This document shows positions 1-51,132 of a DNA stretch of 51,132 bases, piece by piece (position 1 is the first letter of the stretch; every line of letters begins with the position of its first letter). This DNA comes from an uncultured Prevotellaceae bacterium (GTDB lineage Bacteria > Bacteroidota > Bacteroidia > Bacteroidales > Bacteroidaceae). Made by a program: the position numbers and the translations under genes. The stretch is taken from positions 1 to 51,132 of the forward strand of contig ONCQ01000017.1 of the NCBI GenBank assembly GCA_900316355.1, given 5' to 3'. The notes under the pieces were generated by a model. It made no database searches, was not told the origin of the DNA, and worked only from the letters and a program-made list of their open reading frames with translations.

Positions 1-41
1 TATGTATAGTATGGTGATTTTATCTTGCTCTCCAATGCAGA

Positions 42-317
42 TTAGCTAGTGGAGGGAATTGCGATTACATATCGTTGATGATGATTCTTGTTCAATCCTG
101 ACTGGTTTCTAATTGTGGCGAATTCGCCATAATTAAAATTGGGATTATATACACGTTCCCAAACACCAAGAAATTCCATAGTGTTACGATTGCGAAGCCA
201 ATCGGTCACAAAGAAATCACCATCTTTGGCTTTCAACATGTCTGTAATGCAAATGTAATCTTCGCCATTTACATTTGAGACCGTAATCTCTGTATTTTCA
301 ACTTTTATCTTTGCCAT
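42..317 (-). pseudogene. KilA-N domain protein, truncated remnant
   Basis: The 91-residue reading frame begins MAKIKVENTEI and contains a KilA-N-type DNA-binding segment (FFVTDWLRNRNTMEFLGVWE, then NPNFNYGEFATIRNQSGLN). Full-length KilA-N proteins of Bacteroidales usually continue for well over 100 residues past NQSGLN; here the frame instead runs into an unrelated tail and stops. It is about 75% identical by eye to the N-terminus of the copy at 1000-1385, so the two are paralogous remnants on either side of the DinD-like gene. KilA-N proteins are typically phage- or accessory-associated DNA-binding proteins. The downstream end is near the window edge, so a frameshifted continuation beyond position 1 cannot be excluded. 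Confidence 0.6.
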
Positions 318-367
318 ATCGTTATTTCATTTTATTTCTTTGGCAGTTTCTGAGTTTCCTTCTGCAT

Positions 368-844
368 TTACTTCTCGTCTTTTGCCACACGACGCTGTTT
401 CTCAGATGCACGTAGTCGCTCGCGGGTGCTCAGGCGGGCAATCTCGTTCAGACGTTCTTCTATGAGTTCAGCCTTGCGGGTTTGCACGGCAAAATAGCTT
501 TGGGCAAAAGCAATCTCTTCTTTCTTAGGATCACCATTCTGAGCAATCAGATAGCAGGCATATCGGGTGAGCATAAAGTCCTGCACTTCACGTTGTGCGC
601 CTTTGGCCAAAGCTATCATTTTCGTGACCTCACGAAAATGATCATCAATATTGATTCCCAGTGTTTTACATGATTCTATAGCACGGCCTATAGCGCCAAT
701 AAAATTCTCCCACCGCGCATATCCCAGCACTTCTTGGAGTTCACGGGCGTACCATACCTCTATAGCATTGTCATCGTCGTCCTTGACCGTCTTTGCTATT
801 TGGTCAAATGCTGTCTTATACTGTTGTATCTTTTGAATGTCCAT
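368..844 (-). pseudogene. DinD-like protein, C-terminally truncated
   Basis: The 158 residues match the N-terminal half of DNA-damage-inducible protein D: a BRO-N-like start (WYARELQEVLGYARWENFI), then FMLTRYACYLIAQNGDPKK and FAQSYFAVQTRKAELIEER, all characteristic of the family. DinD proteins are usually about 270 residues; this one jumps after ERLRASEKQ to a short basic end (RRVAKDEK) and lacks the C-terminal half. It is probably a decayed gene, though a shortened functional protein is possible. DinD in E. coli is an SOS-induced inhibitor of RecA-mediated strand exchange; no activity can be inferred for this remnant. It lies between two KilA-N remnants on the same strand, in sequence clearly more AT-rich than the genes beyond 1.7 kb. 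Confidence 0.6.
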
Positions 845-999
845 ATATCTTTTTAAAATTTACTGTTCTGAAATCGCCGATAGCTCTTCAAGCCTCAAGA
901 GGTCACCTCTGATTCTCACACATGAAGATGCGCGAAACCCGTGTTTTATTTGGGACCAATATCTGAAATACCTTTGCCATTTCCTTATAGTTTTTCGTT

Positions 1000-1385
1000 T
1001 TACTTCAACAACTTCCTACTTTCATTGTCCTCCAGCACCTGCATCTGCTGGATGGCAATCTGATTGAGTTTGATGAGTCGCTCGCCTTGTGGCATACCAG
1101 TACGGCGTTCTTTGCAAGCAAAGCGTCCCTTTGGGCCGAGCTGATATTCTCCATATTCGAGAGACAAATGAGTTTGTTAATTGTGGCGAATTCGCCATAA
1201 TTAAAATTTGGATTGTAGAGATTCTCCCAGATGCCTAAATATTCCATGGTGTTTCTATTGCGTAGCCAATCGGTAACAAAGAAATCTCCGTCTTTTGCCT
1301 TTATCATGTCTGTCAGACAGATATAGTCTTCATTGTTTACCTTGGTTACGTTAATCTCTACGTTCTGTACTTTTATCTTTGCCAT
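1000..1385 (-). pseudogene. KilA-N domain protein with internal deletion and frameshift
   Basis: The frame starts at the ATG at 1385 (MAKIKVQNVEINV) and is KilA-N-like through NPNFNYGEFATI. It then jumps directly to NKLICLSNMENIS, a segment that in intact relatives lies more than 100 residues further on, so the middle of the protein is missing. After NMENISSAQRDA the family-typical ending is found in another frame: GERLIKLNQIAIQQMQVLED, followed by a TAA at 1000-1002. One in-frame deletion plus one frameshift explain this. A Bacteroidetes promoter remains just upstream (1407-1440). The annotated extent joins both frames; the continuous frame actually read from the start goes on to about 1005 with a nonsense tail. 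Confidence 0.65.
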
Positions 1386-1406
1386 CTGATAAATGATTTT
1401 CGCCTG

Positions 1407-1440
1407 CAAATATATACAATTTTTCTTTTCGCCCTGCAAA
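1407..1440 (-). promoter_or_regulatory. Bacteroidetes promoter of the KilA-N remnant
   Basis: On the minus strand a TATATTTG -7 box (1407-1414) is preceded by TTTG (1437-1440) at a 22-base spacing, slightly longer than the usual 19-21. It lies about 20 bases before the MAKIKV start codon, which favours that start over an upstream in-frame ATG at 1439. Confidence 0.5.
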
Positions 1441-1636
1441 AAAACAGAGCTATTTTGGTCTGAGAGCCGAAAAAATCAATTGTTCATGCGATGGCGCACT
1501 AAAAAGCCCATTCAGCGGAAGGCCTGTAAGCATGATTCATGGAGGAGAGAACTTAAATTGGAGATGGATTAGAACTTAAATCTGACGGAAATTGGAACTT
1601 GAATTAAATCAAATATCTCACATTTTCGTCTGTTCC

Positions 1637-1668
1637 TTTGGCTGTTCCGCGGAAATAAAGTACCTTTG
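1637..1668 (+). promoter_or_regulatory. Bacteroidetes promoter of queF
   Basis: TTTG at 1637-1640, a 20-base spacer and TACCTTTG at 1661-1668 match the Bacteroidetes primary sigma consensus exactly. Transcription would start near 1675, about 30 bases before the queF start codon. Confidence 0.75.
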
Positions 1669-1704
1669 CAGACGAAACTTGAATTAAGAAATAAAGAGAA
1701 TTGA

Positions 1705-2184
1705 ATGATTATGAATACAAATGAAAAGGGTAGGGAGCAGGACGGACTTGCGGCCCTGGGTAAGAAAACAGAGTATCCCTTCGACTACGCGCCGGAGGTG
1801 CTGGAGACGTTCGTGAACCGGCATCCGGACAACGACTACTGGGTGCGCTTCAACTGCCCTGAGTTCACGAGCTTGTGCCCCATTACGGGACAGCCGGATT
1901 TTGCGGAGATACGCATCAACTACCTTCCTGACGAGCGCATGGTGGAATCGAAATCGCTGAAGCTGTATCTCTTCAGCTTCCGTAACCACGGCGACTTCCA
2001 CGAGGACTGCGTGAATAAGATTATGAAGGACTTGATCAAGCTGATGGATCCCAAGTACATAGAGGTCATCGGGCTCTTCACCCCCCGCGGCGGCATCAGC
2101 ATCTACCCCTACGCCAACTATGGCCGTCCGGGCACGAAGTATGAGGAGATGGCGCAGTACCGGTTGCTGCATCATGACCTGTAG
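1705..2184 (+). CDS. queF: NADPH-dependent 7-cyano-7-deazaguanine reductase QueF
   Basis: QueF reduces preQ0 to preQ1 with NADPH, the committed step from deazaguanine precursors to queuosine in tRNA. The short (YkvM-like, about 150-residue) T-fold form is seen here: 159 residues with the nucleophilic cysteine in [11 protein letters not shown] (Cys58, Asp65) and the QueF signature ESKSLK (81-86), followed by [13 protein letters not shown]. An in-frame ATG at 1711 is an equally plausible start. It stands alone behind its own promoter. The partners queC and the yhhQ precursor transporter are more than 30 kb away on the other strand, so the pathway is dispersed. A heptamer repeat array starts right after the stop codon. 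Confidence 0.95.
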
Positions 2185-2244
2185 GGCTGTTGGCGATTGG
2201 CAGTTGGCTTTTGGAACCTGAAACTTGAAACTTGGAACTTTTGG
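2185..2244. repeat. Heptanucleotide tandem array between queF and xth
   Basis: About eight 7-base units follow one another in unbroken phase immediately after the queF stop: GGCTGTT, GGCGATT, GGCAGTT, GGCTTTT, GGAACCT, GAAACTT, GAAACTT, GGAACTT. The first half is the reverse complement of the CCAACAG family found inside genes near 41.4 and 49.7 kb, the second half that of the TTTCAGG/TTTCAAG family inside the gene at 12.2 kb, so the families grade into one another. No promoter is apparent in it. Confidence 0.75.
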
Positions 2245-2340
2245 AGCAGCGAGAGCCATAAGAGCTCGCTCTTAAATGGCCGAGTCGTGACAAAAGTCAA
2301 CGAAGTTAAACTTGAAACATTGACTGAAAGTTAAAAGAAT

Positions 2341-3096
2341 ATGAAGTTTGTATCATGGAATGTGAACGGGCTGCGGGCGTGTGACGCTAAGGGCTTCCGC
2401 GATATCTTCAAGGCGCTGGACGCTGATTTCTTTTGCCTGCAGGAGACGAAGATGCAGGAGGGGCAGTTGGACATTGCCTTCGAGGGCTACGAGAGCTACT
2501 GGAACTATGCCGAGAAGAAGGGCTACAGCGGCACGGCTATCTTCACGAAGCACCGGCCGCTGGGTGTGGCCTACGGTCTCGGCATCGAGGAGCACGACCA
2601 CGAGGGGCGTGTCATCACGCTGGAGTACGAGCGTTTCTTCGTGGTGACGGTCTATACGCCCAATGCGCAGGATGGCCTGAAGCGTCTGGACTACCGCATG
2701 GCATGGGACGATGCCTTCCGCGACTATGTATGCCGTTTGGATGCCCAGAAGCCTGTGCTCATCTGCGGCGATATGAATGTGGCGCACGAGGAGATAGACC
2801 TGAAGAACCCGAAGAGCAACCGCATGAACGCGGGCTTCACCGATGAGGAACGCTGGCAGTTCACGCAGCTACTGGCCAAGGGCTTTACGGACACATGGCG
2901 TGCCCGCAATGCTGACGTGCACGATGTCTATTCCTGGTGGAGCTATCGCTTTCAGGCGCGCCAGAAAAATGCCGGCTGGCGCATCGACTACTGGCTCGTC
3001 TCGAACCGTCTGTTCCCACAGGTGACAGATGCGCGCATCCACACGGAGATCTTTGGCAGCGACCACTGCCCGGTGGAGGTAGTGGTTAGTGTGTAA
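2341..3096 (+). CDS. xth: Exodeoxyribonuclease III (AP endonuclease)
   Basis: This Mg-dependent repair nuclease cleaves DNA at abasic sites and removes 3'-blocking groups in base excision repair. The 251 residues cover the whole endonuclease/exonuclease/phosphatase fold with the expected motifs: WNVNGLRA (Asn7), LQETK (Glu35), GDMNVAHEEIDL near the middle, RIDYWLVS, and the C-terminal SDHCPV with the catalytic Asp-His pair. Length is typical of ExoIII from Bacteroidetes. The ATG opens directly into the first beta strand, so the start is secure. It is cytoplasmic and shows no signal peptide. It lies between two heptamer repeat arrays, downstream of queF, with no obvious functional link to it. 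Confidence 0.95.
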   Translation: MKFVSWNVNGLRACDAKGFRDIFKALDADFFCLQETKMQEGQLDIAFEGYESYWNYAEKKGYSGTAIFTKHRPLGVAYGLGIEEHDHEGRVITLEYERFFVVTVYTPNAQDGLKRLDYRMAWDDAFRDYVCRLDAQKPVLICGDMNVAHEEIDLKNPKSNRMNAGFTDEERWQFTQLLAKGFTDTWRARNADVHDVYSWWSYRFQARQKNAGWRIDYWLVSNRLFPQVTDARIHTEIFGSDHCPVEVVVSV

Positions 3097-3153
3097 AGTT
3101 TAGAGTTTAGAGTGTAAAGTTTAGAGTGTAGAGTTTAGAGTGTAGAGTTTAAG
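3091..3153. repeat. Heptanucleotide array (GTTTAGA/GTGTAGA type)
   Basis: Nine 7-base units (GTGTAAA, GTTTAGA, GTTTAGA, GTGTAAA, GTTTAGA, GTGTAGA, GTTTAGA, GTGTAGA, GTTTAAG) run from the last codons and stop of xth to about 20 bases before the next gene. The units vary at two positions but the phase is unbroken. Confidence 0.8.
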
Positions 3154-3174
3154 GTTGGAGGATATCGTCACAAA

Positions 3175-5124
3175 ATGAAACACACAATTCTCATGAGCCT
3201 GCTTATGCTGGCAGGCACTCCGGTTGTCAGCGCCGAGGATGAAATGGCTGACAGCTTGATGCGCGATGTCGTTGTCACGGGAACGCGCGTGGCAACGGTG
3301 GAGCGCGACATCCTCCCCGTTGTATCTGTCGTCTCGAAGGAGCAGCTGACGCAGCTGGAGCGCGTCAGCGTGCTGCCCACGCTGAGCGAGATGGTGCCAA
3401 ATGTCTTTGTGACGCAGCGCGGCCTGATGGGCTATGGCGTCAGCGGCGGTGCTGCCGGCGGTATCACCGTCCGTGGCTTGAGCTCCGGCGTGGGGCGTGC
3501 GATGGTGCTCATCGATGGTCATCCGCAGTATCAGGGCATCTTCGGCCATGCCATCGCCGACGCCTACCAGACGATGGCGGTGGAGCGCATCGAGGTGGTG
3601 CGCGGGCCCTCTTCAGTGCTCTACGGCTCGAATGCGATGGGCGGCGTCATCAATATCATCACACAGCCTCATGCGCAGCAGCCGGCAGAGGGGGGAAGTG
3701 CTCCCCGGGGGCTGACATCACGCACGGACTTCAACCTCGGCGGCGGCTCCTACGGCAGCATCCAGGCGGAACTGCGTAACAGTCTCCGTGCCGGCAGGTT
3801 CTTCAGCGACATCGCCCTGAACTATCAGGGCAGCGATAACCATCGCGAGAACATGGACTTCTATCAGTATGGCGGTGTCGTGAAAGTCGGCTACGAATTT
3901 TCTTCCCATTGGCGTGCGTGGGCGTCAGCAAACCTCACGCATTTCGCAGCCTCGAACCCCGGACCTGTGCATGCTCCGCTGCTGGACGCCCGTCAGTGGG
4001 TGAACCGAGGTGTCGTGGAGGCCAGCGTGGAGAACCGCTATGCGCGCACCACTGGTGCTGTGAGCGTCTATCATAATTTTGGTCGTCATAAGATCAACGA
4101 CGGTCATGTGGCCACGGCCGCTCCGCGTGACTTCCTCTTCCGCTCGCAGGATGCCCTCACGGGTGTCAGCGCCCATCAGGGCTTCGGGCTGTGGAAGGGC
4201 AGCTGGGTGACGGTGGGCTTCGACTATCAGAATATCCATGGCGAGGCGTGGAACCGCAAGCTCGACAGCAACGAACGCCTCAACCGCAAGATGGAACAGA
4301 ATATGCACTATCCGCTAGACAAGAACCTCACAGAGCTGGCAGGCTATGTGGATGTGCGGCAGGATATAACCAGATGGTGGACGGTGGAGGCCGGTGTGCG
4401 CTACGACCATCACAGCGAGGCCGGCGGTGAATGGGTGCCGCAGGGCGGTTTTGTCTTCCGTCCTCTCCAGAGCGGCGAGCTGAAGGTGATGGCCGGCAAG
4501 GGTTTCCGCGTGCCTAACCTCAAGGAGATGTACCTCTACGGTGTCGCCAATGCCGACCTGCGGCCTGAGCGCCTTTGGAACTACGAGGCAGCCTGGAAGC
4601 AGCGCCTGCTGCAGGGGCGTCTCACCTATGGCGTCAACCTCTTCTACCTGAAGGCTGACAATCTGATTGCCACGATGATGGTGACGGAGTTGGGGCGCAG
4701 GGCTAACTTCAACACCGGCAGCACAGAGCACTATGGCGCTGAGGTGGAAGCTGCCTGGCAGATTAATCGCCACTGGCACCTCTCCACCAATCACAGCTAT
4801 CTGCACATGCCCGAGGACAAGCGCATCCCCGCAGCACCCACCTACAAAGGCTATCTGGGTGCCCGCTACAGCGCGTGCCGGCTGGAAGTGACGGTAGGCG
4901 TGCAGTGCGTCCACGGCCTGTGGAAGGACACCGACGACAACGGCTTCGGCGACAGCGAGGAAGATACCTTCGTGCTGCTCAATGCCGGCATCGCCTACCA
5001 TCTCTTCCCGCAGGTGAAGCTGTGGCTGAGAGGCGAGAACCTGCTGGCTCAGCGCTACGAAATCAACTACGGTTTCCCCATGCCCAAAGCCACTGTGGTG
5101 GGCGGCATCCATGTGAACTTCTGA
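3175..5124 (+). CDS. TonB-dependent outer membrane receptor
   Basis: The 649-residue protein has a short signal peptide (about residues 1-20, ending VVSA), a TonB box region with MRDVVVTGTR, a plug domain (about 35-150, with the VERIEVVRGPSSVLYGSNAMGG motif) and a 22-strand barrel ending in an aromatic residue (GGIHVNF). It lacks the N-terminal carboxypeptidase-regulatory domain and any SusD partner, so it belongs to the BtuB/CirA-like ferri-siderophore, haem or corrinoid group rather than the polysaccharide SusC group. The ligand cannot be read from the sequence. It stands alone between exonuclease III and an MFS gene, and no Fur-like or riboswitch signal was recognised upstream. Confidence 0.85.
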   Translation: MKHTILMSLLMLAGTPVVSAEDEMADSLMRDVVVTGTRVATVERDILPVVSVVSKEQLTQLERVSVLPTLSEMVPNVFVTQRGLMGYGVSGGAAGGITVRGLSSGVGRAMVLIDGHPQYQGIFGHAIADAYQTMAVERIEVVRGPSSVLYGSNAMGGVINIITQPHAQQPAEGGSAPRGLTSRTDFNLGGGSYGSIQAELRNSLRAGRFFSDIALNYQGSDNHRENMDFYQYGGVVKVGYEFSSHWRAWASANLTHFAASNPGPVHAPLLDARQWVNRGVVEASVENRYARTTGAVSVYHNFGRHKINDGHVATAAPRDFLFRSQDALTGVSAHQGFGLWKGSWVTVGFDYQNIHGEAWNRKLDSNERLNRKMEQNMHYPLDKNLTELAGYVDVRQDITRWWTVEAGVRYDHHSEAGGEWVPQGGFVFRPLQSGELKVMAGKGFRVPNLKEMYLYGVANADLRPERLWNYEAAWKQRLLQGRLTYGVNLFYLKADNLIATMMVTELGRRANFNTGSTEHYGAEVEAAWQINRHWHLSTNHSYLHMPEDKRIPAAPTYKGYLGARYSACRLEVTVGVQCVHGLWKDTDDNGFGDSEEDTFVLLNAGIAYHLFPQVKLWLRGENLLAQRYEINYGFPMPKATVVGGIHVNF

Positions 5125-5188
5125 AATATTTTCGGGGGGTAAGGTCGAATTATTCGGTGTTGAGGCATCGGGTTTGAGGACTTTTTTG

Positions 5189-5196
5189 TACTTTTG
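5189..5196 (+). promoter_or_regulatory. Putative -7 promoter element before the MFS gene
   Basis: TACTTTTG matches the Bacteroidetes TAnnTTTG box about 30 bases before the start codon at 5227. No TTTG at the correct distance is visible, so only the -7 element is supported. Confidence 0.5.
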
Positions 5197-5226
5197 CCCC
5201 GAAAATAACCAATGTAGAAGTCTATC

Positions 5227-6489
5227 ATGAGCTTAAAGTTTCGTTTGACGCTGCTCAATTTCATCGAGTTTGCCGTATGGGGTGCTTATCTTACATCGAT
5301 GGGCAGCTATCTTGCCCATGTGGGTCTGGGCCATCATATAGGCTGGTTTTATTCCGTGCAGGGTATCGTGAGTATCTTCATGCCCGCGCTGATGGGTATG
5401 CTGGCCGACCGCAAGATGGAGGGTCAGCGCGTGCTGAGCATGTGCCATGCGCTGGCCGGTCTGTTTATGATCGCTGCTTCGGCCTACGCCTACGAGGCGG
5501 AAGCCGTGCATTTCGGCACCCTCTTCACCCTCTACACGCTGTCAGTGGCCTTTTTCATGCCCACCATCGCGCTGACCTATTCGGTGGCGTATGCGGCGTT
5601 GGAGAAGGCGGGCTACGATACGGTGAAGGCCTTCCCGCCCATCCGCGTATGGGGCACCGTGGGCTTCATTGTGACGATGTGGATTATCGACCTCACCGGC
5701 TTGCAGAAGACCCCCGGACAGTGGATGGTCAGCGGTGCCTTGAGCCTTGTGATGGCCGCCTACGCGCTGACGATGCCGCGCATGTCCATCAAGAAGGGCG
5801 AGCACAAGTCGCTGGCCGAGGCCTTGGGACTGAACGCCTTCAAGCTGTTCCTGAACCCGCGCATGGCCACGTTCTTCGCCTTCGCGATGCTGCTGGGCTT
5901 CTGCCTGCAGATCTCCAATGGATATGCCAATCCCTTCATCACCAGCTTCGGTGCCATCGAGGAGTACCAGAGCACCTTCGGCGTGCAGCACGCCAACATC
6001 CTCATCTCGCTGTCGCAGATGAGCGAGACGCTGTGCATCCTGCTAATCCCCTTCTTCCTCTCGCGCTTTGGTATCAAGAAGGTGGTGCTGATGGCCCTGC
6101 TGGGCTGGGTGTTGCGCTTCGCCTTCTTCGGCCTGGGCAACCCGGGCGGAGGCGTGTGGCTCTTCATTCTCTCGATGATTGTCTATGGCGTGGCCTTTGA
6201 CTTCTTCAACATCAGCGGCTCGTTGTTCGTGAATCAGGAGACCGACGAGAGCATGCGCAGTTCGGCACAGGGGCTTTTTATGATGGTTACCAATGGCCTG
6301 GGTGCCTTCATCGGTTCGCTGCTGGCACAGGCTGTCATCAACAACTATGTGTTCCATCCGCAAGCCAATGGTGCTACGGGGTATGAGGTGATTGCCGGCT
6401 GGCAGACCTGCTGGTTTATCTTCGCCGCCTACGCCCTTGTGGTGGCCATCTGCTTTGTGGTGATGTTTAAGGAAGGGAAAGCAAAATGA
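5227..6489 (+). CDS. MFS transporter of the nucleoside:H+ symporter (NupG/XapB-like) type
   Basis: The 420 residues form about 12 hydrophobic segments with the pattern of nucleoside:proton symporters: FIEFAVWGAYLTSMGSYL at the start, GMLADRKM after helix 2, and FPPIRVWGTVGFI before helix 5. Bacteroidales relatives are annotated as nucleoside permeases, so uptake of nucleosides across the inner membrane is likely but not proven. The stop codon overlaps the start of the next gene by 4 bases (ATGA), so it is translationally coupled to the bifunctional nuclease gene, an association that is common in this order. A -7 promoter box lies just upstream. Confidence 0.85.
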   Translation: MSLKFRLTLLNFIEFAVWGAYLTSMGSYLAHVGLGHHIGWFYSVQGIVSIFMPALMGMLADRKMEGQRVLSMCHALAGLFMIAASAYAYEAEAVHFGTLFTLYTLSVAFFMPTIALTYSVAYAALEKAGYDTVKAFPPIRVWGTVGFIVTMWIIDLTGLQKTPGQWMVSGALSLVMAAYALTMPRMSIKKGEHKSLAEALGLNAFKLFLNPRMATFFAFAMLLGFCLQISNGYANPFITSFGAIEEYQSTFGVQHANILISLSQMSETLCILLIPFFLSRFGIKKVVLMALLGWVLRFAFFGLGNPGGGVWLFILSMIVYGVAFDFFNISGSLFVNQETDESMRSSAQGLFMMVTNGLGAFIGSLLAQAVINNYVFHPQANGATGYEVIAGWQTCWFIFAAYALVVAICFVVMFKEGKAK

Positions 6490-7058
6490 AAGTAGAATTA
6501 GTCATACACGCCGTTGCCGGCAGTGCTGCCGATGGTGACCGTTCCATGCTGCTGCTCAAGGAGAAGAACGGTTCGCGCATCCTGCCCGTCATGATGTCCA
6601 CGCGTCGTGCGCTGACCGTGATGATGCGTTCTCGCGTGCCGATGCCGATGCCCGTGGCCACTTCTGTGCCTGACGCGTCGTTGCTGTTGCTGCGCAAGTT
6701 CGGCATTGAGATTAAGCGCATGGAGCTGACGTCCATCAAGGATGCCGTCTTCATCTGCAAGCTCGTGGGCGAGCAAGACGGTGTGGAGAAACAGCTGGAC
6801 TTCCTGCCTGCCAACGACGGCATCGTGCTGGCCACGATGGCGCCCTGTCCCATCCTCATCGAGGATGAGCTGCTGGAGGCCCAGTACCTGCATAAGACGG
6901 GGGAGAACACTTTCGCTATCAACATCAACACCCTTACGCGTGAGATGCTCGAGGATGCCCTCAAGCATGCCGTGGAGAGTGAGAACTACGAGGCTGCCTC
7001 GCAGCTGCGCGACGAGCTCGCCAAGCGCACGAAGGAGGAGGACGAAACCACGCAATGA
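6486..7058 (+). CDS. Bifunctional nuclease family protein (DUF151) with UVR motif
   Basis: The first 140 or so residues are a DUF151/bifunctional nuclease domain (LLLKEKNGSRILPVMMS, then PMPMPVATSVPDASLLLL and KDAVFICKL). The C-terminus (about 155-182, LEDALKHAVESENYEAASQ then LRDEL) is a UVR motif like the one by which UvrB and UvrC contact each other. Members have been reported to cleave RNA and DNA; the cellular role in Bacteroidales is unknown. It overlaps its neighbours by 4 bases on both sides (ATGA junctions with the transporter and with rsmE), so the three genes form a tightly coupled operon. Cytoplasmic. Confidence 0.88.
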   Translation: MKVELVIHAVAGSAADGDRSMLLLKEKNGSRILPVMMSTRRALTVMMRSRVPMPMPVATSVPDASLLLLRKFGIEIKRMELTSIKDAVFICKLVGEQDGVEKQLDFLPANDGIVLATMAPCPILIEDELLEAQYLHKTGENTFAININTLTREMLEDALKHAVESENYEAASQLRDELAKRTKEEDETTQ

Positions 7059-7798
7059 AAGAGGTCCGTTTCTTCTACACCCCCGACCCGCAGTCTGCGG
7101 CGCTTCCCACTGAGGAGGCCCAGCATGCTGTGCGTGTGCTACGGCTGCAGATGGGTGACGAGATTAACCTCATGGACGGCCATGGTACCTTCTATCGTGC
7201 CGTCATCACAGAAGCCACCAACCACCGCTGCCGCTATCGCATTGAGGCGAGTGAGGCGCAGCATCCTGAGTGGAGTGGGGCGATTCATCTGGCGGTAGCT
7301 CCCACGAAGAACATGGACCGCATGGAGTGGCTGGCCGAGAAGGCCACGGAGGTGGGGATGGATCGCCTCACGCTCCTTGACTGCCGCTTCTCGGAGCGTC
7401 GGGTGGTGAAGACGGAGCGGCTGGAGAAGATCCTCGTCTCTGCTATGAAGCAGAGCCACAAGGCATGGCTGCCGCAGTTGGATGAGATGCAGCCCTTCCA
7501 GCGCTTCATCGCGTGCCCCGACCTGCCCGCACAGCGCTTCATCGCCCATTGCTATGATGCTGCTTCGCTTGGCAGTGCTGAGGGGGAAGGAGAGAAACCT
7601 TTCCTCCTCGATGTCCTGCAGCCCCGCACGCCAGCGCTGGTGCTGGTGGGTCCCGAAGGCGATTTCAGCATCGACGAGGTGCGCGCTGCCGAGGCCGCAG
7701 GCTTCCAGTCCGTATCGCTCGGCACTAGCCGTCTGCGCACAGAGACCGCTGCCCTCGTGGCCGTGCATCTCATGCGCCTGAAGAACAGTAAACTGTAA
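7055..7798 (+). CDS. rsmE: 16S rRNA (uracil-1498-N3)-methyltransferase RsmE
   Basis: RsmE methylates N3 of U1498 in 16S rRNA on the assembled 30S subunit, using S-adenosylmethionine. The 247 residues show an N-terminal PUA-like domain (HAVRVLRLQMGDEINLMDGHG) and a SPOUT methyltransferase domain with EKATEVGM, LVLVGPEGDFSIDEV (SAM-binding knot) and SLGTSRLRTETAALVA. Start and length agree with the family. It overlaps the preceding gene by an ATGA. The last codons (Asn-Ser-Lys-Leu-stop) are already part of a heptamer repeat array that continues downstream, so the native C-terminus appears to have been replaced or trimmed by the repeat. Confidence 0.95.
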   Translation: MKEVRFFYTPDPQSAALPTEEAQHAVRVLRLQMGDEINLMDGHGTFYRAVITEATNHRCRYRIEASEAQHPEWSGAIHLAVAPTKNMDRMEWLAEKATEVGMDRLTLLDCRFSERRVVKTERLEKILVSAMKQSHKAWLPQLDEMQPFQRFIACPDLPAQRFIAHCYDAASLGSAEGEGEKPFLLDVLQPRTPALVLVGPEGDFSIDEVRAAEAAGFQSVSLGTSRLRTETAALVAVHLMRLKNSKL

Positions 7799-7820
7799 AC
7801 CCTAAACAGTAAACCGAAAA
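7786..7820. repeat. Heptanucleotide array spanning the rsmE stop codon
   Basis: Five 7-base units (CAGTAAA, CTGTAAA, CCCTAAA, CAGTAAA, CCGAAAA) run from inside the last four codons of rsmE through its stop codon to just before the next start codon at 7830. Confidence 0.7.
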
Positions 7821-7829
7821 CCATTCAAT

Positions 7830-9299
7830 ATGGCAAAACAGAAATACATTCTCTATACGATTCCCGTGGTCATCGCAGCCGCTGTGGCAGCCTATTTCAT
7901 TTTCAGCCGCAGCAGCGATGCCTACCTGAGCATGCTGCCCAAGGACGCCACCGCCCTTGCGCGCCTCGATGTCAAGGAACTCATCGACGATGCCGACCTC
8001 AACACCACCGAGCTCTACCAGCTCGTGACATCGTCCAATGACAACCCCGAAACAGCCCCATTGGGCATTGATGTGCAGCAGCCCATCTACGCCTTCATGA
8101 CCGCCTCCGGCAATGTAGGTTTCGCCGCTGCCGTCAGCGATGTCGATGACCTGTGTGACCGCCTCGATGAGATGCACGCTCGCGCCAAGGCTTCCGAACG
8201 CACCTCACAGCGCGGCTACGACTGGGTGGTGCTCGGCGGGCAGTGGCTCATGGCTTTTGACAGCCGCAAGGCGCTGGTGATGGGCCCTGCCGCAGGTGCT
8301 GCGCAGGAAGCTGTGCGCGCAGAGATGGCCACGCTCCTCGAACAGAAGCGCAAGGACAGCGGGGTGGGAGAGTTGCTCTATACCACCCTGCAGAACACCG
8401 ACGAGCCCCTGACTGCTGTCGTGGCTCCCGAAGTCCTTCCCTTTCAGGCGCGCACGCTGCTGTACAAGTTGGGCATCCGTACGCAGAACGATGCCCTGCT
8501 GACGCTCACCCTGGGCTTCGATGACAACGAGGTGGAGCTGGATGCCCACATCCTGGCGCAGACAGCCACGGTGAAGGAGAACCTGAAGAAGCTGAATAGC
8601 GCGCTGCGGCCGCTGACAACGAAGAATATAGGTGCCACCCACGCAGACAATGTCGCATGGATGGCTGTCAATGTCCACGGCAAGAGCCTCGTGGAGTTCC
8701 TGCGCAGCCACAACACCACGCGCACGGCGCTCGTGGCCCTCAACATGATCTTCGACCTCGACCAGATGCTCAATGCCATCGACGGCGATGTCGCTTTAGA
8801 GTTGCTGTCGCCAGCCGCCTTCACGGGTGGCTTCAACCTCTCCGATATCCGCGATTTCTGCTTCACGGCCCAGCTGAGCAATGCCGACTTCATGCAGCGC
8901 GCCTCCACCTGGGGCAACGACTTCATCACGTTCGAGGCGCTGTCGCCCAACGACTACAGCCTCCGTCTTTGGGAGCAGGAATTGTTCTTTGGGACGGATG
9001 CTAATAGTTTGTATGTCAGTTCGTCGCAGGGCTTGCCCAGCGAGGGCAATGCCTATCTGCGCGAGCAGCGCGACGACATCGATGACTGCCGCTTCTATGC
9101 CACCTTCTTCACGCCGGCGCTGTTTTCGGCGCTCCTCTCGCAGGCTGCCTCCAACGGTGTCGCCGTGCCCCTGCCGCCCGTCTTCCAGCAGTTCCAGCGC
9201 ATGAATATCGAGATGGAGGAGGCCGACGAGCTGAAGGTGACGCTCGTGGCTCCCAAGGGCGTCAATGTCGCCAAGGAACTCATACATCCCAAGCCCTAA
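7830..9299 (+). CDS. DUF4836 family membrane-anchored protein
   Basis: The 489-residue protein starts with one membrane-spanning segment (about residues 6-26, ILYTIPVVIAAAVAAYFIF), then a large extracytoplasmic domain. The opening SMLPKDATALARLDVKEL and the overall layout match the DUF4836 family, which is found almost only in Bacteroidetes. No catalytic motif is visible and its function is unknown. It sits 31 bases after rsmE and is followed after 4 bases by an ABC transporter ATPase, so it is probably co-transcribed with both; an envelope role alongside the ABC transporter is only a contextual guess. Confidence 0.75.
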   Translation: MAKQKYILYTIPVVIAAAVAAYFIFSRSSDAYLSMLPKDATALARLDVKELIDDADLNTTELYQLVTSSNDNPETAPLGIDVQQPIYAFMTASGNVGFAAAVSDVDDLCDRLDEMHARAKASERTSQRGYDWVVLGGQWLMAFDSRKALVMGPAAGAAQEAVRAEMATLLEQKRKDSGVGELLYTTLQNTDEPLTAVVAPEVLPFQARTLLYKLGIRTQNDALLTLTLGFDDNEVELDAHILAQTATVKENLKKLNSALRPLTTKNIGATHADNVAWMAVNVHGKSLVEFLRSHNTTRTALVALNMIFDLDQMLNAIDGDVALELLSPAAFTGGFNLSDIRDFCFTAQLSNADFMQRASTWGNDFITFEALSPNDYSLRLWEQELFFGTDANSLYVSSSQGLPSEGNAYLREQRDDIDDCRFYATFFTPALFSALLSQAASNGVAVPLPPVFQQFQRMNIEMEEADELKVTLVAPKGVNVAKELIHPKP

Positions 9300-9303
9300 C
9301 GCT

Positions 9304-9948
9304 ATGACCACTATTACCCTTCACCATACCTTGCCGCGCGTTTTCCGCGACCGCACAGACATCCATTCCGATATCTGGCAGCAGGAGGTCACCTTCGAGC
9401 GCGGCCACCTCTATCTCATTGAGGCAGCCTCGGGTACCGGCAAGTCCTCGCTCTGCAGCTATCTCATCGGCTATCGTGATGATTATTTGGGTACCATCGC
9501 TTTCGACGGACGTGATATCCGCGAGAGCAGCACCTATGACTGGACACAGCTGCGCCAGCGTTCGCTGAGCATGGTCTTCCAGGAGCTGCGTGTGTTCCCT
9601 GAGCTGACGGCATGGGAGAATGTGCAGGTGAAGAACCAGCTGACGCATTTCAAGAGCGATGCCGAGATTGAACAGTGGTTCGAGCAGCTGGGCATTGCCG
9701 ACAAGCGCGCCACGAAGCTCGGCCATCTCAGCTACGGCCAGCAACAGCGCGTGGCTCTGATGCGTGCGCTGTGCCAGCCCTTCGACTTCCTGTTGGCCGA
9801 CGAACCCGTCAGCCACCTCGACCACGTCAACAGCCGTGTGATGGCTGAGGTCATGATGGCTGAGGCGCAGCGTCAGGGAGCTGGCGTCATCATTACCAGC
9901 ATCGGTCACCACATGGATTTACCCTACGAAAAGATCTTAAAATTATAA
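9304..9948 (+). CDS. ABC transporter ATP-binding protein (LolD/MacB-like)
   Basis: The start is set at ATG 9304, four bases after the previous stop; a longer frame would overlap that gene. The 214 residues hold a complete ATPase domain with slightly unusual motifs: the Walker A loop is AASGTGKSS (about 41-49, first Gly replaced by Ala), the signature is LSYGQQQR instead of LSGGQ, Walker B is FLLADEP and the switch region ITSIGHH. The permease gene follows after 9 bases. ATPases of this LolD/FtsE/MacB class work with FtsX-type permeases in lipoprotein release, export or cell-wall hydrolase control. The substrate is unknown. Confidence 0.85.
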   Translation: MTTITLHHTLPRVFRDRTDIHSDIWQQEVTFERGHLYLIEAASGTGKSSLCSYLIGYRDDYLGTIAFDGRDIRESSTYDWTQLRQRSLSMVFQELRVFPELTAWENVQVKNQLTHFKSDAEIEQWFEQLGIADKRATKLGHLSYGQQQRVALMRALCQPFDFLLADEPVSHLDHVNSRVMAEVMMAEAQRQGAGVIITSIGHHMDLPYEKILKL

Positions 9949-9957
9949 AGCCCCGTT

Positions 9958-11268
9958 ATGAGTATCAACATATCTTCGCGCCAGCCTCACCCCTCCATCA
10001 CGGGAGGGGTCGGGGGTGGGTCTTCCTCTTTGATATGGCGCCTCTTGCGCCGCCACATCAGCATCGGCCAGCTCGCAGGCTTCTTCTTCGCCAACCTGCT
10101 GGGAATGCTGATAGTGCTGCTGTCGATGCAGTTCTATGAGGACATCGTGCCCGCCTTCTCGGGCGAGGATGGCGTGATGAAGAACACCTATCTCATTGTC
10201 TCCAAGCGCATCTCTGCCGTCACCACGCTGCGTGGTGAGGCGCAGCCGTTTACCGATGCCGACATCCGTGATTTCGAGTCGCAGCGCTTCACGCGGCAGG
10301 TGGGCGCCTTCACGGCTTCCCAGTTCAAGGTCTATGCCTCTCTCTCCGTGGGCGGCATGGGCATGGGCACCGATATGTTCTTCGAGAGCGTCCCCGATGC
10401 CTTCGTCGATAGCCGTTGGCCCAGCGGTGTGGCTTATGACTCCGGTTCCTTCCCCGAGGAGGTGCCCATCATCCTGCCCCGTTCCTATCTCGCCATCTAC
10501 AACTTCGGCTTTGCACAGAGTCAGTCGTTGCCCAAGGTGTCCGAGGGTGTGGTCTCGATGGTAGAGTTGGGCATCCGTCTGCGTGGCGAGGGTGGTGCAG
10601 AGCGCCATCTGAAAGGGCGTGTGGTGGGCTTCAGCAACAGGCTGAACACCGTCCTCGTGCCCCAGGCCTTCATGCAGCGCGCCAATGCCGAACTCTCGCC
10701 CAACGCTGCTGCCGAGCCTACCCGTCTGATTGTGGAGGTCAAGAACCCCACCGACGATGCCATCGCCGCCTACATCCGCGATAAAGGCTACGAACTGGAG
10801 AATGACACGCTCGAAGCTGGGCGCGCCACCTATTTCCTGAAGGTCGTCGCAGCTGTCATCATGGCTGTGGGTCTGCTCATCAGCGCCCTCTCATTCTATA
10901 TCCTAATGCTCAGCATCTTCCTGCTGGTGCAGAAGAATGCCGAGAAGTTGCAGAACCTCTTGCTCATCGGCTATTCACCCTCCCGCGTGTCACGCCCCTA
11001 CCAGTTGCTCACGGTGGGTCTGAACGCCCTTGTGCTGCTGCTCTCGCTGGCGCTGCTCTTCTGGATTCGCGGCCTCTATCTCGAGCGTCTGTGGCAGATG
11101 TTCCCGACGCTCAGCGAGGGCTCCGTGTCGATGACCATCCTCCTGGGCGTGGCCCTCTTCGTGGTCGTCTCCTTCTTCAACATCATTGCCATCCGCCGGA
11201 AAATCAACAGCCTCACGCCCCGTCGCAAGAGCCTGAAGGGGGGCTTATATCATCATATCAATGGATAA
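9958..11268 (+). CDS. FtsX-type ABC transporter permease
   Basis: The 436 residues show one N-terminal transmembrane helix (about 38-58, LAGFFFANLLGMLIVLLSM), a periplasmic domain of about 230 residues, then three helices (about 298-320, 345-365, 385-410), the FtsX/MacB permease layout. It pairs with the ATPase encoded 9 bases upstream. Residues 9-24 (QPHPSITGGVGGGSSS) are encoded by a GC-rich palindromic repeat unit inserted near the N-terminus, so the cytoplasmic leader probably carries foreign repeat-derived residues. An alternative explanation, that translation starts downstream, is unlikely because the next ATG lies past the first helix. The last 8 bases overlap the start of the kinase-RapZ gene. 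Confidence 0.8.
   Translation: MSINISSRQPHPSITGGVGGGSSSLIWRLLRRHISIGQLAGFFFANLLGMLIVLLSMQFYEDIVPAFSGEDGVMKNTYLIVSKRISAVTTLRGEAQPFTDADIRDFESQRFTRQVGAFTASQFKVYASLSVGGMGMGTDMFFESVPDAFVDSRWPSGVAYDSGSFPEEVPIILPRSYLAIYNFGFAQSQSLPKVSEGVVSMVELGIRLRGEGGAERHLKGRVVGFSNRLNTVLVPQAFMQRANAELSPNAAAEPTRLIVEVKNPTDDAIAAYIRDKGYELENDTLEAGRATYFLKVVAAVIMAVGLLISALSFYILMLSIFLLVQKNAEKLQNLLLIGYSPSRVSRPYQLLTVGLNALVLLLSLALLFWIRGLYLERLWQMFPTLSEGSVSMTILLGVALFVVVSFFNIIAIRRKINSLTPRRKSLKGGLYHHING
9985..10023. repeat. Palindromic repeat unit inside the permease gene (plus orientation)
   Basis: A CACCCCTCC/GGGAGGGGT palindrome is followed by the G-rich tail GGGGGTGGGTCTT. This is the same unit type as at 18.0 and 36.6 kb. It is translated as part of the permease N-terminus. 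No inverted partner is seen nearby. Confidence 0.75.
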
Positions 11269-12931
11269 ACAACCGCTCCTCGACCTCTATACCGCTTTCG
11301 CGGGCGCTGCTCCGCAAGCAGTCGATGCTATCACGGGTTCCGGCAGCAATCGCCAGTATTTCCGTCTCACCTCAGCAGCCGGGCACACCGTCATCGGTGT
11401 CATCGGCACCTCCGTGGAGGAGAACCACGCCTTCATCACCCTCGCCCATCATTTCCATGAGAAGGGCCTCTCTGTGCCGCAGGTGCTGGCCGTCTCCGCC
11501 GATGAGCGCTGCTATCTGCAGGAAGACTTGGGCTCGCGCTCCCTCTTCGATGCCTTGAAAGACGGCCGTGAGGCCGGCGGGCAGTACAGCGAGCGGGAGC
11601 AGGAACTGCTGCGGCGCACCATTGCCCAGCTGCCACGCCTGCAGATTCTCGGAGGCCAGGGCCTCGATTTCTCTGTCTGCTATCCCCAGCCCGAGATGGA
11701 TGAGACGAACGTCATGTTCGACCTCAACTACTTCAAATACTGCTTCCTGAAGCCTTCCGGCATAGATTTCCATGAGTTGCGTCTGGAGCAGGATTTCAGA
11801 GCGTTGGCAAAGGACCTGCTCACAACAGACTCTCCCCCCGCCCTCCCTATAAGGGAGGGAGTGGAATGTTCTGAGCGGGCATCCGTATCTCCATCCGCAA
11901 AGGTAACTACTCCCCTCCCTCATAGGGAGGGGCAGGGGGGAGAGTCTGCCTTCCTCTACCGCGATTTCCAAGCCCGCAATGTGATGCTGGATGCTGCTGG
12001 CAACCCCTGCTTCATTGATTTCCAGGGCGGTCGCCGCGGTCCTATCTACTACGACCTCGCCAGCTTCCTCTGGCAGGCCTCAGCCCGCTATCCGCAGGCG
12101 CTGCGCGACGAGTTGATAGAAGTCTATCGCAAGAGCTTGGAGGAGGTGATGAGGGAGGTTTCTGGTTCCAAGTTTCAGGTTTCAAGTTTCAGGTTTCAGG
12201 TTTCAAGTTTCAGGTTTCAGGTTTCAAGTTTCAGGTTATTTGTTCTCTTCCGCCTCCTGCAAGTCCTCGGTGCCTACGGCTTCCGCGGCTATTTCGAGCG
12301 TAAGAAGCATTTCCTCGACAGCATTCCGCCCGCTCTTGATAACCTGCGCGACCTGCTGAAGGATGAAGGCAGCTGCCCCTATCCCGAACTGCGCAAGGTC
12401 TTGGAAGCCCTCACTAAAAGTCAGGATCGCATTTCCCCCTCTTCCCCAAATGTAATTACTCCCCTCTCTACAAGAGAGGGGCAGGGGGGTGAGTCCGTAG
12501 TGGATGAGTCCGTAGGTGGTGAGTCTTCCCTTGTTGTCCGCGTATTTTCTTTTAGCTTCAAGCGCGGCATCCCCGAGGATGAGAGCGGCAACGGCGGAGG
12601 CTATGTCTTCGACTGCCGTTCCACGCACAACCCCGGGCGCTATGAGCCCTACAAGCAACTCACAGGCCTGGATGCTCCCGTCATCAAGTTTCTCGAGGAC
12701 GACGGCGAGATCCTCACCTTCCTCGACAGCGTCTATCGCCTGGCTGATGCCCATGTGGAGCGCTATCTGCAGCGCGGCTTCACAGACCTGATGTTCTCCT
12801 TCGGCTGTACGGGCGGTCAGCACCGCTCTGTGTATAGCGCCCAGCATCTGGCCGAGCATCTCCATGCGAAATACGGCATCCGCGTCATCCTCAACCATCG
12901 CGAGCAGGGCATCCATAAAGTGCTGGAATAG
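11261..12931 (+). CDS. Sugar/aminoglycoside-type phosphotransferase fused to a RapZ C-terminal domain
   Basis: Residues about 1-350 are an APH-fold kinase like AmgK, the anomeric MurNAc/GlcNAc kinase of cell-wall recycling, with a Gly-rich loop GSGSNRQYFRL, a catalytic loop YRDFQARN (233-240, Asp235) and FIDFQGGRRGP. Residues about 420-556 are a RapZ C-terminal domain with GCTGGQHRS (515-523), linked in other bacteria to glucosamine-6-phosphate sensing. This fusion is common in Bacteroidales; a role in amino-sugar recycling is inference. The gene is interrupted in frame by repeats: a palindromic pair (11827-11947) encoding about 40 residues just before the catalytic loop, a heptamer array (12166-12238) encoding SSFRFQV repeats, and another palindromic unit (12457-12496) in the interdomain linker. 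The 556-residue length reflects these insertions. Confidence 0.85.
   Translation: MDKQPLLDLYTAFAGAAPQAVDAITGSGSNRQYFRLTSAAGHTVIGVIGTSVEENHAFITLAHHFHEKGLSVPQVLAVSADERCYLQEDLGSRSLFDALKDGREAGGQYSEREQELLRRTIAQLPRLQILGGQGLDFSVCYPQPEMDETNVMFDLNYFKYCFLKPSGIDFHELRLEQDFRALAKDLLTTDSPPALPIREGVECSERASVSPSAKVTTPLPHREGQGGESAFLYRDFQARNVMLDAAGNPCFIDFQGGRRGPIYYDLASFLWQASARYPQALRDELIEVYRKSLEEVMREVSGSKFQVSSFRFQVSSFRFQVSSFRLFVLFRLLQVLGAYGFRGYFERKKHFLDSIPPALDNLRDLLKDEGSCPYPELRKVLEALTKSQDRISPSSPNVITPLSTREGQGGESVVDESVGGESSLVVRVFSFSFKRGIPEDESGNGGGYVFDCRSTHNPGRYEPYKQLTGLDAPVIKFLEDDGEILTFLDSVYRLADAHVERYLQRGFTDLMFSFGCTGGQHRSVYSAQHLAEHLHAKYGIRVILNHREQGIHKVLE
11827..11947. repeat. Inverted pair of palindromic units inside the kinase domain
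   Basis: The outer ends AGACTCTCCCCCC (11827-11839) and GGGGGGAGAGTCT (11935-11947) are exact reverse complements. Each end carries its own CCCTCCCT/AGGGAGGG palindrome, with a core of about 45 bases between them. The whole 121 bases are open in the gene's frame and encode SPPALPIREGVE and TTPLPHREGQGGES, five residues before the catalytic loop. Confidence 0.85.
12166..12238. repeat. Heptanucleotide array (TTTCAGG/TTTCAAG) inside the kinase gene
   Basis: About ten 7-base units, arranged as three copies of a 21-base block (TTTCAGG, TTTCAAG, TTTCAGG), encode the repeated peptide SSFRFQV. The 21-base block equals seven codons, so copy number changes by whole blocks keep the frame. Confidence 0.85.
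12457..12520. repeat. Palindromic repeat unit in the kinase-RapZ linker
   Basis: CCCCTCTCT/AGAGAGGGG is followed by the G-rich tail ending GGGGGGTGAGTCC (to 12496) and then two imperfect tandem copies of GAGTCCGTAG. It is translated as ITPLSTREGQGGES, the same frame as the copies at 11.9, 25.6 and 36.6 kb. A C-rich stretch at 12430-12450 may be a decayed partner. Confidence 0.75.
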
Positions 12932-12957
12932 CACAATATTAAGGCCTCTTTAGCGTT

Positions 12958-15393
12958 ATGGTAATAGTGAGACGATACTTCCTGCATACAATCCTTCTGC
13001 TCCTCCTGTGCGCTGCGACGGCCACTGCGCAGGATGCCACGGGTGTGCCCGACACCACCGTGCAGGTCTCTACCTCCTGCCACCTCAGCGGTCGTGTCAT
13101 CGATGAGGACCAGAAGCCGCTGCCCTTCGTGACTGTTAAGGTGGAGGGTCAGATGGCAGGCACCATGACCACCATTGACGGCAAGTACTCGTTTGATTTC
13201 CAGACCGCAGACTCCGTCGTTGTCCACTACACGCTCATCGGCTTCGAGAAGAAGACCAAGGTGCTGGTGCGGCCGCAGGGCAAGCTCACGTGGAATGTCA
13301 CCCTGCGCAACAGCGGCACCGACATGGGTGAGGTCGTCGTCAGCGAGGTGCGCCGCCAGATGGGCTCCACGCAGGAGCTGTCCACCAAGGACCTGAAGCG
13401 CATGCCCAGCACCAGCGGCAATGCCGTGGAGGAGTTGGTAGCCACGCAGGCCGGCGTTGCCACCCACAACGAGCTCTCCTCGCAGTACAACGTCCGCGGC
13501 GGCTCCTTTGATGAGAACTGCGTCTATGTCAACGGCGTGGAGATCTATCGTCCCATGCTCGTCAGCAGTGGCCAGCAGGAAGGCCTCTCTGTCATCAACT
13601 CCGACATGGTGGACCGCGTGCAGTTCTCCGCCGGTGGCTTCGAGGCCAAGTATGGCGACCGCATGTCCTCTGTCCTCGACATCACCTACAAGCGCCCCGA
13701 GCGCCATGAGGGCAGTGTCAGCGCCAGCCTCCTCGGTGCCAGCGTCTATGACGGCTTCCGCCTCGGCAAGGTCTCCTTCTCGCAGGGCTTCCGCTACAAG
13801 ACCAACCGCTATCTCATGGGCTCGCTGCAGACCAGCGGCGAGTACGACCCCGACTTCATCGACTATCAGGCCTACCTCTCGTGGCGGCCCACCGATAAGT
13901 GGACGTTCGATGTCATCGGCTACATCTCGCGCAACAACTACCGCTTCAAGCCCAAGGACCGCGAGACCAACTTCGGCACCATGGAGGATGTCAAGAGCTT
14001 CCGCGTCTATTTCGACGGTGAGGAGCAGGACCTCTTCCGCACCATGTTCGGTGCCCTTTCCCTCACCCGTAAGCTCGGCAGCCGCAGCGCCCTCACCATC
14101 GGCCTCTCCGCTTTCACCACCAAGGAACGCGAGACCTACGACATACAGGGGCAGTACTGGCTCGACGACACCAACACCAGCGAGCAGCTGGGCGTGGGCA
14201 CCTACATGGAGCATGCCCGCAACCTGCTCACCTCGCGCACCATCGCCGCCCGTGCCCTCTATGAGTTCAAGCCCCGCGGCCACGACATCCGCGCCGGCCT
14301 CCTCTTCAAGCATGAGACCATCAGCGAGAACACCCGTGAGTGGGAATTTCGCGACTCCGCAGGCTATTCCATGCCCCACTATGGCGACCGTCTGGAACTC
14401 ATCTACAACCTCAAGAGCGTGCAGGATATTTCCTCTAACCGCCTTGAAGTATATCTGCAGGATACATGGCGTAAAGAGCTGGGAATCGGAATCATATCAC
14501 TCAACTATGGTGCGCGCCTTAGCTATTGGTCATGGAATAAGGAGACCCTTTTCTCGCCCCGCGCCAGCATCGGTTTCGTGCCCAAGAAGAACGACAACCT
14601 CACCTTCCGTGTCGCCACCGGTATGTACTATCAGGCCCCCTTCTACAAGGAGCTGCGCGACACCACCACCGCCGACGGTGCCACCATCGTCACCCTCAAC
14701 CGCAACATCCAGAGTCAGCGCTCTTTCCAGATTGTAGCCGGTGGCGAATACAAGTTCCGCGTTGCAGGCCGCCCCTTCAAGTTCACCACCGAGGTCTATT
14801 ACAAGCTGCAGAGCCGCCTCAACCCCTACAACGTCGATAACGTGAAGGTCGTCTATTACGGTCGCAACGAGGGCAGCGGCTATGTCGTGGGTGCCGACTT
14901 CAAGGTCTATGGCGAGTTTGTGCCCGGCACTGACTCGTGGGTCTCCTTCTCGCTCATGAAAGCCTCCATGACGCTCCACGGCAAGACCATTCCGCAGCCT
15001 ACGGACCATCGCTGGAACGTCAACTTCTTCTTCTCCGACTACTTCCCCGGCACCGAGCGCTGGAAGATGACGCTCAAGATGGCCTTCGCCGGCGGCCTCC
15101 CCTTCGGCCCGCCACACTCGGGACTGGAGCGCATGGCCTTCCGCGCACCCGCCTACCGCCGTGCTGACATCGGCATGAGCTACCGTCTGCTCAACAACGA
15201 GGACAAGCACCACCGCAAGCCTTTCCTGCGCAGCCTGCGCAACGTGTGGCTCGGCCTCGACTGCTTCAACGTCTTCGGTCTCAACAATGTCGCCTCCTAC
15301 CTTTGGGTCACCGACATCACCAACCAGCAGTACGCTGTCCCCAACTATCTCACCGGCCGCCAGATCAACGGCCGCATCCTTGTGGAATTCTGA
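12958..15393 (+). CDS. TonB-dependent receptor with carboxypeptidase-regulatory-like domain
   Basis: The 811 residues comprise a signal peptide (about 1-25, ending ATATAQ), a CarboxypepD_reg-like beta-sandwich (about 42-118, LSGRVIDEDQKPLPFVTVKV then GTMTTIDGKYSFDF), a plug domain (about 125-240, with YNVRGGSFDENCVYVNGVEI and GGFEAKYGDRMSSVLDITYK) and a barrel ending NGRILVEF. This is a SusC-like outer membrane transporter without a SusD gene beside it. The plug carries the QYNVRGGSFDEN form seen in a distinct, widely conserved Bacteroidetes TonB receptor group whose substrate is unknown. It starts 27 bases after the kinase-RapZ gene. Confidence 0.85.
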   Translation: MVIVRRYFLHTILLLLLCAATATAQDATGVPDTTVQVSTSCHLSGRVIDEDQKPLPFVTVKVEGQMAGTMTTIDGKYSFDFQTADSVVVHYTLIGFEKKTKVLVRPQGKLTWNVTLRNSGTDMGEVVVSEVRRQMGSTQELSTKDLKRMPSTSGNAVEELVATQAGVATHNELSSQYNVRGGSFDENCVYVNGVEIYRPMLVSSGQQEGLSVINSDMVDRVQFSAGGFEAKYGDRMSSVLDITYKRPERHEGSVSASLLGASVYDGFRLGKVSFSQGFRYKTNRYLMGSLQTSGEYDPDFIDYQAYLSWRPTDKWTFDVIGYISRNNYRFKPKDRETNFGTMEDVKSFRVYFDGEEQDLFRTMFGALSLTRKLGSRSALTIGLSAFTTKERETYDIQGQYWLDDTNTSEQLGVGTYMEHARNLLTSRTIAARALYEFKPRGHDIRAGLLFKHETISENTREWEFRDSAGYSMPHYGDRLELIYNLKSVQDISSNRLEVYLQDTWRKELGIGIISLNYGARLSYWSWNKETLFSPRASIGFVPKKNDNLTFRVATGMYYQAPFYKELRDTTTADGATIVTLNRNIQSQRSFQIVAGGEYKFRVAGRPFKFTTEVYYKLQSRLNPYNVDNVKVVYYGRNEGSGYVVGADFKVYGEFVPGTDSWVSFSLMKASMTLHGKTIPQPTDHRWNVNFFFSDYFPGTERWKMTLKMAFAGGLPFGPPHSGLERMAFRAPAYRRADIGMSYRLLNNEDKHHRKPFLRSLRNVWLGLDCFNVFGLNNVASYLWVTDITNQQYAVPNYLTGRQINGRILVEF

Positions 15394-15429
15394 TTGTCCA
15401 TTGACAACAACAAAAACGATTCAACCGAT

Positions 15430-16767
15430 ATGAGCACACAAGAACAACACACAGCAACATTTCCCACGCCCATCCCCAAGGACATCGTAGATAACCTGAT
15501 TGCCAAGCTGGGCATTCAGGACTTCGCCAAGGCCACCATCCGCGAAGTGAAGCAGGTGGCTGCCATGGCCGAGAAGGAGAGTGGGGTGGAGTTCATCAAG
15601 ATGGAGATGGGCATCCCCGGTCTGCCCGCTGCCGAGGTGGGCGTCAGGGCGCAGGTCAAGGCGCTCGAGGACGGCATCGCCCACAGCTATCCCGACATCC
15701 AAGGCTATCCGGAACTGAAGAAGCAGGCCTCGCGCTTCGTGAAGGCCTTCATCGGCGTGGACGTCGCCGCCGAGGGCTGTGTGCCTGTCACGGGTTCCAT
15801 GCAGGGCACCTTCGCCTCGTTCCTCACCTGCTCGCAGGCGTCGAAGGCGAAGGACACGGTGCTGTTCATCGACCCCGGCTTCCCCGTGCAGAAGATGCAG
15901 CTGCAGGTGCAGGGCGTGAACTACGAGACCTTCGACGTCTATGACTTCCGCGGCGCGAAGCTGCGCGGCAAGCTGGAGAGCTATCTCCAGAAGGGCAACA
16001 TCTGCGCCATCGTGTATTCGAATCCCAACAACCCCTCGTGGGTGTGCCTCACGGAGAGCGAGCTGCAGACCATCGGCGAACTGGCGACGCAGTACGACAC
16101 CATCGTGATGGAGGACCTGGCTTACTTCGCCATGGACTTCCGCGAGGATCTCAGCGTGCCGTTCCAGCCGCCCTACCAGCCCACGGTGGCCCGCTACACG
16201 GACAATTATATGTTGCTCATCAGCGGCTCGAAGGCGTTCTCCTATGCCGGCGAGCGCATCGGCGTCGTCTGCATCAGCGACACGCTCTTCCACCGCCACT
16301 TCCCCGACCTCAGCGCCCGCTACGAAGGGCTGCCCTTCGGCCTTGTCTTCTCCACGCGAATGCTCTACGCGCTGAGCTCCGGCACCAGCCATTCGGCGCA
16401 GTATGCGCTGGCCGCGATGTTCCGTGCGGCGTGCGACGGCGAGTACAGATTCAGGGACGAGGTGAAGGTCTATGGCGACCGCGCCCGCAAGCTGAAGGAG
16501 ATCTTCCTGCGCCACGGCTTCCATGTGGTCTATGACCGCGACCTGGACCGCCCCGTGGCCGACGGCTTCTACTTCACCATCGGCTACAAGCAGATGACCA
16601 GCGGCCAGCTGGCGCGCGAGCTGATGTACTACGGCGTGTCGGCCATCTGCCTCATCACCACCGGCTCGCATCAGGAAGGGCTGCGCGTGTGCACCTCGTT
16701 CATCGAGGACCACCAGTACGCACAGCTCGAAGAGCGCATGGCCATCTTCGAAAAGAACAACCCTTAA
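15430..16767 (+). CDS. PLP-dependent class I/II aminotransferase
   Basis: The start is set at ATG 15430 (MSTQEQHTATFPTPIPKD); the frame is open 12 codons further to a TTG, which is less likely. The 445 residues show the fold-type I aminotransferase layout: MEMGIPGLP and SYPDIQGYPELK near the N-terminus, VTGSMQGTFASF (phosphate cup), SNPNNPSWV, EDLAYFAMDF (Asp binding the PLP pyridine N) and SGSKAFSYAGERIG with the Schiff-base lysine at about residue 268. The amino-acid substrate cannot be assigned; the family in Bacteroidales is annotated only as pyridoxal phosphate-dependent aminotransferase. Cytoplasmic. The gene begins 36 bases after the TonB receptor and precedes a porin gene by 14 bases. 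Confidence 0.88.
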   Translation: MSTQEQHTATFPTPIPKDIVDNLIAKLGIQDFAKATIREVKQVAAMAEKESGVEFIKMEMGIPGLPAAEVGVRAQVKALEDGIAHSYPDIQGYPELKKQASRFVKAFIGVDVAAEGCVPVTGSMQGTFASFLTCSQASKAKDTVLFIDPGFPVQKMQLQVQGVNYETFDVYDFRGAKLRGKLESYLQKGNICAIVYSNPNNPSWVCLTESELQTIGELATQYDTIVMEDLAYFAMDFREDLSVPFQPPYQPTVARYTDNYMLLISGSKAFSYAGERIGVVCISDTLFHRHFPDLSARYEGLPFGLVFSTRMLYALSSGTSHSAQYALAAMFRAACDGEYRFRDEVKVYGDRARKLKEIFLRHGFHVVYDRDLDRPVADGFYFTIGYKQMTSGQLARELMYYGVSAICLITTGSHQEGLRVCTSFIEDHQYAQLEERMAIFEKNNP

Positions 16768-16781
16768 ACACAATTTTTAAT

Positions 16782-17915
16782 ATGACACAAATGATGAAAC
16801 ACATGAGACCGCTGCTGGCCGTATTCCTGGCCATCTTCAGCAGCACTGCGGCCATGGGACAATCCGACACGGTCGCCGTTGAGAACCCCGAAGCACTGCA
16901 GGAGAAGACCATCGTGCGCAAAGCCGTTGGCGAGAAGGCTCCTGACTGGCTCAAGGATGTCGCCGACCGCATCGACCTTCACGGCTACGCCCATGGCGGC
17001 TATGCCTACAATCACAGGGACGGAACCAACACAAACACCTTCGAACTCAAACGCGTTCTCTTCTGGGCCAACGCCCGCATCACCGACCGCTGGTCGTTCC
17101 TTTTTATGCACGATTTCTCGAGTGTCGTGCAGGAATATTACACAGACTTCCGCATCACGCGCAACAAGGCGCTGACCGTACGCTTAGGTCAGTTCAAGAA
17201 TGGTCTGACGCTCGAGAACCCCCTTTCCCCCACCGCCATGGAAGCCATCGATGTCTATAGCGAGGGCGTCACCTTCCTCTCCGGTTGCGGCAGCGACCCG
17301 CTCTTTGGCGTGCAGTACGGTCGTGACCTGGGTCTGTCGCTCTACGGCGAGACCAACAACGGCAAGCTGCGCTATGAGCTGCAGGTGATGAACGGACAGG
17401 GCATCAACAAGAAAGACGGCAACAACTTCAAGGACTTCATCGGGCGCATCGAATACCGCCCCGTGGCAGGTCTGAATCTCGTTGCCACCGGGCAGATAGG
17501 CCGTGGCCACGCCGTAGCCACCTCGCTCTACAACCCCGACATCAAGGCAGGCGACGATTACAAGCGCAACCGCTGGTCGGTGGGCTTCGACTATAAATGC
17601 AAGTGGATCAAGGCCCATGGCGAATACTTGGAGGGCTATGACGCCAGCGCCGTCAGCCGTGGTGGCTACCTCACCTGCTGCGTGCCCCTCGGCACACCGA
17701 AGGTGGAGCTCGTGGGCTCCTACGACTTCTTTAATTTCAACACAAGCCTGGACATGGACCAGCACAAGGCCATCGCCGGCTTGCAATATTGGTTCTTCAA
17801 GAAATGCCGCGTGCAGGTGCAGTACGTGTATATGAGTGCTTACAGGCTCGGGACTGAGTTCATCAAGAAACCCAGTCACAGCGTGCTGTGCCAGCTGCAG
17901 GTGAGGTTTAATTAA
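16782..17915 (+). CDS. Outer membrane porin of the OprO/OprP type
   Basis: The start is set at ATG 16782 (MTQMMKHMRPLLAVFLAIFS); ATG 16794 is an alternative. A signal peptide ends near residue 26 (AAMGQ). The remaining 350 residues are a beta-barrel rich in alternating aromatic strands (KRVLFWANARITDRWSFLFM, DFRITRNKALTVRLGQFK, KCRVQVQYVYMSAYRLG) and end in Phe-Asn, matching the phosphate-selective porin O/P family. Whether it passes phosphate is unknown. The stop codon TAA (17913-17915) overlaps the outer end of an inverted palindromic repeat pair that fills the gap to the SSS transporter gene, so co-transcription with it is possible. Confidence 0.8.
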   Translation: MTQMMKHMRPLLAVFLAIFSSTAAMGQSDTVAVENPEALQEKTIVRKAVGEKAPDWLKDVADRIDLHGYAHGGYAYNHRDGTNTNTFELKRVLFWANARITDRWSFLFMHDFSSVVQEYYTDFRITRNKALTVRLGQFKNGLTLENPLSPTAMEAIDVYSEGVTFLSGCGSDPLFGVQYGRDLGLSLYGETNNGKLRYELQVMNGQGINKKDGNNFKDFIGRIEYRPVAGLNLVATGQIGRGHAVATSLYNPDIKAGDDYKRNRWSVGFDYKCKWIKAHGEYLEGYDASAVSRGGYLTCCVPLGTPKVELVGSYDFFNFNTSLDMDQHKAIAGLQYWFFKKCRVQVQYVYMSAYRLGTEFIKKPSHSVLCQLQVRFN

Positions 17916-18060
17916 AGACCCACCCCCCTTGCCCCTCCCGTTAGGGAGGGGAGAGGGCAAATGGATATGATAAGATGTTTTTATAATAATGTTTAAAATC
18001 TAAAAATGATAACTGCCTCCCACGCCCCTCCCTAACGGGAGGGGTTGGGGGTGGGTCTTT
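17914..18060. repeat. Inverted pair of palindromic units between porin and SSS genes
   Basis: AAAGACCCACCCCC (17914-17927) and GGGGGTGGGTCTTT (18047-18060) are exact inverted ends. Each unit holds a CCCCTCCC/GGGAGGGG palindrome, and an AT-rich core of about 55 bases lies between them. The left end begins in the porin stop codon and the right end stops six bases before the next start codon, so the 147-base element is the entire intergenic region. Confidence 0.9.
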
Positions 18061-18066
18061 AATTCT

Positions 18067-19620
18067 ATGTTTATCAAGGTTCTCCTGACCATCATCTTCT
18101 TGGCCGTGATGGTAGGCGTGGGAGTCTATTCCCACAAGCAGGCCAAGTCCGTTGACGGCTTCGTCCTCGGCGGTCGCAACGTAGGTCCCTGGCTCACCGC
18201 CTTCGCCTACGGCACCAGTTATTTCTCTGCCGTCGTCTTCGTGGGCTATGCCGGTCAGTTTGGCTGGCGCTACGGCCTCTCGTCCACATGGATTGGAGTG
18301 GGTAACGCCGTCATCGGCTCGCTGTTGGCATGGCTCCTCTTAGGCCGTCGCACGAAGCTGATGACGCAGCATATCGAGAGCCGCACGATGCCTGACTTCT
18401 TTGGCACACGCTACGAGAGCCAGAGCCTGCGCGTGGTGGCCTCCGTCATCGCCTTCGTGTTCCTCATCCCTTACACCGCCGGTGTCTATAAGGGCATCTC
18501 CACGCTTTTTGAGATGGGCTTCGGCATCCCCTATGAATACTGCGTCATCGGCATGGCAGCCTTCACGGCCATCTATGTCATCTTCGGCGGCTACAAGGCC
18601 ACGGCCATGAACGACTTCATCCAGGGCATCATCATGCTCTTCGGCATCGTGGCCGTCATCGCGGCCGTCATCGCGGCGCAGGGCGGCCTCGCCGAGGCTG
18701 TCCACAAGCTGGCCGCCATCCCCGCCGACGGCGCCCCCCTCAGCCCTCAGCCCTCAGCCCTCAACTCCGAAACGGGCCCCTTCGCCTCGTGGTTCGGTCC
18801 CGACCCGTGGGGCCTGCTGGGAGTCGTCATCCTGACCTCTCTGGGCACGATGGGCCTGCCGCAGATGGTGGGTAAGTTCTACAGCATCACCGACGAGAGC
18901 GCCATCCGTCGCGGCACCGTCATCTCCACCATCTTCGCCTTCATCGTGGCCGGCGGCTGCTACTTCCTCGGCGGCTTCGGCCGCTTGTATGAGCCTGTCA
19001 TCAATGAGGCCACCGGCAAGATCGCCTTTGACTCCATCGTTCCGGCCATGCTCGTGACGCTGCCCGACGTGCTCATCGCCCTCGTGGTGCTGCTGGTGCT
19101 GTCCGCCTCGATGAGCACGCTGGCCTCGCTGGTGCTGACCTCGTCGAGCACGATGACCCTCGACCTCATCTACCGCGACAAGAAAGCGCTGCCCGGCGAG
19201 GTGGAAGAGGGCAGCATCGACGACAGCGTAGCGGAGAAGGTAGAGCGCCGCAAGGTGGTGGTGATGCGCGTCCTCATCGTCTTCTTCATCGTGCTCTCGC
19301 TGATGATAGCCCTGAACCCGCCCACCTTCATCGCCCAGCTCATGGGCATCTCATGGGGCGCGCTGGCGGGAGCCTTCCTGGCGCCCTTCATGCTCGGCCT
19401 CTACTGGCGCGGCGTGACGCCCAGCGGCGTCTGGGCCTGCTTCACATGGGGCGTGGGGCTCACCGTGGTGAACATGCTCCTGGGCAATCCCATCAACCCC
19501 ATCAACTGCGGTGCCATCGCCATGCTCGGCGGCTTCCCCGTAGTGTGGCTCGTCAGCCTCTTCACGCGCAAGCTGCCCAGCGCCGACATCGACAAGATGT
19601 TCGCCTGCTACAAGAAATAA
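18067..19620 (+). CDS. Sodium:solute symporter family transporter
   Basis: The 517 residues form about 13 hydrophobic helices with SSS-family features: DGFVLGGRNVGPWLTAFAYG after helix 1, FGGYKATAMNDFIQG in helix 5-6, LPQMVGKFYSITDE and the STLASLVLTSSSTM stretch that contributes to the sodium site. It is most similar in layout to sodium/proline or sodium/pantothenate-type members, but the substrate cannot be assigned. A short hydrophilic loop (about residues 222-238, LSPQPSALNSETG) is encoded by a CCCTCAG heptamer array, an in-frame insertion in an extramembrane loop. The start codon directly follows a palindromic repeat pair. Confidence 0.85.
   Translation: MFIKVLLTIIFLAVMVGVGVYSHKQAKSVDGFVLGGRNVGPWLTAFAYGTSYFSAVVFVGYAGQFGWRYGLSSTWIGVGNAVIGSLLAWLLLGRRTKLMTQHIESRTMPDFFGTRYESQSLRVVASVIAFVFLIPYTAGVYKGISTLFEMGFGIPYEYCVIGMAAFTAIYVIFGGYKATAMNDFIQGIIMLFGIVAVIAAVIAAQGGLAEAVHKLAAIPADGAPLSPQPSALNSETGPFASWFGPDPWGLLGVVILTSLGTMGLPQMVGKFYSITDESAIRRGTVISTIFAFIVAGGCYFLGGFGRLYEPVINEATGKIAFDSIVPAMLVTLPDVLIALVVLLVLSASMSTLASLVLTSSSTMTLDLIYRDKKALPGEVEEGSIDDSVAEKVERRKVVVMRVLIVFFIVLSLMIALNPPTFIAQLMGISWGALAGAFLAPFMLGLYWRGVTPSGVWACFTWGVGLTVVNMLLGNPINPINCGAIAMLGGFPVVWLVSLFTRKLPSADIDKMFACYKK
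18737..18764. repeat. CCCTCAG heptamer array inside the SSS transporter gene
   Basis: Three copies of CCCTCAG and one CCCTCAA in tandem are translated in frame as part of a loop (SPQPSALN). Confidence 0.75.
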
Positions 19621-19658
19621 AGGGCGTTTTTACACGATTTATCTGCTTTTTTTTAGTG

Positions 19659-19695
19659 ATATGCGGAAAAAAATCTTCATTTTCTCCGCATATCA
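19659..19695. terminator. Inverted repeat after the SSS gene, possible terminator
   Basis: GATATGCGGA and TCCGCATATC form a perfect 10-base stem around a loop of about 17 bases, followed by an AT-rich stretch. It could end SSS transcription. Because it lies directly before a -7 promoter box (19708), it could also be an operator for the leader below. Confidence 0.45.
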
Positions 19696-19707
19696 TTTTA
19701 TTATTTG

Positions 19708-19715
19708 TACATTTG
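19708..19715 (+). promoter_or_regulatory. Putative -7 element of the leader RNA
   Basis: TACATTTG matches the Bacteroidetes -7 consensus. No clear TTTG is present about 20 bases upstream, where the inverted repeat at 19659-19695 lies instead. The predicted transcript start is about 19722, giving a leader of about 290 bases before the gene at 20013. Confidence 0.5.
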
Positions 19716-19721
19716 CGCCGC

Positions 19722-19928
19722 ATTTTCGGAAGAGAGTGTACCTTTTATTTGCTCAATCGCCTATCGAATCACCACCTCGAAACAGCAAAAACGAGCAAGG
19801 TAGGATAGCCCTTAACGGCTACTCCTATATCCAACACAAAGGAGCTTGCGTTAACACGCAGGTTATCCCATAGTGTTGGAGGTTTGTGGTGAACCTGATA
19901 GGCGTATGGTGAGAACCTGCGCTTTTTT
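19722..19928 (+). ncRNA. Structured leader RNA or small RNA ending in a terminator-like hairpin
   Basis: This 392-base gap between genes (19621-20012) contains, after a promoter box, a run of strong hairpins: TAGGA..AGCC with GGCT..TCCTA (19802-19827); CCAACAC with GTGTTGG (19831-19837 and 19873-19879) enclosing GCGT/ACGC; and AGGTT/AACCT (19880-19896). CGCAGGTT (19857-19864) is also an exact complement of AACCTGCG (19914-19921), which is followed by a T run. That pairing would disrupt the GCGT/ACGC hairpin, giving mutually exclusive terminator and non-terminator folds. No second promoter is seen before the next gene, so the RNA is probably its leader. I cannot match it to a named riboswitch; a free-standing small RNA is the alternative. 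Confidence 0.45.
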
Positions 19929-20012
19929 CATGCCCTGATTTGAGCGCAGTTGTTAGCCATAAAGACTGGAAAAGAAACGAACGAACAACAACTAACTCAA
20001 ATTATATCAACA

Positions 20013-23000
20013 ATGAAAAAACTTTTACTTTTATTTTGTGCTCTCCTAATGCTGGGCATTAGTGGGGTGAAGGCAGATGGCCTCAAGGTTTCTACAACAG
20101 AGAGTGCTAGTGCCGAATATCAGTATAAGATATTCTGCCGTAATGCTTCAACTTACTATTTGGGAAATACGACCAATGCGACCAATTCGGGAGCTGATTA
20201 TGGTCTGTTTGCTTTCTATTCGGCTGACGCAGATGGCTATACCAGTGGATATTACATCTACAGCATATTCAATGGAAAGTGGCTTTCTTACGATGCTAAG
20301 GCTAGTTATGAAAATGGAGATAGAGGCCAAAACAAAGTATCTTTAGTGGACACAAAAGCAGCGGCAAATCCATGGTATATCGCAGCTGACAATACTGACA
20401 ACAAGTATTACGATATTCGCGCCTTTCAAACAGACAAAGATGTGGATGCATCCGGGAAGGCTGCATGGAATTGGCATGGGGGAGCATCTTCGAATACTTC
20501 CAATACCATGGGATGGTATGATTATACGGATGGCAACTCAGGATGGGGCATAGTCTTAGCAGGAGGCAGTGCTTCGCCCGTAGCAGATCGAAAGATTGTT
20601 GCATTGTATAATGTTCCAAACGATGAGAATTTATATGCTCTTTATAATAGCAGTGGAACACCTAAAGTTTCCTCTACCACAGGTACGACGCCTCAATATT
20701 TTGTCCTTCGACATAATGGGCTTGACTACCAAGGTGAGGCTCTCTACAAAATCCAGAAGGCTGAGTGTGATGGCAAATACCTCCATTTCCAAGATTTCAA
20801 TGCCGAAGCATATAATTACACGTTCTTGAATACATCATCCTATTTCTACAGCAGATATACGTATTCTTCAGGTACAGCTGCAGTATCTCCGTATTATAAT
20901 TTATTTAGAATATGGCCCAATTCATCCGATAATAGCAGTAGGCCCTATTCCAATCAGGTTTCTCTATGTAATGATGCAGTAGTGGATATGTTCTCTGGCG
21001 GATATTCAACTATATCTGCACCATTAAATGATAAAGGTAAATGGAACGGTAGATGGAAGGTAGTAACACTTTCTGGATATACCGCATGGCAGGTTATAAT
21101 CACAGGAACTTCAAGTGGAGCTGTGACATATACAGGCCCTGGCCTTTATTCAGGAGCAACTACACAGCAATCCAATGATGGTATATTTGTCTTAACTTCC
21201 GCAACTAATCCATCATCAAGTGACTTTACTCCTAGCGCAGTGGATGGATGTTGCATAGATCCTACTGTGACTGTTGATAATACTAGAAAAGTTGTAAAGG
21301 TTACTTATTCCGATTATACAGAAGCTGTTAATTACCTCAGTAATACCCCTGAAGGAATTGGCTATCCCACGTCAGCAGTACGTGATACGTATCAATCTGC
21401 AATTGATTTTTTCAATGCTTCTGAAAAAACATCCTCAGATCTGAGCACATTGAATACAGCCCTCAACACATTCAAGAATACAAATACCATTAACCTCCCC
21501 GAAGTGGGTAAAGTCTATAGAATTCAGAGTTATGTAAAGAGTCCGAGCAAAATCGCATATATAGAAAATAAAGAAAACGCATTTACTATCAGTTCTGATG
21601 CCTCGGCTACAGAATTAGAAAATTTGTGGATTGTCCGAAAAAGCGGTGACAAAGTTGTTTTGCAAAGTGCTACCAATCAAGATAAGTATATTATATATTC
21701 AAATCCAGGATTGAGTACAACGGGGTCAGACTGGACACTAAGCAAAGGAACAGAATGGCCTTATATTTCCATGTATAATGCATCATTGGGTGGAGGTCGC
21801 TATGTAGCATGCGATCCTACGAATGGATATTTTGGAACAGTTGTTACAGGCAAGAATTATTATGCAGGTTCTAAGACTCAATCGTCAGGCTGGTCTACCG
21901 ACTTCAAATTCGTTGAAAGTGATGCATATAAACTTATCACCTACAACTTGAAGTGGGGTGAAACTACACTTGAGTCACAAGAAGCCTTAGTCGCAATCGG
22001 TTCCGCACCTTCATCACCTTGGTCTGCCCCCGACTATTGTGACTTCTCTTATGGCGGAGTTGAGACAATCGCTGCAAATACCACATCAGTAGATGTTTCA
22101 TTGGATTGGGACGGTCCCTTCGATATTTCACCAGATTATGCTAATGCGGTTTGGTATTTGATGAAAATTAATGGCACAAAATGGGTTTCCACAGGAACGA
22201 CATCGGACGGAGTAACTCCGATAATTGGAATTGATAATACAACTGATACTAGCGCAGATCTTTGGGCCTTTATTGGTAATCCATACGAAGGAATCCGATT
22301 GATTAATAAAAGTACTGGTGATGGTTATTATGGTCATGCGAATGCATCTTTGACCATGGAAAGTGGTGAAACTAATACACTGCTTTCTATAGCTGAAAGT
22401 GAAACTAGTTTCTTTTTAAAGAATAGTAGTGGTCTATATATGGAATTGTATAACGATAATACTATCGGTTTTACATACGCAGAGCCATATTTGAATTTTA
22501 ATAAAATTACCGTTCAAGGTCCTTACTACTATGACCTATATATGGAGAAACTTGCGTTGTATGAAGCGTCTGCAGATAAGGTGTTTGGTCCTACCCAGTC
22601 TGCATTGGATTCTTATAAAGCGGCTGTCGATGCATCTGCAATAAAAACGGAAAGTTATTATAATACAGCCGTAAGCGCACTCAATGGCATCGCTAAGATA
22701 TATCCCGAAGAAGGAAAGTATTATGTGGTGAAGAATGTTGGAACTAATAAATATCTGCACATTGGAGCAGAGAATGACGATTTCGGTCAGGCTGGTCTTT
22801 ATGATGTACTGACTACTTCAACATTGGATGCATCGTGCGTGGTTCGTATAAGTAAGAGTGATAGCAAGTCGTATTTCAATGGCCAGGGCTTGCAGTACAG
22901 TTGGGCCTCAGCATCTCCCAACGAAACAACGGGTAACGCTCGTGCAGAAGCCGCTCCTGGGAAATATGCTCACTATAATGTAACAACACCAGGTCAGGCC

Positions 23001-23717
23001 GGCTTGGCTTTTGTACTTGGCAATGGTGAAGGAGGATGGTCTTCATATACAGCTAATTCATATTACCGAGACAATGGTAGTGGCGTTGTTATTGGCGGCA
23101 CATACGATAACGACAATGCTCAGTGGACGATGGAAGAAATATCATCCATCGATATCTCCCTCACTGCTATAGGTGACTATACTTATGCCACGCTTGGATT
23201 ACCATTTGGTGTCACCCTGCCCGCAGACGTGAAAGCATATATCCTTACCGTAAGTGGTGACTGGGCTATTCCGACAGAAATCAGTGAAGTGCCTGCAGGT
23301 ACGGGCGTTCTGTTGCGAGGCACATCTTCGTCTGTGACTTCGGCCACACTGACCATCAATGATGCCGCTTCAGCTACAACAGATGGCAACAAGCTTGTTC
23401 CTACCTATGTTGACATCACTGCTGCTCGCTCTGACGGTGAATATATCCTTGGTAATGGCGAAGACGGCCTCGGCTTCTACCAGCGTAAGTCCGGTAGAAA
23501 GATTGGTGCCAACAAGGCTTATCTACAGCTTGACGCAGATCTTGCTGTGAAGGGTCTTCTCCTAAACTTCGATATTGCAACGGGTATAGACGGCCTCACC
23601 CCCGACACCTCTCTCTCAAAGAAGGGAGAAGAGATTTTCAACCTCGCAGGTCAGCGCATGAGTCGCGTTCAGAAGGGCGTGAACATCGTCAATGGCAAGA
23701 AGGTACTCGTTAAGTAA
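20013..23717 (+). CDS. Large secreted multi-module surface protein with C-terminal secretion-tail-like motif
   Basis: The start is set at ATG 20013, which gives a clean signal peptide (MKKLLLLFCALLMLGISGVKA). The 1235 residues are Ser/Thr/Asn/Tyr-rich. Two helical linker segments of FIVAR-like spacing (about 450-490, YQSAIDFFNASEKTSSDLST; and about 870-905, ALDSYKAAVDASAIKTESYY) are each followed by a beta-rich module starting with a similar phrase (GKVYRIQSYV, GKYYVVKNVG). The last 25 residues (EEIFNLAGQRMSRVQKGVNI and NGKKVLVK) are the tail found on many Prevotella exported proteins, resembling type IX sorting tails. It is probably cell-surface, perhaps glycan- or protein-binding, with no recognised catalytic domain. 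Its base composition is far more AT-rich than its neighbours. Confidence 0.75.
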   Translation: MKKLLLLFCALLMLGISGVKADGLKVSTTESASAEYQYKIFCRNASTYYLGNTTNATNSGADYGLFAFYSADADGYTSGYYIYSIFNGKWLSYDAKASYENGDRGQNKVSLVDTKAAANPWYIAADNTDNKYYDIRAFQTDKDVDASGKAAWNWHGGASSNTSNTMGWYDYTDGNSGWGIVLAGGSASPVADRKIVALYNVPNDENLYALYNSSGTPKVSSTTGTTPQYFVLRHNGLDYQGEALYKIQKAECDGKYLHFQDFNAEAYNYTFLNTSSYFYSRYTYSSGTAAVSPYYNLFRIWPNSSDNSSRPYSNQVSLCNDAVVDMFSGGYSTISAPLNDKGKWNGRWKVVTLSGYTAWQVIITGTSSGAVTYTGPGLYSGATTQQSNDGIFVLTSATNPSSSDFTPSAVDGCCIDPTVTVDNTRKVVKVTYSDYTEAVNYLSNTPEGIGYPTSAVRDTYQSAIDFFNASEKTSSDLSTLNTALNTFKNTNTINLPEVGKVYRIQSYVKSPSKIAYIENKENAFTISSDASATELENLWIVRKSGDKVVLQSATNQDKYIIYSNPGLSTTGSDWTLSKGTEWPYISMYNASLGGGRYVACDPTNGYFGTVVTGKNYYAGSKTQSSGWSTDFKFVESDAYKLITYNLKWGETTLESQEALVAIGSAPSSPWSAPDYCDFSYGGVETIAANTTSVDVSLDWDGPFDISPDYANAVWYLMKINGTKWVSTGTTSDGVTPIIGIDNTTDTSADLWAFIGNPYEGIRLINKSTGDGYYGHANASLTMESGETNTLLSIAESETSFFLKNSSGLYMELYNDNTIGFTYAEPYLNFNKITVQGPYYYDLYMEKLALYEASADKVFGPTQSALDSYKAAVDASAIKTESYYNTAVSALNGIAKIYPEEGKYYVVKNVGTNKYLHIGAENDDFGQAGLYDVLTTSTLDASCVVRISKSDSKSYFNGQGLQYSWASASPNETTGNARAEAAPGKYAHYNVTTPGQAGLAFVLGNGEGGWSSYTANSYYRDNGSGVVIGGTYDNDNAQWTMEEISSIDISLTAIGDYTYATLGLPFGVTLPADVKAYILTVSGDWAIPTEISEVPAGTGVLLRGTSSSVTSATLTINDAASATTDGNKLVPTYVDITAARSDGEYILGNGEDGLGFYQRKSGRKIGANKAYLQLDADLAVKGLLLNFDIATGIDGLTPDTSLSKKGEEIFNLAGQRMSRVQKGVNIVNGKKVLVK

Positions 23718-23747
23718 AATTCTCTAATTCTCTAATTCTTGATTATT

Positions 23748-23900
23748 ATGAAAAAGATATATTTGACACCACAGACAACCATTGACATGATTGAACCCGA
23801 GCAGCAGCTGCTTGAAGGTTCCATCAGAATCTACAACAAGGAAATCGATGCCGATGCGATGACCAAAGAGGATAAAGGCTGGTCTGACATCTGGGAGTAA
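23748..23900 (+). CDS. Short peptide gene (50 residues) following the surface protein
   Basis: An ATG at 23748 opens a 50-codon frame ending TAA at 23900. The peptide begins MKKIYLTPQTTIDMIEPEQQ and ends DKGWSDIWE, giving a basic start, an acidic body and a Trp-rich end. It has no hydrophobic signal segment. Small proteins with an MKK-Y-x-x-P start and Gly/Trp-rich acidic ends occur beside secreted proteins in Prevotella and Bacteroides, but I know no function for them. It lies 30 bases after the large surface-protein gene, separated by AATTCTCT-type tandem repeats, and is followed by a strong terminator, so it is the last gene of that unit. Coding status rests on start, context and terminator. 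Confidence 0.6.
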   Translation: MKKIYLTPQTTIDMIEPEQQLLEGSIRIYNKEIDADAMTKEDKGWSDIWE

Positions 23901-23993
23901 TTGACGGCGAATGGTTTTGGATGCCCCTTAACCATGACCCACATTTGTTTGGCTCTATAGCACATTATATAGAGTAGTAATAGTTTTTTTCGA

Positions 23994-24030
23994 GAGGCTG
24001 GGCTGTGAAGCTCGGCCTCTTTTGTTTTTC
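23994..24030 (+). terminator. Intrinsic terminator of the surface-protein unit
   Basis: GAGGCTGGGCT and AGCTCGGCCTC pair over 11 bases (two G-U pairs) around a small loop, followed by TTTTGTTTTT. A weaker CTCTATA/TATAGAG hairpin with a T run precedes it (23953-23990). Confidence 0.85.
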
Positions 24031-24139
24031 TTCTTTTTTTGTCTCCTCTTTTGGCTTCGGAAGTCAGCTGAAGGATGTTTTTTTACTGCTTTTCGTGATT
24101 CTTTGCCTGCTTTCTTGCTTCGGAATGCAGAAAATGTCG

Positions 24140-24147
24140 TACTTTTG
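24140..24147 (+). promoter_or_regulatory. Putative -7 promoter element of the first paaK gene
   Basis: TACTTTTG lies about 36 bases before the chosen start codon at 24183. TTG at 24115-24117 is a weak -33 candidate at 22 bases spacing. The position argues against the upstream in-frame GTG at 24147 as the start. Confidence 0.55.
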
Positions 24148-24182
24148 TGCGGGATTCAACCTATCTCAACACAAAAACAGAC

Positions 24183-25490
24183 ATGATTTGGAACCCTAAC
24201 AAGGAATGCATGAGCCGCGACGAGATGAGCGCGCTCCAAGGCAAACGTCTCCACAAGATCGTGGAGTATGTGTATCATAATGTGCCCTTCTACCGCAACA
24301 AGCTGCAGGAGCTGGACATCCGCCCCGATGACATACAGACCATCGAGGACATCAAGAAGCTGCCCTTCACCACCAAAAAGGACTTGCGCGATAACTACCC
24401 CTTCGGCCTGCAGGCAGCGCCGCAGAGCGAGATCATCCGCGTGCACGCCAGCAGCGGCACCACGGGTAACCCCACCATCGTGGGCTACACGCGCAAGGAT
24501 ATCGGCGTGTGGAGCGAGTGCATGGCGCGCTGCCTGACAGCCTACGGCGTCACGCGCGACGACATCTTCTCCGTGGCCTACGGCTACGGCCTGTTCACGG
24601 GCGGCCTGGGCGCACACTATGGCGTGGAGCACCTCGGCGCCTCGGTCATCCCCGCCGGCACGGGCAACACGGAGAAGCACCTGAAGCTCATCCGCGACCT
24701 CGGCATCACGGGGCTGGCATGCACGCCATCCTACGCCCTCTACCTGGCCGAGACGATGGACAAGCTGGGCATCCGCAAGGAGGACATCAAGCTGCGCGTG
24801 GGGGCCTTCGGCGCTGAGCCCTGGACGGAGAACATGCGCAGGGAGATAGAGGAGCGACTGGGGCTGAAGGGCTACAACATCTACGGCCTCTCGGAGGTGA
24901 TGGGGCCGAGCGTCAGCTATGAATGTCAGATGCAGCACGGCTCGCACATCTGTGAGGACCATTTCTATCCCGAGATCATCAATCCCACCACGCTGGAACC
25001 GCTGCCCGCCGGACAGACGGGCGAGCTGGTGTTCACGACGCTCACGAAGGAGGGCATGCCCGTGCTGCGCTACCGCACGCGCGACCTCTGCTCGCTGCTG
25101 CCGGGCACCTGCGACTGCGGCCGCACGAGTGTGCGCATGGGGCGCATCGAGGGGCGCTCGGATGATATGCTCATCATCCGCGGTATCAACGTGTTCCCCT
25201 CGCAGGTGGAGAGCGTCGTGCTGTCGATGCCCGAGTTCGCACCGCGTTATATGCTCATCGTGGACCGCGTCAACAACCTCGACACGCTGCAGGTGCAGGT
25301 GGAGATCCGTCAGGAGTTCTTCACCGGCGTCTTCGACACGCCTGCCGCCGTGGACCAACTCGAAAAGAAGCTCGCCGCCAAGCTCAAGAGCGTGCTCAGC
25401 ATCGCCGCCAAGGTGCAGCTGAAGGCGCCCAACACCATCGAGCGCAGCCAGGGCAAGAGCGCACATGTGATTGATAAGCGTAAATTATAA
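24183..25490 (+). CDS. paaK: Phenylacetate-CoA ligase family protein (PaaK-type), copy 1
   Basis: The start is set at ATG 24183 (MIWNPNKECMSRDEMSALQG). The 435 residues cover the AMP-forming adenylate-ligase fold with the PaaK-type features: FTTKKDLRDNYPFGL, the P-loop HASSGTTGNPTIVGYTRKD, FGAEPWTENMR, NIYGLSEVMGPSVSYEC, RYRTRDLCSLLPGTCDCGRT, and the C-terminal IEGRSDDMLIIRGINVFPSQ. These enzymes activate aryl acids such as phenylacetate or related fermentation products as CoA thioesters. The exact acid is not determined. A close paralogue follows, then a tandem ACT-domain gene, an arrangement usual in Bacteroidales. The stop codon overlaps the outer end of a palindromic repeat cluster. Confidence 0.9.
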   Translation: MIWNPNKECMSRDEMSALQGKRLHKIVEYVYHNVPFYRNKLQELDIRPDDIQTIEDIKKLPFTTKKDLRDNYPFGLQAAPQSEIIRVHASSGTTGNPTIVGYTRKDIGVWSECMARCLTAYGVTRDDIFSVAYGYGLFTGGLGAHYGVEHLGASVIPAGTGNTEKHLKLIRDLGITGLACTPSYALYLAETMDKLGIRKEDIKLRVGAFGAEPWTENMRREIEERLGLKGYNIYGLSEVMGPSVSYECQMQHGSHICEDHFYPEIINPTTLEPLPAGQTGELVFTTLTKEGMPVLRYRTRDLCSLLPGTCDCGRTSVRMGRIEGRSDDMLIIRGINVFPSQVESVVLSMPEFAPRYMLIVDRVNNLDTLQVQVEIRQEFFTGVFDTPAAVDQLEKKLAAKLKSVLSIAAKVQLKAPNTIERSQGKSAHVIDKRKL

Positions 25491-25685
25491 AGACCCACCC
25501 CCGGACCTCACCCCTAACCCCTCTCCAAAGGGCGAGGGGGAAGACCCACCCCCGACCCCTCCCGTGGAGGGAGGGGAGATTGGTTACTATCAAGAATTTA
25601 ATTTTTTTCATATATGGATACGAATTCAAATCGTCAAGAACATCTTACTCCCCGCCCTACAAGGGAGGGGCAGGGGGGAGGGTCT
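25489..25685. repeat. Palindromic repeat cluster between and into the paaK genes
   Basis: AAAGACCCACCCCC begins at 25489 inside the paaK copy 1 stop codon. Two further C-rich units follow (25505-25540, 25541-25578), then an AT-rich core of about 65 bases that contains the copy 2 start codon (25614), then one plus-oriented unit (25645-25685) ending GGGAGGGTCT. The last unit is translated as LTPRPTREGQGGGSA. The element thus carries the intergenic region and the first codons of the next gene. Confidence 0.85.
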
Positions 25686-26984
25686 GCTTTCTTCAACCCC
25701 GAATTTGAGACTCTCTCCCGCACAGAGATAGAGGCATTGCAGCTGGAACGCCTGCAGAAGACGGTGCGCCACTGCATGAACAATGAGTTCTACCGCAAGA
25801 AGTTCGCGGAGGCGGGCATCACACCCGACGATATCAAGTCGCTGGCTGATGTGCGTAAGCTGCCCTTCACCACGAAGCAGGACCTGCGCGACACCTATCC
25901 CTTCGGCATGTCCTGCGTGCCTCTGCGCGACTGCGTGCGCCTGCACTCCAGCAGCGGCACGACGGGCAACCCGACAGTCATCCTGCACACGCAGAAGGAC
26001 CTCGACGAGTGGGCCAACCAGGTGGCGCGTAACCTGTGGATGGTGGGCCTGCGCCCCGACGATGTCTTCCAGAACTCCAGCGGCTATGGTATGTTCACGG
26101 GCGGCCTGGGCTTCCAGTATGGCGCAGAGCGGCTGGGGATGTTGACGGTGCCGGCAGCAGCGGGTAACTCGCTGCGACAGATTAAGTTCATCAAGGACTT
26201 CGGCACCACGGCCATCCACGCCATCCCGAGCTATGTCACCCGCCTCTACGAGGTGATGCAGCAGGAGGGCGTTGACCCGCGACGCGACACGAAGCTGAAG
26301 GTGCTGGCCATCGGCGCAGAGCCTCACAGCGAGGAACAGCGCAAGCGCATCGAGGAGATGATGGGCGTGAAGGCCTACAACTCCTTTGGCATGAGTGAGA
26401 TGTGCGGCCCGGGCGTGGGCTTCGAGTGCCCCGAGCAGAACGGTCTCCACTTCTGGGAGGACTACTACATCGTGGAGATTGTCAATCCCGAGACGCTGGA
26501 ACCCGTGCCCGACGGCGAGATTGGCGAGCTGGTGCTCACCACGCTCTGTCGCGAGGCGATGCCGCTGCTGCGCTATCGCACAAGAGACCTCACGCGCGTG
26601 CTGGGGCGCAGCTGCCCCTGTGGCCGCAACCATATCCGCCTCGACCGTATGCGCGGACGCAGCGACGACATGATTGTGCTGCGTGGCGTGAACATCTTCC
26701 CCATACAGATTGAGAAGATTCTCATGAAATTCCCCGAACTGGGTACGAACTATCTCATCACGCTCGTTACCGAGGACAACAACGACCAGATGATTGTCGA
26801 AGTGGAACTCAATGAACCCACCGATGACTACAATGCCATGCAGCGGCTGTCAAAGGAAATACGCCATCAGCTGGGCGATGAAATCCTGCTGAAGCCCATC
26901 GTGCGCATCGTGCCGAAGGGCACATTGCCCGTCAGCGAAGGTAAGGCCGTACGCGTGGTAGATAAGCGCAAGGTGTTCCAGTAA
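25614..26984 (+). CDS. paaK: Phenylacetate-CoA ligase family protein (PaaK-type), copy 2
   Basis: The 456 residues carry the same ordered motifs as copy 1: FTTKQDLRDTYPFGM, LHSSSGTTGNPTVILHTQKD, IGAEPHSEEQR, NSFGMSEMCGPGVGFEC, RYRTRDLTRVLGRSCPCGRN and MRGRSDDMIVLRGVNIFPIQ. Aligned with copy 1, the catalytic body starts at FFNPEFETLSRTEIEALQ. The 28 residues before it (MDTNSNRQEHLTPRPTREGQ and following) are an extension encoded by a repeat core and one palindromic unit, absent from copy 1. Both paralogues probably activate aryl acids to CoA thioesters, perhaps with different preferences. The stop codon is the first base triplet of a TAAACCA heptamer array. Confidence 0.9.
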   Translation: MDTNSNRQEHLTPRPTREGQGGGSAFFNPEFETLSRTEIEALQLERLQKTVRHCMNNEFYRKKFAEAGITPDDIKSLADVRKLPFTTKQDLRDTYPFGMSCVPLRDCVRLHSSSGTTGNPTVILHTQKDLDEWANQVARNLWMVGLRPDDVFQNSSGYGMFTGGLGFQYGAERLGMLTVPAAAGNSLRQIKFIKDFGTTAIHAIPSYVTRLYEVMQQEGVDPRRDTKLKVLAIGAEPHSEEQRKRIEEMMGVKAYNSFGMSEMCGPGVGFECPEQNGLHFWEDYYIVEIVNPETLEPVPDGEIGELVLTTLCREAMPLLRYRTRDLTRVLGRSCPCGRNHIRLDRMRGRSDDMIVLRGVNIFPIQIEKILMKFPELGTNYLITLVTEDNNDQMIVEVELNEPTDDYNAMQRLSKEIRHQLGDEILLKPIVRIVPKGTLPVSEGKAVRVVDKRKVFQ

Positions 26985-27043
26985 ACCATAAACCATAAAC
27001 CATAAACCTTAAACTTTAAACCTTAAACTTTAAACTTTAAACC
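26982..27043. repeat. TAAACCA/TAAACTT heptamer array
   Basis: About nine units (TAAACCA three times, then TAAACCT and TAAACTT variants) begin exactly with the stop codon of the second paaK gene and end 4 bases before the next start codon, filling the intergenic region. Confidence 0.85.
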
Positions 27044-27047
27044 AAAT

Positions 27048-27476
27048 ATGACCATCCATCAACTCTCCATCTTCATTGAGAACCGCAGTGGTACACTCAT
27101 CAAGGTCCTCGACGCCCTGAAAGAGGCTCACATCCAGATTATCGCCTCCACCATCGCAGACACCGCCGAGTACGGCATCTACCGCCTCATCTGCAGCGAA
27201 CCTATGCGTGCTTGCGAGGAGCTCAAGAAGGCCAATGTCGCCGTAGCCCTCAGCGATGTCTTTGCCATCGAGATCGACGACCAGCCCGGCCGTGCTGCCG
27301 ATGCTGTGAAGACCTTCAGTGAGGCGGGTATCAGCATTGCCTATATGTACAGCTTCCTGCTGCGTGGCAAGGGCATCCTCATCTTCCGCACCGATGACAA
27401 CGAAAAGGCTGTCAGCGTCATCAAGACTAACAACCTGAAGAGCATCAGCGAAACAGACCTCTCAGCACTCGCCTAA
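27048..27476 (+). CDS. Tandem ACT-domain protein
   Basis: The 142 residues consist of two ACT-like ligand-binding repeats: residues 1-70 (IHQLSIFIENRSGTLIKVLD) and 71-142 (ALSDVFAIEIDDQPGRAADA). The characteristic Asn/Asp-x-x-Gly turn appears in each (NRSGTL, DQPGRA). ACT domains bind amino acids, and stand-alone tandem ACT proteins of this group usually lie next to paaK-type ligases and indolepyruvate oxidoreductase genes in Bacteroidales. A role in sensing an aromatic or branched amino acid for this pathway is therefore inferred from context. It is cytoplasmic, lacks a DNA-binding or catalytic domain, and probably forms the third gene of the paaK operon. Confidence 0.85.
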   Translation: MTIHQLSIFIENRSGTLIKVLDALKEAHIQIIASTIADTAEYGIYRLICSEPMRACEELKKANVAVALSDVFAIEIDDQPGRAADAVKTFSEAGISIAYMYSFLLRGKGILIFRTDDNEKAVSVIKTNNLKSISETDLSALA

Positions 27477-27495
27477 GGGTCTCCGCGTAAGCCCA

Positions 27496-28482
27496 TTGAA
27501 GGTTAAGATAGTTCCGATACTGTTGCTATGTGGCTGTGCCACACTGGCATGGTCTGGGAGGCCGCTCCGTGTGATGACATGGAACGTGGAGAATCTGTTT
27601 GACACGCTGCACGACGAAGGATTCCACGATGAACAGTTCCTGCCGGAGGGGCCTTATAAATGGACATCATCGCGCTATTGGCGCAAGCTGAATGAGGTGA
27701 GCAAGGTGGTGGCGGCGATGTCGGAGAATGGCGGCATCCCCGACATCATCGGGATGTGCGAGGTGGAGAACGACAGCGTGCTCACGAAGCTGACACGGCA
27801 TAGCGCCTTGCGCGGGCTGGGCTACGACTACGTGATGACACACAGCGAGGATGCACGTGGCATAGATGTGGCATTGCTTTATCAGCCTGTGAGCTTTCGC
27901 CCGTTGGAGTTGCAGACGATTCGTGTGCCAAGCCGCGAAGAGGGGCTGCGGCCTACGCGTGACATCCTCTATGCCAAGGGACTGACGATAGCACAGGAGG
28001 CAGAGGAGACTCCCTTGTACATGGACACCCTTCATGTGCTGGTGGTGCACCTGCCCAGCCGTGTGGGCGGGCACGCCGGCGACACGAACCGCAAGCTGGC
28101 AGCCGCGACGCTATGGGGTGTCGTGGATTCCATCATGGCTCACGCCACATCAGTGAGAGACAAGGTGCCTCGCATCGTGGTGATGGGTGATTTTAACACC
28201 GATGCCAACGACCGCATCTTCAGACATCAGCCTCTGCAGCTCACGGATGACAGGACGTCGCCTGGAACCTATTGCTTTCGAGGCATCTGGCAGTGGATAG
28301 ACCACATTCTCGTGTCTTCCTCTGTGCGTGCGAAGGGTGCTGCCACGCCTGTGCAGTGCCCTTGGCTGTTGGAGAAAGATATGAAATATGGAGGCGAGAA
28401 GCCGCGTCGCACATTCCGTGGACCTGCATACCACGGTGGCATCAGCGATCATCTGCCGCTGGTGCTCGATGTGCTGCTTTAG
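27496..28482 (+). CDS. Secreted endonuclease/exonuclease/phosphatase-family protein
   Basis: The 328 residues begin at a TTG (27496), chosen because it provides a hydrophobic export segment (VKIVPILLLCGCATLAWSG); the first internal ATG (27574) would remove it. The mature part has the metal-dependent nuclease/phosphatase fold: MTWNVENLFDT near 27-37, GMCEVEND (Glu), LPSRVGG, VVMGDFNTDANDR and a final SDHLPLVL with the Asp-His pair. It is likely a periplasmic or lipid-anchored nuclease or phosphodiesterase. It resembles exonuclease III in fold but not in family. It is transcribed in the paaK direction and converges with the minus-strand gene starting 16 bases beyond its stop. Confidence 0.75.
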   Translation: MKVKIVPILLLCGCATLAWSGRPLRVMTWNVENLFDTLHDEGFHDEQFLPEGPYKWTSSRYWRKLNEVSKVVAAMSENGGIPDIIGMCEVENDSVLTKLTRHSALRGLGYDYVMTHSEDARGIDVALLYQPVSFRPLELQTIRVPSREEGLRPTRDILYAKGLTIAQEAEETPLYMDTLHVLVVHLPSRVGGHAGDTNRKLAAATLWGVVDSIMAHATSVRDKVPRIVVMGDFNTDANDRIFRHQPLQLTDDRTSPGTYCFRGIWQWIDHILVSSSVRAKGAATPVQCPWLLEKDMKYGGEKPRRTFRGPAYHGGISDHLPLVLDVLL

Positions 28483-28498
28483 GATTTTCAGCGTGTTT

Positions 28499-29761
28499 TT
28501 AGGATGAGCTCACGAGCGGCGACTGCATGATGTTGGCCGGTGGTCGTTCGCAGAGGAGCTCGTTGCGCATGAAATCCATATAAGGTGCTACATGCTGGAA
28601 GAAAGTACTGTAGCCTGCACAGAGATAGCTGAGGCCCGCTTCGCCATCGGCTGTGGAGGCAAAGCGGTCTTTGGGACAACCTCCATTGCAGGCAAAAAGC
28701 CATACGCACTCGCGACACTGACGGGGGAGCCTGTCGCGCTTGGAGTGTCCGAAAGCGCGTTGACGGGGGCTGTACATCATAGCGGTGATGCTGGCGTGAT
28801 GGATATTGCCCAGCAGATATCCTGGAAAGACAAAATGGTCGCAGCTATAGACATCGCCGTTGTGTTCCATGACGGCTGCATGACCGCAGGTCTCAGCCAT
28901 CGAGCAGACGCCCGGCGCCTGCCCCATCCAACGCGCAAGGGTGGCATCGAAGAGTTGCACGAAGACCTCGCCCACATCTTTGCGCACCCATTCGTCGAAG
29001 ATCGTACAGGCGAAATGGGCGTACTGCTCGGGGGTGACGGAAAAATCGGCGAGTGGCGCAGAGGCATCGGCGACGGAGGCCAGACGGCGGCCCCCGGGGT
29101 GGGGGAGAAGGCGCTCCACGATGGGCGTGAACTGGATATAGTGACAGCCTATCTCCTTGTAGAAATGATAGACGTCGAGCGGGTAGTCGGCATTGAAGTC
29201 GTTGACAACGCCCATCGCGTTCCACTCGACATCATGTTTCTTCAACAGCTCGATGCCGCGCATCACCTTGTGGAAGGATGGCTGTCCGCCACGCGCACGA
29301 CGGTACTCATCGTGGAACTCCTGCGGGCCGTCGATGGAGATGCCGATGAGCCAGTCGTTCTCGCGGAAGAAAGCGCACCACTCATCGGTGAGCAACGTGC
29401 CGTTGGTCTGCAGACAGTTGTCAATCTGTCTGCCGCCGGCGTAGCGGCGTTGCAGCTCCAGCACCTTCTTGTAGAATGTGAGCGGCCGCATCAGCGGCTC
29501 GCCGCCATGCCAGGTGAAGAGCACCTGCGGCTGCGTCTGCGCTTCGATGTACTGCCGGATGAATGCCTCCAGCGTGGCTTCGCTCATGAGGAATGGGGAC
29601 TCTTGACCCTCTTGACCCCCTTGAACTCCTTGAACCCCTTGTCTCCCTTGCTTGTAGAGCTGGCTCTTCTCCAGATAGTAGCAGTACTCGCAGGCGAGGT
29701 TGCACAGACTGCCTACGGGCTTTGCCATGACGTAGAGGGGAGAGGAGAGGGGAGAGAGCAT
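28499..29761 (-). CDS. Anaerobic sulfatase-maturating enzyme (radical SAM/SPASM)
   Basis: The protein converts an active-site Cys or Ser of sulfatases to formylglycine in anaerobes. Its 420 residues closely follow the known Bacteroides anSME: radical SAM cysteines in SLCNLACEYCYY (20, 24, 27), FTWHGGEPLMRP, QTNGTLL, ISIDGPQEFHDEYR, GVVNDFNADYP, and SPASM cysteines in GVCSMAETCGHA, YSCDHF, QCRECVWLFACNGGCPK. Sulfatase genes are not in this window. After YYLEKSQLYK, about 15 residues (GRQGVQGVQGGQEGQES) do not fit the family and are encoded by a 9-base tandem repeat. The first residues (LSPLSSPL) also derive from a pyrimidine-rich heptamer array, yet align with the family start. Confidence 0.92.
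   Translation of the reverse strand: MLSPLSSPLYVMAKPVGSLCNLACEYCYYLEKSQLYKQGRQGVQGVQGGQEGQESPFLMSEATLEAFIRQYIEAQTQPQVLFTWHGGEPLMRPLTFYKKVLELQRRYAGGRQIDNCLQTNGTLLTDEWCAFFRENDWLIGISIDGPQEFHDEYRRARGGQPSFHKVMRGIELLKKHDVEWNAMGVVNDFNADYPLDVYHFYKEIGCHYIQFTPIVERLLPHPGGRRLASVADASAPLADFSVTPEQYAHFACTIFDEWVRKDVGEVFVQLFDATLARWMGQAPGVCSMAETCGHAAVMEHNGDVYSCDHFVFPGYLLGNIHHASITAMMYSPRQRAFGHSKRDRLPRQCRECVWLFACNGGCPKDRFASTADGEAGLSYLCAGYSTFFQHVAPYMDFMRNELLCERPPANIMQSPLVSSS
29599..29651. repeat. Nine-base tandem array inside the anSME gene
   Basis: Six degenerate 9-base units (on the gene strand CAAGGGGTT, CAAGGAGTT, CAAGGGGGT, CAAGAGGGT and similar) are translated in frame as a collagen-like series of Gly-x-Gln triplets between the first and second conserved blocks of the enzyme. 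Confidence 0.8.
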
Positions 29762-29764
29762 TTG

Positions 29765-29806
29765 CGGTTGATGGTTGAGGGACTGAAACCTGAAACTTAC
29801 TTAAAC
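29765..29806. repeat. Heptamer array between the anSME and DUF486 genes
   Basis: Units GGTTGAT, GGTTGAG, GGACTGA, AACCTGA, AACTTAC follow in phase and cover the gap between the genes; the stop codon of the DUF486 gene (29797-29799) lies within the array. Confidence 0.65.
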
Positions 29807-30162
29807 ACGAAGTAAACGGCAAGGACAAGGCAGACGAAGGCTGCGATGTGGTTCCAGTGGAGGCTCTGTCCTTGGAAGAGGAAACCGATGATGACAGTGA
29901 AGATGGTCAGGGAGATGACTTCCTGGATGACCTTCAGCTGCACGAGCGTGAAGGGACCTCCGTTGCCGATGAAGCCGATGCGGTTGGCAGGCACGGCGAA
30001 GCAGTACTCGATGAAGGCGATGCTCCATGAGAAGGCGATGACGGCAATCAAGGGCCAATGGCTGCTGACACCGGCTTCCTGCAGGCGCAGGTGGCCATAC
30101 CACGCAAAGGTCATGAAGACATTGCTGGCCAGAAGGAGGAGGATGGTTTGAAGTGCGGGCAT
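29797..30162 (-). CDS. DUF486 / DMT-like small membrane protein
   Basis: The 121 residues form four hydrophobic helices (about 5-22, 36-56, 75-95, 102-120) with the family phrases TFAWYGHLR, WSIAFIEYCFAVPANRIG and FTLVQLKVIQEVISLTIF. This matches DUF486 (PF04342), a four-helix relative of drug/metabolite transporters that probably dimerises in the inner membrane. Its substrate is unknown. It is upstream of the anSME gene on the same strand, with a gap of about 35 bases, and is divergent from the sigma factor gene. Confidence 0.88.
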   Translation of the reverse strand: MPALQTILLLLASNVFMTFAWYGHLRLQEAGVSSHWPLIAVIAFSWSIAFIEYCFAVPANRIGFIGNGGPFTLVQLKVIQEVISLTIFTVIIGFLFQGQSLHWNHIAAFVCLVLAVYFVFK

Positions 30163-30170
30163 TGATTTTT

Positions 30171-30200
30171 ATAGAGAGTTTAGAGTTTAAAGTTTAAGGG
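30171..30200. repeat. Heptamer array upstream of the DUF486 gene
   Basis: AGAGAGT, TTAGAGT, TTAAAGT and TTAAGGG run in phase, the same family as the array at 3091-3153. Confidence 0.6.
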
Positions 30201-30250
30201 GAGATTTGAAAAATCGGGCGCAAAGTTACGGCTTTTTCGGGAAAAGGTAG

Positions 30251-30258
30251 TATCTTTG
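30251..30258 (+). promoter_or_regulatory. Putative -7 element of the sigma factor operon
   Basis: TATCTTTG matches the -7 consensus; no good -33 box is seen. The predicted transcript start (about 30266) makes the upstream ATG at 30270 almost leaderless and favours translation from 30324. Confidence 0.5.
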
Positions 30259-30323
30259 CGCCGATAAAAATGGCGCGTGGGGTATTTTATATGTATAGAA
30301 CGCGCGCGTGGGACACTTTAATC

Positions 30324-30878
30324 ATGGCAAACGTCAAGTGGAACGAACAGCTCATCGTGGAGCAGTTGCGCGACAGCGCGCAGCGGCAACAGGCGTTCAC
30401 ACTGTTGGTGGAGCATTTCAAGGAACAGCTCTACTGGCAGATACGCCGCATGGTGCTCTCTCACGACGATGCCGATGATGTCCTTCAGAACACATTCATC
30501 AAGGTGTGGACGGGCTTGGACGGTTTCCGCGGGGATGCGAAGCTCTCGACATGGCTGTTCCGCATTGCCAACAACGAGACGCTGAACTTCCTGGAACGTA
30601 AGCGTCAGGCGCTGAGCCTCGACGATGAGGCGGCAGTGGGCGTAGCTGCGCGCCTGGAAAGCGATCCATATTTCGATGGCGATGAAACGGAGCGCCAGCT
30701 GCAGGAAGCTGTGGCAAGTCTGCCCGATAAGCAGCGACAGGTGTTCAACCTGAAGTACTTCGAGGAGATGAAGTATGAGGACATGAGTGAACTCCTGGGT
30801 ACCAGCGTTGGAGCACTGAAAGCGTCATACCACCATGCAGTGAAAAAAATATCTGATTTTTTTGCCTCGCAAGATTAA
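30324..30878 (+). CDS. ECF-type RNA polymerase sigma factor
   Basis: The start is set at ATG 30324 (MANVKWNEQLIVEQLRD) because an open frame to 30270 would begin only a few bases after the predicted transcript start. The 184 residues contain region 2 (about 28-95, with DDADDVLQNTFIKVW and STWLFRIANNETLNF) and region 4 (about 125-178, LPDKQRQVFNLKYFEEMKYE and a helix-turn-helix GTSVGALKASYHHAVKK). There is no region 1.1 or 3, so it is an ECF sigma factor. The next gene encodes a single-pass membrane protein that is a candidate anti-sigma factor, and the third a Spy-like periplasmic protein, an arrangement typical of envelope stress units in Bacteroidales. Confidence 0.9.
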   Translation: MANVKWNEQLIVEQLRDSAQRQQAFTLLVEHFKEQLYWQIRRMVLSHDDADDVLQNTFIKVWTGLDGFRGDAKLSTWLFRIANNETLNFLERKRQALSLDDEAAVGVAARLESDPYFDGDETERQLQEAVASLPDKQRQVFNLKYFEEMKYEDMSELLGTSVGALKASYHHAVKKISDFFASQD

Positions 30879-30924
30879 ACCTTCTGAGGATGTAGTGGTC
30901 TTACTATCAGTAAAAATCAAACCA

Positions 30925-31317
30925 ATGGAAGAAGATATCATTCGCAAACACGACAGCGGGCGGCGACCATTCACAACTCCCGACGGCTATTTCGACAACT
31001 TCACCAGCCAACTGATGGAGCGCATGGAGCGTGAGGGACTGCTGAAGCGAGAGGAACAGCCGGAGGTGGTGAAGGCGACCGTGATCAAGATGTCTCCCTG
31101 GCGACGGGCTCTGCGCTACGCAGCGGCAGCCGTGGTCGTGGGACTCTGCGTGGCCACCGGCACGTACTTCATTCAGCAACAGGGTGGAATAAAGGAGGGA
31201 GTGTTGGCAGTAGATGACTCGGAACTCATGTATTCTGACGAGGCACTGGACTATGAACTGGACTATGAGTTGGTCAATAATCAGCAGATAGCCTATTATC
31301 TGACAGAAGCGTACTAA
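30925..31317 (+). CDS. Single-pass membrane protein, candidate anti-sigma factor
   Basis: The start is set at ATG 30925 (MEEDIIRKHDSGRRPFTTPD); the open frame reaches back into the sigma gene but without a better start. The 130 residues have a cytoplasmic N-terminus with the FTTPDGYFDNFTSQLMERM motif seen in proteins encoded after Bacteroidales ECF sigma factors, a helix at about 66-85 (ALRYAAAAVVVGLCVATGTY) and an acidic periplasmic tail rich in Asp, Glu and Tyr. No zinc-binding anti-sigma motif is visible. Regulation of the sigma factor is inferred from position and topology. It is 46 bases downstream of the sigma factor gene. Confidence 0.65.
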   Translation: MEEDIIRKHDSGRRPFTTPDGYFDNFTSQLMERMEREGLLKREEQPEVVKATVIKMSPWRRALRYAAAAVVVGLCVATGTYFIQQQGGIKEGVLAVDDSELMYSDEALDYELDYELVNNQQIAYYLTEAY

Positions 31318-31410
31318 TTAGGGAGAAGTTAAGGAGTTAAGAAGTCAAGACGATTGTTCTGCTTTGAAACTTCATGTCAGCAAGGAAATATTATAAAAGG
31401 AAAGATAAAG

Positions 31411-31896
31411 ATGAAGAAAGTTGTTTTTTGTTGCTTGTTTGCGTTGTGCACGATAGGTGCTTGGGCACAGCCTGAGCCGCCTAAAGGACAGCCGCGCTTC
31501 GACCCGCAGAAGTTCCAGCAGATGGTGGAGGAATCACTGACGAAGGCTGCTGAGCTGACGGCTGATGAGGCCAAGTCGTTCTTCCCGCTTTACACGGAGA
31601 TGCGAAAGAAACAGCGTGAGATGGGAAGGCAGATCCACGAGTTGAAGAAGGATGCTCCCCAGGGCAATGACAAGGCGTGCGCGGAAACCATTTCAAAAAT
31701 CAAACGCCTACAGGTGGAGATGGCTGAACTGGAGGAGAGCTACTATAAGCGTTTCCTCAAAGCGATTCCGGCAGAGAAAGTGATGAAGGTGATGAAGGCC
31801 GAGGATGATTTCCACCGTCGCATGGTGCGTGGACAACGCGGACAACGCCCCGAAGGCCAACGACAGCGCCCCGCAGAACGCGGCGCACGTCGATGA
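31411..31896 (+). CDS. Spy/CpxP-like periplasmic protein
   Basis: The start at ATG 31411 gives a signal peptide (MKKVVFCCLFALCTIGAWAQ). The mature protein of about 140 residues is helical and charged, with LTADEAKSFFPLYTEMRKKQ, a Met/Lys/Glu-rich coiled segment, and a basic, low-complexity tail (RGQRGQRPEGQRQRPAERG). The layout resembles the Spy/CpxP (LTXXQ) helical-hairpin proteins that monitor or chaperone envelope proteins. As the third gene of a sigma/anti-sigma cluster, an envelope stress role is plausible. It converges with the minus-strand gene 21 bases downstream. The 90-base gap before it holds 8-base tandem repeats (AGTTAAGG type, 31322-31351). Confidence 0.6.
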   Translation: MKKVVFCCLFALCTIGAWAQPEPPKGQPRFDPQKFQQMVEESLTKAAELTADEAKSFFPLYTEMRKKQREMGRQIHELKKDAPQGNDKACAETISKIKRLQVEMAELEESYYKRFLKAIPAEKVMKVMKAEDDFHRRMVRGQRGQRPEGQRQRPAERGARR

Positions 31897-31917
31897 GATA
31901 CTAAGACATCAAAGATA

Positions 31918-32355
31918 TTAGTCTTTTAACAACTCCTCAAGGAACTCGTCCAACTCTGCGTCGAGGCCTTTGAGGAGTTCTGTGTCAAGGATGAGCTGGT
32001 CGTCGTCAACGATGTAGATATCGGACATCGTCTCGCCGTCTTCGCCCATCAGAACGAAGGAGAAGGGGTGCAGGATGCTCATGTGCTCCACTTCGTCGCG
32101 CAGGCTGATAATACTCTGCTTGATGGCCACGGAAGCGGCATCGTAGAGGTCTTCCTCGGTGGGCTCCAGCCATTGATCGACAACGATGCGCATCAGCTCC
32201 TCCATCTCATCATTGAAGATGCGCAGCTCACCACTCTCAGGCCTTACCTGCATGTGCAGGTCAGTGAGCACGGGGTCTGCCGTAGTGGGATACTTCTCAA
32301 CCACCTTGCGGATGGCGCGCTGTATTTGCTGGAGGGTTTGTTGCGTTGCTTTCAT
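31918..32355 (-). CDS. Hypothetical acidic protein
   Basis: I do not recognise this 145-residue protein. It is acidic, predicted helical at both ends (TQQTLQQIQRAIRKVVEKYP; LLKGLDAELDEFLEELLKD), with a beta-rich centre (DPVLTDLHMQVRPESGELRI; SFVLMGEDGETMSDIYIVDD). There is no signal peptide or membrane segment, so it is probably cytoplasmic. Base composition and codon use are like those of the neighbouring housekeeping genes, and no frame disruption is seen, so it is likely a real conserved protein. It follows a secreted-protein gene on the same strand but is separated from it by a strong terminator. Confidence 0.6.
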   Translation of the reverse strand: MKATQQTLQQIQRAIRKVVEKYPTTADPVLTDLHMQVRPESGELRIFNDEMEELMRIVVDQWLEPTEEDLYDAASVAIKQSIISLRDEVEHMSILHPFSFVLMGEDGETMSDIYIVDDDQLILDTELLKGLDAELDEFLEELLKD

Positions 32356-32376
32356 TGCCGGGGGATGATGTTTTTC

Positions 32377-32410
32377 AAAAAAGGTCGGAACAGGGAATTC
32401 CGACCTTTTT
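32377..32410 (-). terminator. Intrinsic terminator after the secreted tail-domain gene
   Basis: TTCCGACCTTTTT and AAAAAGGTCGGAA are exact inverted copies around a 7-base loop, flanked by A and T runs on both sides, so the hairpin can act in either direction. On the minus strand it ends the gene at 32463-32837. Confidence 0.85.
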
Positions 32411-32462
32411 GTTCCTTCTTGTCGAGGAAAAAGATTTAGTAGTTAGTTTGTTAGTTGTCTTG

Positions 32463-32837
32463 TCACTTGATGGAGACCTTGCGCACCACCTTATCTACTT
32501 TCAGGATGTAGCATCCTTTGTTCAGGTTGATGTTGACGGTCTTGTCATCGCTGTCAATCTTGAAGGTGGCTACGCGCACACCTGCGAGATTGTAGATTTC
32601 GAGGACTTGCCCTGCGGCATTGGTGACATGCACCTGTGTGCCGCTCACAGAGATGGTGATGGGGTTGATTTCCTCGTCGAGGTCGGGAGCCTCAATGGCT
32701 GCGGTTGTCTCCTCGAATGCTGCAGGGGCATCGCTCAGCTCTGCGGCAGGGACATAGAGATCCGCGGGCGCTTCAGCAGCTACGGCTGTGGCGCCGAGGC
32801 TTGCCATCATCAAAAAGAAGAGGTAATATTTCTTCAT
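32463..32837 (-). CDS. Small secreted protein with type IX-like C-terminal sorting domain
   Basis: The 124 residues comprise a signal peptide (MKKYYLFFLMMASLGATAVAA), an Ala/Glu/Pro-rich spacer (about 22-55) and a compact beta domain (about 58-124: ITISVSGTQVHVTNAAGQ, LEIYNLAGVRVATFKI, GCYILKVDKVVRKVSIK). The last part has the layout of the Por-secretion-tail family used as a cargo signal by type IX secretion. It consists of little but the signal and tail, so it may be a minimal cargo, a tail remnant of a larger protein or an independent small surface protein. It has an excellent promoter and its own terminator, so it is a single-gene unit. Confidence 0.7.
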   Translation of the reverse strand: MKKYYLFFLMMASLGATAVAAEAPADLYVPAAELSDAPAAFEETTAAIEAPDLDEEINPITISVSGTQVHVTNAAGQVLEIYNLAGVRVATFKIDSDDKTVNINLNKGCYILKVDKVVRKVSIK

Positions 32838-32867
32838 TGAATACGCATTTCTTCGTTATTTCGACGA

Positions 32868-32899
32868 CAAAAGTAGGCGTTTTCGGAATACGATGCAAA
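32868..32899 (-). promoter_or_regulatory. Bacteroidetes promoter of the small secreted protein gene
   Basis: On the minus strand TTTG (32896-32899), a 20-base spacer and TACTTTTG (32868-32875) match the consensus. The start codon is about 30 bases downstream. Confidence 0.8.
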
Positions 32900-32931
32900 T
32901 TTTTTCGCCTAAAAACACAATATTTTCTTAA

Positions 32932-33849
32932 TTATAGTGTTATTTTTAGCTCTTCGTGGGCCAAAAGGGTCTCTGGGAACACCTCTTTAGCCTCATTGAG
33001 TAGGAGCTGCTCGTCTTCATAGCGTGAAGAGAAATGACCGAGGAGTAAACGCTTGACTTTCGCTGCATGGGCGACTTCTGCAGCCTGATGTGCGGTGCTA
33101 TGGAAATATTTCTGTGCAAGGGCGCGTTCTGCCTCGGCATAGGTGGCTTCGTGGTACATTAAATCCACACCCTGACACCACTCTGTCAATCCTGCCACAG
33201 GCATCGTGTCGGAGCAGTAGGCATACGAGCGCACGGGGTCAGCGGGCGATGTGAGGCGGCTGTTGGCAATGACTTCTCCGGTGGCTGTCGTCCAGTCCTG
33301 CCCGGCTTTGATGTTGTTGATAGCCCAGGTGGGTATCTCATAGAAGTCAATCATCTCGCGTTGGATATGTCGTTGGCCAGGTTTCTCCTTGATGAGATAA
33401 CCGCAACAGGGCAGGCGGTGCTTCAGCGGCAGTGACCATACTTCCATCGAGCGATCCTCGAAGATGCATCGGTGTTGGGTGGTGTCAACGGCCTCGAAAT
33501 GCAGGTCGTAACTGATGTCGGCAAAGAAGTGTGCCTTCATGAATTCTACATAGGTCTGCAACGACGAAGGGCCGTGCAGATAGAGTGGGGCAGTGCGCCC
33601 CAACAGACCCATCGTGGAGAGGAATCCAGGAAGGCCGAAGACATGGTCGCCATGGGCGTGCGTGAGAAAGATATGTGTGATGCGCTGCCAGTTTAACCCC
33701 GTCTTGCGCCACGCCAGCTGTGCGCCCTCGCCGCAGTCGAGCAGCAGGAGCTTGTCACGCACGTCCACAGCTTGGCAAGACGGCAGGTGCTTGCGCGTAG
33801 GTAAGGCCGACCCGCAACCAATAATGTGAATGTCAAACTTTTGCGGCAT
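32932..33849 (-). CDS. rnz: Ribonuclease Z
   Basis: RNase Z is a zinc-dependent endonuclease that matures the 3' ends of tRNA precursors. The 305 residues show the short-form layout: GCGSALPTRKHLPSCQAV, the metal-binding THAHGDHVFGLPGFLSTMGL (His-x-His-x-Asp-His), LHGPSSLQTYVEF, the SYAYCSDTMP loop, MYHEATY, the STAHQAAEVA motif and LLGHFSSRY. All metal ligands appear to be present. Length and start (MPQKFDIHIIGCGSALP) agree with the family. It lies 45 bases after queC on the same strand, perhaps in one unit with queC and yhhQ, linking tRNA processing with tRNA modification. Confidence 0.95.
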   Translation of the reverse strand: MPQKFDIHIIGCGSALPTRKHLPSCQAVDVRDKLLLLDCGEGAQLAWRKTGLNWQRITHIFLTHAHGDHVFGLPGFLSTMGLLGRTAPLYLHGPSSLQTYVEFMKAHFFADISYDLHFEAVDTTQHRCIFEDRSMEVWSLPLKHRLPCCGYLIKEKPGQRHIQREMIDFYEIPTWAINNIKAGQDWTTATGEVIANSRLTSPADPVRSYAYCSDTMPVAGLTEWCQGVDLMYHEATYAEAERALAQKYFHSTAHQAAEVAHAAKVKRLLLGHFSSRYEDEQLLLNEAKEVFPETLLAHEELKITL

Positions 33850-33894
33850 TGTTTATCGTCGTTTGGAACTCAATTCCTTCGTGAGCGTCTTTTC

Positions 33895-34647
33895 TTAACT
33901 CTTCAGCGTCTGAATCCTCCGTTGGCTGAATTTCTCTCTCCCCTCGGTGAGGCTGAGGTATTCTTCCAGTCCGGCTCTCCTGAGTTTGCACGCGGGACAT
34001 TTGCCACAGCCATCGCCTTCGATGCCGTTATAGCAGGTCAGGGTCTCGTGGCGTATAAGGTCCAGAACGCCCAGCCTGTCGGCTTTGGCCCATGTCTGAG
34101 CTTTATCAATCCACATCAATGGCGTATGCACAACGAACTGCTCGTCCATGCCCAGGTTGAGGGTGACGTTGAGCGACTTGATGAAAGCGTCGCGACAGTC
34201 TGGATAGCCGCTGTAGTCGGTCTGCGAAACACCTGTTACCAGATGGTTGATACCTCTTTCGCGGGCGAAGACGGCTGCCACAGCGATGAAGAACAGGTTG
34301 CGTCCAGGTACAAACGTGTTGGGAGGCCCCACGGCAGGCTTGTCCTGATCCATGGTGATGCTTGTGTCGGTCAGTGAGTTGTGAGATAGCTGACTGATGA
34401 ACGAGACATCCATTTTGTGCCATTCCACATCACCACCGCCTTCGTTGAGGCCGTTGCGGCGTGCCACCTCGCCAGCTTTCGCTGCAATCTGCTCTGCCAC
34501 ATCCACCTCACGGACATGCTTCTGTCCATAGATGAATGTCAGGGCTACGACTTTCTTGAAATGCTTAAGTGCCCAAAACAGGCAAGTCGTGGAGTCCTGT
34601 CCGCCGCTGAAAACCACCAGCGCAGTCTCCTTATTCATAGGTTTCAT
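33895..34647 (-). CDS. queC: 7-cyano-7-deazaguanine synthase QueC
   Basis: QueC converts 7-carboxy-7-deazaguanine to preQ0 using ATP and ammonia, upstream of QueF in queuosine synthesis. The 250 residues contain the PP-loop [11 protein letters not shown] (about 12-21), [46 protein letters not shown] and the zinc-binding cysteines [13 protein letters not shown] near the C-terminus. An in-frame ATG three codons in is an alternative start. It is preceded, 53 bases away, by the precursor transporter gene yhhQ and followed by rnz, so deazaguanine synthesis and salvage are encoded together here. QueD and QueE are not in the window. Confidence 0.95.
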
Positions 34648-34700
34648 CTTTTATTGTTTTCAGTGTTCCAATGTCTCTAATTTTCCAAGGCTATAGTTCG

Positions 34701-35372
34701 TTAAATCACACTATAGCTCTCGTCGTTATCGTACACGTCAACGCCTTCAGTATGCTTCAGCCAAGCCACGGTTTTAATAGTGACTGGCAGGATAACTACT
34801 TCGCATAATGTCTTCATAACTACTTGGCTTACCATCATAAGTAAAAGATTTTCTTTAGGTACGATACCACCCAACGCGATGGGGAAGAAGATGATGGAGT
34901 CACTCACCTCTCCAACGATTGTAGAGGCGATAGCGCGCAGCGAAAACCGACGTCCTTTGTCGTGAATTTTCATGCGGCTCATCACGTAGGCGTTTAGGAA
35001 AGAGCCCACGAGGAAGGCTGCAAATGAGGCCAGCGCCACTCGTGGCGCCAGACCGAACAGGGCATGGAATCCTTCTTGGTTTGTCCAGTAAGGAGCCCCG
35101 GGAATGAGATCGGCAAGCCATGCCAGCAGCACGAAGGCGAAGTTCATTACGAACCCCGTCCAAATAATCAGTTTTGCACGGCGATAGCCATACACTTCAG
35201 TGATGCAGTCATTGACGACATACGAGATGGGGAAAACAAATACACCGGCTGTCAAGTTCAGTAGGCCGAATTGTACTTGCTTGGTCGCTAACAGGTTTGC
35301 CAGGATGAGGCAAACGCAAAAGGTGACGCTGAGTAGCATGAACGTCACGCTGATGGGCTCTTGTTTTTTCAT
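34701..35372 (-). CDS. yhhQ: Queuosine precursor transporter (YhhQ/VUT family)
   Basis: The start is set at the ATG at 35372 (MKKQEPISVTFMLLSVTFCV), 57 bases after a consensus promoter; an upstream frame would extend through that promoter. The 223 residues form about six transmembrane helices with the family phrases ILANLLATKQVQFGL, VFVFPISYVVNDCITEVYGY, LIIWTGFVMNFAFVLL, RVALASFAAFLVGSFLNAYV and IASTIVGEVSDSIIFFPIAL. Members import preQ0/preQ1 or related deazaguanines. The neighbouring queC gene supports this role and indicates that the cell can both make and salvage precursors. Confidence 0.9.
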   Translation of the reverse strand: MKKQEPISVTFMLLSVTFCVCLILANLLATKQVQFGLLNLTAGVFVFPISYVVNDCITEVYGYRRAKLIIWTGFVMNFAFVLLAWLADLIPGAPYWTNQEGFHALFGLAPRVALASFAAFLVGSFLNAYVMSRMKIHDKGRRFSLRAIASTIVGEVSDSIIFFPIALGGIVPKENLLLMMVSQVVMKTLCEVVILPVTIKTVAWLKHTEGVDVYDNDESYSVI

Positions 35373-35428
35373 AATTCTTGTTTTGTTAAAGGGGGTTGAG
35401 CAAGTACCCCTGCATGGATTTGCGGCGA

Positions 35429-35460
35429 CAAAGGTAGTTAAAATCTTCGACGTGACCAAA
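35429..35460 (-). promoter_or_regulatory. Bacteroidetes promoter of yhhQ-queC
   Basis: On the minus strand TTTG (35457-35460), 20 bases and TACCTTTG (35429-35436) form an exact consensus. It is back to back with the nan operon promoter, with only 15 bases between the two -33 boxes. Confidence 0.85.
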
Positions 35461-35475
35461 AAATAGGGCTTAGAA

Positions 35476-35507
35476 TTTGGCATATTCGTGAAATGAACCT
35501 ATCTTTG
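35476..35507 (+). promoter_or_regulatory. Bacteroidetes promoter of the sialic acid operon
   Basis: TTTG (35476-35479), 20 bases and TATCTTTG (35500-35507) match the consensus. Translation of the lyase starts about 45 bases downstream at 35552. No operator sequence was recognised. Confidence 0.85.
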
Positions 35508-35551
35508 TGGCGTAAATGTTTAAACGATTAACTAACTTAAACCGTAAACCT

Positions 35552-36478
35552 ATGAATTTCGAGAAAATCAAGGGGCTCATAGATGCCCCGTTCACACCGA
35601 TGAACGCCGATGGCAGCATCAACCTGTCTATCATCCCCGAGTATGCCAACCTGCTCTATCGCAATGGCCTTAAAGGCGTGTTTATCAATGGCTCAAGCGG
35701 TGAGGGCTATATGCTCACCGAAGACGAGCGCAAGCAGATTGCCGAGGCTTGGATGGCTGCCACCAAGGATTTCCAGGACTTTAAGGTCATCGTGCACGTG
35801 GGCAGCACCTGCGTCCGCAGTTCCAAGAATCTTGCCGAGCACGCCCAAGCCATCGGTGCCTTCGGCATCGGCGCTATGGCACCTCCCTTCCCCAAGGTGG
35901 GACGCATTGAGGAACTGGTGAAGTACTGCGAGGAGATTGCCTGCGGTGCGCCGAAGCTTCCCTTCTACTTCTATCACATCCCCGCCTTCAATGGCGCCTT
36001 CCTCTCGATGCTCGACTTCCTGCAGGCTGTCGATGGTCGCATTCCCAACTTCGCCGGTATCAAGTACACCTTCGAGAGCCTCTATGAGTACAACCGCTGC
36101 CGTCGCTACAAGGACGGAAAGTTCGATATGCTCCACGGTCAGGACGAGACCATCCTCCCGTGCCTCGCCATGGGTGGTGCTCAGGGTGGCATCGGCGGCA
36201 CTACGAACTACAATGGCCGTTGCCTCGTGGGCATCATCGATGCTTGGAAGGCCGGTGACTTGGAGAAGGCTCGCGAGCTGCAGAACTACGCTCAGGATGT
36301 CATCGATGTCATCTGCCACTTCCGTGGTAACATCGTTGGCGGCAAGCGCATCATGAAGCTCATCGGTCTCGACCTGGGCCCCAACCGCACACCTTTCCAG
36401 AACATCACTCCCGAAGAGGAAGTGCGTCTGAAAGCCGAGCTCGACGCCATCGACTTCTTCAATCATTGCAATAAGTAG
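35552..36478 (+). CDS. nanA: N-acetylneuraminate lyase
   Basis: The enzyme splits N-acetylneuraminate into pyruvate and N-acetylmannosamine, the first cytoplasmic step of sialic acid use. The start at 35552 (MNFEKIKGLIDAPFTPMNAD) fits the family and the promoter; an upstream in-frame ATG at 35516 is less likely. The 308 residues form the class I aldolase barrel with NGSSGEGYML (46-55, carboxylate-binding), YFYHIPAF with the catalytic Tyr, GIKYTF with the Schiff-base Lys at about 171, and GQDETILPCLAMGG. It heads an operon with a mutarotase-symporter fusion and an N-acylglucosamine 2-epimerase, a complete uptake-and-catabolism set. Its TAG stop abuts a palindromic repeat unit. Confidence 0.93.
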   Translation: MNFEKIKGLIDAPFTPMNADGSINLSIIPEYANLLYRNGLKGVFINGSSGEGYMLTEDERKQIAEAWMAATKDFQDFKVIVHVGSTCVRSSKNLAEHAQAIGAFGIGAMAPPFPKVGRIEELVKYCEEIACGAPKLPFYFYHIPAFNGAFLSMLDFLQAVDGRIPNFAGIKYTFESLYEYNRCRRYKDGKFDMLHGQDETILPCLAMGGAQGGIGGTTNYNGRCLVGIIDAWKAGDLEKARELQNYAQDVIDVICHFRGNIVGGKRIMKLIGLDLGPNRTPFQNITPEEEVRLKAELDAIDFFNHCNK

Positions 36479-36649
36479 GACCTACCCCCAACCCCTCCCT
36501 AGGCAGGGAGGGGAGTAGTAACCTTATAAACAGAATTCCTTATGAAGAGATTGTTGTTTTTTCTCTTGGCTTTTATTTCTACCCTAAGCCTCTCTTTCGC
36601 ACAAGATACTACTCCCCTCCCTACAAGGGAGGGGCAGGGGGGAGGGTCT
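36479..36649. repeat. Inverted pair of palindromic units around the start of the kelch-SSS gene
   Basis: GACCTACCCCCAACCCCTCCCT (left unit, from 36479, adjoining the nanA stop) is mirrored by a right unit at 36606-36649 ending GGGAGGGTCT. The facing inner ends also pair (GGGGAGTAGTA with TACTACTCCCC). The core between them contains the start codon and signal peptide of the next gene, and the right unit is translated as TTPLPTREGQGGGSA directly after the predicted signal-peptide cleavage site. Confidence 0.85.
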
Positions 36650-39421
36650 GCCCATCGCTTCAACAACGCCTCCTTCTTGCCCCTTCCTGCCCTCTCCGCT
36701 TTTGGCGGTCAGGGCGTGAGTGGTGCTTTTGCCGGTTATATTCCGAAGGGCTTTTCAGTGCCTCACGACCGCGTTTTGGTGGCCGGAGGTTGCAACTTCC
36801 CTGATGTACCTGCCGCCGATGGTGGCCAGAAGGTCTTCTATACTGATATTTATGCGATTGCGCTCGATGGAAAGGAAAAATGGTGGCGTGCCGGTTCGCT
36901 GCCTTGTGCCCTTGCCTACGGAGCCAGTGTCACGACCCCTGAAGGCCTTGTCTGCCTTGGCGGTACAGCTGATGGTCAGAAGAGCGAGGACTTTGCTGTT
37001 CTCCTGACGCTTGGAACGAGCGGCGAGTCCATCAGTCAGAATCTGCCATCTCTGCCCAGCGCCCTCGACAACTTCGCCGCCGCTTACGGCGATGGCTATA
37101 TCTATGTCGCTGGAGGTCTGCATAATGGCATCCCCAACCGCAAGGCCTTCCGCCTGAAATGGCCGTTGCCTGCCTCGTGGTTTGAATCCCAGACAGGTGC
37201 TGCTTGGGAGGAACTCCCCGATGTGCCTGGCCCCGCCCGCGTGCAACCCGCAGCCGCCGTGCAGAAGGGAGCCCTCGCCAGCAACTTCTACCTCCTTGGC
37301 GGCTTCGATCCCCGCTATCGCAAGGCCGTCAGCAATGGCGTCTATTACGACACCAGGAAGGGTGAGTGGATGGCAACATCGCTGATAAAGCCCCTCTCTA
37401 ACTCCCCCCTGGGGGGGGAGGACTCCGTATCCTCTGGAGGAATGGATGATGGCATAGGCTTTGCGGCTCTCCCCCCCACGGGGGGAGCGGGGAGCGGGGC
37501 TTTGGTCGGTGCTTCCGCCCTGCCTTCCGGCGCTGCCCACATCCTCTGCTTCGGCGGTGTTAACAAAGAGATTTTCGAGGCGGCCTTGGAGCGCAACGCC
37601 CTCATCGCTGACACGGCGACCACAGCCGAGCAGCTGGAGACCCTCCGTGCCGAGGCTTACGCTTATATGACGCAAGACCCTGCCTGGTATCAGTTCCGTC
37701 GCAGCATCCTCGTCTATCACACCATCACCGACTCCTGGGCCGAGGTCTTCGACTCACCCCTCATCGCACGTGCCGGTGCTGCTGTTGTGCCCTTGGCCTC
37801 ACCCTCCGGTTCCCTCAGCGCCCTTGTCATCGGCGGCGAAGAGAAACCCGGTGTGCGCTCGGCGGATGCCACGCGCGTCGATATCACCTACACCGCTCAC
37901 TTCGGTTGGCTGAACTGGGTGGTGCTCATCCTGTACCTCTTGGGAATGGTCTATCTCGGCTACTACTTCATGAAGCGTGCCGGCAACTCCGGCGATGACT
38001 TCTTCAAGGGTGGCGGCCGCATCCCGTGGTGGGCTGCCGGCATCAGCATCTTCGCCACGATGCTCAGCGCCATCACCTACATGAGCATCCCCGCCAAGGC
38101 CTACGCCACCGACTGGACCTACTACCCGATGCAGATCTGCATCCTCTTGGTGTCGTTCCCCGTCATCAGGTACTACCTGCCTTTCTTCCGTCGTCTGAAC
38201 GTCACCACGGCTTACGAGTATCTCGAGCGCCGCTTCAACAGCGCCACCCGCCTGATGGCCAGCATCCTGTTCATCGTCTTCATGGTGGCCCGCACGGCTC
38301 TCGTGCTCTTCCTGCCGTCGTTGGCGATGACCGCTGTCACGGGCATTAATATATATATATGTATAGCGCTGATGGCCCTCATCACCATCCTCTACTGCAC
38401 GATGGGCGGTGTCGAGGCTGTCGTCTGGGGCGATGTCATCCAGGGCATCATCCTCGTGGGCGGTGCCATCCTCGCTGCCGTCTATCTGATTGTCAACACC
38501 GGCGACAACGGCGCCTCGGACTTCTGGCAGATTGCCACCGACCACGACAAGTTCCGCCTCTTCCTATTCGATGCCGAGAACCCGTTCGACTTCGTCAACG
38601 CCACGTGGTGGGTGGTCATCCTCGGCGGCTTGGCCAACAACCTCATCAGCTACACCAGTGACCAGACCGTCATCCAGCGCTACCTGACCACCTCCGACGA
38701 GAAGAGTGCCGCACGCGGCATCCTGACCAACGGTCTGATGTCCGTCATCGTGACCATTGCCTTCTTCACCATCGGCACAGGTCTCTACACCTTCTTCAAG
38801 ACACATCCTGCCGAGCTGGACATCACCATGGCCAAGGGCGATGCCATCTTCCCCTTCTTCATGATGAGCCAGCTGCCTGCCGGTCTTGCCGGTCTCCTCA
38901 TCGCTGCCGTCTTCGCCGCTACGATGTCCACTATCGCCTCCAACATTAACTCCATCTCCACGGCCTTCACGGTGGATCTCTGGGGTAAGATGAAGAAACA
39001 AACGCCCAAGGGCGGTGAGGTGAAGGTGGCCCGCATCGCAGGCATCTGCGCCGGCATGATAGGCATGGCTATTGCCTGGCTGATGGCTACCGTTGACATC
39101 CAGTCGCTCCTCGACTACTTCAACACCATCCTCGGTCTCCTCAGCGGTGCCATCGGCGGTCTGTTCATGATGGGTATCTTCTTCCCGCGCATCGGTTCGA
39201 AGGCTGCCATCATCGGCTTCCTCTGCGGCACAGCTACCGTCCTGTACATGAATTTCTTCACGCAGGCCAACTTCCTCCTCTTCGGCTTCGTCTCGATGCT
39301 CGTCAGCGTCCTCGTCGCCCTCATCCTCAGCATCTTCATGCCACAGCGGGAGGAGCAGAAGGGGTTGACATGGAAAGACCTCACCCCCCAATCCCCCTCT
39401 CCAAAGGGCGAGGGGGCGTAA
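36542..39421 (+). CDS. Kelch-type mutarotase (NanM-like) fused to a sodium:solute symporter
   Basis: The 959-residue protein has a signal peptide (about 1-21, STLSLSFAQ), a kelch-repeat domain like N-acetylneuraminate mutarotase (about 40-440; GGCNFPDVPAADGG, VAGGLHNGIPNRKAF, LLGGFDPRYRKAVSN, LVIGGEEKPGVRS), then an SSS-family transporter (about 455-945; YYFMKRAGNSGDDFFKGGGR, CTMGGVEAVVWGDVIQG, SYTSDQTVIQRYLTT, AATMSTIASNINSIS). The extracytoplasmic domain would convert released sialic acid to the preferred anomer and pass it to the linked symporter. Such fusions occur in Bacteroidales. Three stretches are repeat-derived: residues after the signal peptide, a linker in the kelch domain (37387-37503), and the last 12 residues (TPQSPSPKGEGA). 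Confidence 0.88.
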   Translation: MKRLLFFLLAFISTLSLSFAQDTTPLPTREGQGGGSAHRFNNASFLPLPALSAFGGQGVSGAFAGYIPKGFSVPHDRVLVAGGCNFPDVPAADGGQKVFYTDIYAIALDGKEKWWRAGSLPCALAYGASVTTPEGLVCLGGTADGQKSEDFAVLLTLGTSGESISQNLPSLPSALDNFAAAYGDGYIYVAGGLHNGIPNRKAFRLKWPLPASWFESQTGAAWEELPDVPGPARVQPAAAVQKGALASNFYLLGGFDPRYRKAVSNGVYYDTRKGEWMATSLIKPLSNSPLGGEDSVSSGGMDDGIGFAALPPTGGAGSGALVGASALPSGAAHILCFGGVNKEIFEAALERNALIADTATTAEQLETLRAEAYAYMTQDPAWYQFRRSILVYHTITDSWAEVFDSPLIARAGAAVVPLASPSGSLSALVIGGEEKPGVRSADATRVDITYTAHFGWLNWVVLILYLLGMVYLGYYFMKRAGNSGDDFFKGGGRIPWWAAGISIFATMLSAITYMSIPAKAYATDWTYYPMQICILLVSFPVIRYYLPFFRRLNVTTAYEYLERRFNSATRLMASILFIVFMVARTALVLFLPSLAMTAVTGINIYICIALMALITILYCTMGGVEAVVWGDVIQGIILVGGAILAAVYLIVNTGDNGASDFWQIATDHDKFRLFLFDAENPFDFVNATWWVVILGGLANNLISYTSDQTVIQRYLTTSDEKSAARGILTNGLMSVIVTIAFFTIGTGLYTFFKTHPAELDITMAKGDAIFPFFMMSQLPAGLAGLLIAAVFAATMSTIASNINSISTAFTVDLWGKMKKQTPKGGEVKVARIAGICAGMIGMAIAWLMATVDIQSLLDYFNTILGLLSGAIGGLFMMGIFFPRIGSKAAIIGFLCGTATVLYMNFFTQANFLLFGFVSMLVSVLVALILSIFMPQREEQKGLTWKDLTPQSPSPKGEGA
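37387..37503. repeat. Inverted palindromic pair inside the kelch domain
   Basis: AAAGCCCC (37387) and GGGGCTTT (to 37503) are the inverted outer ends; a CCCCCC/GGGGGG palindrome lies in each half. This subfamily differs from the AAAGACCC type. About 39 codons, including NSPLGGEDSVSSGG and PPTGGAGSGAL, are encoded in frame between two kelch blades. Confidence 0.75.
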
Positions 39422-39544
39422 TCACCTCTCACGGCAAAGCTTGTCTTAACGAATACATAAAAACTATCATTATGAATAATCAATCTGCACAACAAACTAC
39501 TCCCCCTCGCCCTTTGGAGAGGGGGCTGGGGGGTGAGGTCTCTT
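39374..39544. repeat. Inverted palindromic pair spanning stop and start codons
   Basis: AGACCTCACCCCCC (39376-39389) and GGGGGGTGAGGTCT (39528-39541) are exact inverted ends, and the CCCTCTCCAAAGGGCGAGGG palindrome recurs inverted in the right half. The element contains the last 16 codons and stop of the symporter fusion, the whole intergenic region, the start codon of the epimerase (39472) and its first 24 codons. Confidence 0.9.
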
Positions 39545-40776
39545 TTTCCTCATTAGCCCAGCTCTACAAATCAGAATTGCTTGACCGCACCATTCCCTTC
39601 TGGCTCAACAAAAGCCAGGACACCGAGTTCGGCGGCTATTTCACCTGCCTCGACCGCGTCGGCAACGTCTATGACACCGACAAATTCGTGTGGATGCAGG
39701 GCCGCGAGGTGTGGATGTTCTCCAAGCTCTACAACACCGTGGAGCCCCGCAAGGAGTGGCTCGACGCCGCCATTCAGGGTGCTGAGTTCCTGAAGAAGCA
39801 CGGCCACGACGGCAACCTCAACTGGTACTTCGCCCTCGACCGCGAAGGCCACGCCCTCGTGGAACCCTACAACATCTTCTCCTACACCTTCGCTGTCATC
39901 GCCTTCGGTCAGCTCTCCATCGCCCTGCAGACAGCCGCCAAGAGTGGCCTCTCTGCGGTGAATGTGTGCGGCGATTCCATCGCTGCAGATTCCCTTTCTG
40001 CCGAATACGCAGACATTGCCAAGCGCACCTTCGACATCGTGCTCTCCAAGACCGACAACCCCAAGGGACGTTGGTCGAAGGCCGCTCCCGGTGCCCGTGC
40101 CCTGAAGACCTTCGACCTGCCGATGATCCTCTGCAACGTAGCCCTCGAGATAGAGTCCCTGCTGGAGCCCGCCTTCCTGCAGAAAGCCATCGACGACTGC
40201 CTGCACGAAGTCATGGACGTCTTCTACCGTCCCGAGCTCGGCTTGATTGTTGAGGCTTTGGGCAAGGACGGCAACCTCGTCGATTGCTTCGACGGCCGCA
40301 AGATGAACCCCGGTCACGCCATCGAAGCCATGTGGTTCGTCATGGACCTCGGCAAGCGTCTTGGCCGCCCCGAACTCATCAAGCAGGCTGTGGAAATCAC
40401 CCTTCAGGAAGTGGAGTACGGTTGGGACAAGGAGTACGACGGCATCTTCTACTTCATGGACCGTCTCGGCCATCCGCGCCACGAACTCGAATGGGACCAG
40501 AAGCTGTGGTGGGTGCATTTCGAGACCCTCATCTCCCTCATCAAGGGCTACCAGCTCACCGGCGACCAGCGTTGCCTCGACTGGTTCCAGCGCGTCCACG
40601 ACTACGCCTGGAAACACTTCCGCGACGACGACTACCCCGAGTGGTATGGCTACCTCAACCGCCAGGGCGAGGTGCTGCTGCCCCTCAAGGGTGGCAAGTG
40701 GAAGGGCTGCTTCCATGTGCCCCGTGGCCTCTTGAACGTCTGGAAGATTCTCGAAGACCTCGCTAACAGATCATAA
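39472..40776 (+). CDS. AGE-family N-acylglucosamine 2-epimerase
   Basis: This enzyme would convert N-acetylmannosamine from the lyase into N-acetylglucosamine, linking sialic acid to amino-sugar metabolism. The start is ATG 39472 (MNNQSAQQTTPPRPLERGLG); the earlier open frame overlaps the upstream gene. The 434 residues form the (alpha/alpha)6-barrel of the AGE family with DTDKFVWMQGREVWMFSKLY, RWSKAAPGARALK, GRKMNPGHAIEAMWFVMDLG, HELEWDQKLWWVHFETL, HDYAWKHFRDDDYPEWYGYL and KGGKWKGCFHVPRGLLN, covering the known catalytic histidines. The first 24 residues (TPPRPLERGLGGEVS) are encoded by a palindromic unit; native homology begins around LAQLYKSELLDRTIPFW. Confidence 0.92.
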   Translation: MNNQSAQQTTPPRPLERGLGGEVSFSSLAQLYKSELLDRTIPFWLNKSQDTEFGGYFTCLDRVGNVYDTDKFVWMQGREVWMFSKLYNTVEPRKEWLDAAIQGAEFLKKHGHDGNLNWYFALDREGHALVEPYNIFSYTFAVIAFGQLSIALQTAAKSGLSAVNVCGDSIAADSLSAEYADIAKRTFDIVLSKTDNPKGRWSKAAPGARALKTFDLPMILCNVALEIESLLEPAFLQKAIDDCLHEVMDVFYRPELGLIVEALGKDGNLVDCFDGRKMNPGHAIEAMWFVMDLGKRLGRPELIKQAVEITLQEVEYGWDKEYDGIFYFMDRLGHPRHELEWDQKLWWVHFETLISLIKGYQLTGDQRCLDWFQRVHDYAWKHFRDDDYPEWYGYLNRQGEVLLPLKGGKWKGCFHVPRGLLNVWKILEDLANRS

Positions 40777-40788
40777 CCCAAACATAGT

Positions 40789-40813
40789 GGCCCGTCGGTG
40801 ACCCCGGCGGGCC
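40789..40813 (+). promoter_or_regulatory. Strong hairpin directly upstream of the MFS start codon
   Basis: GGCCCGTCGG and CCGGCGGGCC form a 10-base, very GC-rich stem (one G-U pair) with a 5-base loop, ending 6 bases before the ATG at 40820 and starting 12 bases after the previous stop. There is no T run, so it is not a classical terminator. It could limit ribosome access or act as a processing barrier. Confidence 0.5.
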
Positions 40814-40819
40814 CATGCC

Positions 40820-42031
40820 ATGATGCAGGAACGACTTTGGAACCGCAACTACTGTCGCGTGATGACGGCGAACTTCGCTCTGTTCTTCGCCTTCTATCTG
40901 CTGACACCCCTGTTGCCGCTGTATCTCGTGGAGCGCTTTGATGCCACGAAGGATGTGGTGGGACTCGTGCTGAGCGGCTACACGCTGACGGCCCTGTTGG
41001 CGCGCCCTTTCAGCGGCTATCTGGTGGACAGTTTCCCCCGCAAGCGGGTGCTGATGGTGTGCTTCTTCCTCTTCTTCATCTTCTTCGGCGGTTATCTGGG
41101 AGCCTCGTCGCTGCTGCTCTTCACCATCGTGAGGACATTACACGGCGCCCCCTTCGGAGCGCTGACCGTTGCCAATTCCACGGTGGCCATCGATGTGCTG
41201 CCGTCGTCGCGGCGCAATGAGGGCATAGGCTACTACGGCCTTTCCAATAACCTGGCGATGGCCACTGCCCCCATGGCTGCCATCTACCTCTATCGGCTGA
41301 CGGGCGATTTCCAGCTGCTGTTCTGGCTGGCGCTGCTCATTGCCGGCATAGGCATGATGGTTGACAGCCAGGTGAAGCTCCAAACAAAACCGCTCGCCAC
41401 CCCCCAACAGCCAACAGCTAACAGCCAACAGCCAATACGCCGCGGGCTCATCCGCCTCGACCGCTTCTTCCTCGTCCGAGGCTGGCTGTTGGCCGTCAAC
41501 ATGGTCTTCTTCGGCTTCTGTTTCGGCGTGGTGAGCAACTACCTCGCCATCTACAGCAAGGAGGTGATGGGCATCACCGGCGGCACAGGCACCTGGTTCC
41601 TGCTTCTCTCCGTGGGCCTTGTCGCATCCCGTCTGCAGGGTGCCCGTGCGCTGCGCGAGGGCAAGCTGCTGCTGAATGCCACGGAGGGCGTCATCATCTC
41701 TTCGGTGGCCTACACGCTCTTCGTCCTCTTCCCCAACGAGTTCGGCTACTATGGCTCGGCACTCCTGCTCGGCCTCGGCAACGGCCACCTCTGGCCCGCC
41801 TTCCAGAACATGATTATCTCCATGGCCCATCACAACGAGCGTGGCACCGCCAATTCCACGCTGCTCATCTCGTGGGATGTCGGCATCGGTCTCGGTGTGC
41901 TCTGTGGCGGTGTCGTCAGCGAGCTCGCCGGTTACACCCCCGCCTTCTGGGTTGTGGCCATCTCTCAGCTTGTGGGTGCCGCCCTCTTCCTCATGGCTAC
42001 GCGCGCCTTTTACCAAAAGCGACAATTATAA
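40820..42031 (+). CDS. MFS transporter (efflux-type)
   Basis: The 403 residues form 12 predicted helices with MFS signatures: LTPLLPLYLVERFDATKDVV in helix 1-2, the loop GYLVDSFPRKRVLM (motif A), and GLGNGHLWPAFQNM in the second half. Members of this group in Bacteroidales are annotated as arabinose efflux-like or general MFS carriers; the substrate is unknown. A start at 40823 is equivalent. The central cytoplasmic loop (about residues 195-206, QQPTANSQQPI) is encoded by a CCAACAG heptamer array. The gene follows the sialic acid operon on the same strand, separated by a strong hairpin, so transport of a sialic acid-related sugar is only a possibility. Confidence 0.82.
   Translation: MMQERLWNRNYCRVMTANFALFFAFYLLTPLLPLYLVERFDATKDVVGLVLSGYTLTALLARPFSGYLVDSFPRKRVLMVCFFLFFIFFGGYLGASSLLLFTIVRTLHGAPFGALTVANSTVAIDVLPSSRRNEGIGYYGLSNNLAMATAPMAAIYLYRLTGDFQLLFWLALLIAGIGMMVDSQVKLQTKPLATPQQPTANSQQPIRRGLIRLDRFFLVRGWLLAVNMVFFGFCFGVVSNYLAIYSKEVMGITGGTGTWFLLLSVGLVASRLQGARALREGKLLLNATEGVIISSVAYTLFVLFPNEFGYYGSALLLGLGNGHLWPAFQNMIISMAHHNERGTANSTLLISWDVGIGLGVLCGGVVSELAGYTPAFWVVAISQLVGAALFLMATRAFYQKRQL
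41404..41438. repeat. CCAACAG heptamer array inside the MFS gene
   Basis: Five 7-base units (CCAACAG, CCAACAG, CTAACAG, CCAACAG, CCAATAC) are translated as QQPTANSQQPI, the same 11-residue peptide as in the CbiH-CbiC protein. Because the unit length is 7, all three forward frames give the same heptapeptide series. Confidence 0.85.
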
Positions 42032-42043
42032 ATCCTCTTCAGA

Positions 42044-42895
42044 ATGAAAAACAAACGAGCTATAGCATGGTTGGTACTTCTGGCATTGGTGCCGTCTGCT
42101 GCGGCGCAGGAGTGGCGACTCGTCTGGAGCGATGAGTTCAATGCCGACGGTAGGCCCGACAGTGCCGTATGGAACTATGAACACGGCTTTGTGCGCAACC
42201 ACGAAGCGCAGTGGTACCAGCCAGAGAATGCCTTTCAGGAAGGAGGATGCCTTATCATTGAGGCACGTAGAGACCATCGCCCGAATCCCACCTTCCGCTC
42301 TGGCGCCCGCCATTGGGGACAGCAGCGTGAGTGGATAGACTACACTTCTGCTTGCGTGACCACTCGTGGCAAGGTGGAGTTCCTCTATGGTCGCCTGGAG
42401 GTGCGCGCACGCATCCCTATCGCTGGAGGTTCTTGGCCTGCCATCTGGACGCTGGGCAACAGCATGCCGTGGCCCTCATGTGGCGAAATAGATGTGATGG
42501 AGTTTTACCGCGTGCATGGTGTACCCCATATCCTGGCCAATGTGGCATGGGGCGATGACCAGAGTCATCATGCTGTGTGGAACAGCAAGCGTGTGCCGTA
42601 TGCGCATTTCACGGAGCGCATGGCTGACTGGGAACAGCACTTTCATGTGTGGCGCATGGATTGGGACGAGACAGCCATCCGTCTCTATCTCGATGATGAA
42701 CTGCTCAACGAGCAGCCGCTCAGCGCTACAGTCAATGGCGCTGTTGGCCGCTATGCCAACCCCTTCCGTCAGCCGCATTATATTCTGCTGAATCTGGCTT
42801 TGGGCGGTGACAATGGTGGCACTATCGATGACACAGCCTTCCCCATGCGCTACGAAATAGATTATGTACGCGTGTACGCGAAGCAGAATTTTTGA
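42044..42895 (+). CDS. Glycoside hydrolase family 16 protein (laminarinase/lichenase-like)
   Basis: The 283 residues include a signal peptide (about 1-21, VPSAAAQ) and a GH16 beta-jelly-roll: RLVWSDEFNADGRPDSAVWN, GRLEVRARIPIAGGSWPAIW, the catalytic EIDVMEF (Glu148 nucleophile, Glu153 acid/base, Asp150 between), FHVWRMDWDETAIRLYLDD and MRYEIDYVRVY. The one-residue-longer ExDxxE spacing (EIDVME) is that of the laminarinase-type clan, so beta-1,3 or mixed-linkage glucan is the likely substrate. It starts 12 bases after the MFS stop and is probably co-transcribed. There is no SusC/SusD pair nearby, so it is not part of a canonical polysaccharide utilisation locus. Confidence 0.9.
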   Translation: MKNKRAIAWLVLLALVPSAAAQEWRLVWSDEFNADGRPDSAVWNYEHGFVRNHEAQWYQPENAFQEGGCLIIEARRDHRPNPTFRSGARHWGQQREWIDYTSACVTTRGKVEFLYGRLEVRARIPIAGGSWPAIWTLGNSMPWPSCGEIDVMEFYRVHGVPHILANVAWGDDQSHHAVWNSKRVPYAHFTERMADWEQHFHVWRMDWDETAIRLYLDDELLNEQPLSATVNGAVGRYANPFRQPHYILLNLALGGDNGGTIDDTAFPMRYEIDYVRVYAKQNF

Positions 42896-42947
42896 ACTGT
42901 ACACGCACATTTTTCTCTTTTCTTTTTTACCTTTTAATTATTCGTTG

Positions 42948-42955
42948 TATCTTTG
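42948..42955 (+). promoter_or_regulatory. Putative -7 promoter element of the cobalamin-regulated operon
   Basis: TATCTTTG lies about 20 bases before the predicted riboswitch P1 stem; the -33 region is a T-rich stretch without a clear TTTG. Confidence 0.6.
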
Positions 42956-42974
42956 CACCCGCATTTGGCAATCT

Positions 42975-43182
42975 CGTGGTCGAAACCCCGCGGGATGCAA
43001 GGGAATCCGGTGTGAGTCCGGAACAGTACCTGCTGCTGTAATCCCCTTTCACAGGTGCGCCTGTATAACGCCACTGGACTTTAAACATTAAACTACAAAG
43101 TCTGGGAAGGTAAGGTGCGCTGGGGAAAGTCAGAAGACCTGCCACGTGTAGTTTTAATGTTTAACGTTTAATGTTAACGTTT
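42975..43182 (+). promoter_or_regulatory. Cobalamin riboswitch and expression platform
   Basis: The 328-base gap before the TonB receptor is a cobalamin riboswitch. P1 is CGTGG (42975-42979) with CCACG (43142-43146). The core holds GGGAATCCGGTGTGAGTCCGG, CTGCTGCTGTAA, the B12 box GCCACTG (43070-43076), TGGGAAGG and the 3' GAAGACCTGCC. The B12-box hairpin (GACTTT/AAAGTC) has the loop TTAAACATTAAACTAC (43081-43096), which is complementary to GTAGTTTTAATGTTTAA (43148-43164) apart from one extra base. This is the position of the L5-L13 kissing contact, though far longer than usual. A second, slightly shorter complement follows. With cobalamin bound, the downstream start region would be sequestered and expression of the receptor operon lowered. 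Confidence 0.93.
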
Positions 43183-43223
43183 TAGGCCGTCTTAGCGTCC
43201 AGGAATAGGCGCAAGCGAAACTG

Positions 43224-45365
43224 ATGAAAAATCTCATGATTTTGGCCATGGTGCTCTTGTGCCTGGCTCTTCCCGCGTCTGCGCAGAAGCCTCTTGAAAC
43301 CGACACGCTTCAGGAGGTCGTTATCACCGGTACTGGCACGCAGCACCGGCTGAAGGACGTGCCCGTGCACACGGAGGTGATTACGCGCCGCGACTTGGAG
43401 CAATACGGCGGTCGCAGCCTAGAGGACATCTTGGGGGGCCTTTCGGCCAGCTTTGCCTTCAATGAGGATGACATGGGGTCGCAGATGCAGATGAACGGTC
43501 TGGGCAATGCCTACATCCTGATTCTCGTCGATGGCAAGCGCCTGCATGGCGACAACGGCGGCCAGAACGACTTGGCCCTGATAGACCCTGCCCGCATCGA
43601 GCGCATCGAAATCGTGCGCGGTGCCTCGTCAGCACTCTACGGTAGCGATGCCATCGCGGGTGTCATCAACATCATCACGCGAAAACCCGCTGAGGGATTC
43701 CTCGTGGAGAACGAGACACGCGGCGGCAGCTACAAAGACCTGCGGCAGCACAACGCTGTGGGCTTGACCTTCGGGCGTGTGCAGAGCTTCACGAACTTCC
43801 ATTTCCGCCATCGCGACGGATGGCAGAACACCGGCGAGGAAGACCCCACGCAGCTGGGAGGACGCGTCATCACCGACTCGCAGAACAAGACTGTCAACAA
43901 GAACCAGCTATGGCAGATCAGCGAACGCCTGTCGTGGCGCCCCATTGACGGCATGGAAGTCTATGCCGATGGGATGCTCTACCACAAACGCATCTATCGT
44001 CCCAACGGCAAGTATGCCATGGCCGATGTCCACGGCTATGACCTCTCCTATGACGATGCCTCCGCCTCGGCAGGATGGTCGTGGGCGTTGGAGAAGGGTC
44101 ACCGGCTGAGTGCCGACGTGACATGGAATCGTCATGGCTACTACTACGACTACACCTCGGAGAACGGATGGTTGGTGGAGACGGACAACCCCTCGCTACC
44201 CCTCATCTATTTTGCCGGAGACCGTGCGCTGCAAGCCGACCAGCGCCGCACGTTGGCACAGCTGAAAGGCATCTTTGAACTGCCTCACAGCAACCGCCTC
44301 AGCGTGGGCTATGACTTCCGCTACGACTGGCTGAAGGCGCCCTTGCGCATCGACAGCGATCGCGCTACGGACTGGACACAGGGCGTCTATGCGCAGGATG
44401 AATGGAATCCGCTGAAGTGGCTGAACGTCACCGGCGGCCTGCGCCTGGATCACAACCAGCAGTTCGGTCTGCATCTGACGCCAAAGCTCTCGGCGATGGT
44501 GAGCCTGGGCGACTTCAAGTTACGTGCCTCGTGGTCGCAGGGATTCAAGAGCCCAACACCTAAGGAGCAGCACTACCGCTATGTTCGTGAGATGGGCGGC
44601 ACGCGCCTCTTCCTGGGGAACACGGCGCTGAAGCCGCAGACGAACAACTACTTCTCACTCAACGGTGAGTACACGATGTCGAAGGTCAGTGTGAGTGTCA
44701 CGGGCTATTATAATAAGGTGAAGGACATGATCAACCTTGTGACGATTCCTGCGCGACAGGCACCAGCAGAACTCATCCTGCAGTATGACCCTGCATTCGT
44801 GCGGCAATACCAAAACTTGGAGGATGCCTACACCTATGGCGTTGATGTCACGCTGAAATGGAACATCACACGAGAGATAGCCATTGGTGGTGGCTACAGC
44901 TATTTGGAGGCGCAGGGACGCATTTATGACGAGGAGACGGAGCAGTTGCGCGAGCTCACCATCGATGGCACGGCGCACCACAAAGGTAATTTCTTTGCTA
45001 CATGGCGCCACCTGTTCAAGAATGTCTATCGCTTGGGCATCGGCCTCTATGGCCGTGCTTCCTCTACACGCTTCTATGAGAATTTCGGCAACGGCAAGGC
45101 TTACCACCTCTGGCGCCTCAACACCACCCACGACTTCGAGGGCCGTGCCCTTCGTTCGTGCGGGCTGACGCTGCGTGCCGAGCTGGGCGTGGATAACATC
45201 TTCAACTACGTCGATCGTACGCCCCACTTGCGCCACCTCGGCACAACGACACCCGGCACCACCATCTATGCAGCCGTGGTGATTCGCTTCAACAAAGGAA
45301 CAAAGATCAAAGATAACTCTAAACATTCAACCCTTAAAAACAATTACAACAATGAAGACGATTAA
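43224..45365 (+). CDS. btuB: TonB-dependent cobalamin receptor (BtuB-like)
   Basis: The 713 residues have a signal peptide (about 1-20, ALPASAQ), a TonB-box region (TLQEVVITGTGTQ), a plug domain (about 40-155, with LEDILGGL, ILVDGKRLHGDNGGQNDL and IERIEIVRGASSALYGSDAI) and a 22-strand barrel. The cobalamin riboswitch directly upstream gives strong evidence that the ligand is a corrinoid. The mature barrel ends near AAVVIRFNKG, but the frame runs on for about 20 polar residues (KIKDNSKHSTLKNNYNNED), an unusual tail for a barrel whose last strand should end in an aromatic residue. The end overlaps the next gene's start by 14 bases. Confidence 0.9.
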   Translation: MKNLMILAMVLLCLALPASAQKPLETDTLQEVVITGTGTQHRLKDVPVHTEVITRRDLEQYGGRSLEDILGGLSASFAFNEDDMGSQMQMNGLGNAYILILVDGKRLHGDNGGQNDLALIDPARIERIEIVRGASSALYGSDAIAGVINIITRKPAEGFLVENETRGGSYKDLRQHNAVGLTFGRVQSFTNFHFRHRDGWQNTGEEDPTQLGGRVITDSQNKTVNKNQLWQISERLSWRPIDGMEVYADGMLYHKRIYRPNGKYAMADVHGYDLSYDDASASAGWSWALEKGHRLSADVTWNRHGYYYDYTSENGWLVETDNPSLPLIYFAGDRALQADQRRTLAQLKGIFELPHSNRLSVGYDFRYDWLKAPLRIDSDRATDWTQGVYAQDEWNPLKWLNVTGGLRLDHNQQFGLHLTPKLSAMVSLGDFKLRASWSQGFKSPTPKEQHYRYVREMGGTRLFLGNTALKPQTNNYFSLNGEYTMSKVSVSVTGYYNKVKDMINLVTIPARQAPAELILQYDPAFVRQYQNLEDAYTYGVDVTLKWNITREIAIGGGYSYLEAQGRIYDEETEQLRELTIDGTAHHKGNFFATWRHLFKNVYRLGIGLYGRASSTRFYENFGNGKAYHLWRLNTTHDFEGRALRSCGLTLRAELGVDNIFNYVDRTPHLRHLGTTTPGTTIYAAVVIRFNKGTKIKDNSKHSTLKNNYNNEDD

Positions 45366-46467
45366 GTGTTTTGTGATGGCTCTTGCAGCCGTCGTGATGA
45401 CTGCTAACTTCGTAGCATGTTCCAGTGATGACAATGATGGCAGCGGCTCTGAGCAGCAGAAGAGTAACTTTGAAAAGTACATGTCTGCTGTGGAGAACGA
45501 AGTGAAGGGTGCCAAGGCCGTTAGCGGCAATAAGAAGGCCATCCTGCTGGTGGCTTTCGGCAGCACCTGGGAGAACGCCCACAACACCTTCAAGAAGGTC
45601 GTGGCTGACTACAAGTCCGACGAGGAATTCAAGGACTACGATGTCTTCTTTTCTTTCACCAGCGCTATCTGTATCAACAAGAGTAGAGGTGCCAATGGAC
45701 AAGGTGAACACTACGCCAGCCAGGACTTCTATTCCCCCAACTTCTGGCTCGAGGCTATCGGTCGTCAGAAGTACGAGGAAGTGCGCGTGCAGTCCCTTCA
45801 CATCATCCCCGGTGAGGAGTTCCTGCGTCTGCGTGACACCTACATCAAGGACTTCAAGAACAATATCTATGCCGACTTGGACGACGCTTATCTTGAGAGC
45901 GGCGTGAAGATCTTCATCGGTGGCCCGCTGATGGCTGAGCTCGAGGATGTGGAGGCTGTGGCCGAGGTCATCGATGCACAGTTCAACCAGTATGTTCAGA
46001 ATGGCAACGGCATGGTCTTCCTGGGCCATGGCAACCCCGAGGGCTACAACTATGGCAACGGCAACATTCGCTATCGTCAGCTCGAGGAAAGACTCCAAGC
46101 AAAGAACAGCCGCTACTTCGTAGCAACGGTCGATATGGAGGGTAACCTCTTGGACGACCTCTGGGAAGATCGCATGGCTCCTGATGGCAACAAGGTGATT
46201 GCTGACGGTAAGACCATCACTCTCCACGCCCTCATGAGCATCGCTGGTGACCACGCCCACAACGACATGTCCGGCATCGAGAACGAAGGCGACAGCTGGC
46301 GCGAGTTCTTCCAGGAGCAGGGCTACGTCTGCAACTACGACGGCAACGATGCCAACCCCGCCAACAACTGCATCCTCAATGGCCTGGGTGACTACGCCCA
46401 GATCCGCAACATCTGGAAGGAGCACACCGTGAACGCCATCGAGATGTTTGCTGAAGAGGAGGAATAA
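45352..46467 (+). CDS. cbiK: CbiK-like cobaltochelatase lipoprotein
   Basis: The 371 residues start with a lipoprotein signal (about 1-23, MTANFVAC) followed by SSDDND, an acidic patch of the kind that marks surface-exported lipoproteins in Bacteroidetes. The mature part matches sirohydrochlorin cobaltochelatase CbiK: KAILLVAFGSTWENA, FSFTSAICINKSRG, VQSLHIIPGEEFLRL (catalytic His), FLGHGNPEGYNYG (second His) and MSIAGDHAHNDMSG. Related surface lipoproteins such as IhtB of Porphyromonas gingivalis bind haem. In this riboswitch-controlled position next to BtuB it may bind or metallate corrin precursors outside the cytoplasm; that is inference. It overlaps the receptor gene by 14 bases. Confidence 0.85.
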   Translation: MKTIKCFVMALAAVVMTANFVACSSDDNDGSGSEQQKSNFEKYMSAVENEVKGAKAVSGNKKAILLVAFGSTWENAHNTFKKVVADYKSDEEFKDYDVFFSFTSAICINKSRGANGQGEHYASQDFYSPNFWLEAIGRQKYEEVRVQSLHIIPGEEFLRLRDTYIKDFKNNIYADLDDAYLESGVKIFIGGPLMAELEDVEAVAEVIDAQFNQYVQNGNGMVFLGHGNPEGYNYGNGNIRYRQLEERLQAKNSRYFVATVDMEGNLLDDLWEDRMAPDGNKVIADGKTITLHALMSIAGDHAHNDMSGIENEGDSWREFFQEQGYVCNYDGNDANPANNCILNGLGDYAQIRNIWKEHTVNAIEMFAEEEE

Positions 46468-46547
46468 GCTGAGTAAACACGTTTTATAAACATACCATGT
46501 TTTTCGCCTCTGTGAAGAGGTTACTATCTGCTAATTTTTGAAGGATT

Positions 46548-46582
46548 GGGACCGCTGCGTGCCTCGTGCACGCGCGCGTCCC
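46548..46582 (+). promoter_or_regulatory. Large imperfect hairpin before the adenosyltransferase gene
   Basis: GGGAC..GCGTGC pairs with GCACGC..GTCCC across 35 bases with a small internal loop. It lies 27 bases before the start at 46609 and after a small CCTCT/AGAGG hairpin (46507-46520). No T run follows. It may attenuate or stabilise expression between the riboswitch-controlled genes and the downstream genes. Confidence 0.4.
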
Positions 46583-46608
46583 ATTCCACTTTTGGAAATT
46601 GAACATTT

Positions 46609-47163
46609 ATGAAGATATACACTAAAACAGGCGACGCCGGACAGACCTCCCTTGTGGGCGGCCAGCGCGTCAGCAAATGCTGCCAGCGGCTGGAGAGCTA
46701 TGGCACTGTCGATGAACTCAACTCGCACATCGGTGTGCTGATGTCGGAACTCAGCGACCAGCAGGACGTGGATATGCTCCTCGACGTGCAGCGCACGCTG
46801 TTCGTGCTCGGCGGCTATCTGGCCACGGACACCAGTCAGCGCGATGTGCGCCCCGGAAACGTCATCACTCCTGAGATGGTGGCTGTGCTTGAAGCCGAGA
46901 TCGACCGTCTGCAGGCCCTGCTGCCGCCCCTGCGCCTCTTCATCCTGCCTGGCGGCACCCACGCGGCTGCCGAGGCTCACGTCTGCCGTACCGTCTGCCG
47001 CCGTGCCGAGCGCGAGATGCTGCGCCTGGCCGAGGAGGCTGAAGTCGATGCCACAGCACTCGCCTACGTCAACCGCCTCAGCGACTACCTCTTCGTCCTC
47101 GCTCGCAAGGCCAACATGGATGCCGGCGTGGAAGATATCGTATGGCGTCGCGACCATGAATAA
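46609..47163 (+). CDS. pduO: PduO-type ATP:cob(I)alamin adenosyltransferase
   Basis: The enzyme transfers the adenosyl group of ATP to cob(I)alamin or cobinamide to form the coenzyme. The 184 residues match the PduO/MMAB family: KIYTKTGDAGQTSLVGGQRV at the start (ATP loop), ESYGTVDELNSHIGVL, FILPGGTHAAAEAH, CRTVCRRAERE and VNRLSDYLFVLARKAN. Length is typical for the single-domain form. It lies within the B12 gene cluster, 141 bases after the CbiK-like gene, and its last bases overlap a possible ATG of the following receptor gene, so the two are probably co-translated. Confidence 0.93.
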   Translation: MKIYTKTGDAGQTSLVGGQRVSKCCQRLESYGTVDELNSHIGVLMSELSDQQDVDMLLDVQRTLFVLGGYLATDTSQRDVRPGNVITPEMVAVLEAEIDRLQALLPPLRLFILPGGTHAAAEAHVCRTVCRRAEREMLRLAEEAEVDATALAYVNRLSDYLFVLARKANMDAGVEDIVWRRDHE

Positions 47164-47191
47164 CCACTTTTTTTACACCACAACCCAGAGA

Positions 47192-49279
47192 ATGAAACAG
47201 ACATTCCTGCTGCTCGTGGCAGCAACCCTCATGCCGACAGCCACTTTTGCGGCCGACAACGATTCCATCGATGCACGTCACACCCATGACATGAACCCCG
47301 TGGTCATCACGGGCACGGGCACCTACCACCGTGCCGACAACTCCCCCGTGGCCGTGCAGGTCATCTCTGCCAAGCAGATTCAGGACGCGCAGGTGACATC
47401 GCTGCAGGACGCGCTCTCCAAGCTCACTTCCACCATCACCACCCACACCAACGGTATGGGCACGTTCGTCAACTTCAATGGCGTCAGCGACGACTACATC
47501 GTCATCCTCGAGAACGGCAAGCGCGTGAGCGGCGACGACCGCTGGAGCCGCATCAGCATGGAGAATGTGAAGCGCATCGAGATCTACAGCGGTGCCGCCT
47601 CTGCCCTCTATGGCAGCGACGCCATCGCGGGTGTCATCAACATCATCACCGACGACACCAAGTCGCCCGTCAGCGTCAGCTCCAACACACGCCTGATGAA
47701 CAACGGCCGTCTGGACGAAGACGTGGCCGTGGACGTCACCGCCGGCAAGTTCTCCAGTCGCACGGAATACACCCACCACCGTGCCGGCAACTGGCAGGTC
47801 AACCACTATCAGGAGTTTGAGGAGGGCGACAACAAAGTGCTGAAGCTCACAGGCCGTCCCATGTCAGCCGGCTACCACAGCAACAACATCGCCGAACGGC
47901 TGGAGTGGCGCTTCAACGACCAGTGGTCCGTCTATCTCCGTGGCTCCTACTACGACCATCTCACTGACCGTCCGCAGGCTGCTTCCTACTTCACGCAGAA
48001 GAAGACCACGGACAAGAAGACCAAGGAGACCACCTACACCTACACCCCCAAACAGGCTTACACCTACGACGTACACCACACCTCTTATATGTATGGCGGC
48101 GGTGCGCGCTGGACCCCCAACAACCGCATCCATCTCTATCTCGACGTCTATAGCGACAACTTCTCCTCGGACTACAACTACTGGCAGACCGATGAGAAAG
48201 AGGCCTACGACGAGACACGCAAGCGCACGCATTACATCAACGAGACACTGCGCGGCATCTTCCGTCTGGCCGACTGGAACAAGCTCACCGCCGGCGCCGA
48301 GTTCGTGCAGGAGAGCCTCACCAGCGAGAGCGACAACATCGACAAAGCCCGCACGAACACCTACAACCTCTTCGCGCAGGATGAGATCAATATCTTCAAG
48401 TACTTGGATGCCGTGGCAGGTGTGCGCTACACGCAGAACGACAACTTCGGTGCCGCCTTCACGCCCAATGCTGGCCTCTTCTTCCACATCGCCGGCTTCC
48501 GTCTGCGCGCCAGCTATGCCGGTGGCTATCGCACACCCACGCTCTCGCAGATGTATGCCACCGACCAGGCCAAGACCACTGCGCGCTATACCCTCAACAA
48601 CCCCGACCTGAAGCCCGAGAAGAATCACTTCTTCAATGTCAATGCCGAGTACAGCAACAAGTGGATGAGCGCCAGCGTCAGCGCCTTCATGAACAAGATC
48701 CGCGACATGATTAACTACCGCACGATGACCGACGACGAGATTGCCGCCTCCCCCGACCTCACCGCCCTGCGCGAGGAAGGCTGGAAGACCATCCGCCAGC
48801 GCGACAACATCGACAAGGCCACCGTCCGCGGCATCAGCGCCTCCGTGAAGTTCCTCATCCCTGGCGGCATCACCATCGGCGGCGGCTACACCTTCACCGA
48901 CTCCAAGGCCGAGACACAGACCCTCAACACCAAGACACAGCTCTACGAGGTCACCGAGTCCCCCGTCGATAAGAGCGTCCGCCATGTCGGCAACGTCATG
49001 GCCGCCTACGACCACACCTGGGGCAACTACCACCTCAACATCACCATCAACGGCCACATCCAAGGCGAGCGCTACAGCAGCACCTACGGCTATGCCGACG
49101 GCTTCAGCCAGTGGGACCTCGTCACCCGCCACACTGTCCGCCTCAAGCATTTCACCCTCGAGCCCGGCCTCGGCATCGAGAATATCTTCAACCAGCGCGA
49201 CACCTCCCCCTGGAACTCCAACTTCTCCACCATCACCCCCGGCCGCTCCTTCATCGCCAGCCTGCGACTCAAGTATTGA
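47192..49279 (+). CDS. Second TonB-dependent receptor of the B12 region
   Basis: The start is set at ATG 47192 (MKQTFLLLVAATLMPTATFA), which gives a standard signal peptide; an in-frame ATG at 47156 overlapping the adenosyltransferase stop is possible. The 695 residues include PVVITGTGTYHRADNSPVAV (TonB box), a plug (about 35-145, VKRIEIYSGAASALYGSDAI) and a barrel ending FIASLRLKY. It is similar in layout to the BtuB-like protein upstream (both GTGT after the TonB box, both SALYGSDAIAGVINIIT) and may take up another corrinoid, a precursor or cobalt complex. No separate riboswitch precedes it. A GAGTTCAA-type repeat array follows the stop codon. Confidence 0.87.
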   Translation: MKQTFLLLVAATLMPTATFAADNDSIDARHTHDMNPVVITGTGTYHRADNSPVAVQVISAKQIQDAQVTSLQDALSKLTSTITTHTNGMGTFVNFNGVSDDYIVILENGKRVSGDDRWSRISMENVKRIEIYSGAASALYGSDAIAGVINIITDDTKSPVSVSSNTRLMNNGRLDEDVAVDVTAGKFSSRTEYTHHRAGNWQVNHYQEFEEGDNKVLKLTGRPMSAGYHSNNIAERLEWRFNDQWSVYLRGSYYDHLTDRPQAASYFTQKKTTDKKTKETTYTYTPKQAYTYDVHHTSYMYGGGARWTPNNRIHLYLDVYSDNFSSDYNYWQTDEKEAYDETRKRTHYINETLRGIFRLADWNKLTAGAEFVQESLTSESDNIDKARTNTYNLFAQDEINIFKYLDAVAGVRYTQNDNFGAAFTPNAGLFFHIAGFRLRASYAGGYRTPTLSQMYATDQAKTTARYTLNNPDLKPEKNHFFNVNAEYSNKWMSASVSAFMNKIRDMINYRTMTDDEIAASPDLTALREEGWKTIRQRDNIDKATVRGISASVKFLIPGGITIGGGYTFTDSKAETQTLNTKTQLYEVTESPVDKSVRHVGNVMAAYDHTWGNYHLNITINGHIQGERYSSTYGYADGFSQWDLVTRHTVRLKHFTLEPGLGIENIFNQRDTSPWNSNFSTITPGRSFIASLRLKY

Positions 49280-49283
49280 GGGG

Positions 49284-49362
49284 GCAGGAGTTCAGGAGTT
49301 CAAGAGTTCAAGAATTCAAAGGTTCAAAGAGTTCAAGGGTTCAAAAGTTCAAAGAGTTCAAG
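49284..49362. repeat. GAGTTCAA-type tandem array
   Basis: About nine degenerate units of 8 or 9 bases (GAGTTCAG, GAGTTCAA, GAATTCAAA, GGTTCAAA, GGGTTCAAAA and similar) occupy the entire gap between the second receptor and the start codon of the CbiH-CbiC gene. The reverse complement resembles the array inside the anSME gene. Confidence 0.85.
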
Positions 49363-50970
49363 ATGAATAGAATCATCATTGCCGGCATCGGTCCAGGCAG
49401 TCCCGAGGACATCACCCCCGCGGTGCTCAACGCCGTGCGGGAGGCAGATGTCGTGGTGGGCTATAAATATTATTTTCAGTTTGTTGAGGCTTACATGAAG
49501 GAGGGCTGCGAGTGTATCGACACGGGCATGAAACGCGAACGCGAGCGTGCTGAGATGGCCTTCCAACTGGCCGAGCAAGGCAAGACCGTGGTGGTCATCT
49601 CCAGCGGCGATGCCGGCATCTATGGCATGGCTCCCCTCATCTATGAGATGCAGCGCGAGCGCATGGCCAATAGCCAACAGCCAACAGCCAATAGCCAACA
49701 GCCAATCACCATCACCACCCTTCCTGGCATCAGCGCCTTCCAGAAGGCGGCATCGCTGCTGGGCGCGCCCATTGGGCACGACTTCTGCATCATCTCGCTC
49801 TCAGATTTGATGACGCCGTGGTCGCTGATTGAGAAGCGCATCAGGGCGGCTGCCGTGGGCGACTTCGTCACGGCTATCTACAACCCCAAGTCGCATGGCC
49901 GCTACTGGCAGCTCAATCGTCTCATAGAACTCTTCCTGCAGGAAGGGCGTAGCGCTGAGACTCCCGTGGGTTATGTGCGGCAGGCTGGACGCCCAGAGCA
50001 GGAAGTGAAGGTGACGACGCTTGGCGCCTTTGACCCCGAGGACGTGGATATGTTCACCGTCGTCATCATTGGGAACAGTCAGAGTTATATAGAGCCTCAC
50101 CCCCTAACCCCCTCTCCCGTGGGCGAGGGGGGAGCCTGCGGCGAGGGGAGACAGGTTATTGTCACGCCGCGAGGCTACTATTCTCATTCCTCCAGCAGAC
50201 CTGCCCCAAGTCCCATCCATGAGAGAGGGGAGTGGGCTGGCGGAGAGGGGCTTATCATGAAGACCAGTGGACAAGAAAGTCTCCCCTCACGGGGAGATTT
50301 AGAGGGGTCTGTAGTGGGACCAGGCGCCTCCATTATGAATGAATCGTTCCGCACGATTCTCTCTGAGATGCAGCACCCCGATGTGCCCACGTGGCGCCTG
50401 TGGCCGCTGCTGCACGCCATCCACACGACGGTGGATTTCGGTATGGAGGACTGCCTGTGGATGGACGACCGCGCCACGGAGTTTCTATATAATAAGGTGG
50501 CTGACGGCAGCCTCAAGCATATCGTCACCGATGTCTCCATGGCTGCCGCCGGCATCCGCAAGGGTGCCCTGCAGCGCCTCGGCATCGAAGTCCACTGCTA
50601 CATCAACGACCCACGCGTAGCTGACATCTGCCGCACACAGTCCCCCTCCCTCACCCGCAGTCAGGCCTGTATGCGCTTGGCTGCCGAGGAATATCCCGAC
50701 GCCCTCTATGTCGTAGGCAACGCCCCCACAGCCCTCTTTGAGATCTGCGACCTTGTGCGCAAAGGCAAGCTCCATCCCGCAGGCATCATCGCCGCTCCCG
50801 TCGGCTTCGTTCATGTCTGCGAGAGCAAGCACGCCGTGAAGACCCTCCGCGACATCCCCAAGATTATCGTCGAAGGTCGCAAGGGCGGCAGCAACCTCGC
50901 TGCTACCCTCGTCAACGCCATCCTCACCTACGACGATGCCGCCCAGCTCCATCCTGGCCGCGACCTCTAA
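49363..50970 (+). CDS. cbiH: Precorrin-3B C17-methyltransferase fused to precorrin-8X methylmutase (CbiH-CbiC)
   Basis: The start is ATG 49363 (MNRIIIAGIGPGSPEDITPA). Residues about 1-280 are a CbiH/CobJ tetrapyrrole methylase (GIGPGSPEDITPA, VVVISSGDAGIYGMAPLIYE, LPGISAFQKAASLLGAPIGH, AIYNPKSHGRYWQL, VVIIGNSQSYIE). Residues about 335-535 are CbiC/CobH (HAIHTTVDFGMEDCL, VTDVSMAAAGIRKGAL, VVGNAPTALFEICDL, APVGFVHVCESK). The two steps contract the ring and shift a methyl group in corrin synthesis. Repeats interrupt it: PTANSQQ peptides (49667-49708) before LPGISAF, and palindromic units (50092-50315) between NSQSYIE and VTPRGYY and through the linker, which is unusually long. With the CbiK-like gene it suggests de novo corrin synthesis. 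Confidence 0.9.
   Translation: MNRIIIAGIGPGSPEDITPAVLNAVREADVVVGYKYYFQFVEAYMKEGCECIDTGMKRERERAEMAFQLAEQGKTVVVISSGDAGIYGMAPLIYEMQRERMANSQQPTANSQQPITITTLPGISAFQKAASLLGAPIGHDFCIISLSDLMTPWSLIEKRIRAAAVGDFVTAIYNPKSHGRYWQLNRLIELFLQEGRSAETPVGYVRQAGRPEQEVKVTTLGAFDPEDVDMFTVVIIGNSQSYIEPHPLTPSPVGEGGACGEGRQVIVTPRGYYSHSSSRPAPSPIHERGEWAGGEGLIMKTSGQESLPSRGDLEGSVVGPGASIMNESFRTILSEMQHPDVPTWRLWPLLHAIHTTVDFGMEDCLWMDDRATEFLYNKVADGSLKHIVTDVSMAAAGIRKGALQRLGIEVHCYINDPRVADICRTQSPSLTRSQACMRLAAEEYPDALYVVGNAPTALFEICDLVRKGKLHPAGIIAAPVGFVHVCESKHAVKTLRDIPKIIVEGRKGGSNLAATLVNAILTYDDAAQLHPGRDL
49667..49708. repeat. CCAATAG/CCAACAG heptamer array inside cbiH
   Basis: Six in-phase 7-base units are translated as NSQQPTANSQQPI between the GIYGMAPLIYEMQ and ITTLPGISAF blocks of the methyltransferase, a place where relatives have a short turn. 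Confidence 0.85.
50092..50315. repeat. Cluster of palindromic units in the CbiH-CbiC linker
   Basis: A minus-oriented unit (50092-50147, CCTCACCCCCTAACCCCCT then CCCGTGGGCGAGGGG) falls inside the end of the CbiH domain. A degenerate middle block (50194-50251) and a plus-oriented unit (50278-50313, CTCCCCTCACGGGGAG, then GAGGGGTCT) fill the linker. All are open in the gene's frame. Confidence 0.75.
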
Positions 50971-51035
50971 TCCACCTCTGCACCCTCCCCCCTGTCCGCG
51001 ACCTTCACCCCTCTCAGTCCGCGGCCTTACCTATC

Positions 51036-51080
51036 GAGGTCGTGTCAAAAGTAACAGACACGGCCTCTTTTAGTTTTTTT
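51036..51080 (+). terminator. Intrinsic terminator of the B12 gene cluster
   Basis: GAGGTCGTGTC and GACACGGCCTC form an 11-base stem (one G-U pair) with a 10-base loop, followed by TTTTAGTTTTTTT. It is 66 bases after the CbiH-CbiC stop. Confidence 0.9.
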
Positions 51081-51085
51081 AAGAA

Positions 51086-51118
51086 ACAAAGCCCCGACTT
51101 TCCCAAGCCAGGGCTTTG
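51086..51118 (-). terminator. Second hairpin, probable terminator for a minus-strand gene outside the window
   Basis: ACAAAGCCC and GGGCTTTGT form the stem. On the minus strand a T-rich stretch follows, so it probably ends a convergent gene beyond the window edge. Confidence 0.65.
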
Positions 51119-51132
51119 TCATGTCCCAGATT

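What the first reader, a model, noticed from the sequence alone, without database searches (positions are those of the whole stretch)
9985..50315. A family of inverted-pair palindromic elements that is translated inside unrelated proteins
Units of about 40-50 bp (C-rich arm, CCCCTCCC/GGGAGGGG palindrome, G-rich arm) occur at 9985, 11827-11947, 12457, 17914-18060, 25489-25685, 36479-36649, 37387-37503, 39374-39544 and 50092-50315. Most form inverted pairs in one order, with outer ends like AAAGACCC and GGGTCTTT. In five plus-oriented copies (11.9, 12.46, 25.65, 36.6 and 39.5 kb) the unit is read in the same frame, giving TPxPxREGQGG-type peptides in a kinase, a kelch-SSS protein, a CoA ligase and an epimerase. 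The other two frames are also free of stops, so stop avoidance alone does not explain the shared frame. Repeats translated into many proteins are known for Rickettsia palindromic elements; I know of no description for Bacteroidales.
Basis: partly seen in the sequence, partly recalled or inferred. Interest (0 to 1): 0.88.

Follow-up and report, generated by a model that had tools for sequence, protein, structure and literature searches.

The report
Translated mobile palindromes in rumen Bacteroidales
A group of rumen bacteria carries hundreds of short mobile DNA hairpins between and inside genes, where they can be read as extra linker or leader peptides, as was known from Rickettsia and a few other bacteria.

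Summary
The repeats are real and far more numerous than reported. A model built from 14 window copies finds 236 units in the 509 kb I examined of a 3.16-Mb genome. Neighbours lie tail-to-tail in 78 of 84 cases, so the element is a doublet of two inverted units around a spacer, like a REPIN. Of the 236 units, 134 overlap genes and 78 lie deep inside 49 genes; frame use is skewed beyond stop avoidance. The kinase doublet is missing from 28 of 28 other orthologues that could be read. By my gene of 78 doublets contain a gene start. Mobility is supported by two twin doublets with unrelated flanks and by a 116-nt insert identical in two hosts whose flanks are 77-79% alike. The family occurs in 53 of 61 genomes of the genus and in 13 of 30 genera of the family. 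No mobilising enzyme is proven: a divergent RAYT-like HUH protein tracks copy number inside the genus, but the link fails in several other genera, and its genes are not flanked by the units. Translated intragenic REPs are known (Rickettsia RPE; GTAG/CGTC REPs), so this is a new variant of a known kind. Unusual are the scale, the supply of starts and leaders, and the block turnover.

The parts
9986..10023 (+). single unit, subfamily 2; read as N-terminal leader SRQPHPSITGGVGGGS if the gene starts at ATG 9958
11827..11947 (.). doublet inside the APH-kinase/RapZ-C gene 11261-12931; encodes TDSPPALPIREGVECSERASVSPSAKVTTPLPHREGQGGESA; absent from 28 of 28 other orthologues that could be read (29 given)
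12457..12496 (+). single unit in the same gene, read ITPLSTREGQGGESV
17916..18058 (.). intergenic doublet between a gene ending at 17915 and an ORF starting at 18067; strong ssDNA hairpin
25504..25541 (-). subfamily-3 unit directly against the subfamily-2 unit at 25542; the AGACCCACCCCCG arm occurs on both sides of it
25542..25685 (.). doublet straddling the start of the PaaK-like CoA ligase gene (25614); ATG lies in the spacer, leader MDTNSNRQEHLTPRPTREGQGGGS
36478..36649 (.). doublet-bounded cassette: stop of upstream gene, unit, 5'UTR and signal peptide, unit read DTTPLPTREGQGGGS; differs as a block from L235, shared with L238
37388..37501 (.). 114-nt doublet of a related family in a kelch loop; no unit in L238 and L246, other doublets in L235, L237, L239, L242, a single unit in L258
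39377..39540 (.). subfamily-3 doublet at the kelch-SSS / GlcNAc 2-epimerase junction; encodes the C-terminus of one gene and the N-terminus MNNQSAQQTTPPRPLERGLGGEVS of the next
50093..50132 (-). subfamily-3 unit inside gene 49363-50970, read EPHPLTPSPVGEGG; further degenerate units to about 50315

Best explanation
The units are the two inverted halves of REPIN-type, non-autonomous mobile doublets (about 110-240 bp) that can form long single-strand hairpins. They insert at gene junctions and in variable loops of proteins. They persist there because the unit has few stops, the net insertion keeps frame, and the encoded Pro/Gly/Ser/Glu-rich peptide is a tolerable linker, N-terminal leader or C-terminal tail. 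Afterwards they decay, lose one unit, receive nested insertions, or are replaced as blocks. Shown: the doublet structure, open reading through many copies, presence/absence at orthologous sites, one identical insert in diverged hosts, twins with unrelated flanks. Inferred: single-strand transposition by a Y1/HUH enzyme of the RAYT kind, and selection on the peptide as the cause of the remaining frame bias.
For: Doublets: 78 of 84 '-+'. ssDNA folding z -6.1, -7.1 and -6.0 for three window doublets. Twins: C16 47215/49354, 95.4% identical over the element, 100-nt flanks 60 and 41%; C34 44850/45855, 89.7%, flanks 57 and 50%. L235 and L242 share a 116-nt stretch at 100% while the 150-300 nt on either side are 77-79% alike. 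Presence/absence: kinase linker, kelch loop, IorA loops and junctions. A second family of 10 doublets has a similar spacer in 3 of them by eye (L086, L122, L140), so there the spacer belongs to the element. Gene context: 134 of 236 overlap genes, 78 deep inside. Frames. RAYT-like protein: NCBIfam REP_Tyr_transpos E 2.6e-10 and 1.6e-8, below the family cut-off; Spearman 0.62 with unit count over 61 genomes.
Against: Some doublets flank native sequence instead of an element-owned spacer: IorA GIIASGIAYNYV and signal peptides. A single doublet insertion does not predict that. 80 of 236 units have no detected partner in '-+' order. A single unit alone does not fold significantly better than shuffles (z -1.8, 14 of 200 as stable). 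In two genomes of another genus the close neighbours are 15 '-+', 6 '--' and 2 '++'. No clean target duplication was defined. Outside the genus, units are abundant without the RAYT-like protein (G095, G097, G164, G175, G189, G221, G222) and it occurs with few units (G106, G129). Its genes are not flanked by the units; the nearest unit seen is about 440 bp away (L107).
Confidence: 0.72

Rival explanations
1. The two units are inserted together but on either side of an existing 30-160-bp host segment, for example by a nuclease acting on both strands of a melted region, each strand capturing one unit in the same polarity.
For: Native coding or signal-peptide segments lie between units in IorA and at the kelch gene start; one preferred order of the units and variable spacing 32-164 nt.
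Against: The kelch-loop and kinase doublets sit whole at one place; twins and the L235/L242 insert carry the spacer with them; the second family has a similar spacer in 3 of 10 copies.
Confidence: 0.2
2. Old insertions are spread and refreshed mainly by homologous recombination between strains and between dispersed units, with little present transposition.
For: Block replacement at 36478-36649 between the window and L235, which are about 89-99% alike on either side; the block shared with L238 begins at 36484, inside the left unit, and ends somewhere in 36650-36708. The same IorA loops carry units of different sequence in several species.
Against: The 116-nt identical stretch with immediately diverging flanks and copy numbers from 0 to over 100 between congeners are hard to get by exchange alone.
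Confidence: 0.2
3. The units are conserved regulatory or terminator hairpins of the host and their presence in ORFs is gene-calling error.
For: 102 of 236 units are intergenic by my calls, and doublets fold strongly.
Against: Reading frames of IorA, kinase and kelch proteins continue on both sides of the insert and align with orthologues lacking it; several congeners have no match (8 of 61).
Confidence: 0.03

Closest known systems
REPINs (REP doublets) and BIMEs
   Same: Two inverted palindromic units with a variable spacer, forming one long hairpin; doublets commoner than singles; many copies.
   Different: REPINs are described as extragenic (PMC3116915, passages read); here 57% of sampled units overlap genes. 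No cognate RAYT flanked by the units was found. Units are about 40 nt, C/G-rich, and 181 of 236 end in GTCT or GTCC.
Rickettsia palindromic elements (RPE)
   Same: Translated in frame inside unrelated genes; the review passage speaks of a conserved encoded peptide (PMC10969869). A preferred frame in RPEs is recalled, not read.
   Different: RPEs are given as about 150 bp and in Rickettsia (same passage; the original papers were not read). No sequence comparison with RPEs was made here. This is another phylum, with doublets, gene-start leaders and several families.
Intragenic GTAG/CGTC REPs (Opitutus terrae, Thauera, R. conorii)
   Same: REP dimers inserted in ORFs and encoding 20-30 residues; unit ends that supply stop codons (PMC3733652, passages read).
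   Different: CTAC (GTAG on the other strand) is at the inner edge of only 54 of 236 units; here about half of the sampled copies are in genes, in many species of one genus.
TnpA-REP / RAYT proteins
   Same: The candidate has DHxH and YxxDNP motifs and its best NCBIfam match is REP_Tyr_transpos.
   Different: 385-444 aa with a long C-terminal part, score under the family cut-off, not flanked by these units.

Membership tests
REPIN | palindromic units as inverted doublets | tested here: met
   78 of 84 close neighbours '-+' in the focal genome, 15 of 23 in two genomes of another genus; folding of three doublets
REPIN | extragenic location | tested here: not met
   134 of 236 units overlap genes in the focal genome; coding fraction of the sample 0.883, so genes are under-used but not avoided. 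In two genomes of another genus 42 of 50 are intergenic
REPIN | cognate RAYT gene flanked by the same units | tested here: not met
   flanks of 14 A3-type genes read by eye, up to 330 nt each side, five more at 420 nt, 25 loci scanned with the model, some overlapping: nearest unit about 440 bp away (L107)
GTAG REP | GTAG tag next to the palindrome | tested here: inconclusive
   CTAC within the 16-nt inner edge of 54 of 236 units
RPE-like translated palindromes | in-frame insertion in unrelated conserved genes, absent from orthologues | tested here: met
   kinase, IorA, kelch-SSS
RPE-like translated palindromes | peptides present in mature proteins | not testable with these tools
   needs proteomics
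RPE (Rickettsia families) | sequence relation to RPE families | not tested
   no RPE sequences were compared
MITE | terminal inverted repeats shared with a full transposon and a target duplication | tested here: inconclusive
   outer ends are alike (181 of 236 end in GTCT or GTCC); no parent element was searched for; no clean duplication
RAYT (candidate protein A3) | HUH motif and catalytic tyrosine | tested here: met
   DH.H and Y..DNP invariant in the 4 aligned proteins; activity not tested
RAYT (candidate protein A3) | curated family score | tested here: not met
   40.3 and 34.5 bits against cut-off 80 for the two proteins scanned

The most novel reading that the evidence does not exclude
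The doublets act as exchangeable cassettes that rebuild gene ends: they bring or bracket stop codons, 5'UTRs, start codons, N-terminal leaders and signal peptides, and these blocks are swapped between strains faster than the genes around them, a form of 5'-end and loop shuffling in bacteria.
Probability: 0.25. Interest if true: 0.85.

Novelty: new variant of a known kind. Interest (0 to 1): 0.62.

Why it matters
It suggests that a REPIN-like repeat can be a large-scale source of new protein sequence outside Rickettsia: in this genus mobile hairpins lie in frame as linkers, tails and N-terminal leaders of metabolic enzymes. Many species with over a hundred or with no copies, and the same loop filled or not in sister genomes, make the old question whether translated repeats are harmless passengers or useful material directly testable. 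Two-contig genomes of the same family that carry the units point to cultured relatives.

Tried and rejected
RAYT as the proven driver: rejected. PF01797 in 25 genomes (16 of the genus) gave one clear match inside the genus (G013, E 2.2e-18, a 175-aa frame) and otherwise weak ones in large frames. The family built from four of these proteins (A3) correlates with unit counts in the genus and in the five g22 genomes tested, but in g46, g35, g37 and g19 it does not, and flanks lack the units. I gave 31 genomes chosen by hand from those already seen, rich and poor in units.

Strict A-end/B-end polarity of doublets: seen by eye in several copies, but the crude motif scoring did not support it (49 AA, 24 AB, 5 BB without a threshold; at 0.65, 4 AB and 1 AA), so it is not claimed.

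Clean target-site duplication: looked for at the kelch loop; none that all empty sites support. The more distant orthologues L256, L259, L261 and L263 have a longer native loop there, so the 'empty' state of L238 and L246 may itself be derived.

Solved-structure search with A3: weak matches to IS200/IS605-type transposases only (best E about 0.01). No structure was predicted.

Literature: among the rows shown, searches listed no paper whose title or opening abstract describes this family in Bacteroidales; PMC3733652 names CGTC repeats in Bacteroidetes in one sentence. Subscription papers are mostly outside the library; PMC186582 was not held.

Limits. Gene calls are from my own codon-score script, not a standard caller; its starts are uncertain, and two of the 24 gene starts counted lie inside a unit itself. 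Subfamily labels differ slightly between scripts because the regular expressions were changed. Counts per genome are capped by the number of candidates scored. Rows dropped: one search read only the forward strand and gave no line for 12 of 30 kinase loci; one search repeated it on both strands and read 29 of 30. IorA: 28 of 30 loci read, 23 of 28 at the junction. Kelch locus: 80 loci fetched, 30 searched with the model; one search gave 28 of 30 and one search gave 14 of 32. In one search loci on the minus strand were printed unturned and were not used.
Full report
The listed units are in the sequence. A covariance model (R1, 40 positions, one hairpin) was built from 14 window units. The window lies in a 3.16-Mb, 69-contig draft genome. 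There the model reports 151 matches at E up to 1 with only 150 candidates scored, so that number is a floor; the exact core pattern gives 44 matches, 22 per strand, and none for the reversed control. I fetched 80 stretches around the 150 listed places (458 kb) and searched them together with the window, 509 kb in all: 236 units at E up to 0.01. The sample is centred on units and so is not a random part of the genome.

Architecture. Of 84 neighbouring units less than 300 bp apart, 78 are '-+', 3 '++', 2 '+-' and 1 '--' (binomial p about 8e-40 against one in four). Spacers are 32-164 nt; 80 of 236 units have no such partner. Three window doublets fold as single-stranded DNA into one long hairpin, z -6.1, -7.1 and -6.0, with none of 200 shuffles as stable; a single unit alone is not exceptional (z -1.8, 14 of 200). 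This is the form that PMC3116915 (passages read) calls a REPIN. Three subfamilies can be told apart by loop and stem; subfamily 3 is often nested in the palindrome of another unit (by eye; its output was cut). A second family, with CCCCCGAGGGGG stems, has 10 distinct doublets in the sample, 3 of them with similar spacers (by eye).

Translation. With a codon-score gene caller, 134 of 236 units overlap genes, 124 of them fully, and 78 lie more than 90 nt from either end, in 49 genes. The coding fraction of the sample is 0.883, so genes are used less than chance but are far from avoided. Of 78 doublets, 36 straddle a gene end, 18 have both units in one gene and 24 are wholly intergenic; 24 gene starts and 17 gene stops fall inside doublets (two of the starts lie inside a unit itself and are doubtful). 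Typical leaders are MNNSQSIQTTPRPTREGQGGGS and MSNNNESTRQPLPSLTGGAGGGS. All 78 mid-gene units sit in an open phase. The sum of modal phases over subfamily and direction is 54 of 78, against 39.2 (maximum 51) in 20,000 draws among stop-free phases; when stops across the whole doublet and 25 nt of inner flank are counted it is 54 against 45.1, with 24 of 20,000 draws as high; for the 45 unpaired units 32 against 25.1, 55 of 20,000. Copies are related, so these are not strict probabilities. Stop avoidance explains part of the shared frame, not all.

Orthologues. The kinase doublet (window 11827-11947) fills a linker: from HELRLE to the QARN motif the window protein has 70 residues, and 28 of 28 other orthologues that could be read (of 29) have 33-41. 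In the alpha subunit of indolepyruvate oxidoreductase (L114; TIGR03336, under its cut-off) the 599-residue protein matches close relatives mostly from about residue 23 to 588, because its ends are unit-encoded. One pair lies in two variable loops on either side of the conserved GIIASGIAYNYV, and other species carry different or decayed units in the same loops or none (28 of 30 loci read). At the junction to the beta subunit 22 other loci could be read: by eye L170 has both units, L151 only the right one, L150 only what look like outer ends, L165 a long junction, and 18 a short ordinary one.

The kelch-SSS locus was compared with orthologues: 80 fetched, about 30 examined. In a kelch loop L238 and L246 have no unit, L258 has one, L237 and L239 have doublets, and L235 and L242 share a 116-nt stretch that is 100% identical although the 150-300 nt on either side are only 77-79% alike. 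At the gene start the window carries unit, 5'UTR, signal peptide, unit. L235 is mostly 89-100% identical to the window over the surrounding 6 kb but has another block there, whereas L238, less similar overall, has the window's block. Window and L235 differ densely from 36479 to 36650 and agree on either side; window and L238 agree from 36484 to 36708 except at 36691. The shared block thus begins inside the left unit and ends somewhere in 36650-36708. By eye, other species have both units, only one, or none at this gene start (28 of 30 loci read). Two further doublets have near-identical twins 1-2 kb away with unrelated flanks (95.4% and 89.7% over the element). Together these support mobility of the whole doublet and fast turnover. 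The native segments between units in IorA and in the kelch 5' block are against the simplest model of one insertion per doublet, and I leave this open.

Distribution. 53 of 61 genomes of the genus have matches at E up to 0.01, from 0 to at least 109 (capped). In the family 55 of 151 genomes and 13 of 30 genera have matches at E up to 0.001 (capped at about 43). In 15 stretches of two two-contig genomes of another genus, picked around listed matches, 42 of 50 units are intergenic and 8 lie in 3 genes, and neighbours are 15 '-+', 6 '--' and 2 '++'. So heavy intragenic use is not universal. The named hits are mostly ruminant metagenome assemblies filed as Bacteroidaceae, Bacteroidales or Prevotellaceae.

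Who moves them. PF01797 gave one clear match in the genus (G013) and otherwise weak ones in large open frames. Four of the latter (A3) have invariant DH.H and Y..DNP; for the two scanned, the only NCBIfam match is the REP-associated tyrosine transposase, under its cut-off. In the genus 38 of 61 genomes have A3 matches. Spearman with unit count is 0.62; all 15 genomes with at least 90 units have it; 4 of 23 without it have 20 or more units, and 8 with it have fewer than 10. No correction for ancestry was made. Outside the genus the link fails in several genera, and A3 genes are not flanked by the units. PMC6006769 (passages read) describes related HuH subclasses with a large C-terminal domain and no REPs. 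I therefore hold A3 as a lead.

Relation to the known. Translated palindromes were described in Rickettsia (review PMC10969869, passages read; original papers not read), and intragenic REP dimers encoding 20-30 residues in Opitutus terrae, R. conorii and Thauera (PMC3733652, passages read). The phenomenon is thus known in kind. Not seen in the searches I ran is this Bacteroidales family, its supply of gene starts with leader peptides, or block turnover at doublets.

Noticed in passing
window 12156-12244, 3073-3156, 26982-27044, 41390-41436, 49286-49359, 49660-49720: Tandem repeats of mostly 7- or 8-nt units (such as GTTTCAA/GGTTTCA); 12156-12244 lies in the kinase gene, the others were not checked for genes. 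A similar AACTTTC array fills an IorA loop in L151.
   Followed up: partly
L086, L091, L093, L105, L114, L115, L122, L130, L140: A second family of inverted doublets (CCCCCGAGGGGG ... CCCCCTCGGGGGC), 10 copies in the sample, some translated (in IorA and MutS2 as ...EAPSGAVWGA).
   Followed up: partly
L060 4098-5432 (+), L061 3108-4265 (-), L062 2959-4239 (-), L064 2411-3601 (-): Divergent HUH/Y1 proteins of 385-444 aa with a conserved C-terminal half of unknown kind; several of the genes have short tandem palindromes of their own next to them (by eye).
   Followed up: partly
L102 2490-2564 against L119, L133: A subfamily-3 unit nested in the stem-loop of another unit, with near-identical un-nested copies elsewhere in the genome, a possible clean insertion site.
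   Followed up: no
window 110-317 and 1178-1385: A 208-nt direct repeat (78%); an inverted-repeat stretch like TTGTGGCGAATTCGCCATAATTAA lies at the start of both copies.
   Followed up: no
L102, L113, L119, L133: Nearly the same 5' region with a unit precedes gene starts resembling ATGAAAAACACACT, possibly a dispersed gene family that carries the unit in its leader.
   Followed up: no
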